The notes under the pieces are model-generated. The model worked only from the letters and a program-made list of their open reading frames with translations, was not told the origin of the DNA and ran no database searches. 64,000 nucleotides of DNA from Bacteroidales bacterium (GTDB taxonomy: Bacteria; Bacteroidota; Bacteroidia; Bacteroidales; UBA932). A program made the translations under genes and the position numbers. The stretch lies in assembly GCA_017447265.1 (NCBI GenBank), contig JAFSOA010000015.1:186001-250000 (forward strand). The letters are read 5' to 3'. Positions 1 to 64,000 of the stretch are shown one piece after another (the stretch's first letter is position 1; each line of letters opens with the position of its first letter).

Positions 1-1134
1 GCCCGCGAAGATCCACAGCGCTATTACATCTCCTCCTCGGCCGACGAGGTGGTGTCGGGCCGGGGACCCTATTACCGCCTCCCGGCCAAAGACTACTGGC
101 AACTCGACCAGCGCCCCGGGTACCGCAACGAGAGCCGCATGTTCCACAGCGAACGCGGCATGCCCAACTTCCCGAACTACGAGAGCCTGATCGAAATGAT
201 GCCGGCTTCCCAGGCCTGGCCGCCGACCCGCCTCTGGGGCGTCCATGACTTTGCGCTGCAGAGCGCCCAGCGGGGACAGACCTTCATCGATGCCGTCAAC
301 GCCTACTTCGGACCTTCCCCCGACGGCGAGACCTTTGCCCAACGGGCCCAATGGGTCAACTACGACGGATACCGGGCCATGTTTGAGAGCCGCAGCCGCG
401 AGCGGCGCGGACTCCTGCTCTGGATGAGCCACCCGGCCTGGCCTTCCATGGCCTTCTGCACCTACGACTGGTTCCTCGACGGCACAGCCGCTTACTACGC
501 CTGCCGCAAAGCCTGCGAGCCCCTGCACATCCAGTGGAACCCGGCCAGCCGGCTGGTGGAGGTCGTGAACTACAGTGCGGGCGACCAGCACGGGCTGCGT
601 GCCGTGGCCACGCTCTACACGGAAGACGGCCAGGTAGCCAGCCGCCGCGACACGACGCTGGCCCTGCGGGAAGATACGACCATGGAACTCTTCTCCCTGG
701 ATTTCCAACGCGCCGGTCTCAATGGCAATCCGCGCTGGGGCCACCAGGTCTGCTTCCTCCGCCTCCAGTTGTTCAACGGGGCCGAAGTGGTGTCGCACAA
801 CGACTACGCCATCGCGGCGGAAGAAGACAACTACCGGCAGCTCAACGGTCTGCCCAACGCCCATGTCAAACTGTCCCGCAAGCGCGCCCGCAACGGACAG
901 CAGGCCGCCGTCACGGTGACCAACACCTCCGACGTTCCGGCCCTGATGCTTCACTTCGTAGCCCGCCGCGGCGACGGCACCCGCCTGCTTCCCGCCCTCT
1001 GGTCGGACAACTACATCCACCTGATGCCCGGCGAAGAACGCGTGCTGCACTTCGAAACCCCGGGAGACAACGCACATGCACTCGTCGAGGTCCGCGGTTT
1101 CAATGTCCCGGTCAGCGAGATACTCGTACGCTAA
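1..1134 (+). CDS. GH2-family exo-glycosidase (mannosidase/glucosaminidase type), 5' truncated by window
   Basis: The reading frame is open from base 1, so this is the C-terminal part of a larger enzyme. The segment FHSERGMPNFP has the form of the nucleophile loop of GH2 exo-beta-glucosaminidase and endo/exo-beta-mannosidase enzymes, with the Glu of SERG as likely nucleophile. It is followed by a Trp-rich TIM-barrel end (LLLWMSHPAWPS) and two beta-sandwich domains rich in NYSAG- and TNTSD-type Ig strands. Family enzymes remove terminal mannose or glucosamine from glycans. The missing N-terminus holds the sugar-binding domain and acid/base residue, so the substrate cannot be called. A GTG at base 49 is not the real start. 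The gene stands upstream of an M13 peptidase that has its own promoter. Confidence 0.8.
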   Translation, partial: AREDPQRYYISSSADEVVSGRGPYYRLPAKDYWQLDQRPGYRNESRMFHSERGMPNFPNYESLIEMMPASQAWPPTRLWGVHDFALQSAQRGQTFIDAVNAYFGPSPDGETFAQRAQWVNYDGYRAMFESRSRERRGLLLWMSHPAWPSMAFCTYDWFLDGTAAYYACRKACEPLHIQWNPASRLVEVVNYSAGDQHGLRAVATLYTEDGQVASRRDTTLALREDTTMELFSLDFQRAGLNGNPRWGHQVCFLRLQLFNGAEVVSHNDYAIAAEEDNYRQLNGLPNAHVKLSRKRARNGQQAAVTVTNTSDVPALMLHFVARRGDGTRLLPALWSDNYIHLMPGEERVLHFETPGDNAHALVEVRGFNVPVSEILVR

Positions 1135-1140
1135 ATTTAC

Positions 1141-1148
1141 TATCTTTG
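1141..1148 (+). promoter_or_regulatory. Bacteroidota -7 box (TATCTTTG) for M13 peptidase
   Basis: TATCTTTG matches the TAnnTTTG element read by the phylum's primary sigma factor. It lies 28 bases before the peptidase ATG, directly after the stop of the GH2 gene. No clear -33 TTG is visible. Confidence 0.6.
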
Positions 1149-1176
1149 CGGCTTTGGAAATCATCAATTCAAAAAC

Positions 1177-3201
1177 ATGAAAAAAATGTTGTTTTTCCTG
1201 GCCGCTGCCGGGCTCATTGCAGCCTCCTGCGGCACCAAGCCTGCCAGGACGGCCGGGCTCAACTACGACTACATGGACACCACCGCCCGTCCGGGCGACG
1301 ATTTTGCGAAGTACGCCACCGGCCACTGGGGCGACTTCAACCCGCAGCCGCCGGAGTATCCTTCCTGGGGCGCTTTCACCAAGCTCGCTGAAGAGAACAC
1401 CAAGACCCTGGCCAGCCTGATCCAGGGAATCGCAGCCCAGGACAATGAGAAAGGCAGCATCGCCCAGAAGATCGGCGACCTCTACAACATGGCCATGGAC
1501 TCGGCACGCCTGAATGCCGAAGGCGCCGCGCCGCTGAAGGCCCACCTCGCCGAGATTGACGCCCTCGACAGCCGCGAAGCGCTCCTGCAATACTGCGCCA
1601 GGGAGCACGACAACCTCCTCTTCAGCATGTATGTCGACGCCGACGAAAAGGATTCCGACAACAACATCGTCGCCATCGTCCAGGGCGGTCTGACCCTCCG
1701 CAACAAGGAGTACTACTCCTCCAAGGACCCGCAGAACGTGATGGTCCGCGAAGCCACGAAAGAGCATATGCAGAAGCTCTTCGAACTGGCCGGCTACCCG
1801 GAGAAAGAAGCGGCCGCCAAGGTTGCCCGCATCTGGGCACTGGAGACCGAACTCGCCGCTGCGCACTATTCCATGGAAGAGCAGCGCATCCCTGAAAAGA
1901 ACTACCACAAGATGAGCGTGGACGAACTGATGGCTGCCTGCGCTCCCTTCGACTGGAAAGACTATCTCAAGAATTATCGTTACGACAAGACGACGGAGGT
2001 CGATCTCGGCCAGCCCGAGCCGGTGGCCAAGGCCTGCCGTATGCTCATGAGCACGCCGCTCGAAACCCTCAAGGATGTCTATCGCTGGAAGCTCATCAAC
2101 AGCGCCTCCTCCCTGCTGTCCGATGATTTCGCACAGGAGGATTTCGAATACAGCCGCAAGATTTATGGCACCCAGGAGATCACGCCGCGTTGGAAACGTG
2201 CCGTCAATCTGGTGGACGGCCTGATGTCAGACGCTGTCGGTCAGCTGTATGTCGAGAAGTTCTTCCCGCCGGAGGCCAAGACCGAGATGGTCGAACTGGT
2301 CGGCAAACTCCAGAAATCGCTGGGTGAGCGCATCCAGGCGCAGGAATGGATGACCGAAGAGACCAAGACCAAAGCCCTCGAGAAACTTGCCGCCTTCCAC
2401 GTGAAAGTGGGCTATCCCGACAAGTGGGACGACCTGACGCCGCTGGTCATCGACCCGGAGAAATCGCTCTATGAGAACGCGCGTGCCGCTTCCGAGTTTT
2501 ACTGGAACCTGAACTACGACAAGCGCTACAACAAGCCGGTCGACAAGGACGAATGGCTGATGCCCGCCCAGATGGTCAATGCCTACTACAACCCGACCAG
2601 CAACGAAATCTGCTTCCCTGCCGGCATCCTGCAGCCGCCGTTCTTCGACTTGCAGGCTGACGCCGCCGCCAACTATGGCGCCATCGGCGTGGTCATCGGC
2701 CACGAGATGACCCATGGCTTCGACGACCAGGGCCGTCTCTACACGAAGGAAGGCAATCTCCAGAATTGGTGGACCGATGCCGACGCAGAGGCCTTCAAGA
2801 AACCCTGCGACGCCATGACAGACTACTTCGACAGTCTCTGGGTCATCCCGAACGAACTCCACGCCAACGGCAAACTCACCCTGGGTGAGAACCTGGCGGA
2901 CCACGGCGGCCTCAACATCGCCTACAACGCCTTCCAGATGTGGCAGAAAGAGCACGGCCGCCTCGGCGACGACCACGGTTTCACGCCCGAGCAGCGCTTC
3001 TTCCTCGCCTATGCCAACGTGTGGGCCGGCAGCACCTCCGAAGAGATGCTCCGCTACCAGACCATGATGGACGTGCACTCCGTGCATTACCTCCGCATCA
3101 ACGGCGCCCTCGCCCAGTGCGACTACTGGTATGACGCCTTCGGCATCCAGCCCGGCGACGCCTACTATGTAGCACCCGAGAACCGCGTGAAAGTCTGGTA
3201 A
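1177..3201 (+). CDS. pepO: M13 family zinc metallopeptidase (PepO/neprilysin-like) lipoprotein
   Basis: This 674-aa protein starts with a lipoprotein signal (hydrophobic run, then AASC around residue 17), so it is probably anchored in the periplasm or outer membrane. The N-terminal M13 domain is followed by a catalytic domain with HEMTH at residues 509-513, the third zinc ligand in ENLAD (Glu571), and the family segment NAYYNPTSNEICFPAGILQPPFF. Length matches bacterial PepO. M13 enzymes cut short peptides. It is a single gene with its own promoter, and a perfect hairpin terminator follows. All expected zinc ligands are present. The natural peptide substrate is unknown. Confidence 0.95.
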   Translation: MKKMLFFLAAAGLIAASCGTKPARTAGLNYDYMDTTARPGDDFAKYATGHWGDFNPQPPEYPSWGAFTKLAEENTKTLASLIQGIAAQDNEKGSIAQKIGDLYNMAMDSARLNAEGAAPLKAHLAEIDALDSREALLQYCAREHDNLLFSMYVDADEKDSDNNIVAIVQGGLTLRNKEYYSSKDPQNVMVREATKEHMQKLFELAGYPEKEAAAKVARIWALETELAAAHYSMEEQRIPEKNYHKMSVDELMAACAPFDWKDYLKNYRYDKTTEVDLGQPEPVAKACRMLMSTPLETLKDVYRWKLINSASSLLSDDFAQEDFEYSRKIYGTQEITPRWKRAVNLVDGLMSDAVGQLYVEKFFPPEAKTEMVELVGKLQKSLGERIQAQEWMTEETKTKALEKLAAFHVKVGYPDKWDDLTPLVIDPEKSLYENARAASEFYWNLNYDKRYNKPVDKDEWLMPAQMVNAYYNPTSNEICFPAGILQPPFFDLQADAAANYGAIGVVIGHEMTHGFDDQGRLYTKEGNLQNWWTDADAEAFKKPCDAMTDYFDSLWVIPNELHANGKLTLGENLADHGGLNIAYNAFQMWQKEHGRLGDDHGFTPEQRFFLAYANVWAGSTSEEMLRYQTMMDVHSVHYLRINGALAQCDYWYDAFGIQPGDAYYVAPENRVKVW

Positions 3202-3250
3202 CGACGCCCGTCCCGTGGCGCTTCGCTATCTGACGATCCGTCGTTTAAAC

Positions 3251-3284
3251 AAAACCGCTTGCGTAATTGTACGCAAGCGGTTTT
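3251..3284. terminator. Bidirectional intrinsic terminator between convergent genes
   Basis: A perfect 14-bp inverted repeat (3251-3264 and 3271-3284) with a 6-base loop runs from AAAA to TTTT. The same hairpin gives a U-tract on either strand. It serves the peptidase gene on plus and msrA on minus, which converge here. Confidence 0.9.
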
Positions 3285-3323
3285 CGTTAATTCGCTGATA
3301 CATAAGTACCCTTCTGCCACGCA

Positions 3324-3839
3324 TCAATCGCGCTCAGGGCGCGTTTCGCGGGCAAAGCGGAAAAGTTCGAGCGGGAGATGGCAATAGCCGTCCGGATTCT
3401 TGTTCAGGTAGTCCTGATGGTAGTCTTCGGCGCGGTAAAAGTTCTGCAGCGGCCCGACCTCGACGGCGAGGGGCGCAACGAACGCACGCTGCACTTCGTC
3501 AAAGATCGCGCGGATCTTCGGAAGGTCGTTCGAATCGGCGTAGTAAATTCCTGTCCGATAGCGGGTTCCTTCATCTTCGCCCTGCTTGTTCAGCGAGGTC
3601 GGGTCAATGGCTTTGAAGAACATGCGCAGCAGGAACTTCAGGCCGACACGCTCCGGGTCATAGCGGACATGCACCGTTTCGGCATATCCGGTGGTATCGG
3701 TGTAGACTTCCTTGTAGCTGGGGTCGGGCGTGTGCCCGTTGGCGAAGCCAACCTCTGTCATGACAACGCCTTCGATCTGCTGAAAAAAATGCTCGGCGCC
3801 CCAGAAGCAGCCGCCGGCCAGATAAATGTCTTTATGCAT
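3324..3839 (-). CDS. msrA: Peptide methionine-(S)-S-oxide reductase MsrA
   Basis: This 171-aa protein reduces the S-epimer of methionine sulfoxide in proteins, using thioredoxin. The signature GCFWG is at residues 10-14 with catalytic Cys11. The body (EVGFANGHTPDPSYKEVYTDTTGYAETVHVRYDP) is classic MsrA, and no signal peptide is present, so it is cytosolic. It is the last gene of a three-gene minus-strand operon behind a PIG-L deacetylase and a TIGR04076 protein. Its ATG overlaps the stop of the upstream gene by 8 bases, indicating translational coupling. No MsrB domain is fused. Confidence 0.96.
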   Translation of the reverse strand: MHKDIYLAGGCFWGAEHFFQQIEGVVMTEVGFANGHTPDPSYKEVYTDTTGYAETVHVRYDPERVGLKFLLRMFFKAIDPTSLNKQGEDEGTRYRTGIYYADSNDLPKIRAIFDEVQRAFVAPLAVEVGPLQNFYRAEDYHQDYLNKNPDGYCHLPLELFRFARETRPERD

Positions 3840-4143
3840 GATAATCCATTATTTCGATATAAAAACTGAACGGTCGGAAACCGTCGTTGCAACTGATCAT
3901 GGCGCTCATGGGGTTCTGCATCCACCCGTCGAAGAAGTTCCCTTCGCCGCGGGCCAGTGATTCGACAAAGGGCCGCATCACCTCCCAGGCCGACGGGCAC
4001 AGCCCTTCCGGCCGCTGTCCGTCCACGGAAATCCACTGCTGACCCGGACGGACCTCGCAGGCATGCTCGATCGGGTTTTCATATAGCGCCATCAAATCGG
4101 GATACACCGTCTGGCGGACAGCCGTGATCCGGACTGCGTTCAT
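3832..4143 (-). CDS. TIGR04076 family protein
   Basis: A small 103-aa protein of the TIGR04076 type: an N-terminal VRITAVRQTVYPDLMALYENP strand, a middle EVRPGQQWISVDGQRPEGLCPSAW, and an ending NDGFRPFSFYIE. The family occurs widely in anaerobes and has no established function. It has no signal peptide and only scattered cysteines. It starts 3 bp after the PIG-L gene and overlaps msrA by 8 bases, so the three genes are almost certainly co-transcribed. The association with MsrA hints at a stress-related role, but that is only inference. Confidence 0.8.
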   Translation of the reverse strand: MNAVRITAVRQTVYPDLMALYENPIEHACEVRPGQQWISVDGQRPEGLCPSAWEVMRPFVESLARGEGNFFDGWMQNPMSAMISCNDGFRPFSFYIEIMDYHA

Positions 4144-4146
4144 AGT

Positions 4147-4905
4147 CTAGACGAGTGAGACGGGTTCCACATGGTGAAGGAAGGCTTCGGCGAAAGCGCA
4201 GCGGCATTCGAGACCACGGAAGCGTTCCATCGGGTCGTGCCACTCCTTCATGAGCTCTTCCAGCTGCTGGCTCTCGTGACAGAAACAGGCCTTGTACTTG
4301 CGGTCGCGGGTCGCGCTGATGTCCACCCAGTCAGACGGATGGAACATCTGTGTCTGCGTACCGCTCATCACCTCGAAATAGTATAGTTCGAAGCGGCGGT
4401 CAAGCCGGCGCCAGGCATCCAGCACCAGAATGCCGCAGACGGCGTGGTCGCGGTGCCCGTCGATGGGCCAGTGTGTGATGACGACATCCGGCTTCTCGCG
4501 GTCGAGCAACTCCCGCATTTCACGATAACGCTCGAGGTTCACCTCCGTGCTGCCGTCAATCTGGTCCATGAACAACGGCCGGGCACCCGTGGCTGCACAA
4601 GCGGCTTCCGCCTCTTTTTTCCGGATGGCCGCAGCCTCGGCGTGGCTCTTGCCGGCAATCCCCGCCTCCCCTTTCGTGAGATAGACGCACACCACTTCGT
4701 GCCCCGCATCGGTGAGCAGGCAGATGGTTCCGCCCGCCGCGGTTTCAGGATCATCGGGGTGCGCCCCGATCACGAGAATCTTCTTGCGGTCCTTGCGTTT
4801 GCCCGCCGGCGTCATGCCGGCCGCTGCAGCATCCAGCGGAATGCCGCCGAGGATGGTCAGCGCGGCGGCCCCGCCTGCTGCCTTCAACATTGATCTTCGG
4901 TTCAT
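4147..4905 (-). CDS. PIG-L (LmbE-like) N-acetylglucosaminide deacetylase, exported
   Basis: This 252-aa PIG-L family zinc deacetylase has the metal motif AHPDD at residues 48-52 and a second ligand region HWPIDGHRDH. It begins with an RR-type signal (MNRRSMLKAAGG followed by a hydrophobic stretch) suggesting Tat export of the folded metalloenzyme. Family members remove acetyl from GlcNAc-linked substrates. The real substrate is not predictable here. It heads the operon with the TIGR04076 gene and msrA. The promoter box lies only 5 bases upstream of the ATG, so the mRNA is probably leaderless. Confidence 0.88.
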   Translation of the reverse strand: MNRRSMLKAAGGAAALTILGGIPLDAAAAGMTPAGKRKDRKKILVIGAHPDDPETAAGGTICLLTDAGHEVVCVYLTKGEAGIAGKSHAEAAAIRKKEAEAACAATGARPLFMDQIDGSTEVNLERYREMRELLDREKPDVVITHWPIDGHRDHAVCGILVLDAWRRLDRRFELYYFEVMSGTQTQMFHPSDWVDISATRDRKYKACFCHESQQLEELMKEWHDPMERFRGLECRCAFAEAFLHHVEPVSLV

Positions 4906-4910
4906 GTCGT

Positions 4911-4918
4911 CAAAGTTA
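4911..4918 (-). promoter_or_regulatory. -7 box (TAACTTTG) 5 bases from the PIG-L start
   Basis: Read on the minus strand, TAACTTTG is followed by ACGAC and then the ATG. With transcription starting a few bases after the box, almost no 5' leader is left. Confidence 0.65.
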
Positions 4919-4946
4919 GAAAAAAAACAAATCTGTTCCAGCCCGG

Positions 4947-5810
4947 TCAGCGCATGTGCCGGGTGAGGAAATCAAGCACGTAGCTGTAATACAGTTTGCG
5001 GTGCTCCGGTTTCCAAAAGCCGTGGCCGGCGCCGAATATCAGGTGAAGTTCGCAGTGGTCATAGACATTGGAGGCCAGGGCAGCATACTCGGGCTTGACC
5101 AGGCTGTCCTCGGTCCCATGGATGATGAGCACGTCGCCCTGATAGCCGGCAATTTCCTGATAGATGTCAAAATCGTCGTAAAACGGCTCATAAAAGACCC
5201 GGCCGAGACGCATTCCCATGATCGTGACGGTGTCAGGGACGTTCTCGCGCGTCGGGAAAAGCGCAAATCCGTCGTCCGGAATGCACAAGGCAGGGTATAC
5301 GAGCACGATGGAATTGATCTTGCCGGCGGCATAAGGGGCGGCCAGGGCCGAGACACATCCGCCCTGGCTTTCGCCCAGCAGGAAGACATGCTCCGTATCC
5401 ACGCAGTCCCAGCTGCGGACCATGTCGAGGATATCCAAGAGATTCTGGCGTTCCGTGAAGAGCGTCATCTCTTCCGTGCGGCCTTCGCTGCGGCTGTGGA
5501 CAGAGCCACCGGCAAAATCATAGCAACAGCACACGTACCCCAGTTTGGCCAGCGTGTCGACCATTGCATAAAAGCCCATGTGCGTGCCGTTGTAGCCATG
5601 CGAGAGGATCACGGCCGGATGCTTCCCGGGAGAACGCGGGATGAAAGCCTCGCCATAGAGGCGGTTCCCGCCGCTTGTGCACGAGATTTCACGCATTTCA
5701 TAAGAGGGATCACTGGGTGCCTGCCACTGCCGGGCCGGCATCTGGGCAAAGGTCGTCAGCGAGCACAACGCCGCCGCCAGGACACAGAAGAATTGTCGGT
5801 ATGCCTTCAT
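4947..5810 (-). CDS. Secreted alpha/beta hydrolase (esterase/peptidase S9-like)
   Basis: This 287-aa protein counts from the ATG of MKAYRQFF, which opens a good signal peptide. An upstream in-frame ATG at 5849 would overlap the promoter box and is rejected. The fold shows an oxyanion segment HGYNGTHMG, the nucleophile elbow GESQGG (Ser148), an acid-loop HGTEDSLVKPEY and a final GAGHGFW histidine. It resembles the cinnamoyl/acyl-esterase type of the dienelactone hydrolase family. It is a single gene, divergent from the amidase gene. Substrate unknown. Confidence 0.85.
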   Translation of the reverse strand: MKAYRQFFCVLAAALCSLTTFAQMPARQWQAPSDPSYEMREISCTSGGNRLYGEAFIPRSPGKHPAVILSHGYNGTHMGFYAMVDTLAKLGYVCCCYDFAGGSVHSRSEGRTEEMTLFTERQNLLDILDMVRSWDCVDTEHVFLLGESQGGCVSALAAPYAAGKINSIVLVYPALCIPDDGFALFPTRENVPDTVTIMGMRLGRVFYEPFYDDFDIYQEIAGYQGDVLIIHGTEDSLVKPEYAALASNVYDHCELHLIFGAGHGFWKPEHRKLYYSYVLDFLTRHMR

Positions 5811-5836
5811 GATGGTTCGGTTTTGCATTGGGATTT

Positions 5837-5844
5837 CAAAGTTA
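5837..5844 (-). promoter_or_regulatory. -7 box (TAACTTTG) for the alpha/beta hydrolase
   Basis: The minus-strand TAACTTTG ends 26 bases before the chosen ATG at 5810. Its position inside the longer open frame is the reason for rejecting the start at 5849. Confidence 0.6.
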
Positions 5845-5905
5845 GGCAATTTTCTTCAGGAAACCGCATCCCGGTTCTAAAAGAACCGTGTGTCGCTTTT
5901 TTTCG

Positions 5906-5913
5906 TATCTTTG
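5906..5913 (+). promoter_or_regulatory. -7 box (TATCTTTG) for the amidase
   Basis: TATCTTTG lies 61 bases upstream of the amidase ATG at 5975, giving a leader of about 55 bases. It is divergent from the hydrolase promoter, 60 bp away. Confidence 0.6.
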
Positions 5914-5974
5914 AATTTTATTGGATTACTGTGCACCTATAAAAAAGTGCAGCAAAACGAACAAAAATTTGATT

Positions 5975-7459
5975 ATGAAAAGATTACATAGCTTACTCGC
6001 AGCCGTGCTGCTGCTAACCCTCACAATCCCTGCATCGGCGGGCATCAGTTTCAGACGGTCCCCGCATTACAACCAGGACACCGTCACCAACAGCCGCTAC
6101 TACCTGGTCTGCATCACCGATCCGGGCAACCTCGCCGCCATCAACGGCGAACAGGTCAAGGTCTACAAGACCGGCACATTCGGCCGCCAGCTGCGCCTTG
6201 TGGAAGGAGACAACCGCATCGAAGTGACCCTCTTCAAGGGCCAGGAGGTCGAGACCCGGGAAGTTCATATCTACTACCGCCCCGGGACCGGCCTCGTCAG
6301 CCGTCCCGCTGCTGAACCCCAGCTGGAAGACCGTCTTTTCTACGTCACCACGAAAGAAGGCGCCTACCTCCAGTACGGCTCCGGCAGCGACCGCCTCGGC
6401 GGTTCGAAGATGGGCTACCTGGATCCCGGCATTGTTTTGAAAGTCACGGGCGCCGTCGGCGACCTTTACAAAGTGCAGCTCGCCACCAACCGCTTCGCCT
6501 ACATCCACCAGGAAGATGTGGAGTTCTGCCCGAAGAGCAGCCGCATCGTCAATACCAACAGCATGAACCTCAACAACGTCGGAGGATGCGACCGCATCCG
6601 GCTTTCCCTTCCGGAGAAACTCCCCTACGCCGCCTGGACCTCCCTCGACCCGACGACCATCAACGTGGATGTGTTCGGCGCCATGAACAACAGCAACTGG
6701 ATCACGCAGTACAATGAACTGGGCATGGTGGATTACCTCGACGTGCAGCAGGTCGACAGCGACGTGCTGCGGCTCGTAATCAGGCTGAAGGACAAATACT
6801 GCTGGGGATACAGCGTGCACTACGACGGCAACGTGCTGCAGATTGAAGTCAAGCACACACCGAAGAACCTGACGCTCAAAGGGATGACCATCGGCGTCGA
6901 TGCCGGACACGGCGGCAGCGCCTCCGGCGCGGTGAGCAACACGGGTTTGAAAGAGAGCGACGTCAATTTGAGCATCGTTCGCGAAGTCGAGAAGCTCTTG
7001 CAGAAAAAAGGCGCCAACGTCGTGCTCAGCCGCACGGACGACCGCGACATGACCATGACCGAGCGCAAGAAGATCTTCCTCGACGCCAACATCGACCTGA
7101 TGGTCTCGGTCCACAACAACGCCGGCGGCTTTCCGCTCTCCGCCATGGGCACCAGCACCTACTACAAGCACATCACGAACCGCGATCTGGCCGCCACGCT
7201 GCTCAGGCACATGCTAGAACTGAATGTTCCTTCCTACGGCCTGACCGGCAACTTCAACTTCTCGCTCAACGCCCCGACGGAATATCCGAACGCCCTCGTC
7301 GAATGTCTCTTCATGAGCAGCCTTCCCGACGAAGAGATCCTGGCCGATCCCGCCAACCACCGGAAAATCGCCGAAAAAATCGTCGCCGGCCTCGAAGACT
7401 ATCTCAACCAGGTCGCCGAATCGAAAGGATTAGTAACCAAAAAGAAATCAAAGAAATAA
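5975..7459 (+). CDS. N-acetylmuramoyl-L-alanine amidase (Amidase_3) with SH3-like domain
   Basis: This 494-aa enzyme cuts the amide between MurNAc and the stem peptide of peptidoglycan. The start at MKRLHSLLAAVLLL gives a clear signal peptide, so the longer frame from 5921 is not used. The middle has an SH3-like segment (about residues 110-180, YVTTKEGAYLQYG to FAYIHQEDVEF). The amidase_3 domain starts near residue 305 with GVDAGHGG, continues through the ESDVNL, SVHNN and NALVECLF zinc/catalytic regions, and ends around residue 480. It probably acts in cell separation. A structured repeat begins directly at its stop codon. Confidence 0.93.
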   Translation: MKRLHSLLAAVLLLTLTIPASAGISFRRSPHYNQDTVTNSRYYLVCITDPGNLAAINGEQVKVYKTGTFGRQLRLVEGDNRIEVTLFKGQEVETREVHIYYRPGTGLVSRPAAEPQLEDRLFYVTTKEGAYLQYGSGSDRLGGSKMGYLDPGIVLKVTGAVGDLYKVQLATNRFAYIHQEDVEFCPKSSRIVNTNSMNLNNVGGCDRIRLSLPEKLPYAAWTSLDPTTINVDVFGAMNNSNWITQYNELGMVDYLDVQQVDSDVLRLVIRLKDKYCWGYSVHYDGNVLQIEVKHTPKNLTLKGMTIGVDAGHGGSASGAVSNTGLKESDVNLSIVREVEKLLQKKGANVVLSRTDDRDMTMTERKKIFLDANIDLMVSVHNNAGGFPLSAMGTSTYYKHITNRDLAATLLRHMLELNVPSYGLTGNFNFSLNAPTEYPNALVECLFMSSLPDEEILADPANHRKIAEKIVAGLEDYLNQVAESKGLVTKKKSKK

Positions 7460-7460
7460 T

Positions 7461-7607
7461 GCTTGCGCTGACACTCTGGAAATTGCCTTTCGGACCGACG
7501 CTTCGCGTCTCCCTCCCAAAGCCGCCGGCTTTGGGCCCCTCCCGCTATCAAGCGCGGGTGCTTAGGGTCCTCAAGGCAATATTCCACCCGTGTCCGTACG
7601 CGCAAGC
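7461..7607 (-). repeat. Structured repeat, copy A (147 bp, three-armed fold)
   Basis: Read on the minus strand it forms nested stems: GCTTGCGC/GCGCAAGC, GACAC/GTGTC, an internal loop gggt/aga, GGAA/TTCC, ATTGCCTT/AAGGCAAT, and GGACC/GGTCC. The head has three hairpins with stems CCCGC/GCGGG, CCCAAAGCC/GGCTTTGGG and GACGC/GCGTC. Copies B (7654-7802) and C (38105-38251) share the layout with different paired bases. The outer stem reaches back to the amidase stop codon (pairing from 7458), so the element could also serve as a terminator for that gene. It contains no convincing open frame. Confidence 0.85.
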
Positions 7608-7653
7608 ATTTATTCCTGTGAAGAACCAAGTTTTTGCCTCATGGTCAGTTCTG

Positions 7654-7802
7654 ATTGCTTGCGTTACAGCGCGGGTGATACTTGCTCCCGCAACCCATGC
7701 CACCCTCGGCACTGTAAGAGGGAGGGGCCCATGCGCAGCATGGGAGGGGTCGAGCGCAGCGAGACGGTTGCGGAGCAAGTGTCAGAGCGCAACGCAAGCA
7801 AT
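7654..7802 (+). repeat. Structured repeat, copy B (149 bp), upstream of uvrB
   Basis: It has the same plan as copies A and C with different stem sequences: ATTGCTTGCGTT/AACGCAAGCAAT, GCGC/GCGC, internal loop gggt/aga, GAT/GTC, ACTTGCTCC/GGAGCAAGT, GCAACC/GGTTGC. The head arms are CCCTC/GAGGG and CCCATGC/GCATGGG, plus a weak third arm. The head keeps GGGAGGGGCCCA and TGGGAGGG as in the other copies. It lies opposite to copy A and ends 23 bases before the uvrB ATG, so it may sit in the uvrB leader. Together A and B fill the 366-bp gap between the amidase and uvrB. No gene is seen there. Confidence 0.8.
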
Positions 7803-7825
7803 TATCGAAGGAGAACGGTAGACAA

Positions 7826-9826
7826 ATGAATTTTGAGTTGACAGCACCCTATCAGCCGACCGGGGACCAGCCGGAGGCCATCAGGCAGATCGTAGCGTCG
7901 ATCCGCGAGGGGAATGCTGCGACCACACTCATGGGCGTCACCGGTTCCGGCAAGACCTTCACCATGGCCAACGTCATCGCGACGCTCAACCGCCCCACCC
8001 TCATCCTCAGCCACAACAAGACCCTCGCCGCCCAACTTTACAGCGAATTCAAAGCCTTCTTCCCCAAGAACCTCGTCGAATACTTCGTTTCCTACTACGA
8101 CTACTACCAGCCCGAAGCCTATCTCCCCACCACCGATACGTATATCGAGAAAGACCTGAGCATCAACGACGAGATCGAGAAACTCCGGCTCAGCACGTCC
8201 TCCGCCCTGCTCTCCGGCCGCCGTGACGTCGTCGTCGTGTCGTCCGTATCCTGCCTTTACGGCATCGGCAACCCGGACGACTTCCATGAGACCACCGTAC
8301 ACGTGGAATGCGGCCAGAAACTCAGCCGGCAGAAGTTCCTCTACAGCCTCGTCGACGCCCTGTATTCCCGCAACGAAAGCGAATTCAAGCGCGGCACTTT
8401 CCGCGTGAAGGGCGACAGCGTCGATATCTTCCTGGCCTACGGCGACTACGGCTGCCGCGTCGTATTTTTCGGCGACGAGATCGAAACCATCGAAACCATC
8501 GATCCCGTCAGCGGAGCCACCCTCGAGTTCCTGAACGAGATTTCGATCTACCCCGCCAATAACTTCGTCACCACGAAGGAACGCACCCGCAGCGCCATCG
8601 CCACTATCCAGGATGACATGATGGCCCAGTGCGCCTACTTCGAGGAGATCGGCAAGCATCTGGAAGCCAAACGCCTCAAGACCCGCGTGGAATATGATCT
8701 GGAGATGATCAAGGAGGTCGGCTACTGCCCCGGCATCGAAAACTACTCGCGTTACTTCGACGGACGCAGCGCCGGCATGCGGCCCTTCTGCCTGCTGGAC
8801 TACTTCCCCGACGACTTCCTGACCTTCATTGACGAGAGCCACGTGACCATTCCCCAGATCCGGGCTATGTCGGGCGGCGACCGCAGCCGCAAACAGACCC
8901 TGATCGAATATGGCTTCCGCCTCCCCGCCGCCGCAGACAACCGCCCGCTGCGCTTCGATGAATTCCAGGCCCTCGTGGGCCAGCGCCTCTACGTGAGCGC
9001 GACCCCGGGCGACTACGAACTGGAAGAGACCGGCGGCGAAGTCGTGGAGCAGGTGGTGCGTCCCACCGGCCTGCTGGACCCGCCCATCGAAGTGCGGCCC
9101 ATCGAAGGACAGATCGACGATCTGCTGGAAGAGATCCAGCTCCGAGCCGAGAAAGACGAACGCGTGCTGGTGACCACCCTGACCAAGCGCATGGCCGAAG
9201 AACTCGAGAAATACCTGACCCGCCTCGACATCCGCACCCGCTACATCCACTCCGATGTGGACACGCTGGAGCGCGTGGAGATCCTGGACGATTTCAAGGC
9301 CGGCCGCTTCGACGTACTGGTGGGCGTCAACCTGCTGCGCGAAGGCCTGGACCTGCCCTCCGTGTCGCTCGTGGCCATCCTCGACGCCGACAAGGAAGGC
9401 TTCCTGCGCTCCGACCGGAGCTTGACCCAGACCGCGGGCCGCGCCGCCCGCAACGTCAATGGACGCGTGATCATGTACGCCGACAAGATTACCGAATCGA
9501 TGCAGGCCACCATCGACGGCACCAACCGCCGTCGCGCCAAGCAGATGGCCTACAACCAGGAACACGGCATCACGCCGACCCAGGTGGGCGTCACCGCCCA
9601 CAATGCCGTACAGGGCCAGAAGACCTACGCCGACGCTCCGGACGACAGGGCCCGCTTCCTCGAGGAAGACCCCGTGATCGCCCGCATGAGCCAGGCAGAA
9701 CTGAAAACCGCCATCGACGCCGCCCGCCGGCAGATGGAAGCCGCTGCCGCACAGCTGGATTTCACCGCCGCTGCGCGCTGGCGCGATGAGATGCGGGCAT
9801 TGGAAACCCTAGCCGGAAAGAGATGA
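7826..9826 (+). CDS. uvrB: Excinuclease ABC subunit UvrB
   Basis: This 666-aa damage-loading helicase subunit of nucleotide excision repair takes over DNA from UvrA and recruits UvrC. The Walker A motif GVTGSGKT lies near residue 40. The beta-hairpin region YYDYYQPEAYLP, the DESH box FIDESHVT and helicase motif VI (QTAGRAARN) follow. The C-terminal UvrB/UvrC interaction helix is present (ARMSQAELKTAIDAARRQMEAAAAQLDF). It has full family length and a purine-rich RBS (GGAGAA). Its last codons overlap the next gene by 4 bases (ATGA). It is encoded with uvrA two genes downstream. Confidence 0.98.
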   Translation: MNFELTAPYQPTGDQPEAIRQIVASIREGNAATTLMGVTGSGKTFTMANVIATLNRPTLILSHNKTLAAQLYSEFKAFFPKNLVEYFVSYYDYYQPEAYLPTTDTYIEKDLSINDEIEKLRLSTSSALLSGRRDVVVVSSVSCLYGIGNPDDFHETTVHVECGQKLSRQKFLYSLVDALYSRNESEFKRGTFRVKGDSVDIFLAYGDYGCRVVFFGDEIETIETIDPVSGATLEFLNEISIYPANNFVTTKERTRSAIATIQDDMMAQCAYFEEIGKHLEAKRLKTRVEYDLEMIKEVGYCPGIENYSRYFDGRSAGMRPFCLLDYFPDDFLTFIDESHVTIPQIRAMSGGDRSRKQTLIEYGFRLPAAADNRPLRFDEFQALVGQRLYVSATPGDYELEETGGEVVEQVVRPTGLLDPPIEVRPIEGQIDDLLEEIQLRAEKDERVLVTTLTKRMAEELEKYLTRLDIRTRYIHSDVDTLERVEILDDFKAGRFDVLVGVNLLREGLDLPSVSLVAILDADKEGFLRSDRSLTQTAGRAARNVNGRVIMYADKITESMQATIDGTNRRRAKQMAYNQEHGITPTQVGVTAHNAVQGQKTYADAPDDRARFLEEDPVIARMSQAELKTAIDAARRQMEAAAAQLDFTAAARWRDEMRALETLAGKR

Positions 9827-11787
9827 TGTTACCCAAGAAACTGCAAGAGATCCTGAGCGACTTCTCCGAGCGCGAGAAAAAGATGGTGCTTTCGGCCTAT
9901 GAAGCCGCTGCCGAAGCCCTGCAGGGCAAGATGCGCAGCAACAGCAGCCCGTTCATCGAGCACCCGCTCGGCGTGGCCCACATCGTGTGCAAGGAAATCG
10001 GCCTGCGCGCCGACGCCGTCACCGCCACCCTCCTTCACGAAGCCAACCGCTTCCAGGCCCACCACGTGTCCGAACTCAACAAGACCCCGCTGCTGGAATC
10101 GTTCCGCGCCGAGTATCCACACGACATCATTGAGATCGTGGAGGGCCTCAACAACATCTCCAACGTGCAACTGCAGGAAACGAACCTCGACGAGGAACGC
10201 TACCGCAAACTCATCATCTCCTACTCCACCGACCCGCGCGTGATTCTCATCAAGCTCGCCGACCGGCTCGAAGTGATGCGCACCATCAGCATCCTGCCGC
10301 CCGCCAAGCGGACGAAGAAACTCATGGAGACGATGATGCTCTACATCCCCCTCGCCCACCAGCTGGGCCTGTACCGCATCAAGAGCGAACTGGAAGACAT
10401 CTTCCTCAAATATACCGAGCCCGAGCGCTACAAGGAGATTGTCCGCCGGATCAAGGAAACCGAGCCCCAGCGGGAAGCCCTCTTGGAGCGATTCATCAAT
10501 CCACTGCGGGAGAAACTCGACAAGGAAGGCATCCGCTACATTCTCAAGGCCCGTACCAAGAGTCCGTATTCCATCTGGAAGAAGATGCAGACCCAGCAGA
10601 TCACCTTCGACAAGGTATATGATCTCTTCGCCATGCGCTTTATCATCGATTGCGAACCGGACCACGCCAAGGAGGAAGCCCTCTGCTGGAAGGTATACTC
10701 CCTGGTGACCGAAGAATATACCCCGGACACCCGCCGCCTGCGCGACTGGATTTCCAAGCCGCGCGACAACGGCTACGAGTCGCTCCACACCACCGTGCAG
10801 ACCAAGGAAGGCCTGCCCGTGGAAGTGCAGATCCGTACCAGACGCATGGACGAGATCGCCGAAAAGGGCCAGGCCGCCCACTGGTCGTACAAAGGCATCA
10901 AGGGCGGAGGCGGCGACCGCCTCACCGACTGGCTCAACCAGGTCCGCGAACTGATGCAGAGCGACGACGAGGAGAAATACGAACACGCCGCCCTGTCCCT
11001 CGACGAACTGCTGGTCTATACGCCCACCGGCGATTTGCGACAGCTCCACGCCGGCAGCTGCGTGCTCGACTTCGCATTCGAGATCCACAGCAACCTGGGC
11101 CTGCGCTGCACCGGCGCCCGCATCAACGGCAAGATGTGCTCGATCCGGGAAAAGCTCCACACCGGCGACGTGGTGGAGATCATCAGCAGCAAGAACCAGA
11201 AACCGACCGCCGACTGGCTGAACTTCGTGGTCTCCTCGAAGGCCCGCAGCAAGATCAAGCAAAAGCTCAAGGAAGAAGAGAACGCCCGTGCGGCCATCGG
11301 CAAGGAACTGCTGGCGCGCCGGCTCAAGAACTGGAAGCTCGTGATCTCTGATGCCGAGCTCTTCCGGCTGGCCCGGAAAAACAAGTTCAACACGCTGAAC
11401 GAGTTTTTCGGCGCCATCGGCAACGGGCAGCTCGACGTGGCCATCGTCAAGGATTTCCTGACCCGCCAGCTGGAGACCGAGACGGCTGTCGAAACCAAGA
11501 CCGAAAACGTCCAGGCCGGGAGGGCCAGTACCGCCAGCGGCGATTTCATGATCGACCGCAAGCTCAAGGGCGTTGAACTCAAACCTGCCAAATGCTGCAC
11601 GCCGGCCTATGGCGATCCGATCTTCGGATTCCTGACCATCCGCGACGGCATCAAGATACACCGGGAGAACTGCCCGAATGCGGCGCGCCTGCGCGAGAAC
11701 TATCCCTACCGCGTGATTGAAGTCAGCTGGGCCCCCAGACAGAAAGATGGAGACAAAGGAGATACACATAAGAGGCGCCAGGGTTAA
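9823..11787 (+). CDS. RelA/SpoT homologue, probable synthetase-only, ACT domain missing
   Basis: This 654-aa long-form RSH makes (p)ppGpp. The N-terminal HD domain is degenerate: His47 (IEHPLG) and Asp147 (KLADRL) remain, but the HD pair reads His72-Glu73 (LLHEANRF), the following ED pair is lost, and the usual Asn of DRLHNMRT is Val151. The synthetase domain is intact (RTKSPYSIWKKM, YDLFAMRF, NGYESLHTTV, VEVQIRT, AAHWSYK). TGS (about 390-450) and the Cys-Cys zinc-finger region (CCTPAYGD) follow. The C-terminal ACT domain expected after RVIEVSW is absent, as the frame stops about 15 residues later. The 3' end overlaps uvrA by 41 bases. Confidence 0.9.
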   Translation: MMLPKKLQEILSDFSEREKKMVLSAYEAAAEALQGKMRSNSSPFIEHPLGVAHIVCKEIGLRADAVTATLLHEANRFQAHHVSELNKTPLLESFRAEYPHDIIEIVEGLNNISNVQLQETNLDEERYRKLIISYSTDPRVILIKLADRLEVMRTISILPPAKRTKKLMETMMLYIPLAHQLGLYRIKSELEDIFLKYTEPERYKEIVRRIKETEPQREALLERFINPLREKLDKEGIRYILKARTKSPYSIWKKMQTQQITFDKVYDLFAMRFIIDCEPDHAKEEALCWKVYSLVTEEYTPDTRRLRDWISKPRDNGYESLHTTVQTKEGLPVEVQIRTRRMDEIAEKGQAAHWSYKGIKGGGGDRLTDWLNQVRELMQSDDEEKYEHAALSLDELLVYTPTGDLRQLHAGSCVLDFAFEIHSNLGLRCTGARINGKMCSIREKLHTGDVVEIISSKNQKPTADWLNFVVSSKARSKIKQKLKEEENARAAIGKELLARRLKNWKLVISDAELFRLARKNKFNTLNEFFGAIGNGQLDVAIVKDFLTRQLETETAVETKTENVQAGRASTASGDFMIDRKLKGVELKPAKCCTPAYGDPIFGFLTIRDGIKIHRENCPNAARLRENYPYRVIEVSWAPRQKDGDKGDTHKRRQG

Positions 11788-14536
11788 CAACCTGCAGAAT
11801 ATCGACCTGGACATTCCGCTCGGGAAACTGGTGGTGATCACCGGCATCTCGGGCAGCGGCAAGAGTTCGCTTGCCTTCGACACGCTGTTTGCCGAAGGCC
11901 AGCGCCGTTTTGCCGAAAGCCTGTCTTCCTTCGCCCGCCAGTTCCTGGGCCGCATGAGCAAGCCCGACGTAGACCTGATCTCCGGCATTCCGCCGGCCAT
12001 CGCCATCGAGCAGAAGGTCAACACCCGCAATCCCCGCTCCACCGTGGGAACCAATACGGAAATCTACGACCACCTGCGCCTGCTCTTCGCCCGCATCGGC
12101 AAGACGTATTCGCCGGTCTCCGGCCGGGAAGTCCGCTGCGACACTGCCCGCAACGTCGTGGATTACCTCACCGCGCTGCCGGAAGGCTCCACGGCCCTGC
12201 TGCTGGCCGACATCCGCTGGCAGGAAGGCAGCAGGACAGAAAAGATCCTGAGCCTCAAGGAAGAAGGCTATTCGCGCCTGGCCACATGCGACGGTCGCAT
12301 CGCCAAGATGGACGAAGCCCTGCAACACATGGAGGACTTTCAGGACGAATGGATGTTGCTGGTGGACCGCCTCACCGTGGCCCGCGATGAAGATACCGTG
12401 AGCCGGGCCCTCGACTCCGCACAGACCGCCTTCGCCCAGGGCGGCGGCTACCTCTGCGTCTGGAACGAACAGGCCGGCGTCCGCCGCTTTTCCAATCTCT
12501 TCGAAGCCGACGGCATGCGCTTTGAAGAGCCCAGCGAGCATCTGTTCAGCTACAACAGCCCGCTGGGCGCCTGCCCCGTATGCGGCGGCTACGGCAAGAC
12601 CATCGGCATCGACGAGGCGCTCGTGGTCCCCGACCCCACTCTGAGCGTCTATCAGGGCGCTATCGCCTGCTGGCGGGGCGAGATGATGAAGCAGCTCAAC
12701 GACGAGCTGGTGATGAACGCCTACAAGTTCGATTTTCCCATCCACAAACCTTACATCGAACTTACGTCCGAACAGAAAGAGACCCTGTGGCGCGGCAACG
12801 AATTCTTCACCGGCATCGACCCCTTCTTCAAGTGGGTCGAGAGCCAGCGCTACAAGATCCAGTACAAATACATGCTCAGCCGCTACTCGGGCAAGACCAC
12901 CTGCCATGCCTGCGGCGGCTCGCGCCTGCGCCCCGAAGCCCTCTACGTGAAGGTTGGCGGCAGGAACATCCACGAACTGATGACCATGCCCATCAGCGAG
13001 CTGGTGCGGTTCTTCGACCAGCTGGAACTGGACGCGTATGACCGCACGATCGCCGAAAGGCCCCTGCGCGAGATCCGCTCCCGTCTGGGCTATATCGAAT
13101 CGGTGGGGCTGGGCTACCTCACGCTGAGCCGTCCGTCGAACACCCTGAGCGGCGGCGAAAGCCAGCGCATCAACCTGGTCAGCTCGCTGGGCAACAACCT
13201 GGTGGGTTCCATGTATATCCTCGACGAGCCCAGCATCGGCCTGCACGAGCGCGACACGCAGCGCCTGATCGGGGTCCTGCAGCGTCTGCGCGACCTGGGC
13301 AACACCGTCATCGTGGTCGAACACGACCGTCACATCATCGACGCGGCCGACCAGCTCATCGACATCGGCCCCTACGCCGGTTCGAACGGGGGCCGGGTGG
13401 TCTTCCAGGGAACCATCGCCGAAGGCATCGCGAGCGGCGCACGCTCGCTGACGCTCGACTATCTCTCGGGCCGGCGCAGCATCCCCGTCCCTGCCCGGAA
13501 ACGCAGTTGGAAGTATGCCATTGAAGTGGCGGGCGCCCGGGAAAACAACCTCAAGAACATTGACGTGAAGTTCCCGCTGCGCTGCCTGACCGTGGTCACC
13601 GGCGTGAGCGGCAGCGGCAAGAGTTCGCTCGTGGGCGACATCCTCTACCCCGCCGTCTACCGCCAGCTCAACCAGATCGGCAGCAAACCCGGCATCTACC
13701 GGGAACTCAGGGGCGACCTCAACAAAATTGCCTCCATCGAATACATCGACCAGAACCCCATCGGCAAGAGCACCCGCTCCAATCCTGTCACCTACCTGAA
13801 GGTATACGACGACATCCGCAAGCTCTTCGCCGACCAGCCCTATGCCCGGATGAACGGCTACGGACATTCGCATTTCTCGTTCAACATCGACGGCGGCCGC
13901 TGTCCCGAATGCCTGGGCGAAGGCGTGATCCACATCCCCATGCAGTTCATGGCCGACGTGGAAATGGTGTGCGAGGCCTGCGGCGGCCGGCGTTTCCAGA
14001 GCGACATCCTGGAGGTGAAATACCAGGGCAAGAACATCAGCGACGTGCTCGACATGCGCGTGGAGGAAGCCATCGCGTTTTTCCGCGCCCAGCCCGAGCC
14101 GCTGGCGCGCCGCATCGCCGAACGGCTGCAGCCGCTGGTGGACGTGGGCCTCTCCTACCTGCAACTGGGCCAGAACAGCAGTTCGCTCAGCGGCGGCGAG
14201 AGCCAGCGTATCAAGCTGGCCTCTTTCCTGGGAAAGGATTTTGAAGCCAAGGGCTCCATTCTTTTCATCTTCGACGAGCCCACCACGGGCCTGCACTTCC
14301 ACGACATCGAGAAGTTGCTGGCCGCGTTTGCGGCGTTGGTCGACCGGGGACACTCCATCGTGGTGGTGGAGCACAACCTCGACGTGATCCGTGCCGCCGA
14401 CTGGGTGATCGACCTGGGGCCGGATGCGGGTGAAGCAGGCGGGCAAGTGGTGTTCGAAGGAACGCCCGAAGAATTGGCGCAAGCCGGCACGTTTACCGGT
14501 GCGGCCTTGCGCGAAGACATGAAAAAAGAAAGATAA
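11747..14536 (+). CDS. uvrA: Excinuclease ABC subunit UvrA
   Basis: This 930-residue-class ABC ATPase recognises DNA lesions. The start METKEIHIRGARVNN is preferred to the upstream in-frame ATG at 11717 because it matches the family's beginning. The first Walker A GISGSGKS is near residue 32 and the second, GVSGSGKS, near 620. There are two signature motifs LSGGESQR, two Walker B segments with DEPSIGL and DEPTTGL, and zinc-finger cysteines CPVCGGYG/CHACGG and CPECLGEG/CEACGG. Length is typical. It lies in the same transcription unit as uvrB and the RSH gene, whose last 41 bases it overlaps in another frame. Confidence 0.97.
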   Translation: METKEIHIRGARVNNLQNIDLDIPLGKLVVITGISGSGKSSLAFDTLFAEGQRRFAESLSSFARQFLGRMSKPDVDLISGIPPAIAIEQKVNTRNPRSTVGTNTEIYDHLRLLFARIGKTYSPVSGREVRCDTARNVVDYLTALPEGSTALLLADIRWQEGSRTEKILSLKEEGYSRLATCDGRIAKMDEALQHMEDFQDEWMLLVDRLTVARDEDTVSRALDSAQTAFAQGGGYLCVWNEQAGVRRFSNLFEADGMRFEEPSEHLFSYNSPLGACPVCGGYGKTIGIDEALVVPDPTLSVYQGAIACWRGEMMKQLNDELVMNAYKFDFPIHKPYIELTSEQKETLWRGNEFFTGIDPFFKWVESQRYKIQYKYMLSRYSGKTTCHACGGSRLRPEALYVKVGGRNIHELMTMPISELVRFFDQLELDAYDRTIAERPLREIRSRLGYIESVGLGYLTLSRPSNTLSGGESQRINLVSSLGNNLVGSMYILDEPSIGLHERDTQRLIGVLQRLRDLGNTVIVVEHDRHIIDAADQLIDIGPYAGSNGGRVVFQGTIAEGIASGARSLTLDYLSGRRSIPVPARKRSWKYAIEVAGARENNLKNIDVKFPLRCLTVVTGVSGSGKSSLVGDILYPAVYRQLNQIGSKPGIYRELRGDLNKIASIEYIDQNPIGKSTRSNPVTYLKVYDDIRKLFADQPYARMNGYGHSHFSFNIDGGRCPECLGEGVIHIPMQFMADVEMVCEACGGRRFQSDILEVKYQGKNISDVLDMRVEEAIAFFRAQPEPLARRIAERLQPLVDVGLSYLQLGQNSSSLSGGESQRIKLASFLGKDFEAKGSILFIFDEPTTGLHFHDIEKLLAAFAALVDRGHSIVVVEHNLDVIRAADWVIDLGPDAGEAGGQVVFEGTPEELAQAGTFTGAALREDMKKER

Positions 14537-14545
14537 ACATAAACT

Positions 14546-15670
14546 ATGAGAGTAACGATCCAAGAAGTAACGACGAAAAAACAACGCAGACAGTTCGTTC
14601 ATTTCCCGAACGAGATGTACAAGGGCAATTCCTACTACGTCCCAACGCTCGAAAAAGGCGATCTCGATGCGCTTGACCAACAGAAGAACCATGCGTTCGA
14701 ATTCTGCGAGGGGAAATACTGGCTCGCGCTCGATGAAGGAGGGCGCATCGTGGGCCGCATCGCCGGCATCATCAACCGCCAGTACAACGAGAAGACGGGC
14801 ACGGACTACGCCCGCTTCGGGTTCATGGATTTCGTCGACGACAACGATGTGGTGGACGCGCTCTTCGATACCGTGGAGGCATGGGCGCGCGAGAAAGGCA
14901 TGAAGAAAATGAACGGTCCGCTGGGCTTCCTCGAATTCGACACCTCGGGCGTGCTGGTGATGGGCTTCGACGAGCTGCCCACCGCCTACGGCAAATACAA
15001 TTTCCCTTATTACGAACCCCAACTGCTGCGACGCGGTTACACAAAGGACACAGACTGGGTGGAATACAGCGTGAAGATGCCTGACGACATTGAAGCGTGG
15101 TTCAGCCGTCCGGCCGCTCTGGTCGCCCAGCGTTACCATTTGCATCAGGCTACAATCGACACCAAGAAACAGATGGTCGACTATTTCCCGCAGTGCATCC
15201 CGGTACTCAACGAAACCTACCGTAATCTCCACGGTTTTTCCGAACTGACGAAGGAGCAGGTAGACGACCTTATTGACCAGTTCGTACCGACTCTCAACAC
15301 GGATTTCGTTTCGATTATCCTCAACGAGAAAGACGAAGTCGTGGCTTTCGGCATCGCCATGCCTTCCCTGTCGAAAGCCTTGCAGAAATGCCGCGGCAAA
15401 CTCTACCCCTTTGGCTGGTGCCACATCCTCCACGCCATCCGGCACAACGACACGCTCGACCTGCTGCTGATCGGCATCAAGGAGGAGTACCAGGGAAAGG
15501 GACTCAATGCGATGATTTTCGACAAAGTCGCCCCTGCCATCACCCGCTACGGCATCAAATACCTGGAAACGACGCGCGAACTGGAAGAAAACAACAGCGT
15601 CCAGAACATGTGGAACCGATTTGAAACGCGTCTTCACAAGCGGGCAAGATGTTATATCAAAGAATTATGA
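14546..15670 (+). CDS. Large GNAT-like N-acetyltransferase domain protein
   Basis: This 374-aa cytosolic protein is of the Bacteroidota GNAT-like type. It opens MRVTIQEVTTKKQRRQFVHFP and has a GNAT-like core GRIVGRIAGIINRQYNE near residue 70. Its C-terminal part ends LLLIGIKEEYQGKGLNAMIF, an acetyl-CoA-binding Q/RxxGxG/A-like loop (EYQGKGLN). The family is conserved but the acceptor substrate is not known. It starts 9 bp after uvrA and ends in an ATGA overlap with the next gene, so it is part of the same run. Its link to DNA repair is positional only. Confidence 0.75.
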   Translation: MRVTIQEVTTKKQRRQFVHFPNEMYKGNSYYVPTLEKGDLDALDQQKNHAFEFCEGKYWLALDEGGRIVGRIAGIINRQYNEKTGTDYARFGFMDFVDDNDVVDALFDTVEAWAREKGMKKMNGPLGFLEFDTSGVLVMGFDELPTAYGKYNFPYYEPQLLRRGYTKDTDWVEYSVKMPDDIEAWFSRPAALVAQRYHLHQATIDTKKQMVDYFPQCIPVLNETYRNLHGFSELTKEQVDDLIDQFVPTLNTDFVSIILNEKDEVVAFGIAMPSLSKALQKCRGKLYPFGWCHILHAIRHNDTLDLLLIGIKEEYQGKGLNAMIFDKVAPAITRYGIKYLETTRELEENNSVQNMWNRFETRLHKRARCYIKEL

Positions 15671-17094
15671 AAAGGTTGATTGTCCTGCTGGTCGTCCTGC
15701 TGGCTCAGACGCCGTCGGGAGCGCAGGAACTGCGGCATAACGCGCAATATCCCGACGATCCGGCGTTCGCGCCCGTTCCCGATTCGCTCAAGGGCCTGAT
15801 TCTCGAAGGCGAATGGACCGACTCGAAGATCTACGCCGGGACCCGCCGCGAATGGAAAGTCTACGTTCCCGTCCAGTACGACGGCACCACGCCCGCCTGT
15901 CTGCTTGTCGGCCTCGACGGCATCCTGTTCAACGCCACCACCGTGCTCGACAATCTCATCGCCGCCGGGCAGATACCCGTCACCATCGCTGTCTTCGTCC
16001 AGCCGGGCGTATCGTACGATGCGGAAGGCAACGTGCTGCGTTACAATCGCAGCAACGAGTTCGACCGTACCGACGACACCTTCGCCCGCTTTCTTGAAAC
16101 CGAGATCCTGCCTATGACCGAGGGGCTCGTCACCCCGGACGGACGCCGTATCCGCCTGTCGCACAATCCTGACGACCGGGCCATCACCGGCGCCAGCAGC
16201 AGCGGCATCTGTGCCTTCACGGCAGCTTGGGAGCGCCCCGACCTCTTCCACCGCGTCTACAGTTCCGTGGGCACCTACGTGGCCATGCGGGGCGGCAACG
16301 ACTACCCCGCGTATATCCGCAAGTGCGAGCCCAAGCCGCTGCGCATCTTCCTGCAGGACGGCCTGAAAGACGCGTGGAATCCGCTTTTCGGGGAATGGTG
16401 GGAGCAGAACCTGCTCATGGAATCGGCGCTGGATTTCGCAGGCTACGAAGTGATGGCGCACTGGGACCGCGGCGGACACAGCATCTGGCACGGCACGAAA
16501 ATGTTCCCCGACGCCATGCGCTGGCTCTGGAAAGGCTGGCCGGCGCCCGTGCAGGCCGGCGAATCGCGCAACGACATGCTGCAGTCTCTTCTTGGCAAGG
16601 GTGCTGAACGCGAAGCCTCCTGGCGGGAAATCGCGCCCCGGGATTTGCCGAAGGAGGTGCGCAGGCGTCTCGAGCATCCCGTCACTACGCTGCGCTATCC
16701 TTCCGGCAAGCTGGAAGTCGCGGCGGAGCCCCACTCGAACTGGCTGCTCAGCTCTCTGATGGGCCCGGACGGCAAGCGCTCGGCCAGCGAGCAGTTCTAC
16801 TGGCTGCACAACCCGGATAATCACACGCTGACCGGTGCCATCGCCAAGGACCTGGCGTTCGACGCCCTGGGCAATCTCTTTGTAGCCACGCCCTTCGGCG
16901 TACAGGTCTGTGACCAGAACGGCCGCGTACGCGCCATCCTCACCCTCCCTTCCCGCCGCGTTGATGCGCTCTGTTTCATTGGCTGTACACTCTACGTGCG
17001 CAGCGACGGCCGCTTCTATGTCCGCACACTGAAGCACAGCGCCTGGAACCCCGCCGACGGATGGATTACGCCTCCTTCTCAAGGGCAGGGATAA
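15667..17094 (+). CDS. Secreted esterase fused to SMP-30-like segment
   Basis: This 475-aa protein counts from MKRLIVLLVV, a clean signal peptide whose ATG overlaps the preceding stop (ATGA). Residues about 40-300 form an enterochelin-esterase/CE1-like hydrolase: WKVYVPVQYDG, LLVGLDG, the nucleophile elbow GASSSG, the acid region LQDGLKDAWN and a final HWDRGGHSIWHG histidine. The last 150 residues resemble one or two blades of an SMP-30/gluconolactonase propeller (GNLFVATPFGVQVCDQNGRVRAIL). This architecture is common in polysaccharide-using Bacteroidota for deacylating sugars or aromatic esters. The propeller part is too short for a full fold. Confidence 0.8.
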   Translation: MKRLIVLLVVLLAQTPSGAQELRHNAQYPDDPAFAPVPDSLKGLILEGEWTDSKIYAGTRREWKVYVPVQYDGTTPACLLVGLDGILFNATTVLDNLIAAGQIPVTIAVFVQPGVSYDAEGNVLRYNRSNEFDRTDDTFARFLETEILPMTEGLVTPDGRRIRLSHNPDDRAITGASSSGICAFTAAWERPDLFHRVYSSVGTYVAMRGGNDYPAYIRKCEPKPLRIFLQDGLKDAWNPLFGEWWEQNLLMESALDFAGYEVMAHWDRGGHSIWHGTKMFPDAMRWLWKGWPAPVQAGESRNDMLQSLLGKGAEREASWREIAPRDLPKEVRRRLEHPVTTLRYPSGKLEVAAEPHSNWLLSSLMGPDGKRSASEQFYWLHNPDNHTLTGAIAKDLAFDALGNLFVATPFGVQVCDQNGRVRAILTLPSRRVDALCFIGCTLYVRSDGRFYVRTLKHSAWNPADGWITPPSQGQG

Positions 17095-17107
17095 TTCGAG
17101 GAAGCAA

Positions 17108-17115
17108 TATATTTG
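17108..17115 (+). promoter_or_regulatory. -7 box (TATATTTG) for the TPR/AraC regulator
   Basis: TATATTTG ends 21 bases before the ATG at 17137 and follows the esterase stop by 13 bases. The regulator therefore has its own promoter. Confidence 0.6.
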
Positions 17116-17136
17116 TATTTTTGGGGAATCCTTCTT

Positions 17137-18822
17137 ATGAAGAAATGCCGATATACCATCCTGTTGACAGCCGCGGTCGCGGTTCTGTCGTTAACCGTGA
17201 GCTGCTCAAAGCCGGACCGCAGCGAGGAGGCGACCCAACTCAAGTACGAGCTCCAGGATTTATTATTCTCGGCCCCGGAACAAGTATTGGCGCGGGTAGA
17301 CAGTGCGGAGCGGGTTGGCGTGTTTTCGGAAACTACGGCCAATCTGATCCGGTCCAATGTCTACGCGCAAATGGGCAAGACGCAACTGGCTATTTTCTAC
17401 GGCGAGCAAATCAAGCATAGCCCCCTGCTCAGGAGCGAAGGCGTCAACTATTATTCGGCCCTTCTCAATCTTATCTCTCTGCTGAACAAGAGCGGTGAAT
17501 GGGGAAAAGCCCTCCATCTGGCCGATGAAATGATTGCCGACGTGGACAAAGGCGGCATGGACGAGCAGGTGGCCCTGCGGATAAAGAGTCGCGCACTCAC
17601 CATCAAAGGCGATTGCGAGAAGGATATGGGGCATATGGAAGAGGCTGAACGCTATTATCTGGAGGGCCTCGATCTCATGATGGACGGTGTCATACATCCC
17701 GATAGTTATTGGGTGATAGATGCCCTGTTCATGGCTGTATTGGAAACAACGGAGTTCTACCTGGAGTGGGGAAAACCCCAAAAGGCGCTGCCCCTGGTGG
17801 CAAAAGGTGACACAACCCTGGCCCGTATGGCCCGCTGTCCCGATATGCCGGAGCGCGTCCTGAACGTCCGCAACAACAACCTCACCATCAACCAGGCCCT
17901 GACCTATGCCGCCAATGGCCTTTACGACAAGGCCGAGCTTCTCTATGAGAAGCATCGGCAAGCTCCCGATCTGACGCCCTATGATCTGGTGGCCGAAGCC
18001 CGCTACCTCACGATAATCGGTCGCTATGACGAGGCCATCCGCCTGTTCCGCAAGACCGATTCCCTCTATATTGCCCGGGGCAGCTCCATCAACAACTCCT
18101 ACATCAACAATTACATGATGAGCCAGTACAAGGCCTTGAAAAAGGCCGGGCGTACGGACGAGGCCATGGTATACGCCGACCGCATGCGTCACCTGAGCGA
18201 TTCCATCCACCGGGAGGAGCGGAAGATGGAGATGGAGCAGCAGGAGGTCATCCGTCAGAAAGAGGCCGAAATCACCAGTCGCCGCCACTCGCTGGCCGTT
18301 CACCGCATCATCCTCTTTTCGGCCATCATCATTATCCTGCTGGTGGGTTATCTCCTTGTACGCGCCTGGAAGTACAACAAGGCGCTGGAGGCCAAGAACC
18401 GCAGCCTGTATCAGGAAATCCAGCAGAAGGAGAAGGCCGAAGCCGATGAGCGCGCAGCCCTTCAGGAAAGACAGGCCGATACGCTTTCGCAGAGCGAGTT
18501 GCTCTATCGCCGCCTGTGCGAGATCATGAGCAGTCCCGATGTCTTCACCAATCCGGACACCAACCAGGATACGCTGGCCACGCTGGCCGGTACCAACCGC
18601 ACTTATGTCTATGATGCCCTGCGCGAGTGCGCCGGAGTAACACCCACCGACTTCATCAACGGTTACCGCCTGCGCTACGCAGCCCGCCTGCTGGCCACCA
18701 CTTCTGATTCCGTAGCCCTCATCGCCGAACTCTGCGGCCTCTCCCGACGCACCTTCTACCGTCTCTTCGACGAAGCATATTCCATGTCCCCTTCGGAATA
18801 CCGGAAAGCGGCCAAAAAGTAG
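17137..18822 (+). CDS. Membrane-anchored TPR regulator with AraC-type HTH
   Basis: This 561-aa protein starts at MKKCRYTILL with a lipoprotein-like signal (LTVSCSKP), so the ATG at 17137 is used rather than the upstream in-frame one at 17113. Residues about 30-370 are TPR-like helical repeats (sensor, probably periplasmic). A transmembrane helix is at about 389-411 (IILFSAIIIILLVGYLLV), then a coiled coil, and a cytoplasmic AraC HTH from about 480 (TLATLAGTNRTYVYDAL and LIAELCGLSRRTFYRLFDEAY). This layout is a known Bacteroidota class of one-protein membrane regulators. Two direct repeats just downstream suit it as operator. Confidence 0.88.
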   Translation: MKKCRYTILLTAAVAVLSLTVSCSKPDRSEEATQLKYELQDLLFSAPEQVLARVDSAERVGVFSETTANLIRSNVYAQMGKTQLAIFYGEQIKHSPLLRSEGVNYYSALLNLISLLNKSGEWGKALHLADEMIADVDKGGMDEQVALRIKSRALTIKGDCEKDMGHMEEAERYYLEGLDLMMDGVIHPDSYWVIDALFMAVLETTEFYLEWGKPQKALPLVAKGDTTLARMARCPDMPERVLNVRNNNLTINQALTYAANGLYDKAELLYEKHRQAPDLTPYDLVAEARYLTIIGRYDEAIRLFRKTDSLYIARGSSINNSYINNYMMSQYKALKKAGRTDEAMVYADRMRHLSDSIHREERKMEMEQQEVIRQKEAEITSRRHSLAVHRIILFSAIIIILLVGYLLVRAWKYNKALEAKNRSLYQEIQQKEKAEADERAALQERQADTLSQSELLYRRLCEIMSSPDVFTNPDTNQDTLATLAGTNRTYVYDALRECAGVTPTDFINGYRLRYAARLLATTSDSVALIAELCGLSRRTFYRLFDEAYSMSPSEYRKAAKK

Positions 18823-18834
18823 ATTTTGCAGAAT

Positions 18835-18890
18835 TGGCACAATGTTTTGTAGGGGTGGCACAACGGGCCACCCCTCTTCGCATACCTTTG
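18835..18890 (+). promoter_or_regulatory. AraC-style direct-repeat operator, hairpin and promoter
   Basis: TGGCACAATG (18835-18844) and TGGCACAACG (18856-18865) are direct repeats exactly 21 bp apart, two helical turns. A perfect 9-bp inverted repeat AGGGGTGGC/GCCACCCCT (18851-18859/18867-18875) overlaps the second repeat. The -7 box TACCTTTG is at 18883-18890, so the second repeat falls where a -33 element would be and no good -33 sequence is seen. This is the arrangement expected for an AraC-family activator site. The hairpin may alternatively terminate the regulator mRNA. Confidence 0.6.
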
Positions 18891-18915
18891 CAAACGGATT
18901 ACATGAGCAAAGCGT

Positions 18916-19101
18916 ATGGATTTTACCATGATCATCACCGTAGCCCTGGCAGCCGCCATCATCGTCATTATACTGATGCTGGTTGCCGTCATCATTTTCC
19001 AGCGGTGGAAAATTGGCGAAAAAAATGCTGCCCTGGGAAAATTTATCCAAGAGAATATCGAACTGTTAGATGAAATAAATAACAAACACTCAAAAATATG
19101 A
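18916..19101 (+). CDS. Small single-pass membrane protein
   Basis: A 61-aa protein with one long hydrophobic helix (about residues 4-29) and a charged tail (EKNAALGKFIQENIELLDEIN) that may form a short coiled coil. A -7 box lies 25 bases upstream, and its last codons overlap the next gene's ATG by 4 bases, which supports real translation. I do not recognise a family. It may act as a membrane partner of the BspA-like lipoprotein or of the upstream regulator, but that is inference. Confidence 0.6.
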   Translation: MDFTMIITVALAAAIIVIILMLVAVIIFQRWKIGEKNAALGKFIQENIELLDEINNKHSKI

Positions 19102-20336
19102 AAAAGATGCTCACGGCGCTCGCAGCCGCCCTTTGCTGCGCCACCCTGTTTACGTCCTGCGAACACTGGGAACCCATAGAATACGGAAAAGTGTTCCCCT
19201 ATACTTATGAGGGGCAGACATTGTACTACGTGATAGACGAGGCATCTCAGGCAGCCACAGCTGTAGCGCCGTGTTATCTTGCTGAAAATCTCGCAGACTT
19301 TTGGAAGGGCTACGAAAAGCCGAAAGGCAAAGTCGTGATACCGGGAATCGTAGAATACGGCGGGAAGTCCTTTCCCTTGACTGCCCTTGAGTTTGGACTT
19401 TTCTTATACTGCGACGACATAACCAGCGTGTCATTGCCAGAGGGCATCACCACCATCCCGGAAGCAGCCTTCGCATATTGCAGCAGCCTCACGGATATCC
19501 ATTTCCCCTCCACATTGACAAAGATAGAAGGCTGGGCGTTCCAATATGATGAGAAACTAGGCCCGGACCTTGTACTGCCCGAGGGGCTGACCGAAATCGG
19601 CCCTGTGGCATTCGGTGACTGCATCGGCCTGGAGTCCATCGTCCTGCCTTCCTCGCTGCAGAGTATCGGAAACGCAGCCCTGGATATGTGCACCAAGCTG
19701 AAAGAAGTGACATTCCCTGACCAGATGACCCGGATTGGCAGCTCAACCTTGCAACTGTGCTCGTCCCTCACCACATGCCATCTTCCCGCTCAGTTGGAGA
19801 ACATTCCCGCATTTCTTTTCTATGGTTGTGAAAACCTGACTACCGTCAACATTCCAGAGAGTATCACCTCCATTGACGAAGCAGCCTTCTACAACTGCTG
19901 CAGCTTAACGTCCATCGTCATGCCCAACTCGCTGCAGAGCGTCGGAGACTATGCCTTCTCCTACACCAAGATCACGGAGGTAACATTCCCCGACCAAATG
20001 ACACACCTGGGCGAAGGGGTCTTGAAAGGTTGCACGATGCTCACCAAATGCCATCTGCCCGCCAAGTTGGAGTACATTGATACGTATGCCTTGGGGAAAT
20101 GTCTTTCGCTGCGCGAACTGAGCCTGCCGGCCGGTCTTACCGCCATTGCAGACAGTGTGTTTGTCGATGGGACGAAGCTTGAATCGCTCACGCTCTCCAG
20201 CTTGGTGCCACCGACCGCCCGGCAGAATACCTTCGAGGACTATTCAACCGCAATTATTGTCCCGAAAGGGACAGGCGAAGCCTACCGCCGCGATGAAATC
20301 TGGGGACGCTTTGCCAACATCACTGAAAAACAGTAG
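19098..20336 (+). CDS. BspA-like leucine-rich repeat lipoprotein
   Basis: This 412-aa surface protein has a lipoprotein signal ending LFTSCEHW and about ten LRR_5 (BspA/Treponema) repeats from residue 100 on, with the pattern sLpegiTtIpeaAFayCssLtdihfPstltkI. Family members bind host proteins or other cells, but many have unknown ligands. It ends with a short IIVPKGTGEAYRRDEIWGRF strand typical of the family's C-terminus. It overlaps the small membrane protein gene by ATGA and is followed by a hairpin terminator. Both genes are probably controlled by the adjacent AraC-type regulator. Confidence 0.9.
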   Translation: MKKMLTALAAALCCATLFTSCEHWEPIEYGKVFPYTYEGQTLYYVIDEASQAATAVAPCYLAENLADFWKGYEKPKGKVVIPGIVEYGGKSFPLTALEFGLFLYCDDITSVSLPEGITTIPEAAFAYCSSLTDIHFPSTLTKIEGWAFQYDEKLGPDLVLPEGLTEIGPVAFGDCIGLESIVLPSSLQSIGNAALDMCTKLKEVTFPDQMTRIGSSTLQLCSSLTTCHLPAQLENIPAFLFYGCENLTTVNIPESITSIDEAAFYNCCSLTSIVMPNSLQSVGDYAFSYTKITEVTFPDQMTHLGEGVLKGCTMLTKCHLPAKLEYIDTYALGKCLSLRELSLPAGLTAIADSVFVDGTKLESLTLSSLVPPTARQNTFEDYSTAIIVPKGTGEAYRRDEIWGRFANITEKQ

Positions 20337-20357
20337 CGCTGTAGCATAAAAACCAAG

Positions 20358-20382
20358 AAATTGCGGCTGTTGTCGCAATTTT
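20358..20382 (+). terminator. Intrinsic terminator after the BspA-like gene
   Basis: AAATTGCG (20358-20365) pairs with CGCAATTT (20374-20381) across an 8-base loop, followed by a short T run. It lies 22 bp after the stop codon. Confidence 0.6.
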
Positions 20383-20445
20383 CCGGACAGCGGGAGCGGT
20401 GATTGCAGAATTCGGCTTGATGAAGCACAGCGTAAAATATTATTG

Positions 20446-20453
20446 TATATTTG
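20446..20453 (+). promoter_or_regulatory. -7 box (TATATTTG) close to transporter start
   Basis: TATATTTG ends 9 bases before the transporter ATG at 20463. If this ATG is right, the mRNA has almost no leader. The alternative is a start further inside, at the Met cluster near 20520. Confidence 0.55.
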
Positions 20454-20462
20454 CGGCTGATT

Positions 20463-21566
20463 ATGGACATAGCCGATATTCTGTTGGATGCCCTTCGGGC
20501 AGCAGTGCTCATCACCGGCATGGTGGTGATGATGATGATGATGATTGAGAGTTTGAATATTTCTTCGGGCGGCCGCTTTTTCAGCCGGCTCCGCCAGACG
20601 AAATTCGGGCAAATCGTCTTATCCGCTTTCCTCGGCTGGATTCCCGGCTGCATCGGCGGCTTCGCCTCCGTGTCGCTCTTCTCGCACGGCATGATCAGTT
20701 TCGGCGCGCTGGTGGCGATGCTCATCGCCACTTCGGGCGACGAAGCGTTCGTCATGCTGACGCTCTTCCCGGGCAAGGCGCTCTGGATCTCCGCGCTCAT
20801 CCTGGCCATCGGCATCGCAGTCGGTGTACTGATCGACTATGCCGGTCCGAAACTGGGCATGAAACCTTATGCGCTGAAGACCTGTGACGAAATGCAGATC
20901 CACGAAGAGGACAAACACGGACACGAGCATAAGCACGAACTCGCACACAACCCTGCGGAGAACAGCCGAAAACGGCACTTCTTCAACTGGAAACGCCTTC
21001 TTCTCTTCATCGGCACCGCCCTGTACATCGCGGCGCTGGCCACCGGCATGCTCGAACATGAGCACGAAGGCGGCGCCGGCGACGACCATGGATTCAATCT
21101 GTTGAGCGAAGACTGGATGAACATGCTCTTCGCGGCGATCAGCCTGATCATGGTGGTCGTGGTGGCCTTCGGAACCGACCATTTCGTGGAAGAACACCTC
21201 TGGCACCACGTGATTGCGCGCCACGCGCTGAAAATCTTCGCATGGACCTTCGGCGTGCTCGTTCTGCTGGGCATCATCACGGAACTCGTCGATATCAACG
21301 ACTGGATCGGCAACAATATCCCGCTGATGATCGTGCTCGCCACGCTCATCGGCATCATCCCCGAGTCGGGGCCTCACCTGATCTTCGTCACGCTCTTCGC
21401 AGCCGGCGTCATTCCGGCACCCGTGCTGATCGCCAGCTGTATCTCGCAGGACGGCCATGCCTCCCTCCCCCTGCTCGCCGAGTCTAAAGGCGCCTTTATA
21501 CGAGCGAAGGCCATCAATTGCTTGACGGCCCTCGTCGTAGGCTTTATCGCCTACTGGCTGTTTTAG
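20463..21566 (+). CDS. Putative ArsP_2-type heavy-metal/manganese exporter (10 TM)
   Basis: This 367-aa polytopic membrane protein matches the putative 10-TM heavy-metal exporter (ArsP_2) or manganese transporter group. Two halves of about five helices each are separated by a His-rich loop (EEDKHGHEHKHELAH, near residue 145) and a second HEHEGGAGDDHG loop, likely metal-binding. Each half carries a matching loop, GWIPGCIGGF and GIIPESGPHLIF. The His-rich loops and the family suggest efflux of a divalent metal, but the ion is not shown by sequence. It is a single gene, convergent with enolase. The ATG at 20463 is chosen over the TTG at 20451. Confidence 0.8.
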   Translation: MDIADILLDALRAAVLITGMVVMMMMMIESLNISSGGRFFSRLRQTKFGQIVLSAFLGWIPGCIGGFASVSLFSHGMISFGALVAMLIATSGDEAFVMLTLFPGKALWISALILAIGIAVGVLIDYAGPKLGMKPYALKTCDEMQIHEEDKHGHEHKHELAHNPAENSRKRHFFNWKRLLLFIGTALYIAALATGMLEHEHEGGAGDDHGFNLLSEDWMNMLFAAISLIMVVVVAFGTDHFVEEHLWHHVIARHALKIFAWTFGVLVLLGIITELVDINDWIGNNIPLMIVLATLIGIIPESGPHLIFVTLFAAGVIPAPVLIASCISQDGHASLPLLAESKGAFIRAKAINCLTALVVGFIAYWLF

Positions 21567-21701
21567 ATCCTTCGTCGGCTCCGCCTCCTCAGGATGACAG
21601 GATGACTGTCATTTTGAACACCCTCTGTCATTCTGAGCGAAGCGAAGAATCTAGCGAAGCGAAGAATCTAGCGAAGCGAAGAATCTAGCGAAGCGAAGAA
21701 T

Positions 21702-21703
<2 letters not shown>
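21567..21703. repeat. Hairpin repeat plus four 17-bp tandem units at the enolase 3' end
   Basis: A long imperfect inverted repeat (left arm from about 21568, right arm ending 21652) resembles the element at 47574-47644. Its right arm then runs on as four identical 17-bp copies of AGCGAAGCGAAGAATCT at 21636-21652, 21653-21669, 21670-21686 and 21687-21703. The last unit runs into the TAG stop of enolase on the other strand. The element lies between convergent genes and can form a terminator-like hairpin. Confidence 0.85.
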
Positions 21704-23021
<1,318 letters not shown>

Positions 23022-23069
23022 TTATGATAATACATTTTTCGTGTCGTCTGTCGTCCGGGGCCGCCATAC

Positions 23070-23132
23070 TCATTTCCGGGCTTTTTTGAGGATGGAATCC
23101 CATTGTCGCAAGCTCATGCCCCGGCTTTTCAT
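23070..23132 (-). CDS. 20-codon open frame in the enolase leader
   Basis: A short frame of 20 codons (MKSRGMSLRQWDSI..., ending KARK) starts 10 bases after the TATATTTG box and ends 60 bases before the enolase ATG. It is basic, with one Trp, and has no visible strong RBS. It could be a leader peptide, a small protein, or chance. I do not recognise it. Confidence 0.3.
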   Translation of the reverse strand: MKSRGMSLRQWDSILKKARK

Positions 23133-23142
23133 TTAAATCGTG

Positions 23143-23150
23143 CAAATATA
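23143..23150 (-). promoter_or_regulatory. -7 box (TATATTTG) for enolase
   Basis: On the minus strand TATATTTG lies between the stop of the broken gene at 23160 and the enolase leader of about 130 bases. Confidence 0.6.
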
Positions 23151-23159
23151 GGAATTTTT

Positions 23160-23456
23160 TCACAATTCCTTGAAAAGCCAACGGGTCATGCCGCCGGGGA
23201 CATGCTGGACGAAGCGGGTGCACAGGTTGTAGAGGCAGATGGGGCGGCTGCGCCAGGGATGGTTGTAAAGGTTCTTCCAGTCGAAGAGACAGAATTCCCA
23301 GTATCTTCCCCGCTCGTTCCACCACTCCCCTGTCGTATTATGATGTTCCTTGCCGTAACGGTTCAGCAGGGCCGGATTGCCGTTCTGTCCGGCCGCTTAA
23401 TAAACCTCCCAGGGCGCCAGCAGCCCGAGAATCAGAATAATCTTGGTGCCTCTCAT
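23160..23456 (-). pseudogene. Small gene of 98 codons broken by one in-frame TAA
   Basis: From the ATG at 23456 the frame reads MRGTKIILILGLLAPWEVY, then TAA (23397-23399), then a further 78 protein-like codons in the same frame rich in Trp, Tyr and Cys (GEWWNERGRYWEFCLF, PWRSRPICLYNL), ending at a TGA. Keeping frame through 297 bases with such composition suggests a real gene with one nonsense mutation. The N-terminus looks like a membrane or signal segment. The family is not recognised. A base-call error at one position would also explain it. Confidence 0.5.
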
Positions 23457-23508
23457 TCAGTACGCCATCATAAGCCCGATTCCCGGGAGTTCAAACTCAT
23501 ATTATTCT

Positions 23509-24345
23509 TCAATGATTCTTTTCTGAACCAGCAGTAAAGAACTCGACCACTTTACCTACTACTTCTTTTCGCCGGCGGGAGATGGTGTGATTCTCGCCCT
23601 CAACCTCGATGAGTTCGGCCTGGCCGCCGTAGGTCTCCAGATACTTTTCACTGCACCACATGGGGACGATGCTGTCCTTTGTACCATGCAGGATGCGCAC
23701 CGGACCCTTGTAAGCCGATGCTTTACCGTAGATGTCAAGCTCCTGTGTTGAAAGAAGATAATCTCTCCCGAGCTTCATGATGCCCCAGCAGCGGATATAC
23801 TCCGGCGGGTCGGCAGGGTCGAAGCGGGCGTTGAAGAACCGGCCGCCCTGGCAGGCATCCTTGATAACGGCTCCCGGAGCAATGAGCACCAGTGCCTTGA
23901 CGGTTTCTCCTTTGTCGGCCAGCCTGCCGGCAGTCATGGAGGCGACGACCCCTCCCTGTGAATGTCCCAGCATGCTGATTTCCGTAACATACGGCAGCGC
24001 TTTTGCATATTCCCAGATGGCCATTGCATCGGCAATTTCCTTTTCGACTGTCATGTCCTGCATCCGGCCTTCGCTCTTCCCGTGGCCGTTGAAATCAAAG
24101 CGGATGGAAGCAATCCCGGCCTTGGCCAGCCCCCGGGCAATGGAGGGCATGGGATTATAGTCCTTGCTGGAAAAAATCCCGTGCATCAGGATGACCATCG
24201 GGCAGCGGTCTGTCTGAGGATCGAACCCTGCGGGAAGACTCACTTTCAGGGCCAGGCCTCCTTGCGGGCCAAGGACTTGGTACTCTCTTGCGTATAAGGG
24301 GATCAGCAAAACAGAAAGGACAGCCGTTATTACAAGTCGTTTCAT
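23509..24345 (-). CDS. Secreted alpha/beta hydrolase (feruloyl/cinnamoyl esterase-like)
   Basis: This 278-aa protein counts from MKRLVITAVLSVLLI, a signal peptide. The upstream in-frame start at 24378 would lengthen it for no reason. Catalytic parts are the oxyanion loop LMHGIFSSKDYNP, the nucleophile elbow GHSQGG, the acid HGTKDSIVP and the histidine EGENHTIS. It resembles the short cinnamoyl-esterase type (LJ0536/Est1E group) that releases hydroxycinnamic acids from plant fibre or cleaves other small acyl esters. It stands alone beside decayed genes. Substrate remains open. Confidence 0.85.
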   Translation of the reverse strand: MKRLVITAVLSVLLIPLYAREYQVLGPQGGLALKVSLPAGFDPQTDRCPMVILMHGIFSSKDYNPMPSIARGLAKAGIASIRFDFNGHGKSEGRMQDMTVEKEIADAMAIWEYAKALPYVTEISMLGHSQGGVVASMTAGRLADKGETVKALVLIAPGAVIKDACQGGRFFNARFDPADPPEYIRCWGIMKLGRDYLLSTQELDIYGKASAYKGPVRILHGTKDSIVPMWCSEKYLETYGGQAELIEVEGENHTISRRRKEVVGKVVEFFTAGSEKNH

Positions 24346-24391
24346 CGTGTTTGAGCTTGTTTTATTGACCGGTACCATTTCAGCATTTCAA

Positions 24392-24625
24392 TCACATCAC
24401 CGGGAAGCAGGCTGTTCCCTTGGGCATACGGGAGGCGGCGGACTTCGCGGAAATCTCCTTGTCCACCTTCATGCTGTGGCCTTCCATCCGGCTGCTCCAG
24501 TATTCGTCACCGGAGCCGTCCTTTGCGGTTTTGAGGATGGTCTCTGCCACCGACCCCTGCAGGGCCTGGCAGATCTGTTGGGCGAGTTCGCGTTCAAGCG
24601 GAAGGGTTGGGGAGGTGGTGGGCAT
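24392..24625 (-). CDS. Small hypothetical protein with promoter
   Basis: A 77-aa frame with a plausible helical start (LERELAQQICQALQGSVAETILKTAK) and a segment DEYWSSRMEGHSMKVDKE. A -7 box lies about 28 bases upstream of its ATG. The last 20 residues look less protein-like, so the 3' part may be frameshifted, in keeping with the decayed surroundings. No family recognised. Confidence 0.35.
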   Translation of the reverse strand: MPTTSPTLPLERELAQQICQALQGSVAETILKTAKDGSGDEYWSSRMEGHSMKVDKEISAKSAASRMPKGTACFPVM

Positions 24626-24653
24626 GGCTGTGTGGCTGGAAAATGCTATCTTT

Positions 24654-24661
24654 CAAATTTA
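24654..24661 (-). promoter_or_regulatory. -7 box (TAAATTTG) upstream of small frame
   Basis: Minus-strand TAAATTTG, 28 bases before the ATG at 24625. It could also be the promoter of the downstream esterase gene at 24345. Confidence 0.45.
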
Positions 24662-24866
24662 ACATTTTTTTGGCAATCCGCCAAATATCAGGCTCCAGAC
24701 ACACGGATTGGGACGCTACCACGGGAACAAATACCATATAGAAGTCATCTATCCGGCAGCATTATATTTAGCAGTTTACCGGATTCTGGAGGATGGCTCC
24801 CAGGTATGGCCTTTTGACTGATAAAGCGGCATTGCTGTCCGCTGCCATCCAGGCTTGAAACCTTAA

Positions 24867-25000
24867 CTAGAATGGGATATCTTCGCCGAAATCCGCAATG
24901 ATGACACTAACCAAGGGTGTATACCTTGGCAAATGCTCTCCAGGCGGTGTCTTCCGGGAAGTTTTCGGAGAAGAGCAGCGCAATGACCTGAGGCTTCCTC
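24867..25000 (-). pseudogene. Frameshifted coding remnant behind a lipoprotein gene
   Basis: Directly after the lipoprotein stop, a different minus-strand frame reads KPQVIALLFSENFPEDTAW and on to a TAG. Another frame then continues with PLVSVIIADFGEDIPF and ends at a TAG (24867-24869). Together they look like one former coding region with two frame changes. No family is assigned. The rest of 24662-24866 shows nothing I can support. Confidence 0.35.
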
Positions 25001-25531
25001 TTAACGTCCGAAGCGAAGTTCAAACGTGTCGAGGCTCTTCATGCCGCCATACTTGGATACGGCGCAGTTGACAAGTTTCCCTTTGTATTCGTAAACCCAG
25101 TTCACACCTTTGAAGTCTTCGAAGTTCGCAATAGGTTTGCCCTTCTGGATGCCATTGGCGCCATCGGCCACAAGCGTGTACACGGTCCCGCCATCTGCAG
25201 CGGCCTTGCAGCGCTCAAAGTACAACTTCTGCAGGTCTCGCTCCTCAATGCCTTTGGCTCCTTTGAACTTCAAGTTGGCATTGCCTGGGCTGCCGTATGC
25301 TTTATCCAGGGTCATCCCTTCACCGGGATTGGGGTCAACACCGCAAAGTGCCTTCACAAGCTCCACGTAGTTGTCGCCCGTGACATCGGACACGCTCTCA
25401 TACTTGGGCGAAGCCGCAGCAGCGGCAGGTTCTGCCTGAGTCTTTTCGCTATTCTTGTTGCCGTTGTTTCCGCAGGAAACCAGCATCACGGCGCATGCTA
25501 TCAGCACCAGGGTAATGATTGACTTTTTCAT
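25001..25531 (-). CDS. Hypothetical lipoprotein
   Basis: This 176-aa protein has a lipobox LVSC at about residues 17-20, a low-complexity Ala/Glu linker, and a compact domain from residue 45 (SVSDVTGDNYVELVKALCGV). The domain has two cysteines and ends LDTFELRFGR. I do not recognise the family. The gene lacks its own -7 box and follows the SusD end and a broken small gene on the same strand, so it may be the tail of that transcript. A coding-like remnant in another frame continues past its stop, so the C-terminus may be frameshifted. Confidence 0.7.
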   Translation of the reverse strand: MKKSIITLVLIACAVMLVSCGNNGNKNSEKTQAEPAAAAASPKYESVSDVTGDNYVELVKALCGVDPNPGEGMTLDKAYGSPGNANLKFKGAKGIEERDLQKLYFERCKAAADGGTVYTLVADGANGIQKGKPIANFEDFKGVNWVYEYKGKLVNCAVSKYGGMKSLDTFELRFGR

Positions 25532-25557
25532 CTCGTTGATTTTTTCTGAATGTTAAA

Positions 25558-25782
25558 CTAATAATCAGTCGGATCTTTTTTCATCGGGCCTTTCCACGTC
25601 ACGGTCACATCCTTTCCATCATCATCTTTTCCGGTCGCTTTCAGCTTACAATAATCTTATTTGACGGTAATTTCCAGGACGCCGATCCTCTTCATATTGT
25701 TTCCCCAATATCAGTTCGTGACGTTGGCGGATTTGTCACCCCTGACAACCAGGCCGCTGCCTTAAATAATGTTTTTTTTCAT
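25558..25782 (-). pseudogene. Small gene with three in-frame stops
   Basis: From the ATG at 25782 one frame of 75 codons ends at a TAG (25558-25560). It contains internal TAA, TGA and TAA codons at positions 7, 24 and 42. The sections between are protein-like (GSGLVVRGDKSANVTN, MKRIGVLEITVK, and a last part with KATGKDDDGKDVTVTWKG). This fits a decayed small beta-rich protein gene. The frame is unbroken, so only point changes seem to have occurred. Family not recognised. Confidence 0.45.
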
Positions 25783-25961
25783 AATGCTCGTTTTTTATAT
25801 GTCGGTTGAAGAGGTTGGTGGTCTGGCGACCCTCCATCTTGTATATCAATACGTTCCACAAGCCTGAACACTCCGCTGAACTCCTCCAGGTGCACTTCGC
25901 GGGACAGCCGCCTGGCATTGTTTTCGCCGTGATCGAGTTCATCGCAGGAAGGATATGTCAT
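25779..25961 (-). CDS. Small open frame coupled to SusD stop
   Basis: A 60-aa frame whose ATG overlaps the SusD TGA by 4 bases (ATGA) and whose end overlaps the broken gene at 25782. It is charged (CDELDHGENNARRLSREVHL), with no signal or domain that I recognise. The coupling is the only support. It may be a chance frame in the decayed stretch downstream of SusD. Confidence 0.3.
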   Translation of the reverse strand: MTYPSCDELDHGENNARRLSREVHLEEFSGVFRLVERIDIQDGGSPDHQPLQPTYKKRAL

Positions 25962-27481
25962 CTGAAAGCACTGTTCTGCTGAATCTTTCCCTTCGAGATG
26001 TTTACTTCATAGTCGGGAATGGGCAGGATTTTCATGCCGTCGGAAAGCGATTCGTTCCGAATTGCCTTGCCGCTGCGGATGAGATCCCAGCGTCTGTGGC
26101 TCTCAAATGCGAGTTCCCGGTTCCTCTCTTCCAGTATTTCATCTATGAAGGATTCCGTACTTGAAAAATCTGACATTGAAAGTGCAACCGGCTTATCCTC
26201 CTCCAGAAACGGCCTGCAACGGACATCATTCAGATGGCCGAGTGCCTCTTCCGTGATGCCGTCCCGCCTGGCAAGCGCTTCCGCCAGATTCAGTTTCACC
26301 TCCGCAAGACGAAAGAAAACGACGTCGTCGTAGCCATCGTTGTTCGAATACTTGAGACTCGTCAAATCAGAAGGATAGTGATTGGTACTGCCGGTGCCGA
26401 CAAGGCCGGCGACCGAACCTTCGAGGATGCCACGATGGTCCCCGGACGCATATGTACCGGCGACCCAGCCGGGTTCCACCAGCAACATTTTCTTTGTGAA
26501 GTAAGGACTGCTAATGCCGTTCGGGAAGAGCTCTGTGCTGATGCGGCTGGGTTGATAGAATATGATTTCCGGAGACCGGGACGTCGGATCGGGATAGGAA
26601 GAAGACAGGCTCTTGTCGTAAGCGTTGAGCGGGAATATCTCTCTTAGCGCACTTACATGGGTATTGAACGAATAATCCCCGGTCATAAGCAACGCCCTTG
26701 AGATGTCAATGACTCTTGTCATGCATTCCCTGTCGTTCACATAACTGCCCATATAGAGGTATACCCGGGACAACAGGGCATTGACCACCGGAGCGGAAGC
26801 TCTGAACCGGGACTCGGGAGCCCCGGGGTTCCCGGGTAGAAACTCCGCTGCCTCCGCCAGATCGTTGATGATAAACCGCCAGGTTTCCGAAACGGAGGCA
26901 CGCGTCTGAATCTGGTCCGGATTGTATCCGTCATAGGGCTTGTCCCTCAGGATAAGGCCCAGTCCTTCCCCTTTGCCCGTCAGGGCCCCATCCCCGAACA
27001 TCTTCTGCAGATTGAAATAGACAAAAGCCCTTAAGAACCGGGCCTCAGCGACGAGTTCCCGGTTCACGGGATCATTCATGTCCCCATACCTTTGGATTCC
27101 GTCGATGACATTGTTGGCATAATCTATCGCATTGTACCCTTTGAGCCAACAACTCAGGATATCTCCGTCCCGGACGCTGTGGTCATAAATCCCTTCTTCG
27201 AGCGCCGTGTACGAAGAATAACCCCCGTCCCGGGCCTTCAGATTATATGTCCCCAAGTCACCGGCCATCCAGCAGAACGAGGGATAACTGTAATTGTTCT
27301 GGTCCTCCGGGGCACCCGCCAGAAAAACGGCCATCCGGACATAGGCCCCCATCAGTGCCGCCTGCGCGGTCTTCGGATTGGAATAGACAGTCTGGTCTAC
27401 CAAAACATTCTCCGGGGCCAGGTTCAGATTGCATGCACCCAGGAGCAGGATAGAAGACAATACTATGATGTTCTTTCTCAT
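25958..27481 (-). CDS. SusD/RagB-family outer-membrane nutrient-binding lipoprotein
   Basis: This 507-aa lipoprotein (signal ending LLGACNLNL) has the SusD layout: a TPR-like N-terminal half starting after the lipobox (QTVYSNPKTAQAALMGAYVRM), a central YNAIDYANNVIDGIQRYGD and AEARFLRAFVYFNLQKMFGD motif, and the typical C-terminal ILEERNRELAFESHRRWDLIRSGK. It caps the SusC barrel encoded 9 bp upstream and binds the substrate outside the cell. No carbohydrate-active enzyme is encoded nearby in this locus, so the ligand could be a glycan or a peptide. Confidence 0.95.
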   Translation of the reverse strand: MRKNIIVLSSILLLGACNLNLAPENVLVDQTVYSNPKTAQAALMGAYVRMAVFLAGAPEDQNNYSYPSFCWMAGDLGTYNLKARDGGYSSYTALEEGIYDHSVRDGDILSCWLKGYNAIDYANNVIDGIQRYGDMNDPVNRELVAEARFLRAFVYFNLQKMFGDGALTGKGEGLGLILRDKPYDGYNPDQIQTRASVSETWRFIINDLAEAAEFLPGNPGAPESRFRASAPVVNALLSRVYLYMGSYVNDRECMTRVIDISRALLMTGDYSFNTHVSALREIFPLNAYDKSLSSSYPDPTSRSPEIIFYQPSRISTELFPNGISSPYFTKKMLLVEPGWVAGTYASGDHRGILEGSVAGLVGTGSTNHYPSDLTSLKYSNNDGYDDVVFFRLAEVKLNLAEALARRDGITEEALGHLNDVRCRPFLEEDKPVALSMSDFSSTESFIDEILEERNRELAFESHRRWDLIRSGKAIRNESLSDGMKILPIPDYEVNISKGKIQQNSAFR

Positions 27482-27490
27482 GGTCAGACT

Positions 27491-30400
27491 TTAAAAAGTG
27501 ATTCTCGTACCTATCTGGAAACTGCGCGACTGTGGCATCGTCATGTAATCATAACCGGACGAAATCACGGAAGAACCGAAAGCGCTCACCTCCGGATCCA
27601 AACCCGAATATTTCGTCAGCGTGAAAAGATTCGTAGCAAGGACGTATATCTTGAACTGCTTGAAAACCCGGGTCTTTTTCAACAGATTCGGTCCCATCGA
27701 CCAAGACAGCTCTAGGCGCTTGAGTCGCAAATAATCCCCCCTTTCCAGATAGCGGGTCGTCGTAACAGCTGAAGTATAGTCGTAATTCCCTATTATCGAG
27801 CTGTTCCTTAACGCCGGCACATCCGTCTCCTGTCCTTTCATCTGCCATGTCTTCAAGATATCTTTATGAAGATTGAACGCATTGACCGTGGTATACATCA
27901 TCAGGTCCGCCTTGGTCGCGTTGATGATCCTTCCGCCGACGGAAAAAGAGAAGAGGGATGTCAGTTCCAGCGTTTTGAACAAAAAAGTATGGGTGAGGCC
28001 GCCATAAAAGGCAGGAAGGGCCGTTCCCATGACCTTCTTGTTTTTGTTGGAATCTTTCCAGTCTGCCGCCGGGGGTACCGGGCTGAGGGTTCCGTCCGAA
28101 TAGCGCCACAGCGGATTGCCGGTTTCGGGATCAACACCCGCCCACTCATGAAGATACCACTGTGCTACCGGACATCCGACAGCATAATACTTGAACGTCG
28201 TATTCAACTGGTCCAGCTGGTCTCCCTCAAAATTCAGCTTCAGTATCTTGTTGGTATTGTGGGAGAGGTTCAGCGCAGACATTCCGACCCAGTCGCCTTT
28301 TTGCAACCAAGTGGCCACCACCCGCAATTCGACGCCGCTATTCTGCATGTCGGCGATGTTCTGGTCCTGCTTCGTGTATCCCGTGTATGCCGGGACATCC
28401 GAAGGAAAGAGCATGTCCATCGTCTTTCGGTAATACCAGTCGAAGGCGACAGTCAGTCTCCGGTCGAAAAAAGAGCCGTCCAAACCGGCATCGTAGGTGA
28501 TGGTTCTTTCCCAGTCGAGATTGACGTTGCCCGGCTGCGTAGTCCTCAGGTAGATATTTCCGCCATAGGCAAGGGAAGTCAGCACATACGTGGCCTGCGC
28601 CCCATAGTAGCTGTTGTAAGCATCTTTGCTCTGCCAACCCACGGAAGCGCGCAACTTGAGATCGTCTATCCACGGTGCCGCGTTACGGATGAACGGTTCC
28701 TCAGACAGACGCCAGCCCACCGATACGGAAGGTGTGCTCAAGAAACGGTGGTTTCTGTTAAATCGGGAAGACCCGTCGATCCGGTAGGTGACTCCTACAA
28801 TGTACTTCTGCCTGTGCGTATAATTCGCACGGGCGAAGACCGAAAACAGCGCCCATTTCCTGCTTCCGGCAGAAGTTACCCGTTTACTCTGCGCCGCCCC
28901 CACCCCGACCAGCTGCGGGCTGAAGAAATCCGAGCCGAAAACAGCGCAGGTATATTCGTCTGACATTTCATAACTTTGTCCTATGACTCCCTGGAGATAG
29001 CTTTTGTTCTTCAATTCGAAATTGACATTTGCGATATTGTTGCTCACGAAACGGAAATTCTCGTTGATACTCTCCGACGCATGATTGTTAGGGATGCTGG
29101 ACGCGATGGAGGCAGGCAGTTCTTTCTTCTTCGTATAATTTTTTCCATTGTTCAAATCCATGCCGACTTCTGATTTGAGCATAAGCCACTTGAAGGGTTT
29201 AAACTCGCCGAATACGTTGCCGATGGCCCGCATGTCTTTTATCGTGCAGATGTTGTCATACGCACTGGCCACCGGGTTGTATGCATCGACAAAACCAATC
29301 GAATTGTACGGGCTGAAACCGTAATGGTATTCGCCGTTGTTTTCATAGACAGGGACATTGGGAGCATTCTTGAGGGCGAGATTGTAGATTTTTGAAGCTT
29401 CGACAGCGTCATTGTCCTGCTTCGCCATTGACATGTTCGCTCCCACGGTCAAGTACTTGTTCACCTCTGAAGAAAGGTTGATGCGCGCACTGTAACTCCG
29501 CATCTCGTTATTGATGACATAGGACTGATTCGTGGAATACTTGATACTGACGAAATAATTCACTTTGCCGGTCCCGCCGGTCACGGAAGCCGACATGTCA
29601 TGGCTTACGGCCGTGCGGGTGACGGCATCTACCCAGTCGGTGTTGATGCCGGCCTTGAATTTGTACCCCGAGCCGGGATAATACAGCGAATAGATGTTAG
29701 CATACTCATCACCGGAGAGGACAGGTATCTTGCCCAGGGGACGGTCGAAGGACATACTGTAATTGACGGTCACCCTTGCATCGTCCCGGGAGCCCTTCTT
29801 GGTCGTAATCAGCACCACGCCGGCCGCCCCTCTCGAGCCATAAATGGCGGTGGCGTATGCGTCTTTCAGAATCTCTATGGATTCTATGTCATCTGGATTC
29901 AATAAAGACAGCGGATTCTTTTCGAACCCCTGTTCAATGAAAGACGGATCGTACTCAAGAGAACCGCCGCCCGTACTCATGCCGCCGAAGGCAAAACCCT
30001 TGATGACACCTCCCGTCGTACTCGTCATATTGCTGTTACGGTCCGTTCCATAGATGGGAACCCCGTCGATTACATACAGCGGGTTGTTGTCGCCCATAAT
30101 AGAACTCACGCCCCTGATGACCAGAAGGTTCGCCGAACCCAAGCCGCCGGAGGACGTGGACACGAACACGCCCGGCGCCTGTCCCACGAGCATCTGGTCG
30201 AGCGACGCTCCGGATATTTTCACGGGAGGAAGTTCCACGGTTGCCATTGCGGCCGTTATGCTCCTGCGGTCCTGGGTACTGTAGCCCGTAATAACGGCCT
30301 CCGAAAGTAGAAAATCGTCGTCATCTTTCAGGATTACGTCGATTTTGTTCCGGCCGGAACACGGCTGTTTCCAGTTATCGAAACCGATCGCAGAGAAAAT

Positions 30401-30610
30401 CAGAAAAGCATCCTTATTCACAGTGATCGTATAATGCCCTTCTTCATTGGTGTATGTGACGTTTGTGGTACCTTCCTCATAAACCACCACTCCGACAAGC
30501 GGCTGGGAATGCTTGTCCGTCACTGTACCGGAGACTGTGACCCGGATTTGAGCGCTGGCTACAGTTCCAATAAGAATCATTGCGGACAATCCTGCAAGAA
30601 TTTTCTTCAT
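27491..30610 (-). CDS. SusC/RagA-family TonB-dependent outer-membrane transporter
   Basis: This 1039-aa protein has a signal peptide (MKKILAGLSAMILIG) and a carboxypeptidase-regulatory-like N-terminal domain (VSGTVTDKHSQPLVGVVVYEEG) at about 25-105. A plug domain follows with DQMLVGQAPGVFVST and YVIDGVPIYG (residues about 135-250), then a 22-strand barrel ending in a short aromatic C-terminus (FQIGTRITF). It imports ligand with the SusD partner, energised by TonB. It is on the small side for SusC. The pair is co-transcribed with a DUF6242-like lipoprotein and a TlpA-like protein. Confidence 0.96.
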   Translation of the reverse strand: MKKILAGLSAMILIGTVASAQIRVTVSGTVTDKHSQPLVGVVVYEEGTTNVTYTNEEGHYTITVNKDAFLIFSAIGFDNWKQPCSGRNKIDVILKDDDDFLLSEAVITGYSTQDRRSITAAMATVELPPVKISGASLDQMLVGQAPGVFVSTSSGGLGSANLLVIRGVSSIMGDNNPLYVIDGVPIYGTDRNSNMTSTTGGVIKGFAFGGMSTGGGSLEYDPSFIEQGFEKNPLSLLNPDDIESIEILKDAYATAIYGSRGAAGVVLITTKKGSRDDARVTVNYSMSFDRPLGKIPVLSGDEYANIYSLYYPGSGYKFKAGINTDWVDAVTRTAVSHDMSASVTGGTGKVNYFVSIKYSTNQSYVINNEMRSYSARINLSSEVNKYLTVGANMSMAKQDNDAVEASKIYNLALKNAPNVPVYENNGEYHYGFSPYNSIGFVDAYNPVASAYDNICTIKDMRAIGNVFGEFKPFKWLMLKSEVGMDLNNGKNYTKKKELPASIASSIPNNHASESINENFRFVSNNIANVNFELKNKSYLQGVIGQSYEMSDEYTCAVFGSDFFSPQLVGVGAAQSKRVTSAGSRKWALFSVFARANYTHRQKYIVGVTYRIDGSSRFNRNHRFLSTPSVSVGWRLSEEPFIRNAAPWIDDLKLRASVGWQSKDAYNSYYGAQATYVLTSLAYGGNIYLRTTQPGNVNLDWERTITYDAGLDGSFFDRRLTVAFDWYYRKTMDMLFPSDVPAYTGYTKQDQNIADMQNSGVELRVVATWLQKGDWVGMSALNLSHNTNKILKLNFEGDQLDQLNTTFKYYAVGCPVAQWYLHEWAGVDPETGNPLWRYSDGTLSPVPPAADWKDSNKNKKVMGTALPAFYGGLTHTFLFKTLELTSLFSFSVGGRIINATKADLMMYTTVNAFNLHKDILKTWQMKGQETDVPALRNSSIIGNYDYTSAVTTTRYLERGDYLRLKRLELSWSMGPNLLKKTRVFKQFKIYVLATNLFTLTKYSGLDPEVSAFGSSVISSGYDYMTMPQSRSFQIGTRITF

Positions 30611-30622
30611 CTGACACAGTTT

Positions 30623-32098
30623 CTATTTTATTTTCTTTTTCCAGGTGTCAAAAATGATTTCGTCTTTGATGTCAATGCCGCCATAATATCCATTTGTAAT
30701 TCCACGTCCGCCGAATATCCAAAGCATGTCGCCAACCGGCACAAGACAGGGGCGGGTCCTGCCTTTGAAGAACTCGGGCATCGCCACTTCTCCTTCAAGT
30801 GAAGCCCAATGGACGCCGTCGGTAGAACGGAAAACCTTATTGGAAGCCTTCAGGGTACGTCCTTCTTCCCCTTCGGCAAAATACTCACCCCCGACCATAT
30901 ACAGTACATCGGTGGTTCCTGCCACGCGCATGTTCCACATTTTGCCAAAACCCGCGTCCGCTACTTCTTCATTCCAAGTCAGACCTCCGTCAACTGAACC
31001 ATATACCTCGCCATGATACCATCCCGAATTCTTCGGATCAGCATCGATATAATTCTGGAATCCGCCGGCCACGTATAGTTTCCCTTTGAAATTATACAAT
31101 GCATAACACGACATTTTGGCCGGCATGCTCTCTTTATCAACGCCTTCAAAGGCATTCCATGTGATACCGTCCGTGGTGTTCGCCAGACTGAAAGACTTCT
31201 GAATCTGACCGAAGACACAACCGAGACCGCCATATAACGTGAGTTTGTTTCCTTGTATGAACAGGCGGCTGTCGACATATGCACCAAGGGCACCACTTGC
31301 ATCGACCGGGGTATCCTTGGTCCAGGTTTCGCCGTCAGAGGTGGAGCAGAGGAACAGTTGAGAAATGTCCGGGAACATGCCCCACATGGTTTCAGGAGCG
31401 TTTCCGTCTTCATCCGTTCCATAGAATCGTCCTCCGCCGAATGCCCAGAGCTTTTCATTGAAAACAAGCAGACGGGCTCCATAGGCGCCTACCACCTTGA
31501 TGCCAGTATCCACTTTCGTCCAGTTCAGGCCGTCCTCGGACTTGTAGACATTGTAGAATGCAGGATTCTCTTCGGCCGTTCCCTCGGGGTATGACGAGGT
31601 AATCGCAAAGAACTTGTCCTTGAAGTAAGCGATGTCAAAATAGGCGCAGTCCGGGAAGCCGCTGGTTCTCATGTCTGCGGTTATGCGCTTTCCTTCGTTC
31701 TGGCTCTTGTCATTTGAATCTTCAACAAGCTGCAACGTATATTGAACCTGTTTCTCTTCCTTTACGACGGTCAGCATCACAGGTTCGGAAAGATCAACTT
31801 CGGTGACACTGCTTTCAAGTACCGCGCCTTTATAGTAGACGGTAGAGCCGATGGTGGAAGTGTATGTAATCTTCATGACGTACATCGATGGCGCCATGCC
31901 TGGTTCCACCGGATCATTCGCGTTTGAGATGATATGCATGTCTTGGTTGACGGAACATTCGAGCGACTGTCCGGTACGCATGATGAAAGAGGCGGAAAGA
32001 ATTCCGATGGTCTCCTCTTTTTCCCTAAAACAGGACAACGGCAGCACCGCCGTCACACAGCAAAGTGCCACAAGCACGTAAACGTGAATTTTTTTCAT
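30623..32098 (-). CDS. Lipoprotein with Kelch/BNR-like propeller (DUF6242-like)
   Basis: This 491-aa protein has a lipobox (PLSCFREK), an N-terminal beta domain to about residue 130, and then repeated segments of the type YKSEDGLNWTKVDTG, CSTSDGETWTKD, NTTDGITWNAFEG, YGSVDGGLTWNEE and RSTDGVHWASLEG. These are Asp-box/Kelch-like blades of a beta-propeller. The layout fits the DUF6242 proteins often found with SusCD. A likely role is surface ligand binding. It precedes SusC by 12 bp. The family call is by pattern memory. Confidence 0.75.
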   Translation of the reverse strand: MKKIHVYVLVALCCVTAVLPLSCFREKEETIGILSASFIMRTGQSLECSVNQDMHIISNANDPVEPGMAPSMYVMKITYTSTIGSTVYYKGAVLESSVTEVDLSEPVMLTVVKEEKQVQYTLQLVEDSNDKSQNEGKRITADMRTSGFPDCAYFDIAYFKDKFFAITSSYPEGTAEENPAFYNVYKSEDGLNWTKVDTGIKVVGAYGARLLVFNEKLWAFGGGRFYGTDEDGNAPETMWGMFPDISQLFLCSTSDGETWTKDTPVDASGALGAYVDSRLFIQGNKLTLYGGLGCVFGQIQKSFSLANTTDGITWNAFEGVDKESMPAKMSCYALYNFKGKLYVAGGFQNYIDADPKNSGWYHGEVYGSVDGGLTWNEEVADAGFGKMWNMRVAGTTDVLYMVGGEYFAEGEEGRTLKASNKVFRSTDGVHWASLEGEVAMPEFFKGRTRPCLVPVGDMLWIFGGRGITNGYYGGIDIKDEIIFDTWKKKIK

Positions 32099-32132
32099 GA
32101 TTGTCTATTGTTTAAGATGTGATGTTTTTTCG

Positions 32133-33272
32133 TCAGGATTCGGCAAGAAGCTCGGCAATCGCCTTCTCTACAGCTTCTCCCCGCAGGTTCTTTGAAACTA
32201 TCTTTCCTTCTCTGTCGAGCAGGAGGATGAAGGGTATTCCGCTGAACTGGTACAGTTCCATGACCTCAACGCCATTGTTCGAGGCGATGGCTTGCGGCCA
32301 TTCCATTTTTTCTTCTTCAAGCGCTTGTCTCCACGCCTCTTCCTTACTGTCTATCGAAATGCTCATGATTTCCACGCCCTGATACCTGAACTGTTTATAC
32401 ACTTTTTTTAAATTAGGCACCTCCTGGCGGCAAGGCCCGCACCAGGAAGCCCAGAAATCGATCAGGAGAATCTTTCCTTTAAAAGATGCGGGGCCGATTT
32501 CACTGCCGTCGGCGGCGGTGCAGGTGAACGGAGGGGCAGGCTGTCCCGGCATCATCCTTCTGATTCTTTCTCTCTTGGCAGTTATTTCTTCCATCATGGA
32601 TATTGCCGGCCTGTAGCCGGGATGTGCGGCAAGGACCTCTCGCATCGCAGACTCGATCAACTCCTCATCTTTTATCACATGCAGCTGCTCAATCGCAGCA
32701 AGCACGCTCGTGGAACCCGAATATTTCTCAATGAGATAGCGGAGTCGGGCATCCCGGTCCGCCTCATTTGCGTCGTATAGTTCAGCAGAGATTCTGCTCT
32801 TGTCTTCGGCAGATGAGATACCGTCTTTGTAAGTTGCCCGGGAAATGGCGATCATGTTCTGATAACTACGATGGTTGTTATAATTCAAATCGTTCATGAT
32901 CTCATTCTTGGCACTGCCCCTAATGGCTACGAAAGGAGGATTCTTAATGATTATCCTGGCCGTGTCCCTCCCTCTGAAGTCAATGACCATGTCCTCATCC
33001 TCGGCCCATAAGGAAACGGACTGCCAATGACCGCAGTCCAAAAGATACACGCCGGGGTCATCGATGACGGCTTTTATTTTGTAATTGCCGTCGCTGTCCG
33101 GGGAAACGGCGGCAATCGTATCCCTGACATGGCCTTTCATGGAAATCAGGACCATATCCATATCGGGATCCGGGAATGCAACATGGCCGCTGATTGTAAT
33201 GGAATGATTGGTTGAACAGGCAACCATTGCTGCAAGAAGCAGAAAAACCGAAAGAATCTTTGATGTCTTCAT
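32133..33272 (-). CDS. TlpA-like thioredoxin lipoprotein with N-terminal DUF4369-type domain
   Basis: This 379-aa lipoprotein (AMVACSTNHS) has an N-terminal beta-sandwich of the DUF4369 type (ITISGHVAFPDPDMDMVLISMKG), a helical middle, and a C-terminal TlpA/ResA domain from about 245. The redox motif is WCGPC, followed by the cis-Pro region FSGIPFILLLD. Such proteins reduce or exchange disulfides in the periplasm. It is the first gene of the SusCD transcript. A thiol-redox enzyme in a SusCD unit is a recurring arrangement without a proven substrate. Confidence 0.9.
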   Translation of the reverse strand: MKTSKILSVFLLLAAMVACSTNHSITISGHVAFPDPDMDMVLISMKGHVRDTIAAVSPDSDGNYKIKAVIDDPGVYLLDCGHWQSVSLWAEDEDMVIDFRGRDTARIIIKNPPFVAIRGSAKNEIMNDLNYNNHRSYQNMIAISRATYKDGISSAEDKSRISAELYDANEADRDARLRYLIEKYSGSTSVLAAIEQLHVIKDEELIESAMREVLAAHPGYRPAISMMEEITAKRERIRRMMPGQPAPPFTCTAADGSEIGPASFKGKILLIDFWASWCGPCRQEVPNLKKVYKQFRYQGVEIMSISIDSKEEAWRQALEEEKMEWPQAIASNNGVEVMELYQFSGIPFILLLDREGKIVSKNLRGEAVEKAIAELLAES

Positions 33273-33309
33273 AGAAAGTATCTTGAAAAGAATGATGTGG
33301 CATTTTTTT

Positions 33310-33369
33310 CAAAAATACTATCCTTTTTATTCACATAATTATTTGACACAAAAGATATTACAAAAGATA
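33310..33369 (-). promoter_or_regulatory. Promoter and tandem operator candidates for the SusCD unit
   Basis: The minus-strand -7 box TATTTTTG lies at 33310-33317, 37 bases before the first ATG. Upstream are two copies of ACAAAAGATA on the plus strand at 33348-33357 and 33360-33369, exactly 12 bp apart. The extended form ACACAAAAGATA (33346-33357) recurs upstream of the LuxR-type gene at 34296-34307, suggesting a shared regulator. Confidence 0.45.
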
Positions 33370-33461
33370 GGAATTTTTGCCTCTCCCTGTAGGGCCTTAT
33401 TCATGTCTAATACGTCCCCGGGGGGAAGTCGCGCAAGACCCTGATTTGCGCAGCGAAACTA

Positions 33462-34214
33462 TTATAAAAGACTATAATTGATGGCCGTAAAAACAGCCTC
33501 GGTTATGCTGCTGACACGCAGTTTGGAGAACAAGACGCGTTTATAGGCTTTTATCATATCCTGCGACTTGCCGAAGGCCACCGCGATTTCTTTCATCGTA
33601 TATCCTTGCGACGAGAGAAGCAGAATATCCTTTTCCACAGAAGTCAGCATGATTCCTTCCTTGTGATACCAGACACCTTTATCCGGCCGGTATTGAAAAT
33701 AGTCCGGATCATTATGTCGTTTTACGATGAAATTCCCCGGCAGTTTACGGGAAGACAGGGAGAAAGTACACAGGATCAGCCAGAGTTCGCCTTTGTCCGT
33801 CAAGGCAAGCGGTGTGATATTCTGGCAGATCAGTCTTTTCTTCCCATCACTGATCACATGGAAATAATAAGACAGTATCAGGTTTGACCGTTCTTCAATG
33901 GGAAAGGACAGGAATAATTCGTGTGTTTTTCGCAAAACTGTCACTATTTCCTTCAATTCATTTTCCGGAATGGCGTCCAGGTAGAATTGATATGCATTTT
34001 TCTTGCTCTCTTCATAACTCCTGCCGACGAAGAAAGAGAAATTGCCACTCCGGTAAATCTGTTTCTTCCGATAAAGGTCTACAATGATAATCGGACGATA
34101 CATATTCCGACTGAAGGCCTCGGCCGTCTTGATATAATTCGCAACAGAACGATATTCATCCACCGGTATTTCTGCAATCTTGAACTGTGTCGTCAGAATG
34201 TCTTTCAGATTCAT
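33462..34214 (-). CDS. LuxR-type transcriptional regulator with PAS-like sensor part
   Basis: This 250-aa cytosolic protein has an N-terminal PAS-like domain (RPIIIVDLYRKKQIYRSGNFSFFVGRSYEE) and a C-terminal LuxR/GerE HTH: LTSVEKDILLLSSQGYTMKEIAVAFGKSQDMIKAYKRVLFSKL. Proteins of this build control neighbouring SusCD-type loci in Bacteroidota. It is encoded just upstream of the SusCD transcript, on the same strand but with its own promoter. A perfect inverted repeat overlaps that promoter, pointing to autoregulation. The inducer is unknown. Confidence 0.88.
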   Translation of the reverse strand: MNLKDILTTQFKIAEIPVDEYRSVANYIKTAEAFSRNMYRPIIIVDLYRKKQIYRSGNFSFFVGRSYEESKKNAYQFYLDAIPENELKEIVTVLRKTHELFLSFPIEERSNLILSYYFHVISDGKKRLICQNITPLALTDKGELWLILCTFSLSSRKLPGNFIVKRHNDPDYFQYRPDKGVWYHKEGIMLTSVEKDILLLSSQGYTMKEIAVAFGKSQDMIKAYKRVLFSKLRVSSITEAVFTAINYSLL

Positions 34215-34218
34215 ATTT

Positions 34219-34307
34219 CTTTGCCTTATTTTTAGGCAAAGTTAAAATGATTTTATCGACAATCTGATAATCTAAAAGACAATTCCCGTGCTATTACACA
34301 AAAGATA
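34219..34307 (-). promoter_or_regulatory. Regulator promoter with overlapping inverted repeat and shared motif
   Basis: The minus-strand -7 box TAACTTTG is at 34237-34244. An 8-bp perfect inverted repeat CTTTGCCT/AGGCAAAG (34219-34226/34234-34241, 7-base loop) overlaps the box and the expected transcription start. The motif ACACAAAAGATA lies further upstream at 34296-34307 and is the same as near the SusCD promoter. Confidence 0.5.
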
Positions 34308-34309
34308 AT

Positions 34310-34814
34310 CACAAAGGAAAACAGGGTAACTTATTCTTTCGTGTCTTGAATCCCCTGCCGGGGCCAGTCCGAAGATCGATGTAAAGCACAGGGCGAATGG
34401 TTTCAGGACACCTTGTCATACCTGAGTTGGAGGGGCAGATTCTTTTCGCCAAATTGCCGCAAAGCGAACGGCCTCCCATCTTATTTGGAGGCCGATTTCG
34501 TTGCACCTACCTCCGAGATGAGGCTCAGGCGCAGGAGGCAATCAAAAAGAACGTTGATTATCAGCTGATTAGATCTGCGCATCTGGCGGCTTCCCGGCCG
34601 AAACGCTGTCGCGCGCCACGCGGCTTTTCGTGACACAGACGGAATAGATGAACGGCTTGTGTCGCTTTCCCCCATCGGCATACCTTCTTCCAACCGTCTT
34701 TCAGTTGCTCTCCCACCCCTTTTTCCACTGATTCAACAAGGCTTGCAGATCGGTCATGGTGTGGCACGCGGAACCCCTTCAGGCGTCGCTCCCGGCGGAA
34801 TGCCGGATGGTCGC
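34310..34814. other. Region without a supported gene
   Basis: About 500 bases with only short frames that lack start signals. It has one 8-bp hairpin CGGCCTCC/GGAGGCCG (34469-34476/34487-34494) that could end transcripts. Minus-strand frames around 34560-34770 are partly protein-like but broken by stops. It looks like decayed coding sequence. Nothing further can be named. Confidence 0.4.
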
Positions 34815-35448
34815 CTAAAAGTCCTCGTCCGGATCCGGCAGGGCGATTTCGCGGAAATAAAACAGCAGGTCGTCGAGATCGATGATCATCTCGACATGCG
34901 TGATCAACAACATCTGAAAGTCCTGCTCCGAAGCATATTGTTCAGCCAGCTCCAACTTCCCGCTTTCTTCCGTCTCCAGATAGTCGGAGATCTGGTCCCG
35001 GAACAACTGGTTGACCAGATGCGCATTGGTGAAGCCCATGCCGCGATGATTGTACTTGTAGAGCACATACATCTCCAGTTTCTGCCGCGCCTCCGGTGAA
35101 AGATGCAGCCCGAACGACCGGCACGACACATCGATCATCCCGAACAATTCTTCTGGCTTGAAATCTTCCAGGAAGAGGGGCTCCGAAAAGTGTTTCTTCA
35201 GCTCCGGATGCTCCGACAGCAAGGAATCCAATCCCAGCCGGTCGCCGGAAAGCACCAGCCTCCACCTGCTGCCGGTTGTTCCCGATACGGACTACCAGCT
35301 TCAACTCGTCCGGCGTGTGGACGTCGGGCAAAACCAGATCGATATGGACGAAGGTCCGGAGGGTGAGCGGAATACTTCAGATCGTTTCTGACACGGGAAA
35401 TTCGGCCGCGCTGTCGTTGATGCAGCAGTACGGCCGATAGTCTCCCAT
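34815..35448 (-). pseudogene. Remnant of an AAA+-like ATPase gene
   Basis: The longest intact part (34815-35255) encodes 146 residues resembling the C-terminal lid of SpoVK/CbbX-type AAA+ ATPases: SEHPELKKHFSEPLFLEDF and EELFGMIDVSC with helical continuation. Upstream in another frame is protein-like sequence (PDVHTPDELKLVVRIGNN). In that same frame, across an in-frame TGA (35377-35379), lies MGDYRPYCCINDSAAEFPVS from the ATG at 35448. So one nonsense codon and at least one frameshift break the gene, and the Walker motifs are gone. It lies 30 bp behind the dehydrogenase gene on the same strand. Confidence 0.5.
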
Positions 35449-35478
35449 TTGTACGTAATCGTCTGTCTTAAAGGGAAT

Positions 35479-36276
35479 TTACTTTACTTTATAAAAAAGT
35501 GACAGCAGGCGCACGAAGGTGCGGGCGGGCAGGATGCGTTTCAGGGGAATGGAGAGTTTCTGGATGAAGGTGGCGATCACGTAGCGGAATTTCGGATGCT
35601 TCCTGCGGACGATCTTCGCGATTTTTGAAGCCAGGTACTCGGGTCTCAAGCCCGTCTGCTCGTCTTTCTCGAAACTGTTCACCGACTGTTTCAGGCTGGG
35701 ATAGGCGGCCGCCGCTTCTTCGGAAACCTGCTTGATGCGCGCCGCGGTGAAGCCGGTCGAAAAGTCACCCGGCTCGATCAGGATGACCTGGATGCCGTGG
35801 CGGCGCACTTCGATCTGCAGCGCCTCGCAAAATCCCTCGATGGCGAACTTGCTGGCCGAATAGAAACCCTGGAACGGCAGGCCCATCACGCCGCCGATCG
35901 AACTGAAACACAAGATCTTGCCACTCCCCTGCCGCCGCATCGCGGGCAGCACGGCCTGGGTGAAGCGTACCTGTCCCATGAAGTTCGTATCCATCTGGAG
36001 CTCCACATCGTCTTCCGGAGCGAATTCCACCGGGCCGCCGATGCCCATGCCGGCATTGTTGACCAGCACGTCGATACGGCCTTCCGCGGCCAGCACCGCT
36101 TCTACGGCGGCCTGCACGGATACCGTGTCACGCACGTCCGCCCGCAGGTAATGCACGCCGGGCAGCTGTTCCACCTCCCGCCGTACCGTTCCATACACTG
36201 TATGCCCGTCGGCGCAGAGCCGCTGCGCCATCGCGAGCCCGAAGCCTGAAGAAATGCCTGTGATCAGTATAACCAT
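35479..36276 (-). CDS. Short-chain dehydrogenase/reductase
   Basis: This 265-aa classical SDR has the NAD(P)-binding GISSGFG motif at residues 7-13, the NNAGMG segment near 75, the catalytic YSASK near 147, and a Ser in SSIGGV ahead of it. An Arg after the first strand (TVRRE) suggests NADP preference. The C-terminal part (PLKRILPARTFVRLLSLFYKVK) is basic and hydrophobic, as in SDRs acting on lipids or steroids. It lies 10 bp after the nuclease gene and is probably co-transcribed from the promoter at 37132-37139. Substrate unknown. Confidence 0.92.
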   Translation of the reverse strand: MVILITGISSGFGLAMAQRLCADGHTVYGTVRREVEQLPGVHYLRADVRDTVSVQAAVEAVLAAEGRIDVLVNNAGMGIGGPVEFAPEDDVELQMDTNFMGQVRFTQAVLPAMRRQGSGKILCFSSIGGVMGLPFQGFYSASKFAIEGFCEALQIEVRRHGIQVILIEPGDFSTGFTAARIKQVSEEAAAAYPSLKQSVNSFEKDEQTGLRPEYLASKIAKIVRRKHPKFRYVIATFIQKLSIPLKRILPARTFVRLLSLFYKVK

Positions 36277-36286
36277 ATTATCTTCA

Positions 36287-37126
36287 TTATTTTAATCCCC
36301 AGTCAGAGAGGCGGACGGTGGATTCGACTTTTTCTTCGATCTTGTCGTCGAGAGCCGGGAAGAAGTCAAAACCGGTGAGGCTCTCCAGATCGTTGATGTT
36401 CAGATAGCAGTCTTTCAGATAGTAACGCTCGTCATCGTTGTCCATGACGAAAGCGATGGCGCTGTAAGATCCATTCTTCTTGCGGATCAGTAGCGCCTTG
36501 TAAAAGGCGTCGGGCACAACCACGTCGCGCTCGCCGATGGTACCGTAGCGGTTTTCGCCCACGATGGGGCCGGTCACGACCCAGACACTCCCATAGCGCT
36601 TGGCCCACTGCCGCACGCGTTTCTCAAGATACTGCCAGTCGCCGGCGTTCAGGGTTTCATCCTGCGGACAGATGTTGGTGAAATAGAAGGTCTCCCCCAT
36701 CGCCGTGCTGTTGAACGCGGCGTCCGCGGCGGGCATCAGATGGCCCTTGGTCCAGCCGGAGCCGGCATAATCCTCGCGCATGGCCTGCCGGACGCCCTTC
36801 AACTGGGGATCCATGCGGAATTCCTTGCCTTCGCGCGAGCGGTCGCCCTCCGTCTCCGCGGCCGTCAGTTCGTAAGCCACCCAGTTGGGAATCAGGGTCT
36901 CCGTATTGTAAGAAGACACATACGCGCCGTGTTGTACGAGGCGGCCGCTCGGTGCGGCGGGAATTTCGAGCAGCCCGCTGATCCCGGCGGGAACGGTCGT
37001 ATTGATTTCTGTTCCCGGGTCATCCGTGTCGCAAGCCGTTTCGGTGCGGTCATGGCCGAACAGGAAATAGAGGATGCCGGCCACGACGATGACCAAGGGA
37101 GCGATGAGGTCTTTGAATTTCTTCAT
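36287..37126 (-). CDS. DNA/RNA non-specific endonuclease, membrane-anchored
   Basis: This 279-aa protein has an N-terminal transmembrane helix (LIAPLVIVVAGILYFLFG) and then a beta-beta-alpha metal nuclease domain. The classical DRGH motif reads TKGH here (GSGWTKGHLMPAADA), keeping the catalytic His and replacing Asp-Arg with Thr-Lys. The metal Asn lies in FTNICPQDETLN, and WQYLEKRVRQWA follows as usual. Family enzymes cut DNA and RNA outside the cytoplasm. Its promoter box lies 5 bases before the ATG and overlaps the divergent promoter of the next gene. Confidence 0.88.
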   Translation of the reverse strand: MKKFKDLIAPLVIVVAGILYFLFGHDRTETACDTDDPGTEINTTVPAGISGLLEIPAAPSGRLVQHGAYVSSYNTETLIPNWVAYELTAAETEGDRSREGKEFRMDPQLKGVRQAMREDYAGSGWTKGHLMPAADAAFNSTAMGETFYFTNICPQDETLNAGDWQYLEKRVRQWAKRYGSVWVVTGPIVGENRYGTIGERDVVVPDAFYKALLIRKKNGSYSAIAFVMDNDDERYYLKDCYLNINDLESLTGFDFFPALDDKIEEKVESTVRLSDWGLK

Positions 37127-37131
37127 GTATG

Positions 37132-37161
37132 CAAATTTACCATTTATTTTGATTAACTTTG
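37132..37161. promoter_or_regulatory. Two divergent -7 boxes within 41 bp
   Basis: TAAATTTG on minus (37132-37139) serves the nuclease gene and TAACTTTG on plus (37154-37161) serves the carboxypeptidase gene. The start codons are only 41 bp apart, with 5 and 6 bases between box and ATG. Each promoter's upstream part lies in the other promoter or gene, so they probably exclude each other. Confidence 0.65.
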
Positions 37162-37167
37162 GGGATT

Positions 37168-38091
37168 ATGAAGAAATATTTACGTCCCGCCTTTTTGAAG
37201 AAGGGCGACACCGTCGCCGTCGTGGCGCTGGCCTCGAGTCTGAGCGAGCAGAGCCGCCAGACCCTGTATTGGAAAGAAATGCTGGAATCGTGGGGACTGC
37301 AGGTCAAAACCGGCCGCCATCTGTACGACAGTGCGCCCGGCGAGTTCGCCGGCCGCGACGAAGACCGGGCGGCGGACCTGACGGAGATGTTGCTCGACCC
37401 TGCGGTGAAGGCCATCATCTCGTTCCGCGGCGGCTACGGCTCGATGCGCACGGTGCGAAAGATGGACCTGTCGCTCTTCGACAAGCATCCGAAGTGGCTC
37501 GTGGGATTCAGCGACATCACGGTTTTCCATGCGGTGCTGCAAAGCCGCGGCATCGAGTCGATCCTCGGGGCGATGCCCAGCACGATTGGACCGGATGCCG
37601 GCCCGGATTCGAAGATCAGCGAAGAATCGCTGCGCAAAGCCCTTTTCGGCGAGATCAAAAGCTACCGGACGGCGCCGTACGACTACAGTGTCCCGGGCTC
37701 AGCCCGGGGCCGCCTGGTCGGCGGCAACCTGAGCCTGGTGGTCTCGTGCCTGCGCACGCCGTGGGAGAATCACCTTGACGAAGACAGCATCCTTTTCATC
37801 GAAGATGTCGACGAACGGATGTACAATCTCGACCGCATGCTGCTTACGCTGCAGCAGGGCGGTTTCTTTGCCCGGCCGAAAGGCATCGTCATCGGCCAGT
37901 TCACCGACACCAGCGGCGAAGACAAGTGGCAGCGCAAGGCCCTGGACCTCGTCCACGAATATATGCCTGCCGACAAGCCAGTGCTCTTCGGCTTCGACTG
38001 CGGCCACGCGCACCCCAACTACAGCCTCTACCTCGGTCGTGAAGTCACCCTCGACGTCACCTCCGACGGCGGCTGTTTGAAGTTCATTTAA
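37168..38091 (+). CDS. ldcA: LD-carboxypeptidase (peptidase S66)
   Basis: This 307-aa enzyme removes the terminal D-Ala from murein tetrapeptides during cell-wall recycling. The nucleophile Ser is in WLVGFSDIT. The Glu is in ILFIEDVDE and the His in the final GHAHPNYSLYLG, completing the Ser-Glu-His triad of family S66. No signal peptide is evident, consistent with cytosolic recycling. The ATG at 37168 lies 6 bases after the -7 box, so the message is probably leaderless. The in-frame TTG at 37159 is rejected because it lies in the promoter box. Confidence 0.94.
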   Translation: MKKYLRPAFLKKGDTVAVVALASSLSEQSRQTLYWKEMLESWGLQVKTGRHLYDSAPGEFAGRDEDRAADLTEMLLDPAVKAIISFRGGYGSMRTVRKMDLSLFDKHPKWLVGFSDITVFHAVLQSRGIESILGAMPSTIGPDAGPDSKISEESLRKALFGEIKSYRTAPYDYSVPGSARGRLVGGNLSLVVSCLRTPWENHLDEDSILFIEDVDERMYNLDRMLLTLQQGGFFARPKGIVIGQFTDTSGEDKWQRKALDLVHEYMPADKPVLFGFDCGHAHPNYSLYLGREVTLDVTSDGGCLKFI

Positions 38092-38104
38092 TAGACGATA
38101 AGGA

Positions 38105-38251
38105 TTGTGCCATCATGGCGCGGGTGGAATGTTGCTTCGAGGACCCTAACCACCCGCGGTTGATTGCGGGAGGGGCCCAAAGCCCTGGCTTTGGGAGGGA
38201 GACTCGCTTGCGAGTCGGTCCGAGAAGCAACTTCCAGAGCGCCTGGCACAA
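38105..38251 (+). repeat. Structured repeat, copy C (147 bp)
   Basis: It shares the plan of copies A and B: TTGTGC/GCACAA, GGCGC/GCGCC, internal loop gggt/aga, GGAA/TTCC, GTTGCTTC/GAAGCAAC, GGACC/GGTCC. The head has CCCGC/GCGGG, CCCAAAGCC/GGCTTTGGG and GACTCGC/GCGAGTC. Against copy A, all three changed positions of the 8-bp stem have matching changes on the other side. It starts 13 bases after the carboxypeptidase stop. The gap 38092-38458 holds this element plus the repeats listed below and no supported gene. Confidence 0.85.
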
Positions 38252-38280
38252 GCCGCAGAAGAAGTAAACGAATAACCCAG

Positions 38281-38301
38281 ATGCCCGGTCAAGCCGGGCA
38301 T
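38281..38301. repeat. Short palindromic hairpin
   Basis: ATGCCCGG pairs with CCGGGCAT across a 5-base loop. Similar GC-rich intergenic hairpins are common in bacterial genomes as dispersed repeats. A second, weaker CCGGAGAAATCCCGG lies just behind. Confidence 0.6.
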
Positions 38302-38347
38302 GACAAGTGAGATTCCGGAGAAATCCCGGCATGAGGAAGAATAGCCG

Positions 38348-38427
38348 TCCTCAAATGAGGCCGAAAATGAGGATGGGACAATGAAAAACGGACATCCATC
38401 CTCAAATGAGACTCAAAATGAGGATGG
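38348..38427. repeat. 29-bp direct repeat (51-bp period) with hairpin before HerA-like gene
   Basis: TCCTCAAATGAG followed by AAAATGAGGATGG occurs at 38348-38376 and again at 38399-38427, nearly identical. Within the second copy CCATCCTCA (38397-38405) pairs with TGAGGATGG (38419-38427). The repeats lie upstream of the preferred start at 38459 and could affect its expression. Confidence 0.65.
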
Positions 38428-38458
38428 CAAATTAAGACAAGTAAAAAAATCACATATT

Positions 38459-40066
38459 ATGCTCAAGGACGGAAAACTTTACATCGCGCACAGCGACAAC
38501 GGAAACATCAATCTGGTCGGCAAGATGGCCAACCGCCACGGCCTGATCGCAGGAGCGACCGGTACCGGCAAGACGGTCACGCTCCAGGTGCTCGCCGAAA
38601 CCTTCTCCCAGGCCGGCGTCCCCTGCTTCATGGCCGACATGAAAGGCGACCTCAGCGGCATCAGCCAGCCCGGCAAGCTCAGCGGTTTCATCGAGAAACG
38701 CATGCCTGAGTTCGGAATCGAAAACCCCCGGTTTTCAGGCTGCCCCACCCGCTTCTTCGACGTCTTCGGCGAACAGGGATTCCCCATGCGCGCCACGATT
38801 TCAGCCATGGGCCCTCAGTTGCTGGCCCGCCTCATGGAACTCACCGAAGTCCAGTCCGGCGTGCTCAACGCCGTCTTCCACATCGCCGATGACAACAACC
38901 TGCTGCTCATCGACCTCAAGGACCTGAAACTGATGCTCGACTTCGTCGGCAAGAACGCCGCCAGGTTCACGACTGAGTACGGCAACATCGCCGCCGCCAG
39001 CATCGGTGCCATCCAGCGCGCCGTCCTGCAGATTGAAAGCGAAGGCGGCGACAAGTTCTTCGGCGAACCCGCTTTCGACGTGGAAGACCTTTTCGCCGTG
39101 GAGGACGGCCGCGGCGTGATGAACGTCCTGGCCGCCGACCGGCTGATGATGAACCCGAAGCTGTACTCCACCTACCTGCTGTGGCTGATGACCGAGCTGT
39201 ATGCCAAACTCCCTGAAGTCGGCGACCTCGAGCTGCCCAAATTCGTCTTCTTCTTCGACGAAGCCCACATGCTCTTCGACGGCACCTCCAAGGCCCTCGT
39301 CGACAAGATCGAGCAGGTGATCCGCCTCATCCGTTCCAAGGGCGTCGGCATCTATTTCATCACCCAGGTGCCCAGCGACGTGCCCGTCAGTGTCCTGGCC
39401 CAGCTCAGCAACCGCGTCCAGCATGCCTTGCGCGCCTATACCCCGCAGGACCAGAAAGCCGTGCGCGCCGCCGCCCAGACCTTCCGTACCAATCCTTCCT
39501 TCAAGACCGAAGACGCCATCCTCGACCTCGGAACCGGCGAAGCCCTCGTCTCGTTCCTCGACGAGAAAGGCGCGCCCTGCGTCGTGGAGCGTGCGAAGAT
39601 CCTCTTCCCGCTCAGCCAGATCGGCGCCATCACCCCCGGACAGCGCATGGACATCCAGGCCGCCGCACCCCGCAAACTCAAGGAATACGAAAGTTCCTTC
39701 GACCGAGAAAGCGCCTATGAAGTGCTGACCGAGGTCAACCAGAAGCTGGAGGAAGAAAAGGAGAAGGAACGCCAGGCCCTGGAGAAAGAAAAGGAAGCCA
39801 AGGCCCGGGAGAAAGAGCAGAAGGCCAAGGAAAAGAGTTCGAAGAAGAGCGGCATCGGCCGTACCATCCTCGGCACGATGATCGCAGCCGCGGCCACGAG
39901 CTTCGCCCGCAGTGCCGGCACGCAGATCGCCAAGAGTCTCGGCGGCAAGAGCAGCTCCTCCACCAAGAAGAGCAGCGGCTCCGTCGTAAAGAAAGCCACC
40001 CAGACCGCCGTCAACAGCGCCACCCGCAAAGTCACGACGGAAATCCTCAAAAGCATCCTCAAGTAA
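38459..40066 (+). CDS. HerA-like ATP-binding protein (DUF853 family)
   Basis: This 535-aa FtsK/HerA-type ATPase has Walker A GATGTGKTVTL near residue 35, Walker B FVFFFDEAHMLF near 265, a sensor/arginine segment STYLLWLMTELY, and a long charged coiled coil (EEEKEKERQALEKEKEAKAREKEQKAKEK) near the end. DUF853 members are thought to act on DNA or as motor ATPases but are uncharacterised. The start MLKDGKLYIAHSD is preferred. An in-frame ATG at 38381 would add 26 residues encoded by the upstream repeats. Its stop overlaps the start of the next gene. Confidence 0.9.
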   Translation: MLKDGKLYIAHSDNGNINLVGKMANRHGLIAGATGTGKTVTLQVLAETFSQAGVPCFMADMKGDLSGISQPGKLSGFIEKRMPEFGIENPRFSGCPTRFFDVFGEQGFPMRATISAMGPQLLARLMELTEVQSGVLNAVFHIADDNNLLLIDLKDLKLMLDFVGKNAARFTTEYGNIAAASIGAIQRAVLQIESEGGDKFFGEPAFDVEDLFAVEDGRGVMNVLAADRLMMNPKLYSTYLLWLMTELYAKLPEVGDLELPKFVFFFDEAHMLFDGTSKALVDKIEQVIRLIRSKGVGIYFITQVPSDVPVSVLAQLSNRVQHALRAYTPQDQKAVRAAAQTFRTNPSFKTEDAILDLGTGEALVSFLDEKGAPCVVERAKILFPLSQIGAITPGQRMDIQAAAPRKLKEYESSFDRESAYEVLTEVNQKLEEEKEKERQALEKEKEAKAREKEQKAKEKSSKKSGIGRTILGTMIAAAATSFARSAGTQIAKSLGGKSSSSTKKSSGSVVKKATQTAVNSATRKVTTEILKSILK

Positions 40067-41046
40067 TGCCCTGGGGAGAATGGTATGCGACCCGGGTCTA
40101 TCCCGGCCTGTCGGCCTTCCTGACCCGGGTGGCCGGGTTCTTCCGCTATTCTCTTACGGAAATCGTGGTGGTGCTCGCCGTCGTGGCCGCCGTGTGGATT
40201 CTCGTCCGTGCCATCCGGCGTCGCAAGCAATGGTGGCGCTGTCTGCTGGGGGAAGCCGCTCTGGTGACCGGCCTGATCGCCTGGCTCTATCTCGGCTGGG
40301 GCTTCAATTATTTCCGCAGCGACATCTACACCCGCACCGGCACCACACCCATGCCCTACGAAGAAGCTGAATTCCAGGAATTTCTGGAAATCTTCGCGCA
40401 AGAGCTCAATGAAAGTTGGTGCGAGGTGGAAAGCATCGATCCGGCCGTCGTGGAACGGGAAGTCAAGGCCTGGTACAGCGCTCTTCCCGCGGAGTGCGGC
40501 CTCTGCAAGCCGCGAGACTGGCAGCATCCGAAAAAAATGCTGTTCAACCGGCTCTATTCCGCCGTGGGCGTGCTGGGCTTCATCGGTCCCGCCTTCGACG
40601 AGATGCACCTCAACTACGACGTAGAACCGGTCGAATATCCTTTCCTCTTCGCACACGAATATGCCCACGTCCTGGGTGTCAGCAACGAAGCCGAAGCCAA
40701 TTTCTGGGCTTTCGAGGCCTGCCGCGCATCCGACAACCCCGCCATCCGGTACAGCGCCTGGTTCATGCTGCTGCGGCACACCTGGGGCAACCTCCGCTCC
40801 ATCCTGGGTCAGGAAGCATTCAAGGCCTGGGCCGACACGCTGATCCCGGAAGTCTATGCGGACTGGGAACTTGCGCAGATTCACTGGGCGGACTTGCGCT
40901 GGGACTGGCTTGCGCAGCTCCAGCACCGCTTCTACAACTTTTTCCTGAAACAGAACCGCATCGCGGAAGGCACGGCCAATTACGGACAGGTCCTCCGGCT
41001 GGTGCTTACCCTCTCCGATCTGCACGACCATGGCGAGGAAGAGTGA
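40066..41046 (+). CDS. DUF3810 membrane metalloprotease-like protein
   Basis: This 326-aa protein has two N-terminal transmembrane helices (residues about 22-45 and 60-80) and a zincin-like motif HEYAHVLGVSNEAEANFWAF near residue 200. The motif has the HExxH pattern and a downstream Glu-rich helix. It belongs to the DUF3810 group of Bacteroidota, whose proteolytic function has not been shown. Translation starts in the 1-base overlap with the ATPase stop, and its end overlaps ybaK by 17 bases, so the three form one unit. Confidence 0.85.
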   Translation: MPWGEWYATRVYPGLSAFLTRVAGFFRYSLTEIVVVLAVVAAVWILVRAIRRRKQWWRCLLGEAALVTGLIAWLYLGWGFNYFRSDIYTRTGTTPMPYEEAEFQEFLEIFAQELNESWCEVESIDPAVVEREVKAWYSALPAECGLCKPRDWQHPKKMLFNRLYSAVGVLGFIGPAFDEMHLNYDVEPVEYPFLFAHEYAHVLGVSNEAEANFWAFEACRASDNPAIRYSAWFMLLRHTWGNLRSILGQEAFKAWADTLIPEVYADWELAQIHWADLRWDWLAQLQHRFYNFFLKQNRIAEGTANYGQVLRLVLTLSDLHDHGEEE

Positions 41047-41515
41047 TCCCGTGTCCAAGACCAATGCGGCCCGGCTGCTCGACGCCGCCGGTATCGCCTA
41101 TGAACTCGTCCCCTACGAGGTGGATGAGAGCGACCTTGCGGCGCAGCACGTAGCCGAGCAGCTGGGCGAAGACATCGAGCAGGTGTTCAAGACCCTGGTG
41201 CTGCGCGGCGACCGCAACGGCTTTTTCGTCTGCGTGATCCCCGGCAACTTCGAAGTCGACCTGAAGGTGGCGGCACAGATATCCGGCAACAAGAACTGCG
41301 AGATGCTGCACGTCAAGGAACTTCTGCCCACCACAGGCTACATCCGCGGCGGCTGCTCGCCCATCGGCATGAAGAAACCCTTCCCCACTTTCATCCACGA
41401 GAGCGCCCTGCTCTACGACTACATCTACGTCAGCGCCGGCATCCGCGGGCTCCAGCTCAAGCTCGCCCCGCAGGATCTCATTGCTTTCGTCGGAGCGGAC
41501 ATCTATCCGCTTTGA
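41030..41515 (+). CDS. ybaK: YbaK/EbsC family Cys-tRNA(Pro) deacylase
   Basis: This 161-aa protein removes cysteine mis-attached to tRNA-Pro (or related errors) in trans. Family marks are KTNAARLLDAAGIAYEL, the strand QVFKTLVLRGD, the substrate-loop Lys in DLKVAAQISGNKNCEML and GYIRGGCSPIGMKK near the end. It has the usual length and is cytosolic. It overlaps the DUF3810 gene and has no visible promoter of its own. Confidence 0.94.
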   Translation: MARKSDPVSKTNAARLLDAAGIAYELVPYEVDESDLAAQHVAEQLGEDIEQVFKTLVLRGDRNGFFVCVIPGNFEVDLKVAAQISGNKNCEMLHVKELLPTTGYIRGGCSPIGMKKPFPTFIHESALLYDYIYVSAGIRGLQLKLAPQDLIAFVGADIYPL

Positions 41516-41563
41516 TAAGGTCCCGTGTTTTGATTTCCCATTGGAATCCCAAAGAAAAATTAC

Positions 41564-41571
41564 TAACTTTG
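41564..41571 (+). promoter_or_regulatory. -7 box (TAACTTTG) 6 bases before DUF1538 gene
   Basis: TAACTTTG is followed by TAAAAT and the ATG at 41578. A TTG at 41541-41543 lies 20 bases upstream of the box, fitting a -33 element. Little or no mRNA leader remains. Confidence 0.65.
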
Positions 41572-41577
41572 TAAAAT

Positions 41578-43104
41578 ATGGGAAAGGCGCTATATCTGAA
41601 ACTCAAAGAGGCCCTGACGTCGGTGCTGCCAGTCGGCCTTATTGTCTTTATCCTGTCGCTGACACCGCTCGTTACGCTGACGGGGAAAGAGATGCTGGTC
41701 TTCGGACTCTCTGCGCTGGCACTGATCATCGGCATCGGCCTGTTCAATCTGGGCGCCGACCTGGCCATGACCCCGATGGGCCACTTCATCGGTGCCGGCC
41801 TCACCAAGAGCCGTAAAGCCGCCATCTTGCTGATAGTCAGCTTCCTGATGGGCGTGATGATCACCATCGCCGAGCCGGATCTCTCCGTCCTCGCCGAACA
41901 GGTGAGTTCGCTGATGAACGGCAAAGTGCTGATTGTGACCGTCGGATTCGGCGTGGGCTTTTTCCTGCTGGTGGCCGTGCGCAAGATCATCCGCCGGATA
42001 GACCTGACGAGCCTGCTGCTTTTCTTCTACCTCGTGCTCTTCACCATGTCCACTCTGCTTTTCGGCTCTGGCAACGGTGACCTGCTGCCGCTGTCGTTCG
42101 ATGCGGGCGGCGTCACCACGGGCCCGATCACCGTGCCCTTCATCATGGCGCTGGGCGTGGGTATTGCCCTGACGGTAGGTGGCCGGCGCGCCAATGAAAA
42201 CAGCTTCGGACTGATTGCGCTGTGCTCCATCGGCCCGATCATCGCCGTCATGCTCTTGTCGATCTTCTCGAAGGGCAGCCTTGATTACCAGGTTCCGGAC
42301 TATTCCATGACGCGTATCTTGGAAGGGGGCATCTGGGACGAAGTCCTGGAAGTCACGCACGACGTCGGCAGGTCATTGCTGCTCATCGTGCTGTTCTTCG
42401 TTGTCCTTCAGTATTCCATCCTGAAACTGCCCGCGAAGAAGCTCATCGCCATCGGCATGGGCATCCTGCTGACCTTCCTGGGGCTGGTCATCTTCCTGAC
42501 CGCCGTGGCCGTGGGATTCATGCCCATCGGCTATAAGATCGGCATCCATCTGACGGCCTACAACGAGTATGTCCTGATCGCGCTGAGTTTCGTCATCGGC
42601 TGCGTAGTGGTGCTGGCCGAGCCTGCCGTACACGTGCTCAACCTGCAGGTGGAGGCGATCACCAACGGCGAAGTCAGCCGCCGGCAGATGATGACCGCCC
42701 TGTCCATCGGCGTGGGCCTTTCCATCGGCCTGTCGATCCTGCGCATCATCTACGACTTCTCCCTGCTGTACTACCTCATTCCGGGCTACCTGCTGTCGCT
42801 CGGCATGTCCTTCTACGTACCGAAACTCTACACGGCCATCGCCTTCGACTCCGGCGGCGTGGCCAGCGGCCCGTTGACTTCGAGCTTTATTCTCCCGATG
42901 GCCATCGGCGCCTGCGTCGCCTTCCGGGGCGAAGCTGAAGTACTTTCGCTCGCCTTCGGCATCGTGGCCATGGTGGCCATGACGCCGCTCATCACGATCC
43001 AGATGCTCGGCTTCCGGGCGGTCATGAACCAGCGGGCCCGCAGAAAGTCGGCCCTCAAGAAGATCCTGGCCGACGAAGACGAACAAATCATCTATTTCAA
43101 GTAG
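41578..43104 (+). CDS. DUF1538 family multi-pass membrane protein (putative transporter)
   Basis: This 508-aa protein has about 12-14 hydrophobic helices arranged as two similar halves. Each half holds a glycine-rich SFDAGGVTTGPITVPF- or AFDSGGVASGPLTSSF-type motif (around residues 175 and 420). Twin motifs of this kind suggest an inverted-repeat transporter. The substrate is not known. Two small PII-like proteins are encoded directly behind it, 2 bp and then an ATGA overlap, like the AmtB-GlnK pattern for controlled transporters. Confidence 0.88.
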   Translation: MGKALYLKLKEALTSVLPVGLIVFILSLTPLVTLTGKEMLVFGLSALALIIGIGLFNLGADLAMTPMGHFIGAGLTKSRKAAILLIVSFLMGVMITIAEPDLSVLAEQVSSLMNGKVLIVTVGFGVGFFLLVAVRKIIRRIDLTSLLLFFYLVLFTMSTLLFGSGNGDLLPLSFDAGGVTTGPITVPFIMALGVGIALTVGGRRANENSFGLIALCSIGPIIAVMLLSIFSKGSLDYQVPDYSMTRILEGGIWDEVLEVTHDVGRSLLLIVLFFVVLQYSILKLPAKKLIAIGMGILLTFLGLVIFLTAVAVGFMPIGYKIGIHLTAYNEYVLIALSFVIGCVVVLAEPAVHVLNLQVEAITNGEVSRRQMMTALSIGVGLSIGLSILRIIYDFSLLYYLIPGYLLSLGMSFYVPKLYTAIAFDSGGVASGPLTSSFILPMAIGACVAFRGEAEVLSLAFGIVAMVAMTPLITIQMLGFRAVMNQRARRKSALKKILADEDEQIIYFK

Positions 43105-43106
43105 CC

Positions 43107-43490
43107 ATGGCAGAATCCGGGAAAAGAATCGCCAAGAACATTGCTCCCGACAAGTTGGAGCTGATCATCGCCATCGTACACAGCGACAAGGTGCGGTTTT
43201 ACACCAACCTCATCCAGTCGATGGAGGCCAACCTCTATCTGACCGTACCGGCCAGCGGCACTTCGGAAAAGGCCATCATGGACTACCTGGGCCTCAACCA
43301 GTCGAACCGGTCGGCCATCATCAGCGTTGTCCGGGAAGACAAGGAGAAAGACCTGCTGGAAGCCCTGGACGATAACTTCACGAATCTCAAGGGTGGCGGC
43401 GGCATTGCCTTCACCCTCCCCTTGTCCAGCCTGATCGGCACCCTGGTTTACGGTTTCTTAAGCAACGACAAGCGCACCATCCAATCATGA
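43107..43490 (+). CDS. PII-like regulatory protein 1
   Basis: This 127-aa protein has ferredoxin-like PII features: KLELIIAIVHSDKVRFYTNLIQ at the start and the conserved end GGGGIAFTLPLSSLIG, like the GxGxIFV strand of GlnK-type proteins. It has no Tyr-uridylylation T-loop of GlnB type. It is encoded between the DUF1538 transporter and a second PII-like gene. It probably binds a nucleotide and controls the transporter. The partner and ligand are inference. Confidence 0.75.
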   Translation: MAESGKRIAKNIAPDKLELIIAIVHSDKVRFYTNLIQSMEANLYLTVPASGTSEKAIMDYLGLNQSNRSAIISVVREDKEKDLLEALDDNFTNLKGGGGIAFTLPLSSLIGTLVYGFLSNDKRTIQS

Positions 43491-43801
43491 ACAACATCAA
43501 ATACGAATTGATTACCTGCATCGTCAATGCAGGATTTGCCGTCGAGGCGATGGAAGCGGCCAAAAAGGCCGGTGCCACGGGAGGTACCATCCTCCGCGCA
43601 CGCGGCACGGCCAACCCGGAGGCGGAGGAATTCTACAACATTTCCATCCAGCCCGACAAGGAAATACTCTGGGTCATCGTCCCCAAAGACATCAAGGACG
43701 ACGTGATGCACCGGCTCTACCAGGATGTCGGCCTCAACACGCCGGGAAAGGGCATCGCTTTTTCGATGCCCATCTCGAACGCAGTCGGCCTGCACGAATA
43801 A
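43487..43801 (+). CDS. PII-like regulatory protein 2
   Basis: This 104-aa PII-like protein has the start YELITCIVNAGFAVEAMEAAKKAGATGGTIL, a T-loop-like stretch RGTANPEAEEFYN, and the final strand GKGIAFSMPISNAVG. Overlap with the first PII gene by ATGA suggests they are made together and may form mixed trimers. It is distinct in sequence from PII 1. The stop is only 12 bp from the convergent GH94 gene end, with no clear terminator between. Confidence 0.82.
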   Translation: MNNIKYELITCIVNAGFAVEAMEAAKKAGATGGTILRARGTANPEAEEFYNISIQPDKEILWVIVPKDIKDDVMHRLYQDVGLNTPGKGIAFSMPISNAVGLHE

Positions 43802-43813
43802 GCCGAAGCAGGC

Positions 43814-46198
43814 TCAGATCGCTACCTCAACTTCGTGGTATCCAGGCTCGTAAGGGATGAAAACCTTGCCGGGTTTCCCTGTGCAGCGCACGGTAATCTC
43901 GTAGTCCGCATCGCGGAAACGACGGTGCACGCGGTAGTTCCCGTATCGTAGCGGGATGCAGGGCTCGATCAGAAGCCCGTCGTACTGGGGTTTCACGCCC
44001 AGAATGAATTCACTCACACATTTCCAGGTCCAGGCGGCCGTACCGGTCAGCCAACTGTTCTTCCCTTCCCCGGGACGGGCGGCTTCCGCGCCGGCCACCA
44101 TCTGGCAGAACACGTAGGGCTCCACCTTGCGCAGGGACTGGTCCTTCGTGAAGGCAGGCGCAATCTTGCAGTAGTGGCGCCAGGCATCCTCGGCCCTTCC
44201 CGCCATGGCTTCGGCGATGATGACCCAGGGATTGTTGTGGCAGAAGATACCGCCATTCTCTTTGTAGCCTTCCGGATAGGAGGAAATCTCGCCGTAATCG
44301 ATGATATAGCGCGAGAAGGCCGGCGCATTGAGGACCAAGCCGTGTTCGCACTCGAGCAGCTTCACGGAAGCATCCAGGGCCTTGTCGCAAAGCCCCTCTT
44401 CAGCGCCGATGCGGGCCATGCCGCACCAGCCCTGGCTCTCGATGAATATCTGGCTGCCTTCGCTCTCACGGGAGCCGATCTTCCGGCCATAAAAGTCATA
44501 GGCGCGGAGGAACCACTCGCCGTCCCATCCATATTGCCGGACGGCCTCTTCCATGGCGCGCACAGCGGTGTGCACTTCCTCTGCAGCCGCATCGCCCAGG
44601 CGGTCCAGCAACACGGCGAAGTCCTTCCCCTCTGCAACGAAAAGGCCGGCGATCATCAGGGATTCCGCCTGGCTGCCCTCCGTCTTGTTCTCCGTGGTCT
44701 GGAAGGATTCATCCGGGTTGTCGGAGAAACAGTTCAGGTTGAGGCAGTCGTTCCAGTCGGCCCGGCCGATGAGCGGAAGGCCGTGAGGGCCCAGATTGTC
44801 CGTCACATGGCGGAAACTGATTTTCAAGTGCTCCAGCAGGGAGACTTCGCTGCCCGGCTGATTGTCGAAGGGAACGGCTTCCTTCAGAATGGAAAAATCG
44901 CCCGTTTCCTTCAGATAGGCCACCGTGCCGAAGATGAGCCAGAGCGGATCGTCGTTGAAACCGCCGCCGATGTCATTGTTGCCCCGCTTGGTCAGGGGCT
45001 GGTACTGGTGGTAGCAACCGCCGTCCGGGAACTGGGTGGCGGCGATATCCAGGATGCGCTGACGGGCGCGCTCCGGAATCAGGTGGCAGATGCCTGCAAG
45101 GTCCTGGTTGCTGTCGCGGAAGCCCATGCCCCGGCCGATGCCGCTCTCAAAATAGCTGGCACTGCGGCTGAAGAAGAAGGTGATCATGCACTGGTACTGG
45201 TTCCAGATATTGACCGTGCGGTCCAGTTCAGGGACTTCCGATTCCACGGTAAAACGGCTGAGAAGTCCGTCCCAAAAGGCCTTGAGCCGGGCAAAAGCGG
45301 CATCCACCTGGGCAGGACTGGCAAAAGCTCGCATCATCTCCCGGGCCGGCGCCTTGTTGATGACAGCCGGCGCCGCGAATTTGGCCTCCGGCGGGTTTTC
45401 CACATAGCCCAGCACAAAAACGAGTTCCTCCGTAGCACCGGGTTCCAGCGTGAGGTCGAAGCGGGGCGCCGCCACAGGGCTCCAGCCGTGGGCCATGGAC
45501 TGGCCCGATGTTCCGGCCAGCACCTGCTGCGGAGCCTCGAAGCCGTTATACAGTCCGATAAAACTTTCCCGGTCCGTATCGAAACCGTCGAACGGCCGGT
45601 TGGCGCCATAGAAGGCATAATGGTCGCGGCGCTCACGGTATTCTGTCTTGTGGTAGATGGCATCTGCTTCCACTTCCACCTCCCCGGTGGAGAAGTTGCG
45701 CTGGAAGTTTTCCATGTCGGTGGAGGCATTCCAGAGACACCACTCCAGAAAAGCGTAAAAATGGAAGAACTTGCGGGCGGCCCCGGTGTTGGTCAGCCGG
45801 ATCCGGTGCACTTCGCATCGGTGACCGATAGGGACGAAAAAGAGTTCGCTGACCCTCAGGCCGTCCTTCTCACCCGTGATGCGGGTGTAGCCCATGCCGT
45901 GGCGACACTCATAGAAATCCAACGGCGTCTTGCACGGCTTCCAGCCCGGATTCCAGACGTTCGCGCCGTCCTTGATGTAGAAATAGCGACCGCCGGCATC
46001 CATGGGCACGCCATTGTAGCGGTAGCGCAGGATGCGGCGATATTTGGCGTCCCTGCAGAAGCAATAGCCGCCGGCCGTATTGGAAATCAGGGAGAAGAAA
46101 TCCTCCGTTCCCATATAATTGATCCAGGGCCAAGGGGTATCGGGCCGGGTGATCACATATTCGCGCGAAGCGTCGTCAAAATGTCCGAAATCGTTCAT
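43814..46198 (-). CDS. GH94 cellobiose/cello-oligosaccharide phosphorylase
   Basis: This 794-aa cytosolic enzyme splits a beta-1,4-glucoside with phosphate to give glucose-1-phosphate. Family marks are the N-terminal sandwich PWPWINYMG and [13 protein letters not shown] and the catalytic acid Asp in [11 protein letters not shown] near residue 360. Phosphate-site features are [26 protein letters not shown] and the [11 protein letters not shown] segment. No signal peptide is present. It is the last gene of the 12-gene run, behind a GPH symporter. Cellobiose is the default substrate, but other beta-glucosides are possible. Confidence 0.93.
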
Positions 46199-46212
46199 GT
46201 CGGTAAAGGGCC

Positions 46213-47556
46213 TTACTTTTTGATAGGATAGAAGCGCAGCAGCAGAAGGATCAGCAATGCAATGGCCGCGGGAAAGAGCGAGAAGATCGACCAGATCATC
46301 TTCTGGACAGCCGGTTCATTCGTAATGGTGACGACCGTCTGTCCCGTCGCGGGATCGGTGCCCGAAATGAAGCCGGCGATGCCGAGCAGCATGGCCACCA
46401 GCGCGCCGGAAATGGCCGATCCGAACTTCTGGGCCATGGTTCCCGAAGAGAAGATGAGGCCCGTCGAAGAAGTGCCGTTCTTTTCAGTGGCAAAGTCGGC
46501 CACATCGGCATACATCGACCACAACAGCGGCGAATAGAAGCCGATGCCGATGGAGGTCAGGATGACCATGGCGATCATCAGCCAGATGTACTTCGGATCC
46601 ATCGGGATGAAGAAGAAGGCGATCGAGGTCACGGCGCAGATGACGGCCGACCAGGCGAACGCCTTCCGTTTGGAACCTACCCACTTCGTGAAACGGGGCG
46701 AGAGGCCGCCGAAAATCATGCAGGTCACTTCGCCGAAGGTCATGAACACCGTATAGTTGATGATCAGGCCGGAAACGGTGACATCACCGTGCAGGCAGTA
46801 TTCCAGCATGTAACCCGCCACCGCATAGCGGAATCCGTTGAAGAAATTGGTGCAGATGCCGATGAGCGTCAAGTAGATCCACGGTTTGTTGCGGAACAGG
46901 TCGGCGAAGGGCTTGAACGAGAATTTCTCGGCGCGGACGGGTTTCAGCCGCTCCTTCGTCAGCAGGCCGCAGGCCAGGGTACCCAGCGCGGCCACGCCGC
47001 CGAGAACGGCGCCCAGCACGGCATACTGGTGCTGTTCAGTACCTCCTACCAGTTTCTGCAGGTACGGGAACGAGAGCAAGGTAACGAAACCCATGGCGTA
47101 GGCGCCCACCATACGGAACGAGGAGAACTGGTTCTTCTCGTTGTCGTCGGGTGTCATCACGCCCAGCAGCGAACCGTACGGCACATTGACGGCGGTATAG
47201 ACGACCATCATCAGCAGGTACATCGAATAGGCGTAGATGCGTTTGCCCACAGGCCCCAGTTCGGGCGTATACAGCAGCAGGGCGAAGACCAGGCCCAGGG
47301 GAATGGCGCCGAAAATGAGCCAGGGGCGGTAGGTTCCCCAGCGCGACTGCGTACGGTCGGCCAGCGCGCCCATCATCGGGTCGGTGACCACGTCGAAGAG
47401 GCGGGCAACCAGCATCAGGGTGGCCGTGTCTGCCACGGTCAGGCCGAAGATATTGGTAAAGAACAGGGGGAATGCGATGGACATGACCTTCCAGGTGATG
47501 CCGCCCGCGGCGGCGTCGCCCAACGCGTAACCGATTTTTTCAGAGAGTTTTGCCAT
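46213..47556 (-). CDS. GPH-family sugar:cation symporter (MFS)
   Basis: This 447-aa, 12-helix transporter of the glycoside-pentoside-hexuronide group has the hallmark [18 protein letters not shown] at the start, [15 protein letters not shown] after helix 2 and [10 protein letters not shown] near residue 125. It lies between the AGE epimerase and the GH94 phosphorylase genes. Both enzymes use imported beta-linked disaccharides, so mannobiose or cellobiose are the likely cargo. In the B. fragilis mannobiose cluster an analogous transporter is present. Confidence 0.92.
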
Positions 47557-47573
47557 TGGTTTAGTATTTTTAT

Positions 47574-47644
47574 AGATTCTTCGTCGCTATGCTCCTCAGA
47601 ATGACAGTCGATGATCCTGTCATTCTGAGCGAAGCGAAGAATCT
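47574..47644. repeat. 71-bp hairpin repeat inside the operon
   Basis: AGATTCTTCG (left end) and CGAAGAATCT (right end) frame a long imperfect hairpin whose right arm is the same sequence as at 21625-21652. It lies in the only gap above 30 bp in the 12-gene run and forms the TAG stop of the epimerase gene. It could dampen transcription of the two genes behind it. Confidence 0.8.
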
Positions 47645-48824
47645 AATCAAACAAATTCATAATTTCCAAACACATTCTTGCGTTGTGGTAGGGACATTTC
47701 CAGAACCCGGCTTTCGGGCTCGCCAGGTCGGGTTTGCCGTCGGGCAGGACGGCCCAGTACCACTCCCCTTTCTTCCGGTCCACGAGATGATCGCGGATGT
47801 AGTTCCAACAGGCGATGGCACGGTCCGCCGCCGCCATGTCACCCTGGTATTTCCAAAGCCAGAGATTGCCCACCACCGTTTCAGCCTGGACCCACCACTG
47901 ACGGGAATCGTCGACTGTTCCGTCGGGCAGTTTCTCGTACAGCATCGAGCCGTCGGGCAGCAGGCCCTCGTTGCCTGCCCTGCCGAGTGCAGCCGCACTC
48001 GCCCGCACCCGGTTGACGACAGCGAAGTCGCGGGTCGCCAGCGCACACTCCAGCAGCAGCCAGGACGTTTCGATGTCGTGGCCATAGGAAACGGCGCCGG
48101 GCAGCACGCGCCAGTCGCGCCGGAAATAGAGTTGCAGGTGGCCGTCAGGCCCCATGATGCGCGTGCAGGTCAGCTCGATCAGGTGTTCCAGCGCAGATTT
48201 GAGCGAAGGATCCGCCCATACCTGATAGAGATTGGCGTAGCCCTCCATCAGGTGGAGGTGCGAATTCATCGTCTTGTCGGCGTTGATGTCGTGGGCCGAG
48301 AGCGACATGTCGGCGAGCGGCTGGAAATCCCGTGCGAGCGCCTCCAGGTATCCGCCGTTCTCGGGATCGGCGAAATGGGCCTCCGTCATCCGGAAAAGGT
48401 CGATGGCCGCTTCCAGCGTCCGGGCGTCATGTGTCGCCTTGTAAAGTTCGCTGAGTCCGTAAATGGCAAAGCCCTGGGCATAAAGCTGTTTCTTGCTTTC
48501 CAGGGGCTCCCCCGCCGCCGTGACGCTCCAGTAGACGCCGCTGTACTCCGGGTCGAAAAAATGGTCCAGGAACCAGTCGCGGGCCGCTTCGGCCGCAGCC
48601 AGGTACGCAGGATGCCGCAGGCGGCGATAGGCCGCGGCGAACGCCCAGATGATACGGGCGTTCAGGATGACGCCGCGGGGTGCATCGGGCACGATCTCGC
48701 CCGATGCACGCACTTCTCCATAGAAGCCGCCCCGCGGGTCACGCAAGCCCAGCCAGAAGTCCAGAATGTTGTCTTTCAGGACTTCGGCTGTCTCTTGCAG
48801 AAAAAGTTCGGTTTTAGTAGTCAT
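47643..48824 (-). CDS. AGE-family epimerase (cellobiose/mannobiose 2-epimerase)
   Basis: This 393-aa cytosolic enzyme of the N-acylglucosamine 2-epimerase fold has the catalytic histidine regions MNSHLHLMEGYANLY and SYGHDIETSWLL and AETVVGNLW near the C-terminus, as in cellobiose 2-epimerases. The enzyme turns mannobiose into mannosyl-glucose, the substrate of the GH130 enzyme in the same run. Start MTTKTELFLQET overlaps the GH3 stop (TGATG). The longer frame from 48923 lies inside GH3 and is rejected. The mannobiose role is inferred from context. Confidence 0.92.
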   Translation of the reverse strand: MTTKTELFLQETAEVLKDNILDFWLGLRDPRGGFYGEVRASGEIVPDAPRGVILNARIIWAFAAAYRRLRHPAYLAAAEAARDWFLDHFFDPEYSGVYWSVTAAGEPLESKKQLYAQGFAIYGLSELYKATHDARTLEAAIDLFRMTEAHFADPENGGYLEALARDFQPLADMSLSAHDINADKTMNSHLHLMEGYANLYQVWADPSLKSALEHLIELTCTRIMGPDGHLQLYFRRDWRVLPGAVSYGHDIETSWLLLECALATRDFAVVNRVRASAAALGRAGNEGLLPDGSMLYEKLPDGTVDDSRQWWVQAETVVGNLWLWKYQGDMAAADRAIACWNYIRDHLVDRKKGEWYWAVLPDGKPDLASPKAGFWKCPYHNARMCLEIMNLFD

Positions 48825-51142
48825 CAAATGTTCGGTGTATCCCAGACTTTTGTTTCCGTACAGTTCACCAGCACACCCAGGCCACCACAGGCAAGGCGGA
48901 ACGCGCCCTTCTCGAGGCGCCACTTGCCGTCGGCACCGACAAAGGCCAGCTCATGGGCCGGCAGTTCGAAGGTCACGACCTTCGACTCGCCGGGCTGGAG
49001 CTCGATCTTCTCGAAGCCACGGAGGCGCTTCACGTCGGGAATCAGCGAAGCCACCAGGTCGGAACTGTAGAGCAGCACGGCCTCTTTGCCGGCACGGTCG
49101 CCGGTATTGGTCACTTTCACCGACACCTGAAGATCATCGCCCGCCTTGAAAGACTCGCGGTCGACCTGTATGTCGCTGTAGCTGAACGTCGTGTAGCTCA
49201 GGCCATAGCCGAAAGGCCACTGGACGTCCATGACGGCGTCGTAGTTGTAGGAGCCCTCCATCGTCTCGCGATGCTCGGACACTTTGTAGTCGTAGGTATG
49301 CAGCGAATGGATGTGTTTCGAATATGTGAACGGCAGTTTGCCGGAGAAGTTCTCGTCGCCGGCCAGCAGCGCTGCCAGGGCGTCGCCGCCGTAGTTCGAC
49401 GGGAGCATCACGTCGACCACGGCCTTCACGAGCGGCTCAATGTCACCGATGATGCGCGGACGGCCTTCATTCAAGACCAGCACGATGGGCTTGCCGGTCG
49501 CCGCCAGCGCACGCACCAGGTCTTTCTGATTGGGCGAGAGGTTCAGGTCGTCGGTGTTGCCGGGTGTCTCGCAATACGAGTTCTCTCCCACGCAGCAGAC
49601 CACAACGTCGACGGCACGCGCCGCGGCAACGGCTTGCGGAATGCCCACCGCCTTGTCCAGCATCCAGAGAAACGGCGTCTCGTCGTATACCACGCCCGGC
49701 ACATAGGTCACGCGCGGGAAACGCTGCTGCATGGCCTCCACGATGGTATTGTACTGCGGTGCGAATTCGTCGGCGGAACCCTGCCAGCGATAAGACCAGC
49801 CACCGTTCAGCGCACGGAGCGAGTTGGCGTTCGGGCCGCAGACCAGGATGCGCTCCGTACCCTTGAGCGGCAGGAGCCGGCCTTCATTCTTGAGCAGGAC
49901 CTCCGACTCGACGGCGGCGTCATACGACTCTTTGGCGAAACGCTCGCAGCAGAAATCCGGATATTCGTAGTCCCAGGTCGGGTTTTCGAAGAGACCCAGA
50001 CGCACTTTCAGGCGCAGGACGCGACGCACCGCATCGTCGATGCGCGACATCGGGATCTCGCCTTTCTCGGCCAGGTCCACAATCACATTCACGCATTCCG
50101 GATCGTAAGGATCCATGATCATGTCGATACCGGCGTTGATGCCGAGGGCAACGGCCTCGCGCTTGTCGGCAGCCACATGGTCGCGGGTATAGAGGTTGTC
50201 GATATCGGCCCAGTCGGTCACCAGCATGCCGTCCCAGTTCAGTTCATCCTTGGCCCAGCCGCTGAGCAGCACGGCGTTGGCATGCGTAGGGATGCCGTTG
50301 ATCGAGGCTGAGTTCACCATGGCAGTGAGGGCTCCGGCCTGGAAGCACTCCTTGAACGGACGGAAGTATTTCTCACGAAGGTCATTTTCAGCGATATAGG
50401 CCGGTGTACGGTCCTTGCCGGAAAGCGGCACGCCGTAGCCCATGAAGTGTTTCAGGCTCACGGCGCAATTCTCGAAACCAATGTGGTTCGGATCGCTGCC
50501 CTGGATGGCGATGGTTTCGATGCGGGACATCTCTGCCTGAAGGTACGGGTCCTCGCCCCAGCTTTCCCACTGGCGCGGCCAGCGCGGGTCGCGGCCCAGG
50601 TCCATCACGGGAGAGAACACCCACGGCACCTGGGCGGCACGCGTCTCGTAGGCCATGGCACGGCCCATCGCGAAGGCATAGTCGCGGTTGAAGGTCGCAC
50701 CCAGGTTGATCTCCTGGGGATAGAGCGAACCTTCGACCAGATAGGAGGCGCCGTGGATCATGTCGAGGCCATAGATGCACGGGATGCCCAGCACCTCCAT
50801 CGATTTATCCTGAATCTGCTTCACCATGGCGGCAGTCTGCTCGCGGGTGTGCGCGCAGTCGTGCATCACGTTGAGAATGGAACCGACCTTGTATTCACCG
50901 ATAATCTTGTCGAGCTTGGCCGGGTCGATGGCCTCGTGGGTATCGTCCTCGATGGTCATGATGGTCAGCTGGACCAGCTGGCCGGCTTTCTCCTTCAGGG
51001 TCATATCTTTCAGGACCTGCTCCACCTTCGCTTCCACCTCTGCATTGTGCGCGATGGCGGGTTCGACGGAGGGTTTGGAGCTGCAGGCCGCCATTGCCAC
51101 GGTCAGCATGGCTAAGACGGACAGGTATATCAACGATTTCAT
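48824..51142 (-). CDS. bglX: GH3 beta-glucosidase (BglX-like) lipoprotein
   Basis: This 772-aa enzyme starts at MKSLIYLSVLAM and has a lipobox MAACSSK. The TIM barrel carries GIPCIYGLDMIHGASYL and the nucleophile Asp in MLVTDWADID near residue 309. The second domain (ERILVCGPNANSL), the Fn3-like domain (LQVSVKVTNTGDRAGKEAVLLY) and the full length fit BglX. It removes terminal beta-glucose from cello- or xyloglucan-oligosaccharides in the periplasm. Its stop is shared with the epimerase start. Confidence 0.95.
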   Translation of the reverse strand: MKSLIYLSVLAMLTVAMAACSSKPSVEPAIAHNAEVEAKVEQVLKDMTLKEKAGQLVQLTIMTIEDDTHEAIDPAKLDKIIGEYKVGSILNVMHDCAHTREQTAAMVKQIQDKSMEVLGIPCIYGLDMIHGASYLVEGSLYPQEINLGATFNRDYAFAMGRAMAYETRAAQVPWVFSPVMDLGRDPRWPRQWESWGEDPYLQAEMSRIETIAIQGSDPNHIGFENCAVSLKHFMGYGVPLSGKDRTPAYIAENDLREKYFRPFKECFQAGALTAMVNSASINGIPTHANAVLLSGWAKDELNWDGMLVTDWADIDNLYTRDHVAADKREAVALGINAGIDMIMDPYDPECVNVIVDLAEKGEIPMSRIDDAVRRVLRLKVRLGLFENPTWDYEYPDFCCERFAKESYDAAVESEVLLKNEGRLLPLKGTERILVCGPNANSLRALNGGWSYRWQGSADEFAPQYNTIVEAMQQRFPRVTYVPGVVYDETPFLWMLDKAVGIPQAVAAARAVDVVVCCVGENSYCETPGNTDDLNLSPNQKDLVRALAATGKPIVLVLNEGRPRIIGDIEPLVKAVVDVMLPSNYGGDALAALLAGDENFSGKLPFTYSKHIHSLHTYDYKVSEHRETMEGSYNYDAVMDVQWPFGYGLSYTTFSYSDIQVDRESFKAGDDLQVSVKVTNTGDRAGKEAVLLYSSDLVASLIPDVKRLRGFEKIELQPGESKVVTFELPAHELAFVGADGKWRLEKGAFRLACGGLGVLVNCTETKVWDTPNI

Positions 51143-51169
51143 ACGAATCATGGAATTGCGGAATAAGGG

Positions 51170-52618
51170 TTATTTCTTATGGGAACGGTTGCGCCACAGG
51201 GCCGTCATATCTTCGAGGGTCTTGCCCTTGGTCTCGGGCACGAGCCGCCAGACGAAGAGCGCGGCGGCCAGGCAGATCACGCCGTAGAGCGCATAGGCGA
51301 AGAAATGGCCGAAGCTGTCGCCCATGGTGCCCAGTTTCATGTTGTACATCGGCACGAAGGTGCTGGAAACGATGAAATTAAAGATCCACTGGAACGCCAC
51401 TGCCAGGGCCGTCGCTTGGCTGCGGATGGTGTTGGGGAAGATCTCGGAGATATACACCCAGCAGATCGGACCCCAGCTGAACATGAAGCAGGCACTGTAG
51501 ACCATGATGCTGATGACCGGGATGATCGCGGGCAGCGTCACGACATTCGACAGGGCTACGCCCAACGCACCGACGGCCATGCCGAGCGAGCCCGTGATGA
51601 GCAGCGGCTTTCGGCCGATTTTTTCCACGGTGAACACCGCCACCAGCGTAAAAGTGATGTTGATGATGCCCATGATCACCGTAAAAAGCATGTTGTTGCT
51701 CACGCCCATCGACTCGAAGATGCGCGGTGCGAAATAGAGCACGGCGTTGATGCCGATCACCTGCTGGAATACCGAGAGCATGCAGCCGATGAAGATAACC
51801 ATGAAGCCGTAGGCGAACAGATGCTCCCTTTTTTCGACGACCGTCTCCTTGATGTCATGCAGGATGACCTTGGCCTGCTCCTCACCGTTGATGCGGGTGA
51901 GGATCTTGAGCGCCTTCTTGTCGAGGCCCAGGATCACCAGGTGACGCGGTGACTCGGGCACCATCAGGATGAGCAGCGCGAAGAGCGCAGCCGGGAAGGC
52001 CTCCGACACAAACATGTTGCGCCAGCCCACCGTATTGGTCCATTCCACGATCATCGGATCGTTCTTGTGCGACTGGATGATGAGAAAATTGACGAAATAG
52101 ACCACCAGCTGGCCGAAAATGATGGCGAACTGGTTCCACGACACGAGCTTGCCGCGCTGGTTGGCCGGTGAAACCTCGGCGATGTACATCGGGCAGATGG
52201 CCGAAGCCAGGCCTACGCCAATACCGCCGATGATGCGGTAGATGACGAACGCCGTCAGGACGCCCCGGCTCGCAACGCCGGACTCAAAAAAGAGGAACTC
52301 CGGGCTGTAGGAGCCCAGCGCACTCAGCAGGAAGAGGATACCGGCGATCTCCAGCGAGCGGCGACGGCCGATGCGCGAGGAAAGGATACCGGACAGCAGG
52401 GCGCCGACAATGCAGCCGATCAGGGCGCTGGAAGTCGTAAAGCCGTGCAGGGCGTCGGTATAGTTGAAGTCGCTTGCCGTCTGGAAGAAGGCCTGCAGGC
52501 CCTTTTCCGCACCGGAGATGACGGCCGTATCGTAACCGAACAGCAGGCCGCCCAGCACTGCCACCAGCACGATGCTGATGAGGTACCACGGTTGGCCTTC
52601 TTGTTTACGCTGGCTCAT
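51170..52618 (-). CDS. xylE: Sugar porter MFS, xylose:H+ symporter type
   Basis: This 482-aa, 12-helix sugar porter has the family signatures GRRRSLEIAG after helix 2, PESPRHL after helix 6, the QQVIGINAVLYFAP substrate helix and PETKGK at the end. These match XylE-like H+ symporters. It lies 3 bp after xylA, and the whole xylose set is in the order xylB-xylA-xylE along the transcript. D-xylose is the most likely substrate, released by the GH31 enzyme. Confidence 0.93.
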   Translation of the reverse strand: MSQRKQEGQPWYLISIVLVAVLGGLLFGYDTAVISGAEKGLQAFFQTASDFNYTDALHGFTTSSALIGCIVGALLSGILSSRIGRRRSLEIAGILFLLSALGSYSPEFLFFESGVASRGVLTAFVIYRIIGGIGVGLASAICPMYIAEVSPANQRGKLVSWNQFAIIFGQLVVYFVNFLIIQSHKNDPMIVEWTNTVGWRNMFVSEAFPAALFALLILMVPESPRHLVILGLDKKALKILTRINGEEQAKVILHDIKETVVEKREHLFAYGFMVIFIGCMLSVFQQVIGINAVLYFAPRIFESMGVSNNMLFTVIMGIINITFTLVAVFTVEKIGRKPLLITGSLGMAVGALGVALSNVVTLPAIIPVISIMVYSACFMFSWGPICWVYISEIFPNTIRSQATALAVAFQWIFNFIVSSTFVPMYNMKLGTMGDSFGHFFAYALYGVICLAAALFVWRLVPETKGKTLEDMTALWRNRSHKK

Positions 52619-52621
52619 GGG

Positions 52622-53938
52622 TTATTTGCTATAGAGTGCGACAAGCGTCTCGTAGAGTTCCTGTTTGCCGGAAATCTGCTTCGGTTCTCCGTTCGCCTTG
52701 GCATAGGCCACGATGTCTTCGAGCGTCAGCTTGCCTTCCTCGTATTCCTTGCCTTTGCCGCTGTCGAAAGAAGCGTAACGCTCCTTGACCATCTTCGGAA
52801 TAGCGCTCTCCTCCAGGATGGCGGCCGCATTGACCAATGCGCGGGCCATGGCGTCCATGGCGCTGATGTGCGCGATGAAAATGTCTTCGGGATCGGTGGA
52901 GTTGCGGCGCAGCTTGGCATCGAAATTCGAGCCGCCGGGTGCCAGGCCACCGTTGCGGATGATCTGGAGCATGGAAAGGGTCAGCTCGAAGTTGTCGATC
53001 GGGAACTGGTCGGTATCCCAGCCGTTCTGTGCGTCACCGCGGTTGGCGTCGATGCTGCCCAGCATACCGTGATCCACGGCGCAGGCCAGTTCGTGTTCGA
53101 AGGTGTGGCCCGCCAGCGTGGCATGGTTCACCTCGATATTGACCTTGAAGTCCTTGTCTAGACCGTGGCGGTGCAGGAAACCGATGACAGTTTCCGTATC
53201 CTGGTCGTACTGGTGTTTCGTCGGTTCCATCGGCTTGGGCTCGATCAGGAAGGTACCCTTGAAGCCGTGGGCGCGGCCATAGTCGCGGGCCAGGGACAGC
53301 AGGCGGCCCAGGTGCTCTTTCTCACGCTTCATCTGGGTGTTGAGCAGGCTCGTGTAGCCTTCGCGGCCACCCCAGAACACATAGTTCTCGCCGCCCAGCT
53401 TGATGGTGGCGTCGATGGCGTTCTTGATCTGGACGGCAGCGCGGGCCAGCACGGCGAAGTCCGGGTTGGTGGCGGCGCCGTTCATGTAACGCTTGTGGCC
53501 GAACACGTTGGCCGTTCCCCAGAGATTTTTGATGCCAGTGGCTTTCATCTTCTCGAGCAGATAGTCCGTGATGTCTTTCAGGCGGGCCTCATACTCGGCG
53601 ATGTCGTCGGTATCCTCGATCAGGTCGATGTCGTGGAAACAGAAGAATTCGATACCGAGTTTCTGCATGATCTCGAAACCGGCGTCAGCCTTGGCACGGG
53701 CGCGCTCGTACGGGCATTCGCCCTCGTCCCACGCATAACTGCGGGTCTGGCCGCCGAACTGGTCGCCCGACGCCTGGCCGAGGGTGTGCCACCAAGCCAT
53801 GGCGAAACGCAGCCAGTCTTTCATCTTCTTGCCCATCACCAGACGGTTGGGGTCATAGTAATGGAACGCCATAGGGTTCTTGCTTTCGGGGCCCTCAAAG
53901 GGGATCTTCCCGACGGTAGGGAAATATTCTTTGGTCAT
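52622..53938 (-). CDS. xylA: Xylose isomerase
   Basis: This 438-aa class II xylose isomerase converts D-xylose to D-xylulose. Metal and catalytic residues appear in [29 protein letters not shown] and [16 protein letters not shown], and [18 protein letters not shown]-type segments are present as [11 protein letters not shown]. Cytosolic, of usual length. Separated by 4 bp from xylB and 3 bp from the symporter gene. Confidence 0.98.
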
Positions 53939-53942
53939 GGTA

Positions 53943-55415
53943 TTATGGTTTTATATATGATTTCCAACGTTCATAAGCTTCGCAGTATTCTTCCCTGCTG
54001 GAAGGTTCCACGACAGCGAGGCGCTCCAGCGTGGAGAAAGCCTCGGCGGCGGAACGGTAAATGCCGGCGCCGATGCCGGCGCCACGGGCCGCGCCCACGG
54101 AGCCGTCGGTGTCGTAGAGTTCGATGGTCGCGCCCGAAACCCCCGCGAGCGTCTCGCGGAAAATCGGCGAGAGAAACATATTGGCCATCCCTGCATGAAT
54201 CTTGTTGACTCGGAGTCCCATCTCTTCCATGATTTCGATGCCGTACTGGAAGGAGAAGACAATCCCCTCCTGTGCGGCGCGGAGCAGGTGGGCACGTCCG
54301 TGACGGTTGAAGTTCACACCGTGGAAGCTGCAGCCCGTGTCACGGTTTTCCAGCATCCGTTCGGCTCCGTTACCGAAAGGCAGGATGGCGATGCCGTCGC
54401 TGCCGACCGGCACCTGGGCCGCCAGGTCGTTCATGGCGGCATAGGAAAGGCCCTCCGGCATGAGGGTACGGCGCACCCAGGCGTTCAGGATGCCGGTGCC
54501 GTTGATGCAGAGCAGCACGCCCAGGCGCGGGTTTTCCGCACTGTGGTTGACATGGGCGAAAGGATTGACGCGCGAAAGCGGGTCATGAGCCACTTGTCCG
54601 ATGACGCCGTAAACCACGCCGGAAGTGCCGGCAGTCGAGGCGATTTCGCCCGGGTTGAGCACGTTCAGGCTCAGAGCGTTGTTGGGCTGGTCGCCGGCGC
54701 GGTAGGTGACCGGGGTGCCAGCCGCGAGGCCGAGTTCCCGGGCGGCTGCCGCGCTGAGCCGGCCCTGGTCGCCGAAAGTGGGCACGACGGGCGCGAGCAA
54801 GTCAGCGTCAAGGCCCATCACTTCAAGCAGGCGCTGCGAAGGCGCATTGTCGGCGAAGTCCCAGAAGATGCCTTCCGACAGGCCGCTGACCGTGGTCGCA
54901 GCCGTTCCGGTCAGGCGCAGGGCAATATAGTCGCCCGGCAGCATGATCTTCCAGATTTTTTCATACAGGGCGGGTTCTTGATCCTTCACCCAGGCCAGCT
55001 TGGCGGCGGTAAAATTGCCAGGCGAATTGAGCAGGTGCGACAGGCACCAGGCCGTGCCCAGTTTCCGGAAGGCACGCTGTCCATAGGGAACAGCGCGGGA
55101 ATCGCACCAGATAATGGAAGGACGCAGGGGTTTCCCGGCCCGGTCGACGCAGACCAGCCCGTGCATCTGGTAAGAGATGCCGATGGCCTTGATGTCGACG
55201 GGAGCCACCCTGCTTTCTGCCAGGACCGCTGCCGTGGCCTGTTTCAGGTAGAACCACCAGGCATCCGGATCCTGTTCCGCCCAACCGGGCTGTGCCGAGG
55301 CGATGGGTGCCTCCTGCGGCGGGAAAAACGCCGAAGCGGTACACTTGCCCGTGGCGGCCTCTACCAGGGAGGCTTTTACGGACGAACTGCCGATATCGTA
55401 ACCCAACAAGTACAT
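53943..55415 (-). CDS. xylB: Xylulokinase (FGGY family)
   Basis: This 490-aa carbohydrate kinase phosphorylates D-xylulose. The N-terminal [15 protein letters not shown] is the actin-like phosphate loop, [10 protein letters not shown] carries the family sugar-site residues, and the C-terminal FGGY domain has [20 protein letters not shown]. It is followed by xylA after 4 bp. Its first 40 bases overlap the end of the GH2 gene in another frame, consistent with coupled translation. Confidence 0.93.
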
Positions 55416-57484
55416 GGTTCAGTTTTTAGTTTCAGTCGTATGTCGCCGGGCTCGCCGGTGCTCTGGATGAGCACCTGGGCCAGTCCGTTAAAGGTATCGA
55501 TGGTAAAGGTCCGGGCGTCCGGATCGTCCGGGCGCTCCTTCGCACGGAACGCCGGGTCACCGTTGCCACAGCCCAGGATGCGGCCGGGCCCCTCCACTTC
55601 GAGGGCCACGGGCAGACAGGCCGTCGGAACGAAACGGTTCTTTGCGTCCAGCACGGACAGCGTGACGACCGCCAGGTCGCGTCCGTCCGCCTGAATACGA
55701 GTCCGGTCGGCCACGGCCTGCAAAGCGGCAGGCGAAGCGGCCGTCCACACCGTCTTCTCCATGATTTTGCGGCCGTTCTTGTAACCGACGGCTTTCACCC
55801 GGCCCGGCTGATAGACAGCGGTCCAGGCCAGATGGCCGTTCTTCGGCATCTTCTTGCAACCCAGGTTCTTCCCGTTGACGGAAAGCGCTACTTCGTCGCA
55901 ATTGCTGTAGACCCAAACCGAAACCGTTTCCCCCTCATGGCCTTCCAGGTTCCAGTGCGGCAGGATGTGCAGCACGGGTTCGTCCGTCCACCAGGACTGG
56001 AGGAAAAACGCTTCATCTTTCGGGAAGCCGCAGTAATCCAGGATGCCGAACTCCGAACCGGTGGCCGGATAGACCAGCGGGTTGGCTTCTCCCCGATAGT
56101 CGAAACCCGTCCAGTAGAACAGGCCGGCCAGCCAGGGACGTGCATCGTAGAACTGCAGACCGCGCTCAATGCAGTTGAGCAGGCTGTCAGGGCCCTGGGG
56201 CGAACGGTTGATGGCCTTCATGCGTCCTTGGGCCAGCTCATCGTAATAAACGCCGCGGGTGCCGCAGCCCGAGGTCTCCTCGGTGCCGACGGCCACGCGG
56301 GCGGGATAGTCCGCCCGGTGCCGGTCCACAGGGTTCTGCAGGATATAGTTGTAGCCCGCCACGTCGCTCCCTTTCACGATTTCGGGACCGCTGCTCGAGG
56401 CGACGACCACGGGGCGCGAAGGATCGATCCGGTGGCAGAATTCCGTCATGGTGCGGGCGATGCGCTCGCCTTTCTCGTTCCACTCGATCCCCCACTCTTC
56501 GTTGCCGATGCCCCACAGGATGATGCAGGGATGGTGCTTGTCGCGTTCGATCATCTTGCGGAGCGGTTCGAGCTGGGCCTCGTTGACACCCATCAGACGT
56601 GTCTCCTCGAGCACATACATGCCCAGGCTGTCGCAGATGTCGAGCAGGGCCGGCGAAACGGGATTGTGCGCCGTGCGGATGGCGTTGAAGCCATACCGCT
56701 GCAGCTGCTTGATGCGCCAGACCCAGAGCGCGTCGGGAATGGCGACGCCTACGCCGGCAGCGTCCTGGTGGATGTTGGCGCCGTGGATGCGGAGCACCTC
56801 GCCGTCAAGCAGGATTCCACGGTCTGGGTCGATGTCTATCTTCGGCAGGGAGCGTTGCGGTTTCGCGGGTTCAGGGCCGACGGTCAGCCATACATGGCGG
56901 TAGATGCCTGCGCCCTCATAGAACCAGCCTTCTTCAAAAGTGGCGTCAACCCGGACGGTGATGACATTGTCTCCGCCATAGTTCAGGTATTCGGCGATAT
57001 TATAGGTAACTGTGGCATAGCCGCTCCGCTCTCCGCCCAGCCAGAAGCCGTTCACCCAGATGTCCGAGTCGCGGAAGATGCCGTCGAAGCGTACGGAGAC
57101 CGGCTGTCCCAGCGCCTCGGCCGGCACGCTGAAATGCTTGCGGTACCAGCCTACGCTGGTTTCGGGCCAGCGCCAGCCCACAGTCTTGTAGCCATGGCTA
57201 TGCGAGGCCGCGGGATCGAAAGGCAGGTCCACCACCCAGTCGTGTGGCAGCTGCACCGGCTTCCAGGCACTGTCGTCAAAACCGACGGCATATGGGCCTG
57301 CATTGTGGATGGAAGCGGCTTTCGTGAAATAATTGAAATATTCTGTTCCCCGCCCAAAATCCTTTTCCGGCGAAGACGCGTTGCCAAAGGCAAACTTCCA
57401 GCCGTCGTCGAACAACTGTTCCTGGGCCGGGAGCGGCAACAGGAAAAACAGCAGCAGGACGAATGTCAGGAAGCCTCTCTTCAT
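55376..57484 (-). CDS. GH2 beta-galactosidase-like enzyme lacking the Ig-like domain
   Basis: This 702-aa secreted enzyme (signal MKRGFLTFVLLLFFLLPLPA) has a jelly-roll sugar-binding domain (22-200), then a TIM barrel from about 225 with acid/base Glu329 in GIGNEEW and nucleophile Glu402 in VGTEETSG. C-terminal beta domains follow. Family members carry an Ig-like sandwich of about 90-100 residues between jelly roll and barrel. Here GIYRHVWLTVGPEP runs straight into LPKIDIDPDRGILLDGE (residues 195-227), so this domain is missing in frame. It may act on galactosyl branches of xyloglucan or galactomannan. The effect of the loss on activity is unknown. Confidence 0.88.
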   Translation of the reverse strand: MKRGFLTFVLLLFFLLPLPAQEQLFDDGWKFAFGNASSPEKDFGRGTEYFNYFTKAASIHNAGPYAVGFDDSAWKPVQLPHDWVVDLPFDPAASHSHGYKTVGWRWPETSVGWYRKHFSVPAEALGQPVSVRFDGIFRDSDIWVNGFWLGGERSGYATVTYNIAEYLNYGGDNVITVRVDATFEEGWFYEGAGIYRHVWLTVGPEPAKPQRSLPKIDIDPDRGILLDGEVLRIHGANIHQDAAGVGVAIPDALWVWRIKQLQRYGFNAIRTAHNPVSPALLDICDSLGMYVLEETRLMGVNEAQLEPLRKMIERDKHHPCIILWGIGNEEWGIEWNEKGERIARTMTEFCHRIDPSRPVVVASSSGPEIVKGSDVAGYNYILQNPVDRHRADYPARVAVGTEETSGCGTRGVYYDELAQGRMKAINRSPQGPDSLLNCIERGLQFYDARPWLAGLFYWTGFDYRGEANPLVYPATGSEFGILDYCGFPKDEAFFLQSWWTDEPVLHILPHWNLEGHEGETVSVWVYSNCDEVALSVNGKNLGCKKMPKNGHLAWTAVYQPGRVKAVGYKNGRKIMEKTVWTAASPAALQAVADRTRIQADGRDLAVVTLSVLDAKNRFVPTACLPVALEVEGPGRILGCGNGDPAFRAKERPDDPDARTFTIDTFNGLAQVLIQSTGEPGDIRLKLKTEPCTCWVTISAVRP

Positions 57485-57488
57485 ACGC

Positions 57489-60281
57489 TTAGAACTGTAA
57501 GGTTATGCTTTCTCCCTGATAGTTGCACTGCGTTCCACGGGCGTCGGGATCGTAGGCGTGCGGATGCGTGGAATCCACGACCACGACATGGAAGGAACGC
57601 GTTTCCAGCATACCCGGGAAACTGCCCGCACGGGCTCCCAGCGTCAATGTACGTGCTGCGTCGTCCCAATGCATGGGAATGGTGCTGAAGGCACCTTTCT
57701 CATAGGCATAGGTCAGCCCGTCGTCTTCATAGAGCGTGAAGTCGGCGTCGGCACCCGCATAGACGTAAAGCCGGATGTCATCGGCGGCCTTCTGGTCGGA
57801 CCATTCCATCTCGGGTCCGAAAGGAATGATGGAGCCGGCCCGGACGAAGAGCGGCATGCGCCCGTACGGGGCGGGCATCTCGCGGGTCCGGCCGCCGGCA
57901 ATGAAGGTACCGCTGTAGAAATCATACCAGCCGCCGGCCGGGAAATAGACGGCCCGGCTGCGGGCCTTGTAATGACTGACCGGGCAGGGCATCAGCGCCG
58001 GACCGAAAAGCCACTGGTCGGACAGGTCGCGGACGGTCGGGTCGTCGGGGAAATCCATCGGCAGGCCGCGCATCAGCGTATAGTTGTCGAAAGCCACGGC
58101 ACCCGCCAGGGAATAGAGATACGGCATCAGGCGGTAGCGCAGGCGCATGTACCACAGGATGCTTTCATACGCCGGAGAGCCCGCCGGCGCAATGTTCCAA
58201 AGCTCGCGCTGCGGCCACTGGCCGTGCGTGCGGAACAGGGGCACGAAGGTGCCGAACTGATGCCAGCGGGTCTGAAGTTCCCGCCATTCCTCCGTGTTTT
58301 TCGCATCGTAGAACTTGCTCATCACCGAGAAGCCGCCGATGTCCATGCCCCAGAACGGAATGCCGCTCATGGAGTAGTTCAGGCCGGCAGCCATCTGCAT
58401 GCGCATGTCGGTCCAGGAGGTGCCGATGTCGCCGCTCCAGGTCGCCGTGCTGTAGCGCTGCAGTCCCGCGAAGCCGCTGCGGGTGAGCAGGAACACGCGC
58501 CGGTCGGGTTCGACGCGCCGCTGTCCGTTGTAAATGGCGTCGGCATTGACGAGGGAATAGGCGTTCAGGTATTCGGTGGAAGGGCCCAGCGCGGTCGGCG
58601 TAATGAGCCACTTGAAATAGTCCATGGGGAGACAGTCGCGCAGGTTCGGCTCGCTGGCGTCCATCCACCAGGCGTCGATCTTGCGGCCGTATTTCGAATA
58701 GAGGCTCTCATCGATCTGGCGCCAGAACATCTCGCGCCCCCCTTCCGCATACGCATCGTAGAAGCTCTGCCGGTGACCGAGCCAGTCCACCAGGCCGGAA
58801 TCCTCGGCATGCGTATAGGCATAGCCGGCGGCCTTCAACTCCTTATAGTGGTCCGTGTTGGTGTAGAATTTCGGCCAGACGCTGATCATGAGGCGGCCGT
58901 TCATGGCATGCACGTCGTCGAACATCTTTTCCGGATCCGGGTAGCGCGCCTCGTCGAAGGCGTGGCTTCCCCACTGGTCATCTTTCCAGTACTGCCAGTC
59001 CTGGACGATGTTGTCCACCGGGATGCGCCGGCGGCGGAACTCCGCCAGCGTCGACACCAGTTCTTCCTGCGTGCTGTAGCGCTCGCGGCTCTGCCAGAAG
59101 CCCAGCACCCATTTCGGCATGACGGGCGCCTTGCCGGTCAGCGTGCGGTAAGCGCCGATCACTTCGTCATAGCTATTGCCAGCCATGAAATAGAAATCCG
59201 CCTGCGGCTCGAATTCCGACCAGAAGCTGAGGCCGTCTTCCTCTTCGAGGCGCTGGAGCGGCGCCACGCGCAAGCCGATGTACGATACGTCACCGTCGGG
59301 CTCCCATTCGATGCGCACAGGCACCTTCACACCTTTCTCCAGATGGAAGGTGAACTTGTAACTGTTGGGGTTCCAGGCCGGACGCCAGCGACGCGACATC
59401 ACTTCTTCCCCGCCCATCACCGTGCGCTGGAAGCCGGCGTAATATTGGATAAAGTGGTAATCAGCCGTTTCCGGAGCTTCTATGCTGCCTTCATACAAGA
59501 CCTTCGCGCCACTGTAGCGGAGTGGCGGCAGGTTCCTGATGGCCCACTCATTTTCATAGTAAAGACTGTCTTCCCGCTGGACGAAAGGCTGGCCGTCGGC
59601 GGGCAGGTAAGTCCCCGTCAGCGCGCCTTCCACGCCGTCTTTGTCATAGAGCTTCAGCATCTCGCCCAGCTGCCGGAACGGCGCCGGATTGCCCCAGCGG
59701 CTCAGCGAATAGGCATCGAAGAGCAGGCCGTAGCCCCGCGTCGAAACGACCATCGGAACGCTGACCTTGGTATTGTACTGGAACAGCTCTTCGCTGCGGC
59801 CCCGGTGGTCGAATTCACCGGCCTGGTGCTGGCCCAGACCGTAGAACGACTCGTCCGCTTCGGAAGCGAACTGCGTGCGCACCGACCAGGCGCGTTTGCC
59901 TTCCACCTCGACGGGTGCAAACGACAGGGCACCTTCCTGCAGCAGCGGCGTGCCGTCCGCCTTGAAGAAATGCAAGCTGCCGGAAGCCTTGTAAACTTCC
60001 ACCACCAGGCTGTCGGTCGCCAGACGGACCTTGCCGCCGGCTTCGGTCACTTCGAAAGCACGGCATCCCTCCTGCGGCACCACGACCAGGCTTGCGCGGT
60101 CGGCAAACGGGCCTTCCGGAACGGCCGATACCCGGATGATCTGCGGCGCGATGACCTGCAGCCGGATCTGCTGATCCCGGCAGGGAATCGTCACCTGGTT
60201 GTCCTGGACGGTAAATGCTTTCTGGCAGGAGACCGGCAGCAGGAGCGCCGGCAATAGCAACAGGAAGAATATTTTTTTCAT
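57489..60281 (-). CDS. GH31 alpha-xylosidase with PA14 insert
   Basis: This 930-aa lipoprotein-like enzyme counts from MKKIFFLLLLPALL (lipobox PVSCQKA). The upstream open frame to 60509 lies inside the esterase gene and is rejected. It has an N-terminal sandwich, then a PA14-type insert (about 215-350, YEGSIEAPETADYHFIQYYA) as in bacterial xyloglucan alpha-xylosidases. The GH31 barrel has nucleophile Asp in WWMDASEP (about 540) and acid/base Asp in WSGDIGTSW (about 615). It removes alpha-1,6 xylose from xyloglucan oligosaccharides. The neighbouring xylose genes support this. Confidence 0.93.
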   Translation of the reverse strand: MKKIFFLLLLPALLLPVSCQKAFTVQDNQVTIPCRDQQIRLQVIAPQIIRVSAVPEGPFADRASLVVVPQEGCRAFEVTEAGGKVRLATDSLVVEVYKASGSLHFFKADGTPLLQEGALSFAPVEVEGKRAWSVRTQFASEADESFYGLGQHQAGEFDHRGRSEELFQYNTKVSVPMVVSTRGYGLLFDAYSLSRWGNPAPFRQLGEMLKLYDKDGVEGALTGTYLPADGQPFVQREDSLYYENEWAIRNLPPLRYSGAKVLYEGSIEAPETADYHFIQYYAGFQRTVMGGEEVMSRRWRPAWNPNSYKFTFHLEKGVKVPVRIEWEPDGDVSYIGLRVAPLQRLEEEDGLSFWSEFEPQADFYFMAGNSYDEVIGAYRTLTGKAPVMPKWVLGFWQSRERYSTQEELVSTLAEFRRRRIPVDNIVQDWQYWKDDQWGSHAFDEARYPDPEKMFDDVHAMNGRLMISVWPKFYTNTDHYKELKAAGYAYTHAEDSGLVDWLGHRQSFYDAYAEGGREMFWRQIDESLYSKYGRKIDAWWMDASEPNLRDCLPMDYFKWLITPTALGPSTEYLNAYSLVNADAIYNGQRRVEPDRRVFLLTRSGFAGLQRYSTATWSGDIGTSWTDMRMQMAAGLNYSMSGIPFWGMDIGGFSVMSKFYDAKNTEEWRELQTRWHQFGTFVPLFRTHGQWPQRELWNIAPAGSPAYESILWYMRLRYRLMPYLYSLAGAVAFDNYTLMRGLPMDFPDDPTVRDLSDQWLFGPALMPCPVSHYKARSRAVYFPAGGWYDFYSGTFIAGGRTREMPAPYGRMPLFVRAGSIIPFGPEMEWSDQKAADDIRLYVYAGADADFTLYEDDGLTYAYEKGAFSTIPMHWDDAARTLTLGARAGSFPGMLETRSFHVVVVDSTHPHAYDPDARGTQCNYQGESITLQF

Positions 60282-60300
60282 AGTCAGTTCGTCAGATGAT

Positions 60301-61746
60301 TTATAAAGGCCAGTCGTCGCTGCGGAAAGGCGGTACGGGAATGCCATAGGAGGTCTGCATATTGGCGCCCATCCAGTTGCGGAAGCTGTAACGGACGGCC
60401 ACAGGCTTCGGCACGGCGTCGCAATGGACATAAATGGTCTGGCCGTCCCAGTCCACTTCGGCATCCGCCAGCTGGAACTGGCGGTCTTCCCCGGCCACTT
60501 CGAAACCAACGATCTTCCGGGCCGAGATGGACTGCAGATTCGACCAGACGTTCGTCAAACGGATCTTGACCCGACCGTCTTCCAGGTATTCGATGGATTG
60601 CGGCTCGGGATAATCGACAGTCATGCCCACGTTGACGCCATAGGCGGAGCTCAACGCACGGAGGGCCATCATGTCGGCTACTTCCTGCTTGTGCGGCGGA
60701 TGGATGGTTACTTCGTCGCCCAGGGTCTCCAGGCACACCGCATAGCTGTTGGGCGTGATCTCCGCGGCATGCATCTGCGTCCGCACAAAGGCCGGACGCC
60801 AGCGGCCGTCGGCCGTGCCGTGATCGTACGGAGCCAGCAGCGCGAAGATGAAAGGCATCCCCTCACCAGCGCCCCAGGCTTCGCGCCAGAGTTTCACCAT
60901 GGCGGCCTGCAGCAGGTCATAGCAGGACTGGCCGATATTGGAGCAGCCCTGATACCACAGAAAACCTTTGGCGGCATAACCGGCAATCGGCGCGACGCGG
61001 CCGTTCCAGACGGTCGCCACGCTGTTGGGCCAGAGACCCGCCTTCTCACGAAGCGCCTTGATCTCCGTCAACGCTTCGCCCGGTACGCCGGCCTGCTCCA
61101 CGCATTCCATGGTCATCCACGGCTCGATGCGGCTGCCGCCCCAGGCGTTGACCACGATGCCGACGGGGACTTCCAGGTTGCGGGTAAGCCGCTTGGCAAA
61201 GAGATAAGCCACGGCGGAAGTCTTGGCACAGACCTCAGGATCGGTCCGTTCCCAGCCGTTTTCGACATCTGCCTGCACCACATGCGTCGTATCGGACTTC
61301 ACGTCGAAAAGACGGATGCGGTCTGCATATTCAGCGGCCTCGAGCAGTTGCTCGCGAAAGCCGTCGATCTGCTGGAAACCGAAACCGCGCATCGGCATTT
61401 CCATGTTGGACTGGCCGCTGCAGATCCACACCTCGCCCAGCGCGACGTCGGAAACCGTCAGCTTTTCCTTGCCGCAGGAAACGGTCAGCGTGAACGGTAC
61501 GCCGGCGGCGGCTGTGGGCAGGGACACCCGCCAGGAGCCGTCGTCAGCCACCCGGGTACGGACCTCGGCACCCCAGGAGCCTTTCACGGTCACGGTCTTG
61601 CCGGGCGTACCCCAGCCCCATACCGGAGCGGAGGTCTGCTGCTGCAGGACCATATGGTCGGAAAAGAGATGCGCCAGGCGCAGGGGCTGTGCCGAAAGCA
61701 GGACCGTCGTGCACAGCAGGGAAAAGAGCAGGACGAGTTTCTTCAT
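60301..61746 (-). CDS. SGNH acetylesterase (sialate-O-acetylesterase/CE20-like)
   Basis: This 481-aa secreted protein (signal MKKLVLLFSLLCTTVLLSAQ) has an Ig-like N-terminal domain and an SGNH hydrolase core with GQSNMEMP (Ser113), VVNAWGGSRIEPWM and the conserved FLWYQGCSNIG block. A late HPPHKQEVADMMA holds the catalytic His. The family includes CE20, whose founding member deacetylates xyloglucan. In this run it probably removes acetyl groups from xyloglucan or glucomannan before the glycosidases act. It lies 1 bp after the GH130 gene. Confidence 0.9.
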   Translation of the reverse strand: MKKLVLLFSLLCTTVLLSAQPLRLAHLFSDHMVLQQQTSAPVWGWGTPGKTVTVKGSWGAEVRTRVADDGSWRVSLPTAAAGVPFTLTVSCGKEKLTVSDVALGEVWICSGQSNMEMPMRGFGFQQIDGFREQLLEAAEYADRIRLFDVKSDTTHVVQADVENGWERTDPEVCAKTSAVAYLFAKRLTRNLEVPVGIVVNAWGGSRIEPWMTMECVEQAGVPGEALTEIKALREKAGLWPNSVATVWNGRVAPIAGYAAKGFLWYQGCSNIGQSCYDLLQAAMVKLWREAWGAGEGMPFIFALLAPYDHGTADGRWRPAFVRTQMHAAEITPNSYAVCLETLGDEVTIHPPHKQEVADMMALRALSSAYGVNVGMTVDYPEPQSIEYLEDGRVKIRLTNVWSNLQSISARKIVGFEVAGEDRQFQLADAEVDWDGQTIYVHCDAVPKPVAVRYSFRNWMGANMQTSYGIPVPPFRSDDWPL

Positions 61747-61747
61747 T

Positions 61748-62902
61748 TTATTTCAGGTTGGCGTCGATGATCTTGTTGAGAGCCTCTACGGAAAGGCCGG
61801 TCCGCAGGCCGTCGGGAGCCGTGTGGAGGCAATAGTCCACCAGGCGGTCGACCGAGGAAGTGGCCACATGCATCCGCGTGTCGGACGAAGCGTAATAGAT
61901 GAAGATTTTGCCGTCGGGATCGCAGATCCAGCCGTTGCTGAAAAGCACGTTCATCACGTCTCCGACATACTCCCCGCCTTCCGGAGCCATGAAGAAACCG
62001 GCGGGGTCGGCGATGACGCGGGACGGATCGTCCAACGCCGTCATATAGAGATAGAGGACATAACGCAGACCCGAAGCGCAGCCGCGCACACCGTGGGCCA
62101 GGTGCAGCCAGCCCTGCGGGGTCTTGATGGGGTGCGGTCCCTCCCCGTTCTTGACTTCCTTGATGGTATGATAGCGCCGGACATTGATGATCTTTTCTTC
62201 GGTGATGACAGCTTTCTCCATGGAATCGACCAGTGCCCAGCCGATGCCGCCGCCGCTGCCGGCGTCGATGAAGCCGTCCTGCGGACGCGTGTACAGTGCA
62301 TATTTGCCGTCGACGAATTCGGGGTGCAGCACCACGTTGCGCTGCTGGCTCTTTGATTCGATGTCGGCCAGCCGCTCCCAGTGGACCAGGTCCCGGGTAC
62401 GAGCCACGCCCGCAGCCGCCACGGCGGCGGACAGGTCGGCAGGCTGGGACATATCCTTGCGCTCTACGCAGAAGATGCCGTAGATCCAGCCGTCCTCATG
62501 TGCGGTCAGGCGCATGTCATAGACATTGGTGGCGGGCTCGCCGTATTCGGGCATCGTGATGGGACGCGGCCAGAATTGGAAGTGGTCCACGCCGTTCGGG
62601 CTCTCTGCCACGGCGAAAAAAGACTTGCGGTCGGCCCCTTCCACCCGGGCCACGAGCACATAACGCCCGTGCCACTTGATGGCACCGGAGTTCATCACGG
62701 CATGAATGCCGAAACGCTCCATCAGATAAGGATTCGTGCGCTGGTTCAGGTCGTAGCGCCACTCCAGCGGGGCGTGGTCCGCCGTCAGCACGGGACGGGC
62801 ATAGCGTTCATATACACCGTTCCCTTCGACAGGAACGTTTTCTTTCTCCAACAGATCCTGGTGGCTCTTGCGCAGCCAGGCGAGTCTTTCGTCGTAGGTC
62901 AT
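61748..62902 (-). CDS. GH130 4-O-beta-D-mannosyl-D-glucose phosphorylase
   Basis: This 384-aa cytosolic enzyme splits mannosyl-glucose with phosphate into mannose-1-phosphate and glucose. Family features: start MTYDERLAWLRKSHQDLLEK, catalytic Asp129 in NVYDMRLT, and GPHPIKTPQGWLHLAHGVR near 260, characteristic of subfamily GH130_1. It works behind the AGE epimerase in the known mannan route. It overlaps the GH26 gene by ATGA, so mannanase and phosphorylase are made together. Confidence 0.95.
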   Translation of the reverse strand: MTYDERLAWLRKSHQDLLEKENVPVEGNGVYERYARPVLTADHAPLEWRYDLNQRTNPYLMERFGIHAVMNSGAIKWHGRYVLVARVEGADRKSFFAVAESPNGVDHFQFWPRPITMPEYGEPATNVYDMRLTAHEDGWIYGIFCVERKDMSQPADLSAAVAAAGVARTRDLVHWERLADIESKSQQRNVVLHPEFVDGKYALYTRPQDGFIDAGSGGGIGWALVDSMEKAVITEEKIINVRRYHTIKEVKNGEGPHPIKTPQGWLHLAHGVRGCASGLRYVLYLYMTALDDPSRVIADPAGFFMAPEGGEYVGDVMNVLFSNGWICDPDGKIFIYYASSDTRMHVATSSVDRLVDYCLHTAPDGLRTGLSVEALNKIIDANLK

Positions 62903-63969
62903 AGCAGTATAATATCTTCTTTTTCAGCAAATTGCTTGAAATCATTTTCATTTTCAAAGCCCTTCCACGGCGCATAGAAATGGCCGGGCTTGTCGTGGGC
63001 ATTGCGCCAGGTCAGCACATAGCAGATGCCCGATCCCTGAATGGCGGGATAAAGGACACCGGTCCACCACTGCGGATCGGGTAGACCTTCAAAACCCGTT
63101 TCAGAGAGGCAAATCAACTTACCATGAGCGGCACCCAGGGTCTGCAGCGTGGCCAGCATCGCCCGTACCTCGCCGGCATAGCGCTCGCCGGCAGCACGCA
63201 GGCTCTCCCCCGCTCCTGGATACTCGTAGATATCCGTGCCCAGCAGGTCGACACAGTCGTCACCGGGATAGCGCGACAGAAAGAGTTCCGCGGGAAGGGG
63301 CCCGTTGGGCGAATAGCACCACAAGAGGTTCTTCAATCCTTTTTCTTGGGTCAGGAAGGTCCAGGTATAGCGGTAGAGCGCTATGTATTCTTCTGCCTTA
63401 CAGAGTTTTCCGCCCCACCAGAACCAGCTTCCCAGGTTCTCATGCCAGGGCCGGAAGATCACCGGCGCATCGCCAAGGCTGGCAAAGAACGCGGCGGCAC
63501 GCTCCAGCCAGACCTGGAACTCACTGTGCTTCTCTCCTCCGGGGAGGATGGCTTTCACCACCTGGTCGGACGAGATGTCCCATGCATCGCCACCGGTCAG
63601 CGGATTGCGCGGATGCCACGAGAAAGTGACCAGTCCGCCCCGGTCCAGCTGCGCCAGGGTCGCCTTGCGCATCAGGCCGAAGGGAACGCCGTCCAGGTTG
63701 CAGGAATCACCCAGTTCTATGCCGCCCAGGTCGAAACCCACGACCGCCGGATACCGGCCTGACACATCCTTGACGTCGGAACGTTCCAACCGGTCTGATT
63801 CCCAGTCTGTCACCAGCCAGGCATGGCCATAAGCCGGATCATCCTGATGTCCATACAGTATTTTCCCTTCTTCTGCAGTCCGGGAAAGACGTGCCGTCAT
63901 GCGCTCTTTCGGCGAAGCGCAGCCCGAGAGCACCAGCAGCATACCAAGCAAGGTCAAGAATGTACGCAT
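62899..63969 (-). CDS. GH26 beta-mannanase lipoprotein
   Basis: This 356-aa enzyme has a lipobox VLSGCASP, so it is anchored in the membrane. The GH26 barrel shows LYGHQDDPAYGH, the acid/base Glu177 in FRPWHENLGSW and the nucleophile Glu in CLSETGFEG, and lacks any binding module. It resembles B. fragilis ManA, which releases mannobiose from mannan. It is the first gene of the visible run. The bases above it (63970-64000) show no -7 box, so the operon may begin outside the window. Confidence 0.94.
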   Translation of the reverse strand: MRTFLTLLGMLLVLSGCASPKERMTARLSRTAEEGKILYGHQDDPAYGHAWLVTDWESDRLERSDVKDVSGRYPAVVGFDLGGIELGDSCNLDGVPFGLMRKATLAQLDRGGLVTFSWHPRNPLTGGDAWDISSDQVVKAILPGGEKHSEFQVWLERAAAFFASLGDAPVIFRPWHENLGSWFWWGGKLCKAEEYIALYRYTWTFLTQEKGLKNLLWCYSPNGPLPAELFLSRYPGDDCVDLLGTDIYEYPGAGESLRAAGERYAGEVRAMLATLQTLGAAHGKLICLSETGFEGLPDPQWWTGVLYPAIQGSGICYVLTWRNAHDKPGHFYAPWKGFENENDFKQFAEKEDIILL

Positions 63970-64000
63970 CATCAGTTGAATTTAGGGGCGGAATTGTACA

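Follow-up and report, generated by a model that had tools for sequence, protein, structure and literature searches.

A dispersed element with a pseudoknotted head in Bacteroidales genomes, possibly acting as folded single-stranded DNA

What kind of genetic element keeps its fold while its letters change? In the window, i.e., the whole stretch of 64,000 nucleotides analysed here, a sequence-only reading had noted three copies (A, B, and C) of such an element and proposed a small mobile element or a non-coding RNA. All three copies were found at the positions proposed, with every quoted stem pair present, and they share one common fold in which pairing is preserved by paired changes. Between A and C the 8-bp stem differs by three paired changes (ATTGCCTT/AAGGCAAT versus GTTGCTTC/GAAGCAAC).

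The three copies and their parts

Positions refer to the window; R1 is the covariance model used for searching.

7461..7607, minus strand: copy A, type I element (fold and alignment; R1 104.5 bits at G000:C15:193477-193586), consisting of clamp stem, GGG/GA internal loop, tandem G.A, closing helix, pseudoknot, P3 hairpin, and P4 hairpin
7541..7563, minus strand: pseudoknot of copy A (covariation in 63 distinct heads and in 34 segments), S1 AAGC/GCTT (7560-7563 with 7550-7553) and S2 CCCGC/GCGGG (7554-7558 with 7541-7545)
7654..7802, plus strand: copy B, type II element (fold and alignment; R1 match of 82.2 bits)
7698..7722, plus strand: pseudoknot of copy B (covariation tests), S1 TGCC/GGCA (7698-7701 with 7708-7711) and S2 CCCTC/GAGGG (7703-7707 with 7718-7722)
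7728..7744, plus strand: P3 hairpin of copy B, CCCATGC-GCA-GCATGGG, its triloop being of the type C-GNA-G, with GGGAGGGG and AGGG on its two sides
38105..38251, plus strand: copy C, type I element (fold and alignment; R1 match of 104.8 bits)
38139..38223, plus strand: tandem G.A mismatch of copy C (38139-38140 with 38222-38223), dividing the closing helix GGACC/GGTCC (38141-38145 with 38217-38221) from the variable clamp stem
38148..38170, plus strand: pseudoknot of copy C with linker GATT (covariation tests), S1 AACC/GGTT (38148-38151 with 38158-38161) and S2 CCCGC/GCGGG (38153-38157 with 38166-38170)
38171..38199, plus strand: AGGGG, P3 hairpin CCCAAAGC..GCTTTGGG (38176-38195), and AGGG of copy C, invariant columns of alignment A3 (15 copies)
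38201..38216, plus strand: P4 hairpin of copy C, GACTCGC-TT-GCGAGTC, variable in sequence

Copies A and B lie 46 bp apart in inverted orientation with their 5' ends facing each other. Folded as single-stranded DNA, the element strands of A, B, and C reached -44.5, -47.3, and -47.6 kcal/mol (z-scores of -7.1, -6.7, and -7.5), and 0 of 200 shuffles folded equally well. The stretch 38171..38199 holds four G tracts when the preceding GGG is counted, and the P4 hairpin is missing in some relatives, e.g., at loci L161 and L167. No tRNA was found, in agreement with the initial view.

Instead of the three copies first counted, blastn and the covariance model revealed about 20 dispersed copies in the own genome (G000, a gut bacterium). 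Using copy C as blastn query, 18 rows were obtained, copy B not among them; four of these, judged chance by sequence and fold (L013, L016, L017, and L018), were removed prior to building the first model. With R1, 22 matches were obtained here at a threshold of E <= 1, and for 19 the E-value was below 1e-13. Among 100 genomes searched by covariance model, 39 showed matches at E <= 0.001, namely 32 of 40 from the genus, 6 of 20 from other genera of the family, and 1 of 40 from other families, with 0 to at least 37 matches per genome. Further copies are thus numerous in the genome and its relatives. Rfam gave 0 families at the gathering score for the window, and in permissive scans of six loci (E up to 1 or 5) no hit overlapped the element. 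In the literature searched no paper was recognised as describing it, and the core letters GGGAGGGGCCC led to unrelated titles. For Rfam and this literature, the statement that no described family has this plan therefore holds; the general kind, REP/BIME/REPIN palindromes, is already known.

Pseudoknot, clamp stem, and marked strand

The head had been described as three hairpins. A hairpin head was indeed found, but its first member is an H-type pseudoknot, which is followed by one or two hairpins; it had been missed, and a nested folding program is unable to display one. In the general head the hairpin loop (A/G)CCCNN pairs with a downstream NNGGG, and AGGGG, a CCCA..TGGG hairpin, AGGG, and usually one further hairpin follow on the 3' side. 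Of the two ways to read the head, the pseudoknot was preferred and the nested one, CC.CCCGC/GCGGG.GG, discarded, since covariation links the 5' tetranucleotide to the stretch directly after CCCNN and not to GG. The pseudoknot was fully paired in 51 of 63 distinct heads, compared to a mean of 15.0 and a maximum of 25 in 5000 shuffles. S1 lay outside the model behind the alignment used for this test, 2 of 104 rows without anchors were dropped, and three heads with one of four S1 positions paired as well as nine with three of four were retained. In 34 segments 92.8% of the pseudoknot cells were paired versus 74.1% after shuffling, and the covariation of 0.473 compares to at most 0.108 for slid structures. 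Paired change hence exceeded both the shuffles and the slid controls. To our knowledge, nearly all natural pseudoknots known are RNA.

In the clamp stem the letters are free while pairing is kept. The median arm pairing score was 35 within a copy versus 13 between copies, and the base GCGGGTGG/CCAGAGC is common to 8 own-genome copies only. The non-Watson-Crick steps (GGG/GA internal loop and tandem G.A) are conserved in the common types. When five genomes were compared at the orthologous site C16:8211, both partners had changed in 7 of 31 stem pairs and 98% were still paired; this formal in-place count covers C16:8211, and many of the loci tallied elsewhere carry no copy at the site, so that pairs are broken there. 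Pseudoknot covariation and the in-place compensation at C16:8211 in the relatives both support the proposal that selection acts on the fold and not on the sequence. A fold kept at fixed sites could also mean a host function instead of mobility.

Mismatches, arms, loops, and strand folding were counted in 139 copies selected by a pattern in which S2 and three or more of the four S1 pairs had to be present. As this set was chosen by the pseudoknot pattern it was not counted as evidence for the pseudoknot, and as the copies are related the counts are not independent. Counting the conserved internal loop once per copy, 169 G.A/A.G mismatches were found versus 7 C.T/T.C, which marks one strand. G.U outnumbered A.C among isolated mismatches (35 to 11), with the reverse for non-isolated ones (12 to 24) and 47 to 35 in total. 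Of the two strands, the one with the pseudoknot gave the better fold in 130 of 139 copies using DNA parameters and in 128 of 139 using RNA parameters. P4 was located in 79 of 139 copies. Of 136 triloops in P3 and P4, 99 were GNA (98 of those closed by C-G), while GNRA accounted for 5 and UNCG for 0 of 218 loops; TT was found in 18 of 139 P3 loops. Terminator-like hairpins used as control showed 0 of 46 GNA loops and 7 of 46 triloops; in the other intergenic hairpins such loops made up 16 of 139 triloops, counting either strand. d(GNA) closed by C-G is described as a stable DNA triloop comparable to the GNRA of RNA (PMC5815330), with a Tm of 88.5 C for CGCGAAGCG (PMC10527192). The G.A steps and C-TT-G loops suit RNA as well. 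By GC skew 13 of 21 copies lie on the G-rich strand and 8 on the other, which is no clear replication-strand bias.

Site comparisons and gene setting

The suggestion of a small mobile element gained support from empty sites, inversion in place, and a head swap among the relatives. The site C7:378602 is empty in G007, G026, and G023 (flanks 79-90% identical) and neither arm is present there, so both arms arrived with the element. On this ground the idea, hinted at by L305 and L271, that the arms were copied from the host flank at insertion was rejected. C2:10604 is empty in G007, G023, and G027, and C15:157159 in G026, G034, and G027. The G000 element at C15:129402-129550 has a 97% identical counterpart at a different site in G026 (L309), whose flanks match C15:281-282 kb; G000 has 15 bp at that place. 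At the empty sites intergenic divergence blurs the ends, and no target-site duplication could be made out. Orthologous sites vary in whether a copy is there, which way it points, and which type of head it has. Relative to G000, both G001 and G026 have the head turned around inside the same outer stem, G006 combines a type I clamp with a type II head, and G033 carries an internally deleted hybrid of both head orientations. In one case in G033 the head is replaced by another repeat and the arms no longer match. Most copies are single; adjacent close pairs, 10 of 10 distinct pairs from six sites, are arranged (-,+), 5'-to-5'.

In the own genome 20 of 22 matches lie outside predicted genes; of the other two, one is in frame in a CutC-family gene, and one falls inside a gene prediction whose start is probably over-extended. 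The CutC-family frame is open and contains the copy in two genomes. Relative to neighbouring genes, copies occur in sense, antisense, convergent, and divergent settings, and this mixed orientation speaks against a cis-acting RNA. RAYT-type genes (PF01797) were detected in 27 of the 40 genomes from the genus; 12 RAYT loci (about 2-3 kb each) contained 0 R1 matches, and other hairpins adjoin those RAYT genes with readable flanks. RAYT was therefore rejected as the cognate enzyme, the genes being present and not linked to the elements at these loci.

Explanations and known systems

Our preferred reading, to which we give a probability of roughly 55%, is that A, B, and C represent a dispersed mobile element of the REP/REPIN kind, about 150 bp long and non-autonomous, which acts as a folded single strand of DNA. 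One strand would fold when exposed at the replication fork or through cruciform extrusion, and a putative host or mobile-element protein would recognise head and clamp in this form and cut, move, invert, or convert the element, much as TnpA(REP) acts on REP and IntI on attC. The sequence-conserved head would carry recognition. The clamp would be required only as a duplex, so its letters could drift in pairs. If covariation, G.A steps, and DNA-type loops together indeed indicate that the fold of one DNA strand is under selection, this abundant element would be a rare natural case of a complex single-stranded DNA structure, and its tens of copies per genome with natural head swaps and inversions would offer a test set for the recognition and movement of folds. 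More tentatively, the element may form a distinct class of folded-DNA mobile elements with a pseudoknot, a G-rich three- or four-way junction, and GNA loops, whose fold a putative recombinase would read in order to insert the element, invert it, and swap heads.

Of the two initial proposals the mobile element stood, while the RNA became less favoured due to the C-GNA-G triloops and the mixed gene orientation. We consider it rather unlikely that the element is a non-coding structured RNA, a small ribozyme, or a cis-acting RNA that has spread by mobility and is selected for its fold in the transcript. Structured RNAs normally show such features as a pseudoknot that covaries, G.A steps, strand specificity, and unpaired nucleotides that do not vary, and RNA parameters favour the same strand. 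Against this stand the prevalence of GNA triloops, the small number of GNRA tetraloops and the absence of UNCG ones, the missing Rfam match (window and six loci), the copy inside the CutC-family frame, and the mixed gene settings, as a result of which many copies would be transcribed against their neighbours. Compensatory base changes by themselves are no proof of RNA.

A mutational artefact, in which template switching or arm-to-arm conversion keeps palindromes perfect and the fold is unselected, is improbable. Heads inverted in place and the G033 hybrid indicate that the arms do interact, and such a process yields precisely paired change in long inverted repeats. However, arm copying would wipe out the non-complementary internal loops and G.A steps, which persist; S1 covaries even though it is a short helix that interleaves with S2; the loops are held to GNA with a varying middle base; and in the one G033 case the arms mismatch after head replacement. 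A transcription terminator or mRNA-stabilising hairpin downstream of genes is highly improbable: several copies begin within 15-50 bp of a predicted gene end, but A, B, and C lack a run of at least four T in the 10 nt that follow them on the element strand, orientation is mixed, match numbers range from 0 to at least 37 among congeners, and termination needs no pseudoknotted, sequence-conserved head.

Returning to the folded-DNA mobile element, among the closest known systems are REPs, many of which are marked by a GTAG tag; GTAG or CGTC stands at the 5' foot of their hairpin. REP/BIME/REPIN sequences with TnpA(REP) (RAYT) share with our element dispersed, extragenic, palindromic copies in large number, irregular stems with required mismatches, inverted doublets, and a folded single strand that is recognised strand-specifically, as would apply to the element; compensatory changes are reported for REPIN hairpins (PMC3116915; PMC8266576). 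The element differs in its length (about 150 nt versus 20-40 nt), in its pseudoknotted, multi-helix head, in the GTAG found within 25 nt upstream of only 13 of the 41 hairpins with the base motif (8 of them R1 elements), and in its absence from the 12 RAYT loci, where no RAYT gene is flanked by copies. Integron attC sites, which serve as recombination sites in the form of folded DNA hairpins, resemble the element in their folded hairpin, variable stem letters, and conserved structure; we know of no pseudoknot in attC, whereas the element has one. Rickettsia palindromic elements sit in frame in genes, like the copy in the CutC-family frame. CIR, ERIC, NEMIS, RPE, and MITEs are characterised as short, non-autonomous, highly structured, and mostly intergenic (PMC2229807). 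Unlike MITEs, the arms here drift in pairs with no constant terminal inverted repeat across copies, and the conserved part is the central head.

The core CCC-hairpin-GGG-A-GGGG-CCCA-hairpin-TGGG-AGGG, for which a G-quadruplex is possible in principle, occurs in Bacteroidota and Alphaproteobacteria. There, the GGGAGGGGCCCA..TGGGAGGG palindromes of Caulobacter, Sphingomonas, and Azospirillum show the same CCC-hairpin-GGG, AGGGG, CCCA-hairpin-TGGG, and AGGG. In these palindromes the first hairpin often forms a simple CCCTCTCCC/GGGAGAGGG stem with no pseudoknot visible, P4 was not seen, and the outer stem is short; the likeness is one of core sequence plan. C-GNA-G triloops were found in 41 of 88 P3 hairpins of these alphaproteobacterial palindromes.

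Copies, distribution and fold

Three copies of the element lie in the window:
Copy A: 7461-7607, minus strand, type I
Copy B: 7654-7802, plus strand, type II
Copy C: 38105-38251, plus strand, type I

The sequence-only reading had placed them correctly, and all stems quoted by it were found in the sequence. Folded as DNA, the element strands of A, B and C gave z-scores of -7.1, -6.7 and -7.5, equalled by none of 200 shuffles. Neither a tRNA nor an Rfam family is involved in the element, in agreement with its description as a non-tRNA structure outside any described family. The three copies are real, but three was too low a number. Using copy C, blastn returned 18 rows in the own genome (2.13 Mb, 19 contigs), 14 of which were accepted as copies, judged by sequence and fold; these and copy B formed the 15-copy alignment A3, the source of the covariance model R1. 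R1 gave 22 matches in this genome at E <= 1, 19 of them below 1e-13. With a cutoff of E <= 0.001, 39 of 100 genomes contained a match (32/40 of the genus including the own genome, 6/20 from other genera of the family, 1/40 from other families), and matches per genus genome ranged from 0 to at least 37, the maximum number of candidates scored in any genome. The proposed search of genome and relatives thus found further copies in both. A wider sample of the order yielded an R1-type match in at least 7 of 392 genomes, own genome included, with weak matches dropped by filters and at most nine candidates scored per genome. When named genomes were scanned by pattern (at least 116 stretches matched), the same heads turned up in Bacteroidales MAGs from rumen and gut; one head-bearing MAG among the matches listed was labelled Candidatus Cryptobacteroides, a neighbourhood from which the window probably derives. 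The element is real, widespread and well constrained.

From outside to inside, it is composed of a clamp stem, a variable helix, a closing helix and the head. In most copies of types I and II, clamp stem and variable helix are separated by a GCGC-GGG-TGG / CCA-GA-GCGC step, and a tandem G.A step precedes the closing helix in type I and, judged by eye, also in type III. The predicted shared head was borne out; however, instead of three simple hairpins, its 5' part is a hairpin with a loop pairing to downstream sequence, an H-type pseudoknot of the interleaved helices S1 and S2. The head opens with the 5' strand of S1 and a purine, runs through the 5' strand of S2 (CCCNN) directly into the 3' strand of S1 and, across a short linker, reaches the 3' strand of S2 (NNGGG); its 3' part is made of AGGGG, a CCCA..TGGG hairpin (P3), AGGG and usually another hairpin, P4. 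S1 was fully paired in 51 of 63 distinct heads (102 aligned rows; shuffled mean 15.0, maximum 25), using 13 different 5' tetranucleotides, among them TGCC, GGCC, AGCC, AACC, GTCC, AAGC and CTGC, while nine heads kept 3/4 pairs and three 1/4. For 34 distinct segments 92.8% of cells were paired, with a covariation of 0.473 versus 0.135 after shuffling and at most 0.108 for structures slid along the segments. The shuffles of both tests leave relatedness uncorrected, whereas the slid structures retain it. The covariation test proposed earlier found paired change above both controls.

Pairing constraint, strand and molecule

The claim of selection for the fold, not the sequence, was upheld at the orthologous site C16:8211 (contig:position), where both sides had changed in 7 of 31 stem pairs across five genomes, with 98.1% of cells paired. 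The set comprised the own genome (G000), the closely related G033, and G034, G027 and G006 with 80-84% flanks; structures slid by 1-3 columns showed zero two-sided changes. At C15:157159, the heads of G000 and the relative G023 are almost identical, and several compensated differences were seen by eye in clamp and P4. Arms scored a median of 35 against the other arm of the same copy and 13 against arms of other copies. They diverge faster than the heads: 20-nt arm likeness was 0.73 at head identities of 0.9-1.0 and 0.41 below 0.6, with 0.32 for random pairs. Selection targets the pairing, in place.

On the pseudoknot strand, 169 stem mismatches were G.A or A.G and 7 were C.T or T.C; this tally pools isolated and other mismatches, covers the 118 of 139 copies that have a stem, and includes the conserved internal loops once per copy. 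G.U versus A.C was a weak measure, since a ratio of 35 to 11 for isolated mismatches became 12 to 24 for non-isolated ones. The clearest sign on strand and molecule came from the hairpin loops. GNA triloops were found in 48/139 P3 and 51/79 P4 hairpins (copies with P4 found); these 99 of 136 triloops are closed by C-G in 98 cases, while P3 and P4 together held 5 GNRA and no UNCG loops. P3 also has 30 2-nt loops, TT in 18, which suit DNA or RNA alike. In the same genome, GNA was counted in 0/46 terminator-like hairpins, though only 7 of these are triloops, and, counting either strand, in 16/139 triloops of other intergenic hairpins (stem >=6) and 19/597 of coding ones. Mini-hairpins of this kind are more stable as DNA than as RNA. 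The d(GNA) loop closed by C-G is described as the DNA counterpart of the RNA GNRA tetraloop (PMC5815330), and a melting temperature of 88.5 C is given for CGCGAAGCG (PMC10527192). We conclude from mismatches and loops that a single strand carries the selected fold, more likely as single-stranded DNA than as RNA.

Mobility and candidate enzyme

The suggested search for empty sites in relatives found them at five element sites of G000: C7:378602 (three genomes, both arms missing too), C2:10604, C15:157159 and C15:129421 (three genomes each) and C16:8211 (G023). Locus L309 of the relative G026 carries an element 97% like G000 C15:129402-129550 at a different place; the flanks matched there lie 15 bp apart in G000. 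At C2:10604, within the same outer stem, G001 and G026 have the head in the opposite orientation to that of G000, and G033 holds a deleted hybrid with both head orientations. At C16:8211, the clamp topped by a type I head in four other genomes has one of type II in G006. The A/B pair is also present in G033 and G001, while G026 has a diverged pair there in opposite order. All 10 distinct adjacent pairs from six sites among the loci examined face 5' to 5', as do three G000 pairs of element and related short hairpin. No target duplication was resolved at the element sites compared. Presence/absence, inversion, head swap and 5'-to-5' pairs are REPIN- or BIME-like behaviour, and the early suggestion of a small mobile element is supported by empty sites, inversion and head swap between relatives. 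We class the element as a new and unusually complex member of the folded single-stranded DNA palindromic mobile elements. The analysis establishes its fold, pairing constraint, strand and polymorphism; from these we infer a single-stranded DNA working form and a recombinase.

RAYT-type genes (PF01797), whose TnpA(REP)-type enzymes mobilise REP/REPIN palindromes, occur in 27/40 genus genomes (25 pass the family cut-off), namely in 2/8 genomes without versus 25/32 with R1 matches. Since 0 of 12 RAYT loci contained an R1 match and other hairpins lie beside the RAYT genes listed with flanks, RAYT serves as a lead for the enzyme by analogy only. RAYT-like genes of ~300-340 codons were seen at G000:C8:24736, C3:132142, C7:300966 and C11:34937 and at loci L430-L441. 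Among those listed with flanks, the hairpins alongside include several with CTGATAATCAG-like arms and several stems variable yet well paired; they seem to be another palindrome system drifting in pairs.

Related palindromes and neighbouring repeats

The pattern scan also matched Alphaproteobacteria and viral contigs, the latter mostly of alphaproteobacterial type among the matches listed. On visual sorting of 48 genome loci and the full set of 25 viral contigs, these share the core CCC-hairpin-GGG-AGGGG-CCCA-hairpin-TGGG-AGGG, with C-GNA-G loops in 41/88 P3 hairpins. The first hairpin has >=6 bp in 66/88 cases, and, unlike in the Bacteroidales element, no pseudoknot is visible. The two cores may have a shared origin, but the search pattern itself dictates part of the likeness.

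Another hairpin family, simpler in build and 55-57 nt long (GCGGGTGG..T-rich loop..CCAGAGC; e.g., G000:C4:135517-135571, C3:149344-149398), has compensated stems and a clamp base in common with many copies of types I and II. Its pattern matched 32 times in G000 (at least one by chance), 37 times in G001 and 30 times in G007, with 0 matches in 22/40 genus genomes. One pair of short hairpins recurs with equal 1.3 kb spacing at G000:C8:91260-92620 and C9:24410-25770; this stretch is therefore a duplication of either the genome or its assembly. One element copy lies in frame within a CutC-family gene (G000:C7:315222-315332, i.e., L373 15222-15332; also L311). The family match (PF03932, E 5.7e-56) is from a scan of the G000 protein alone; the frame is open through the element in G000 and G026, with ~55 residues gained. 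A repeat with GGCGGGGTTTGGGGCAGCGCCCCAGTAA-like letters adjoins or sits inside element sites at L473, L215, L221 and L134, and takes the place of the head at C15:157159 in G033. The palindrome GATGCCCGGTCAAGCCGGGCATGAC or a near variant was observed just past copy C (window 38279-38304) and at the intergenic loci L220, L227 and L112. Past copy C, ahead of the long reading frame that comes next, a palindromic TCCTCAAATGAG..ATGAGGA-like segment occurs in two imperfect copies (window 38337-38426).
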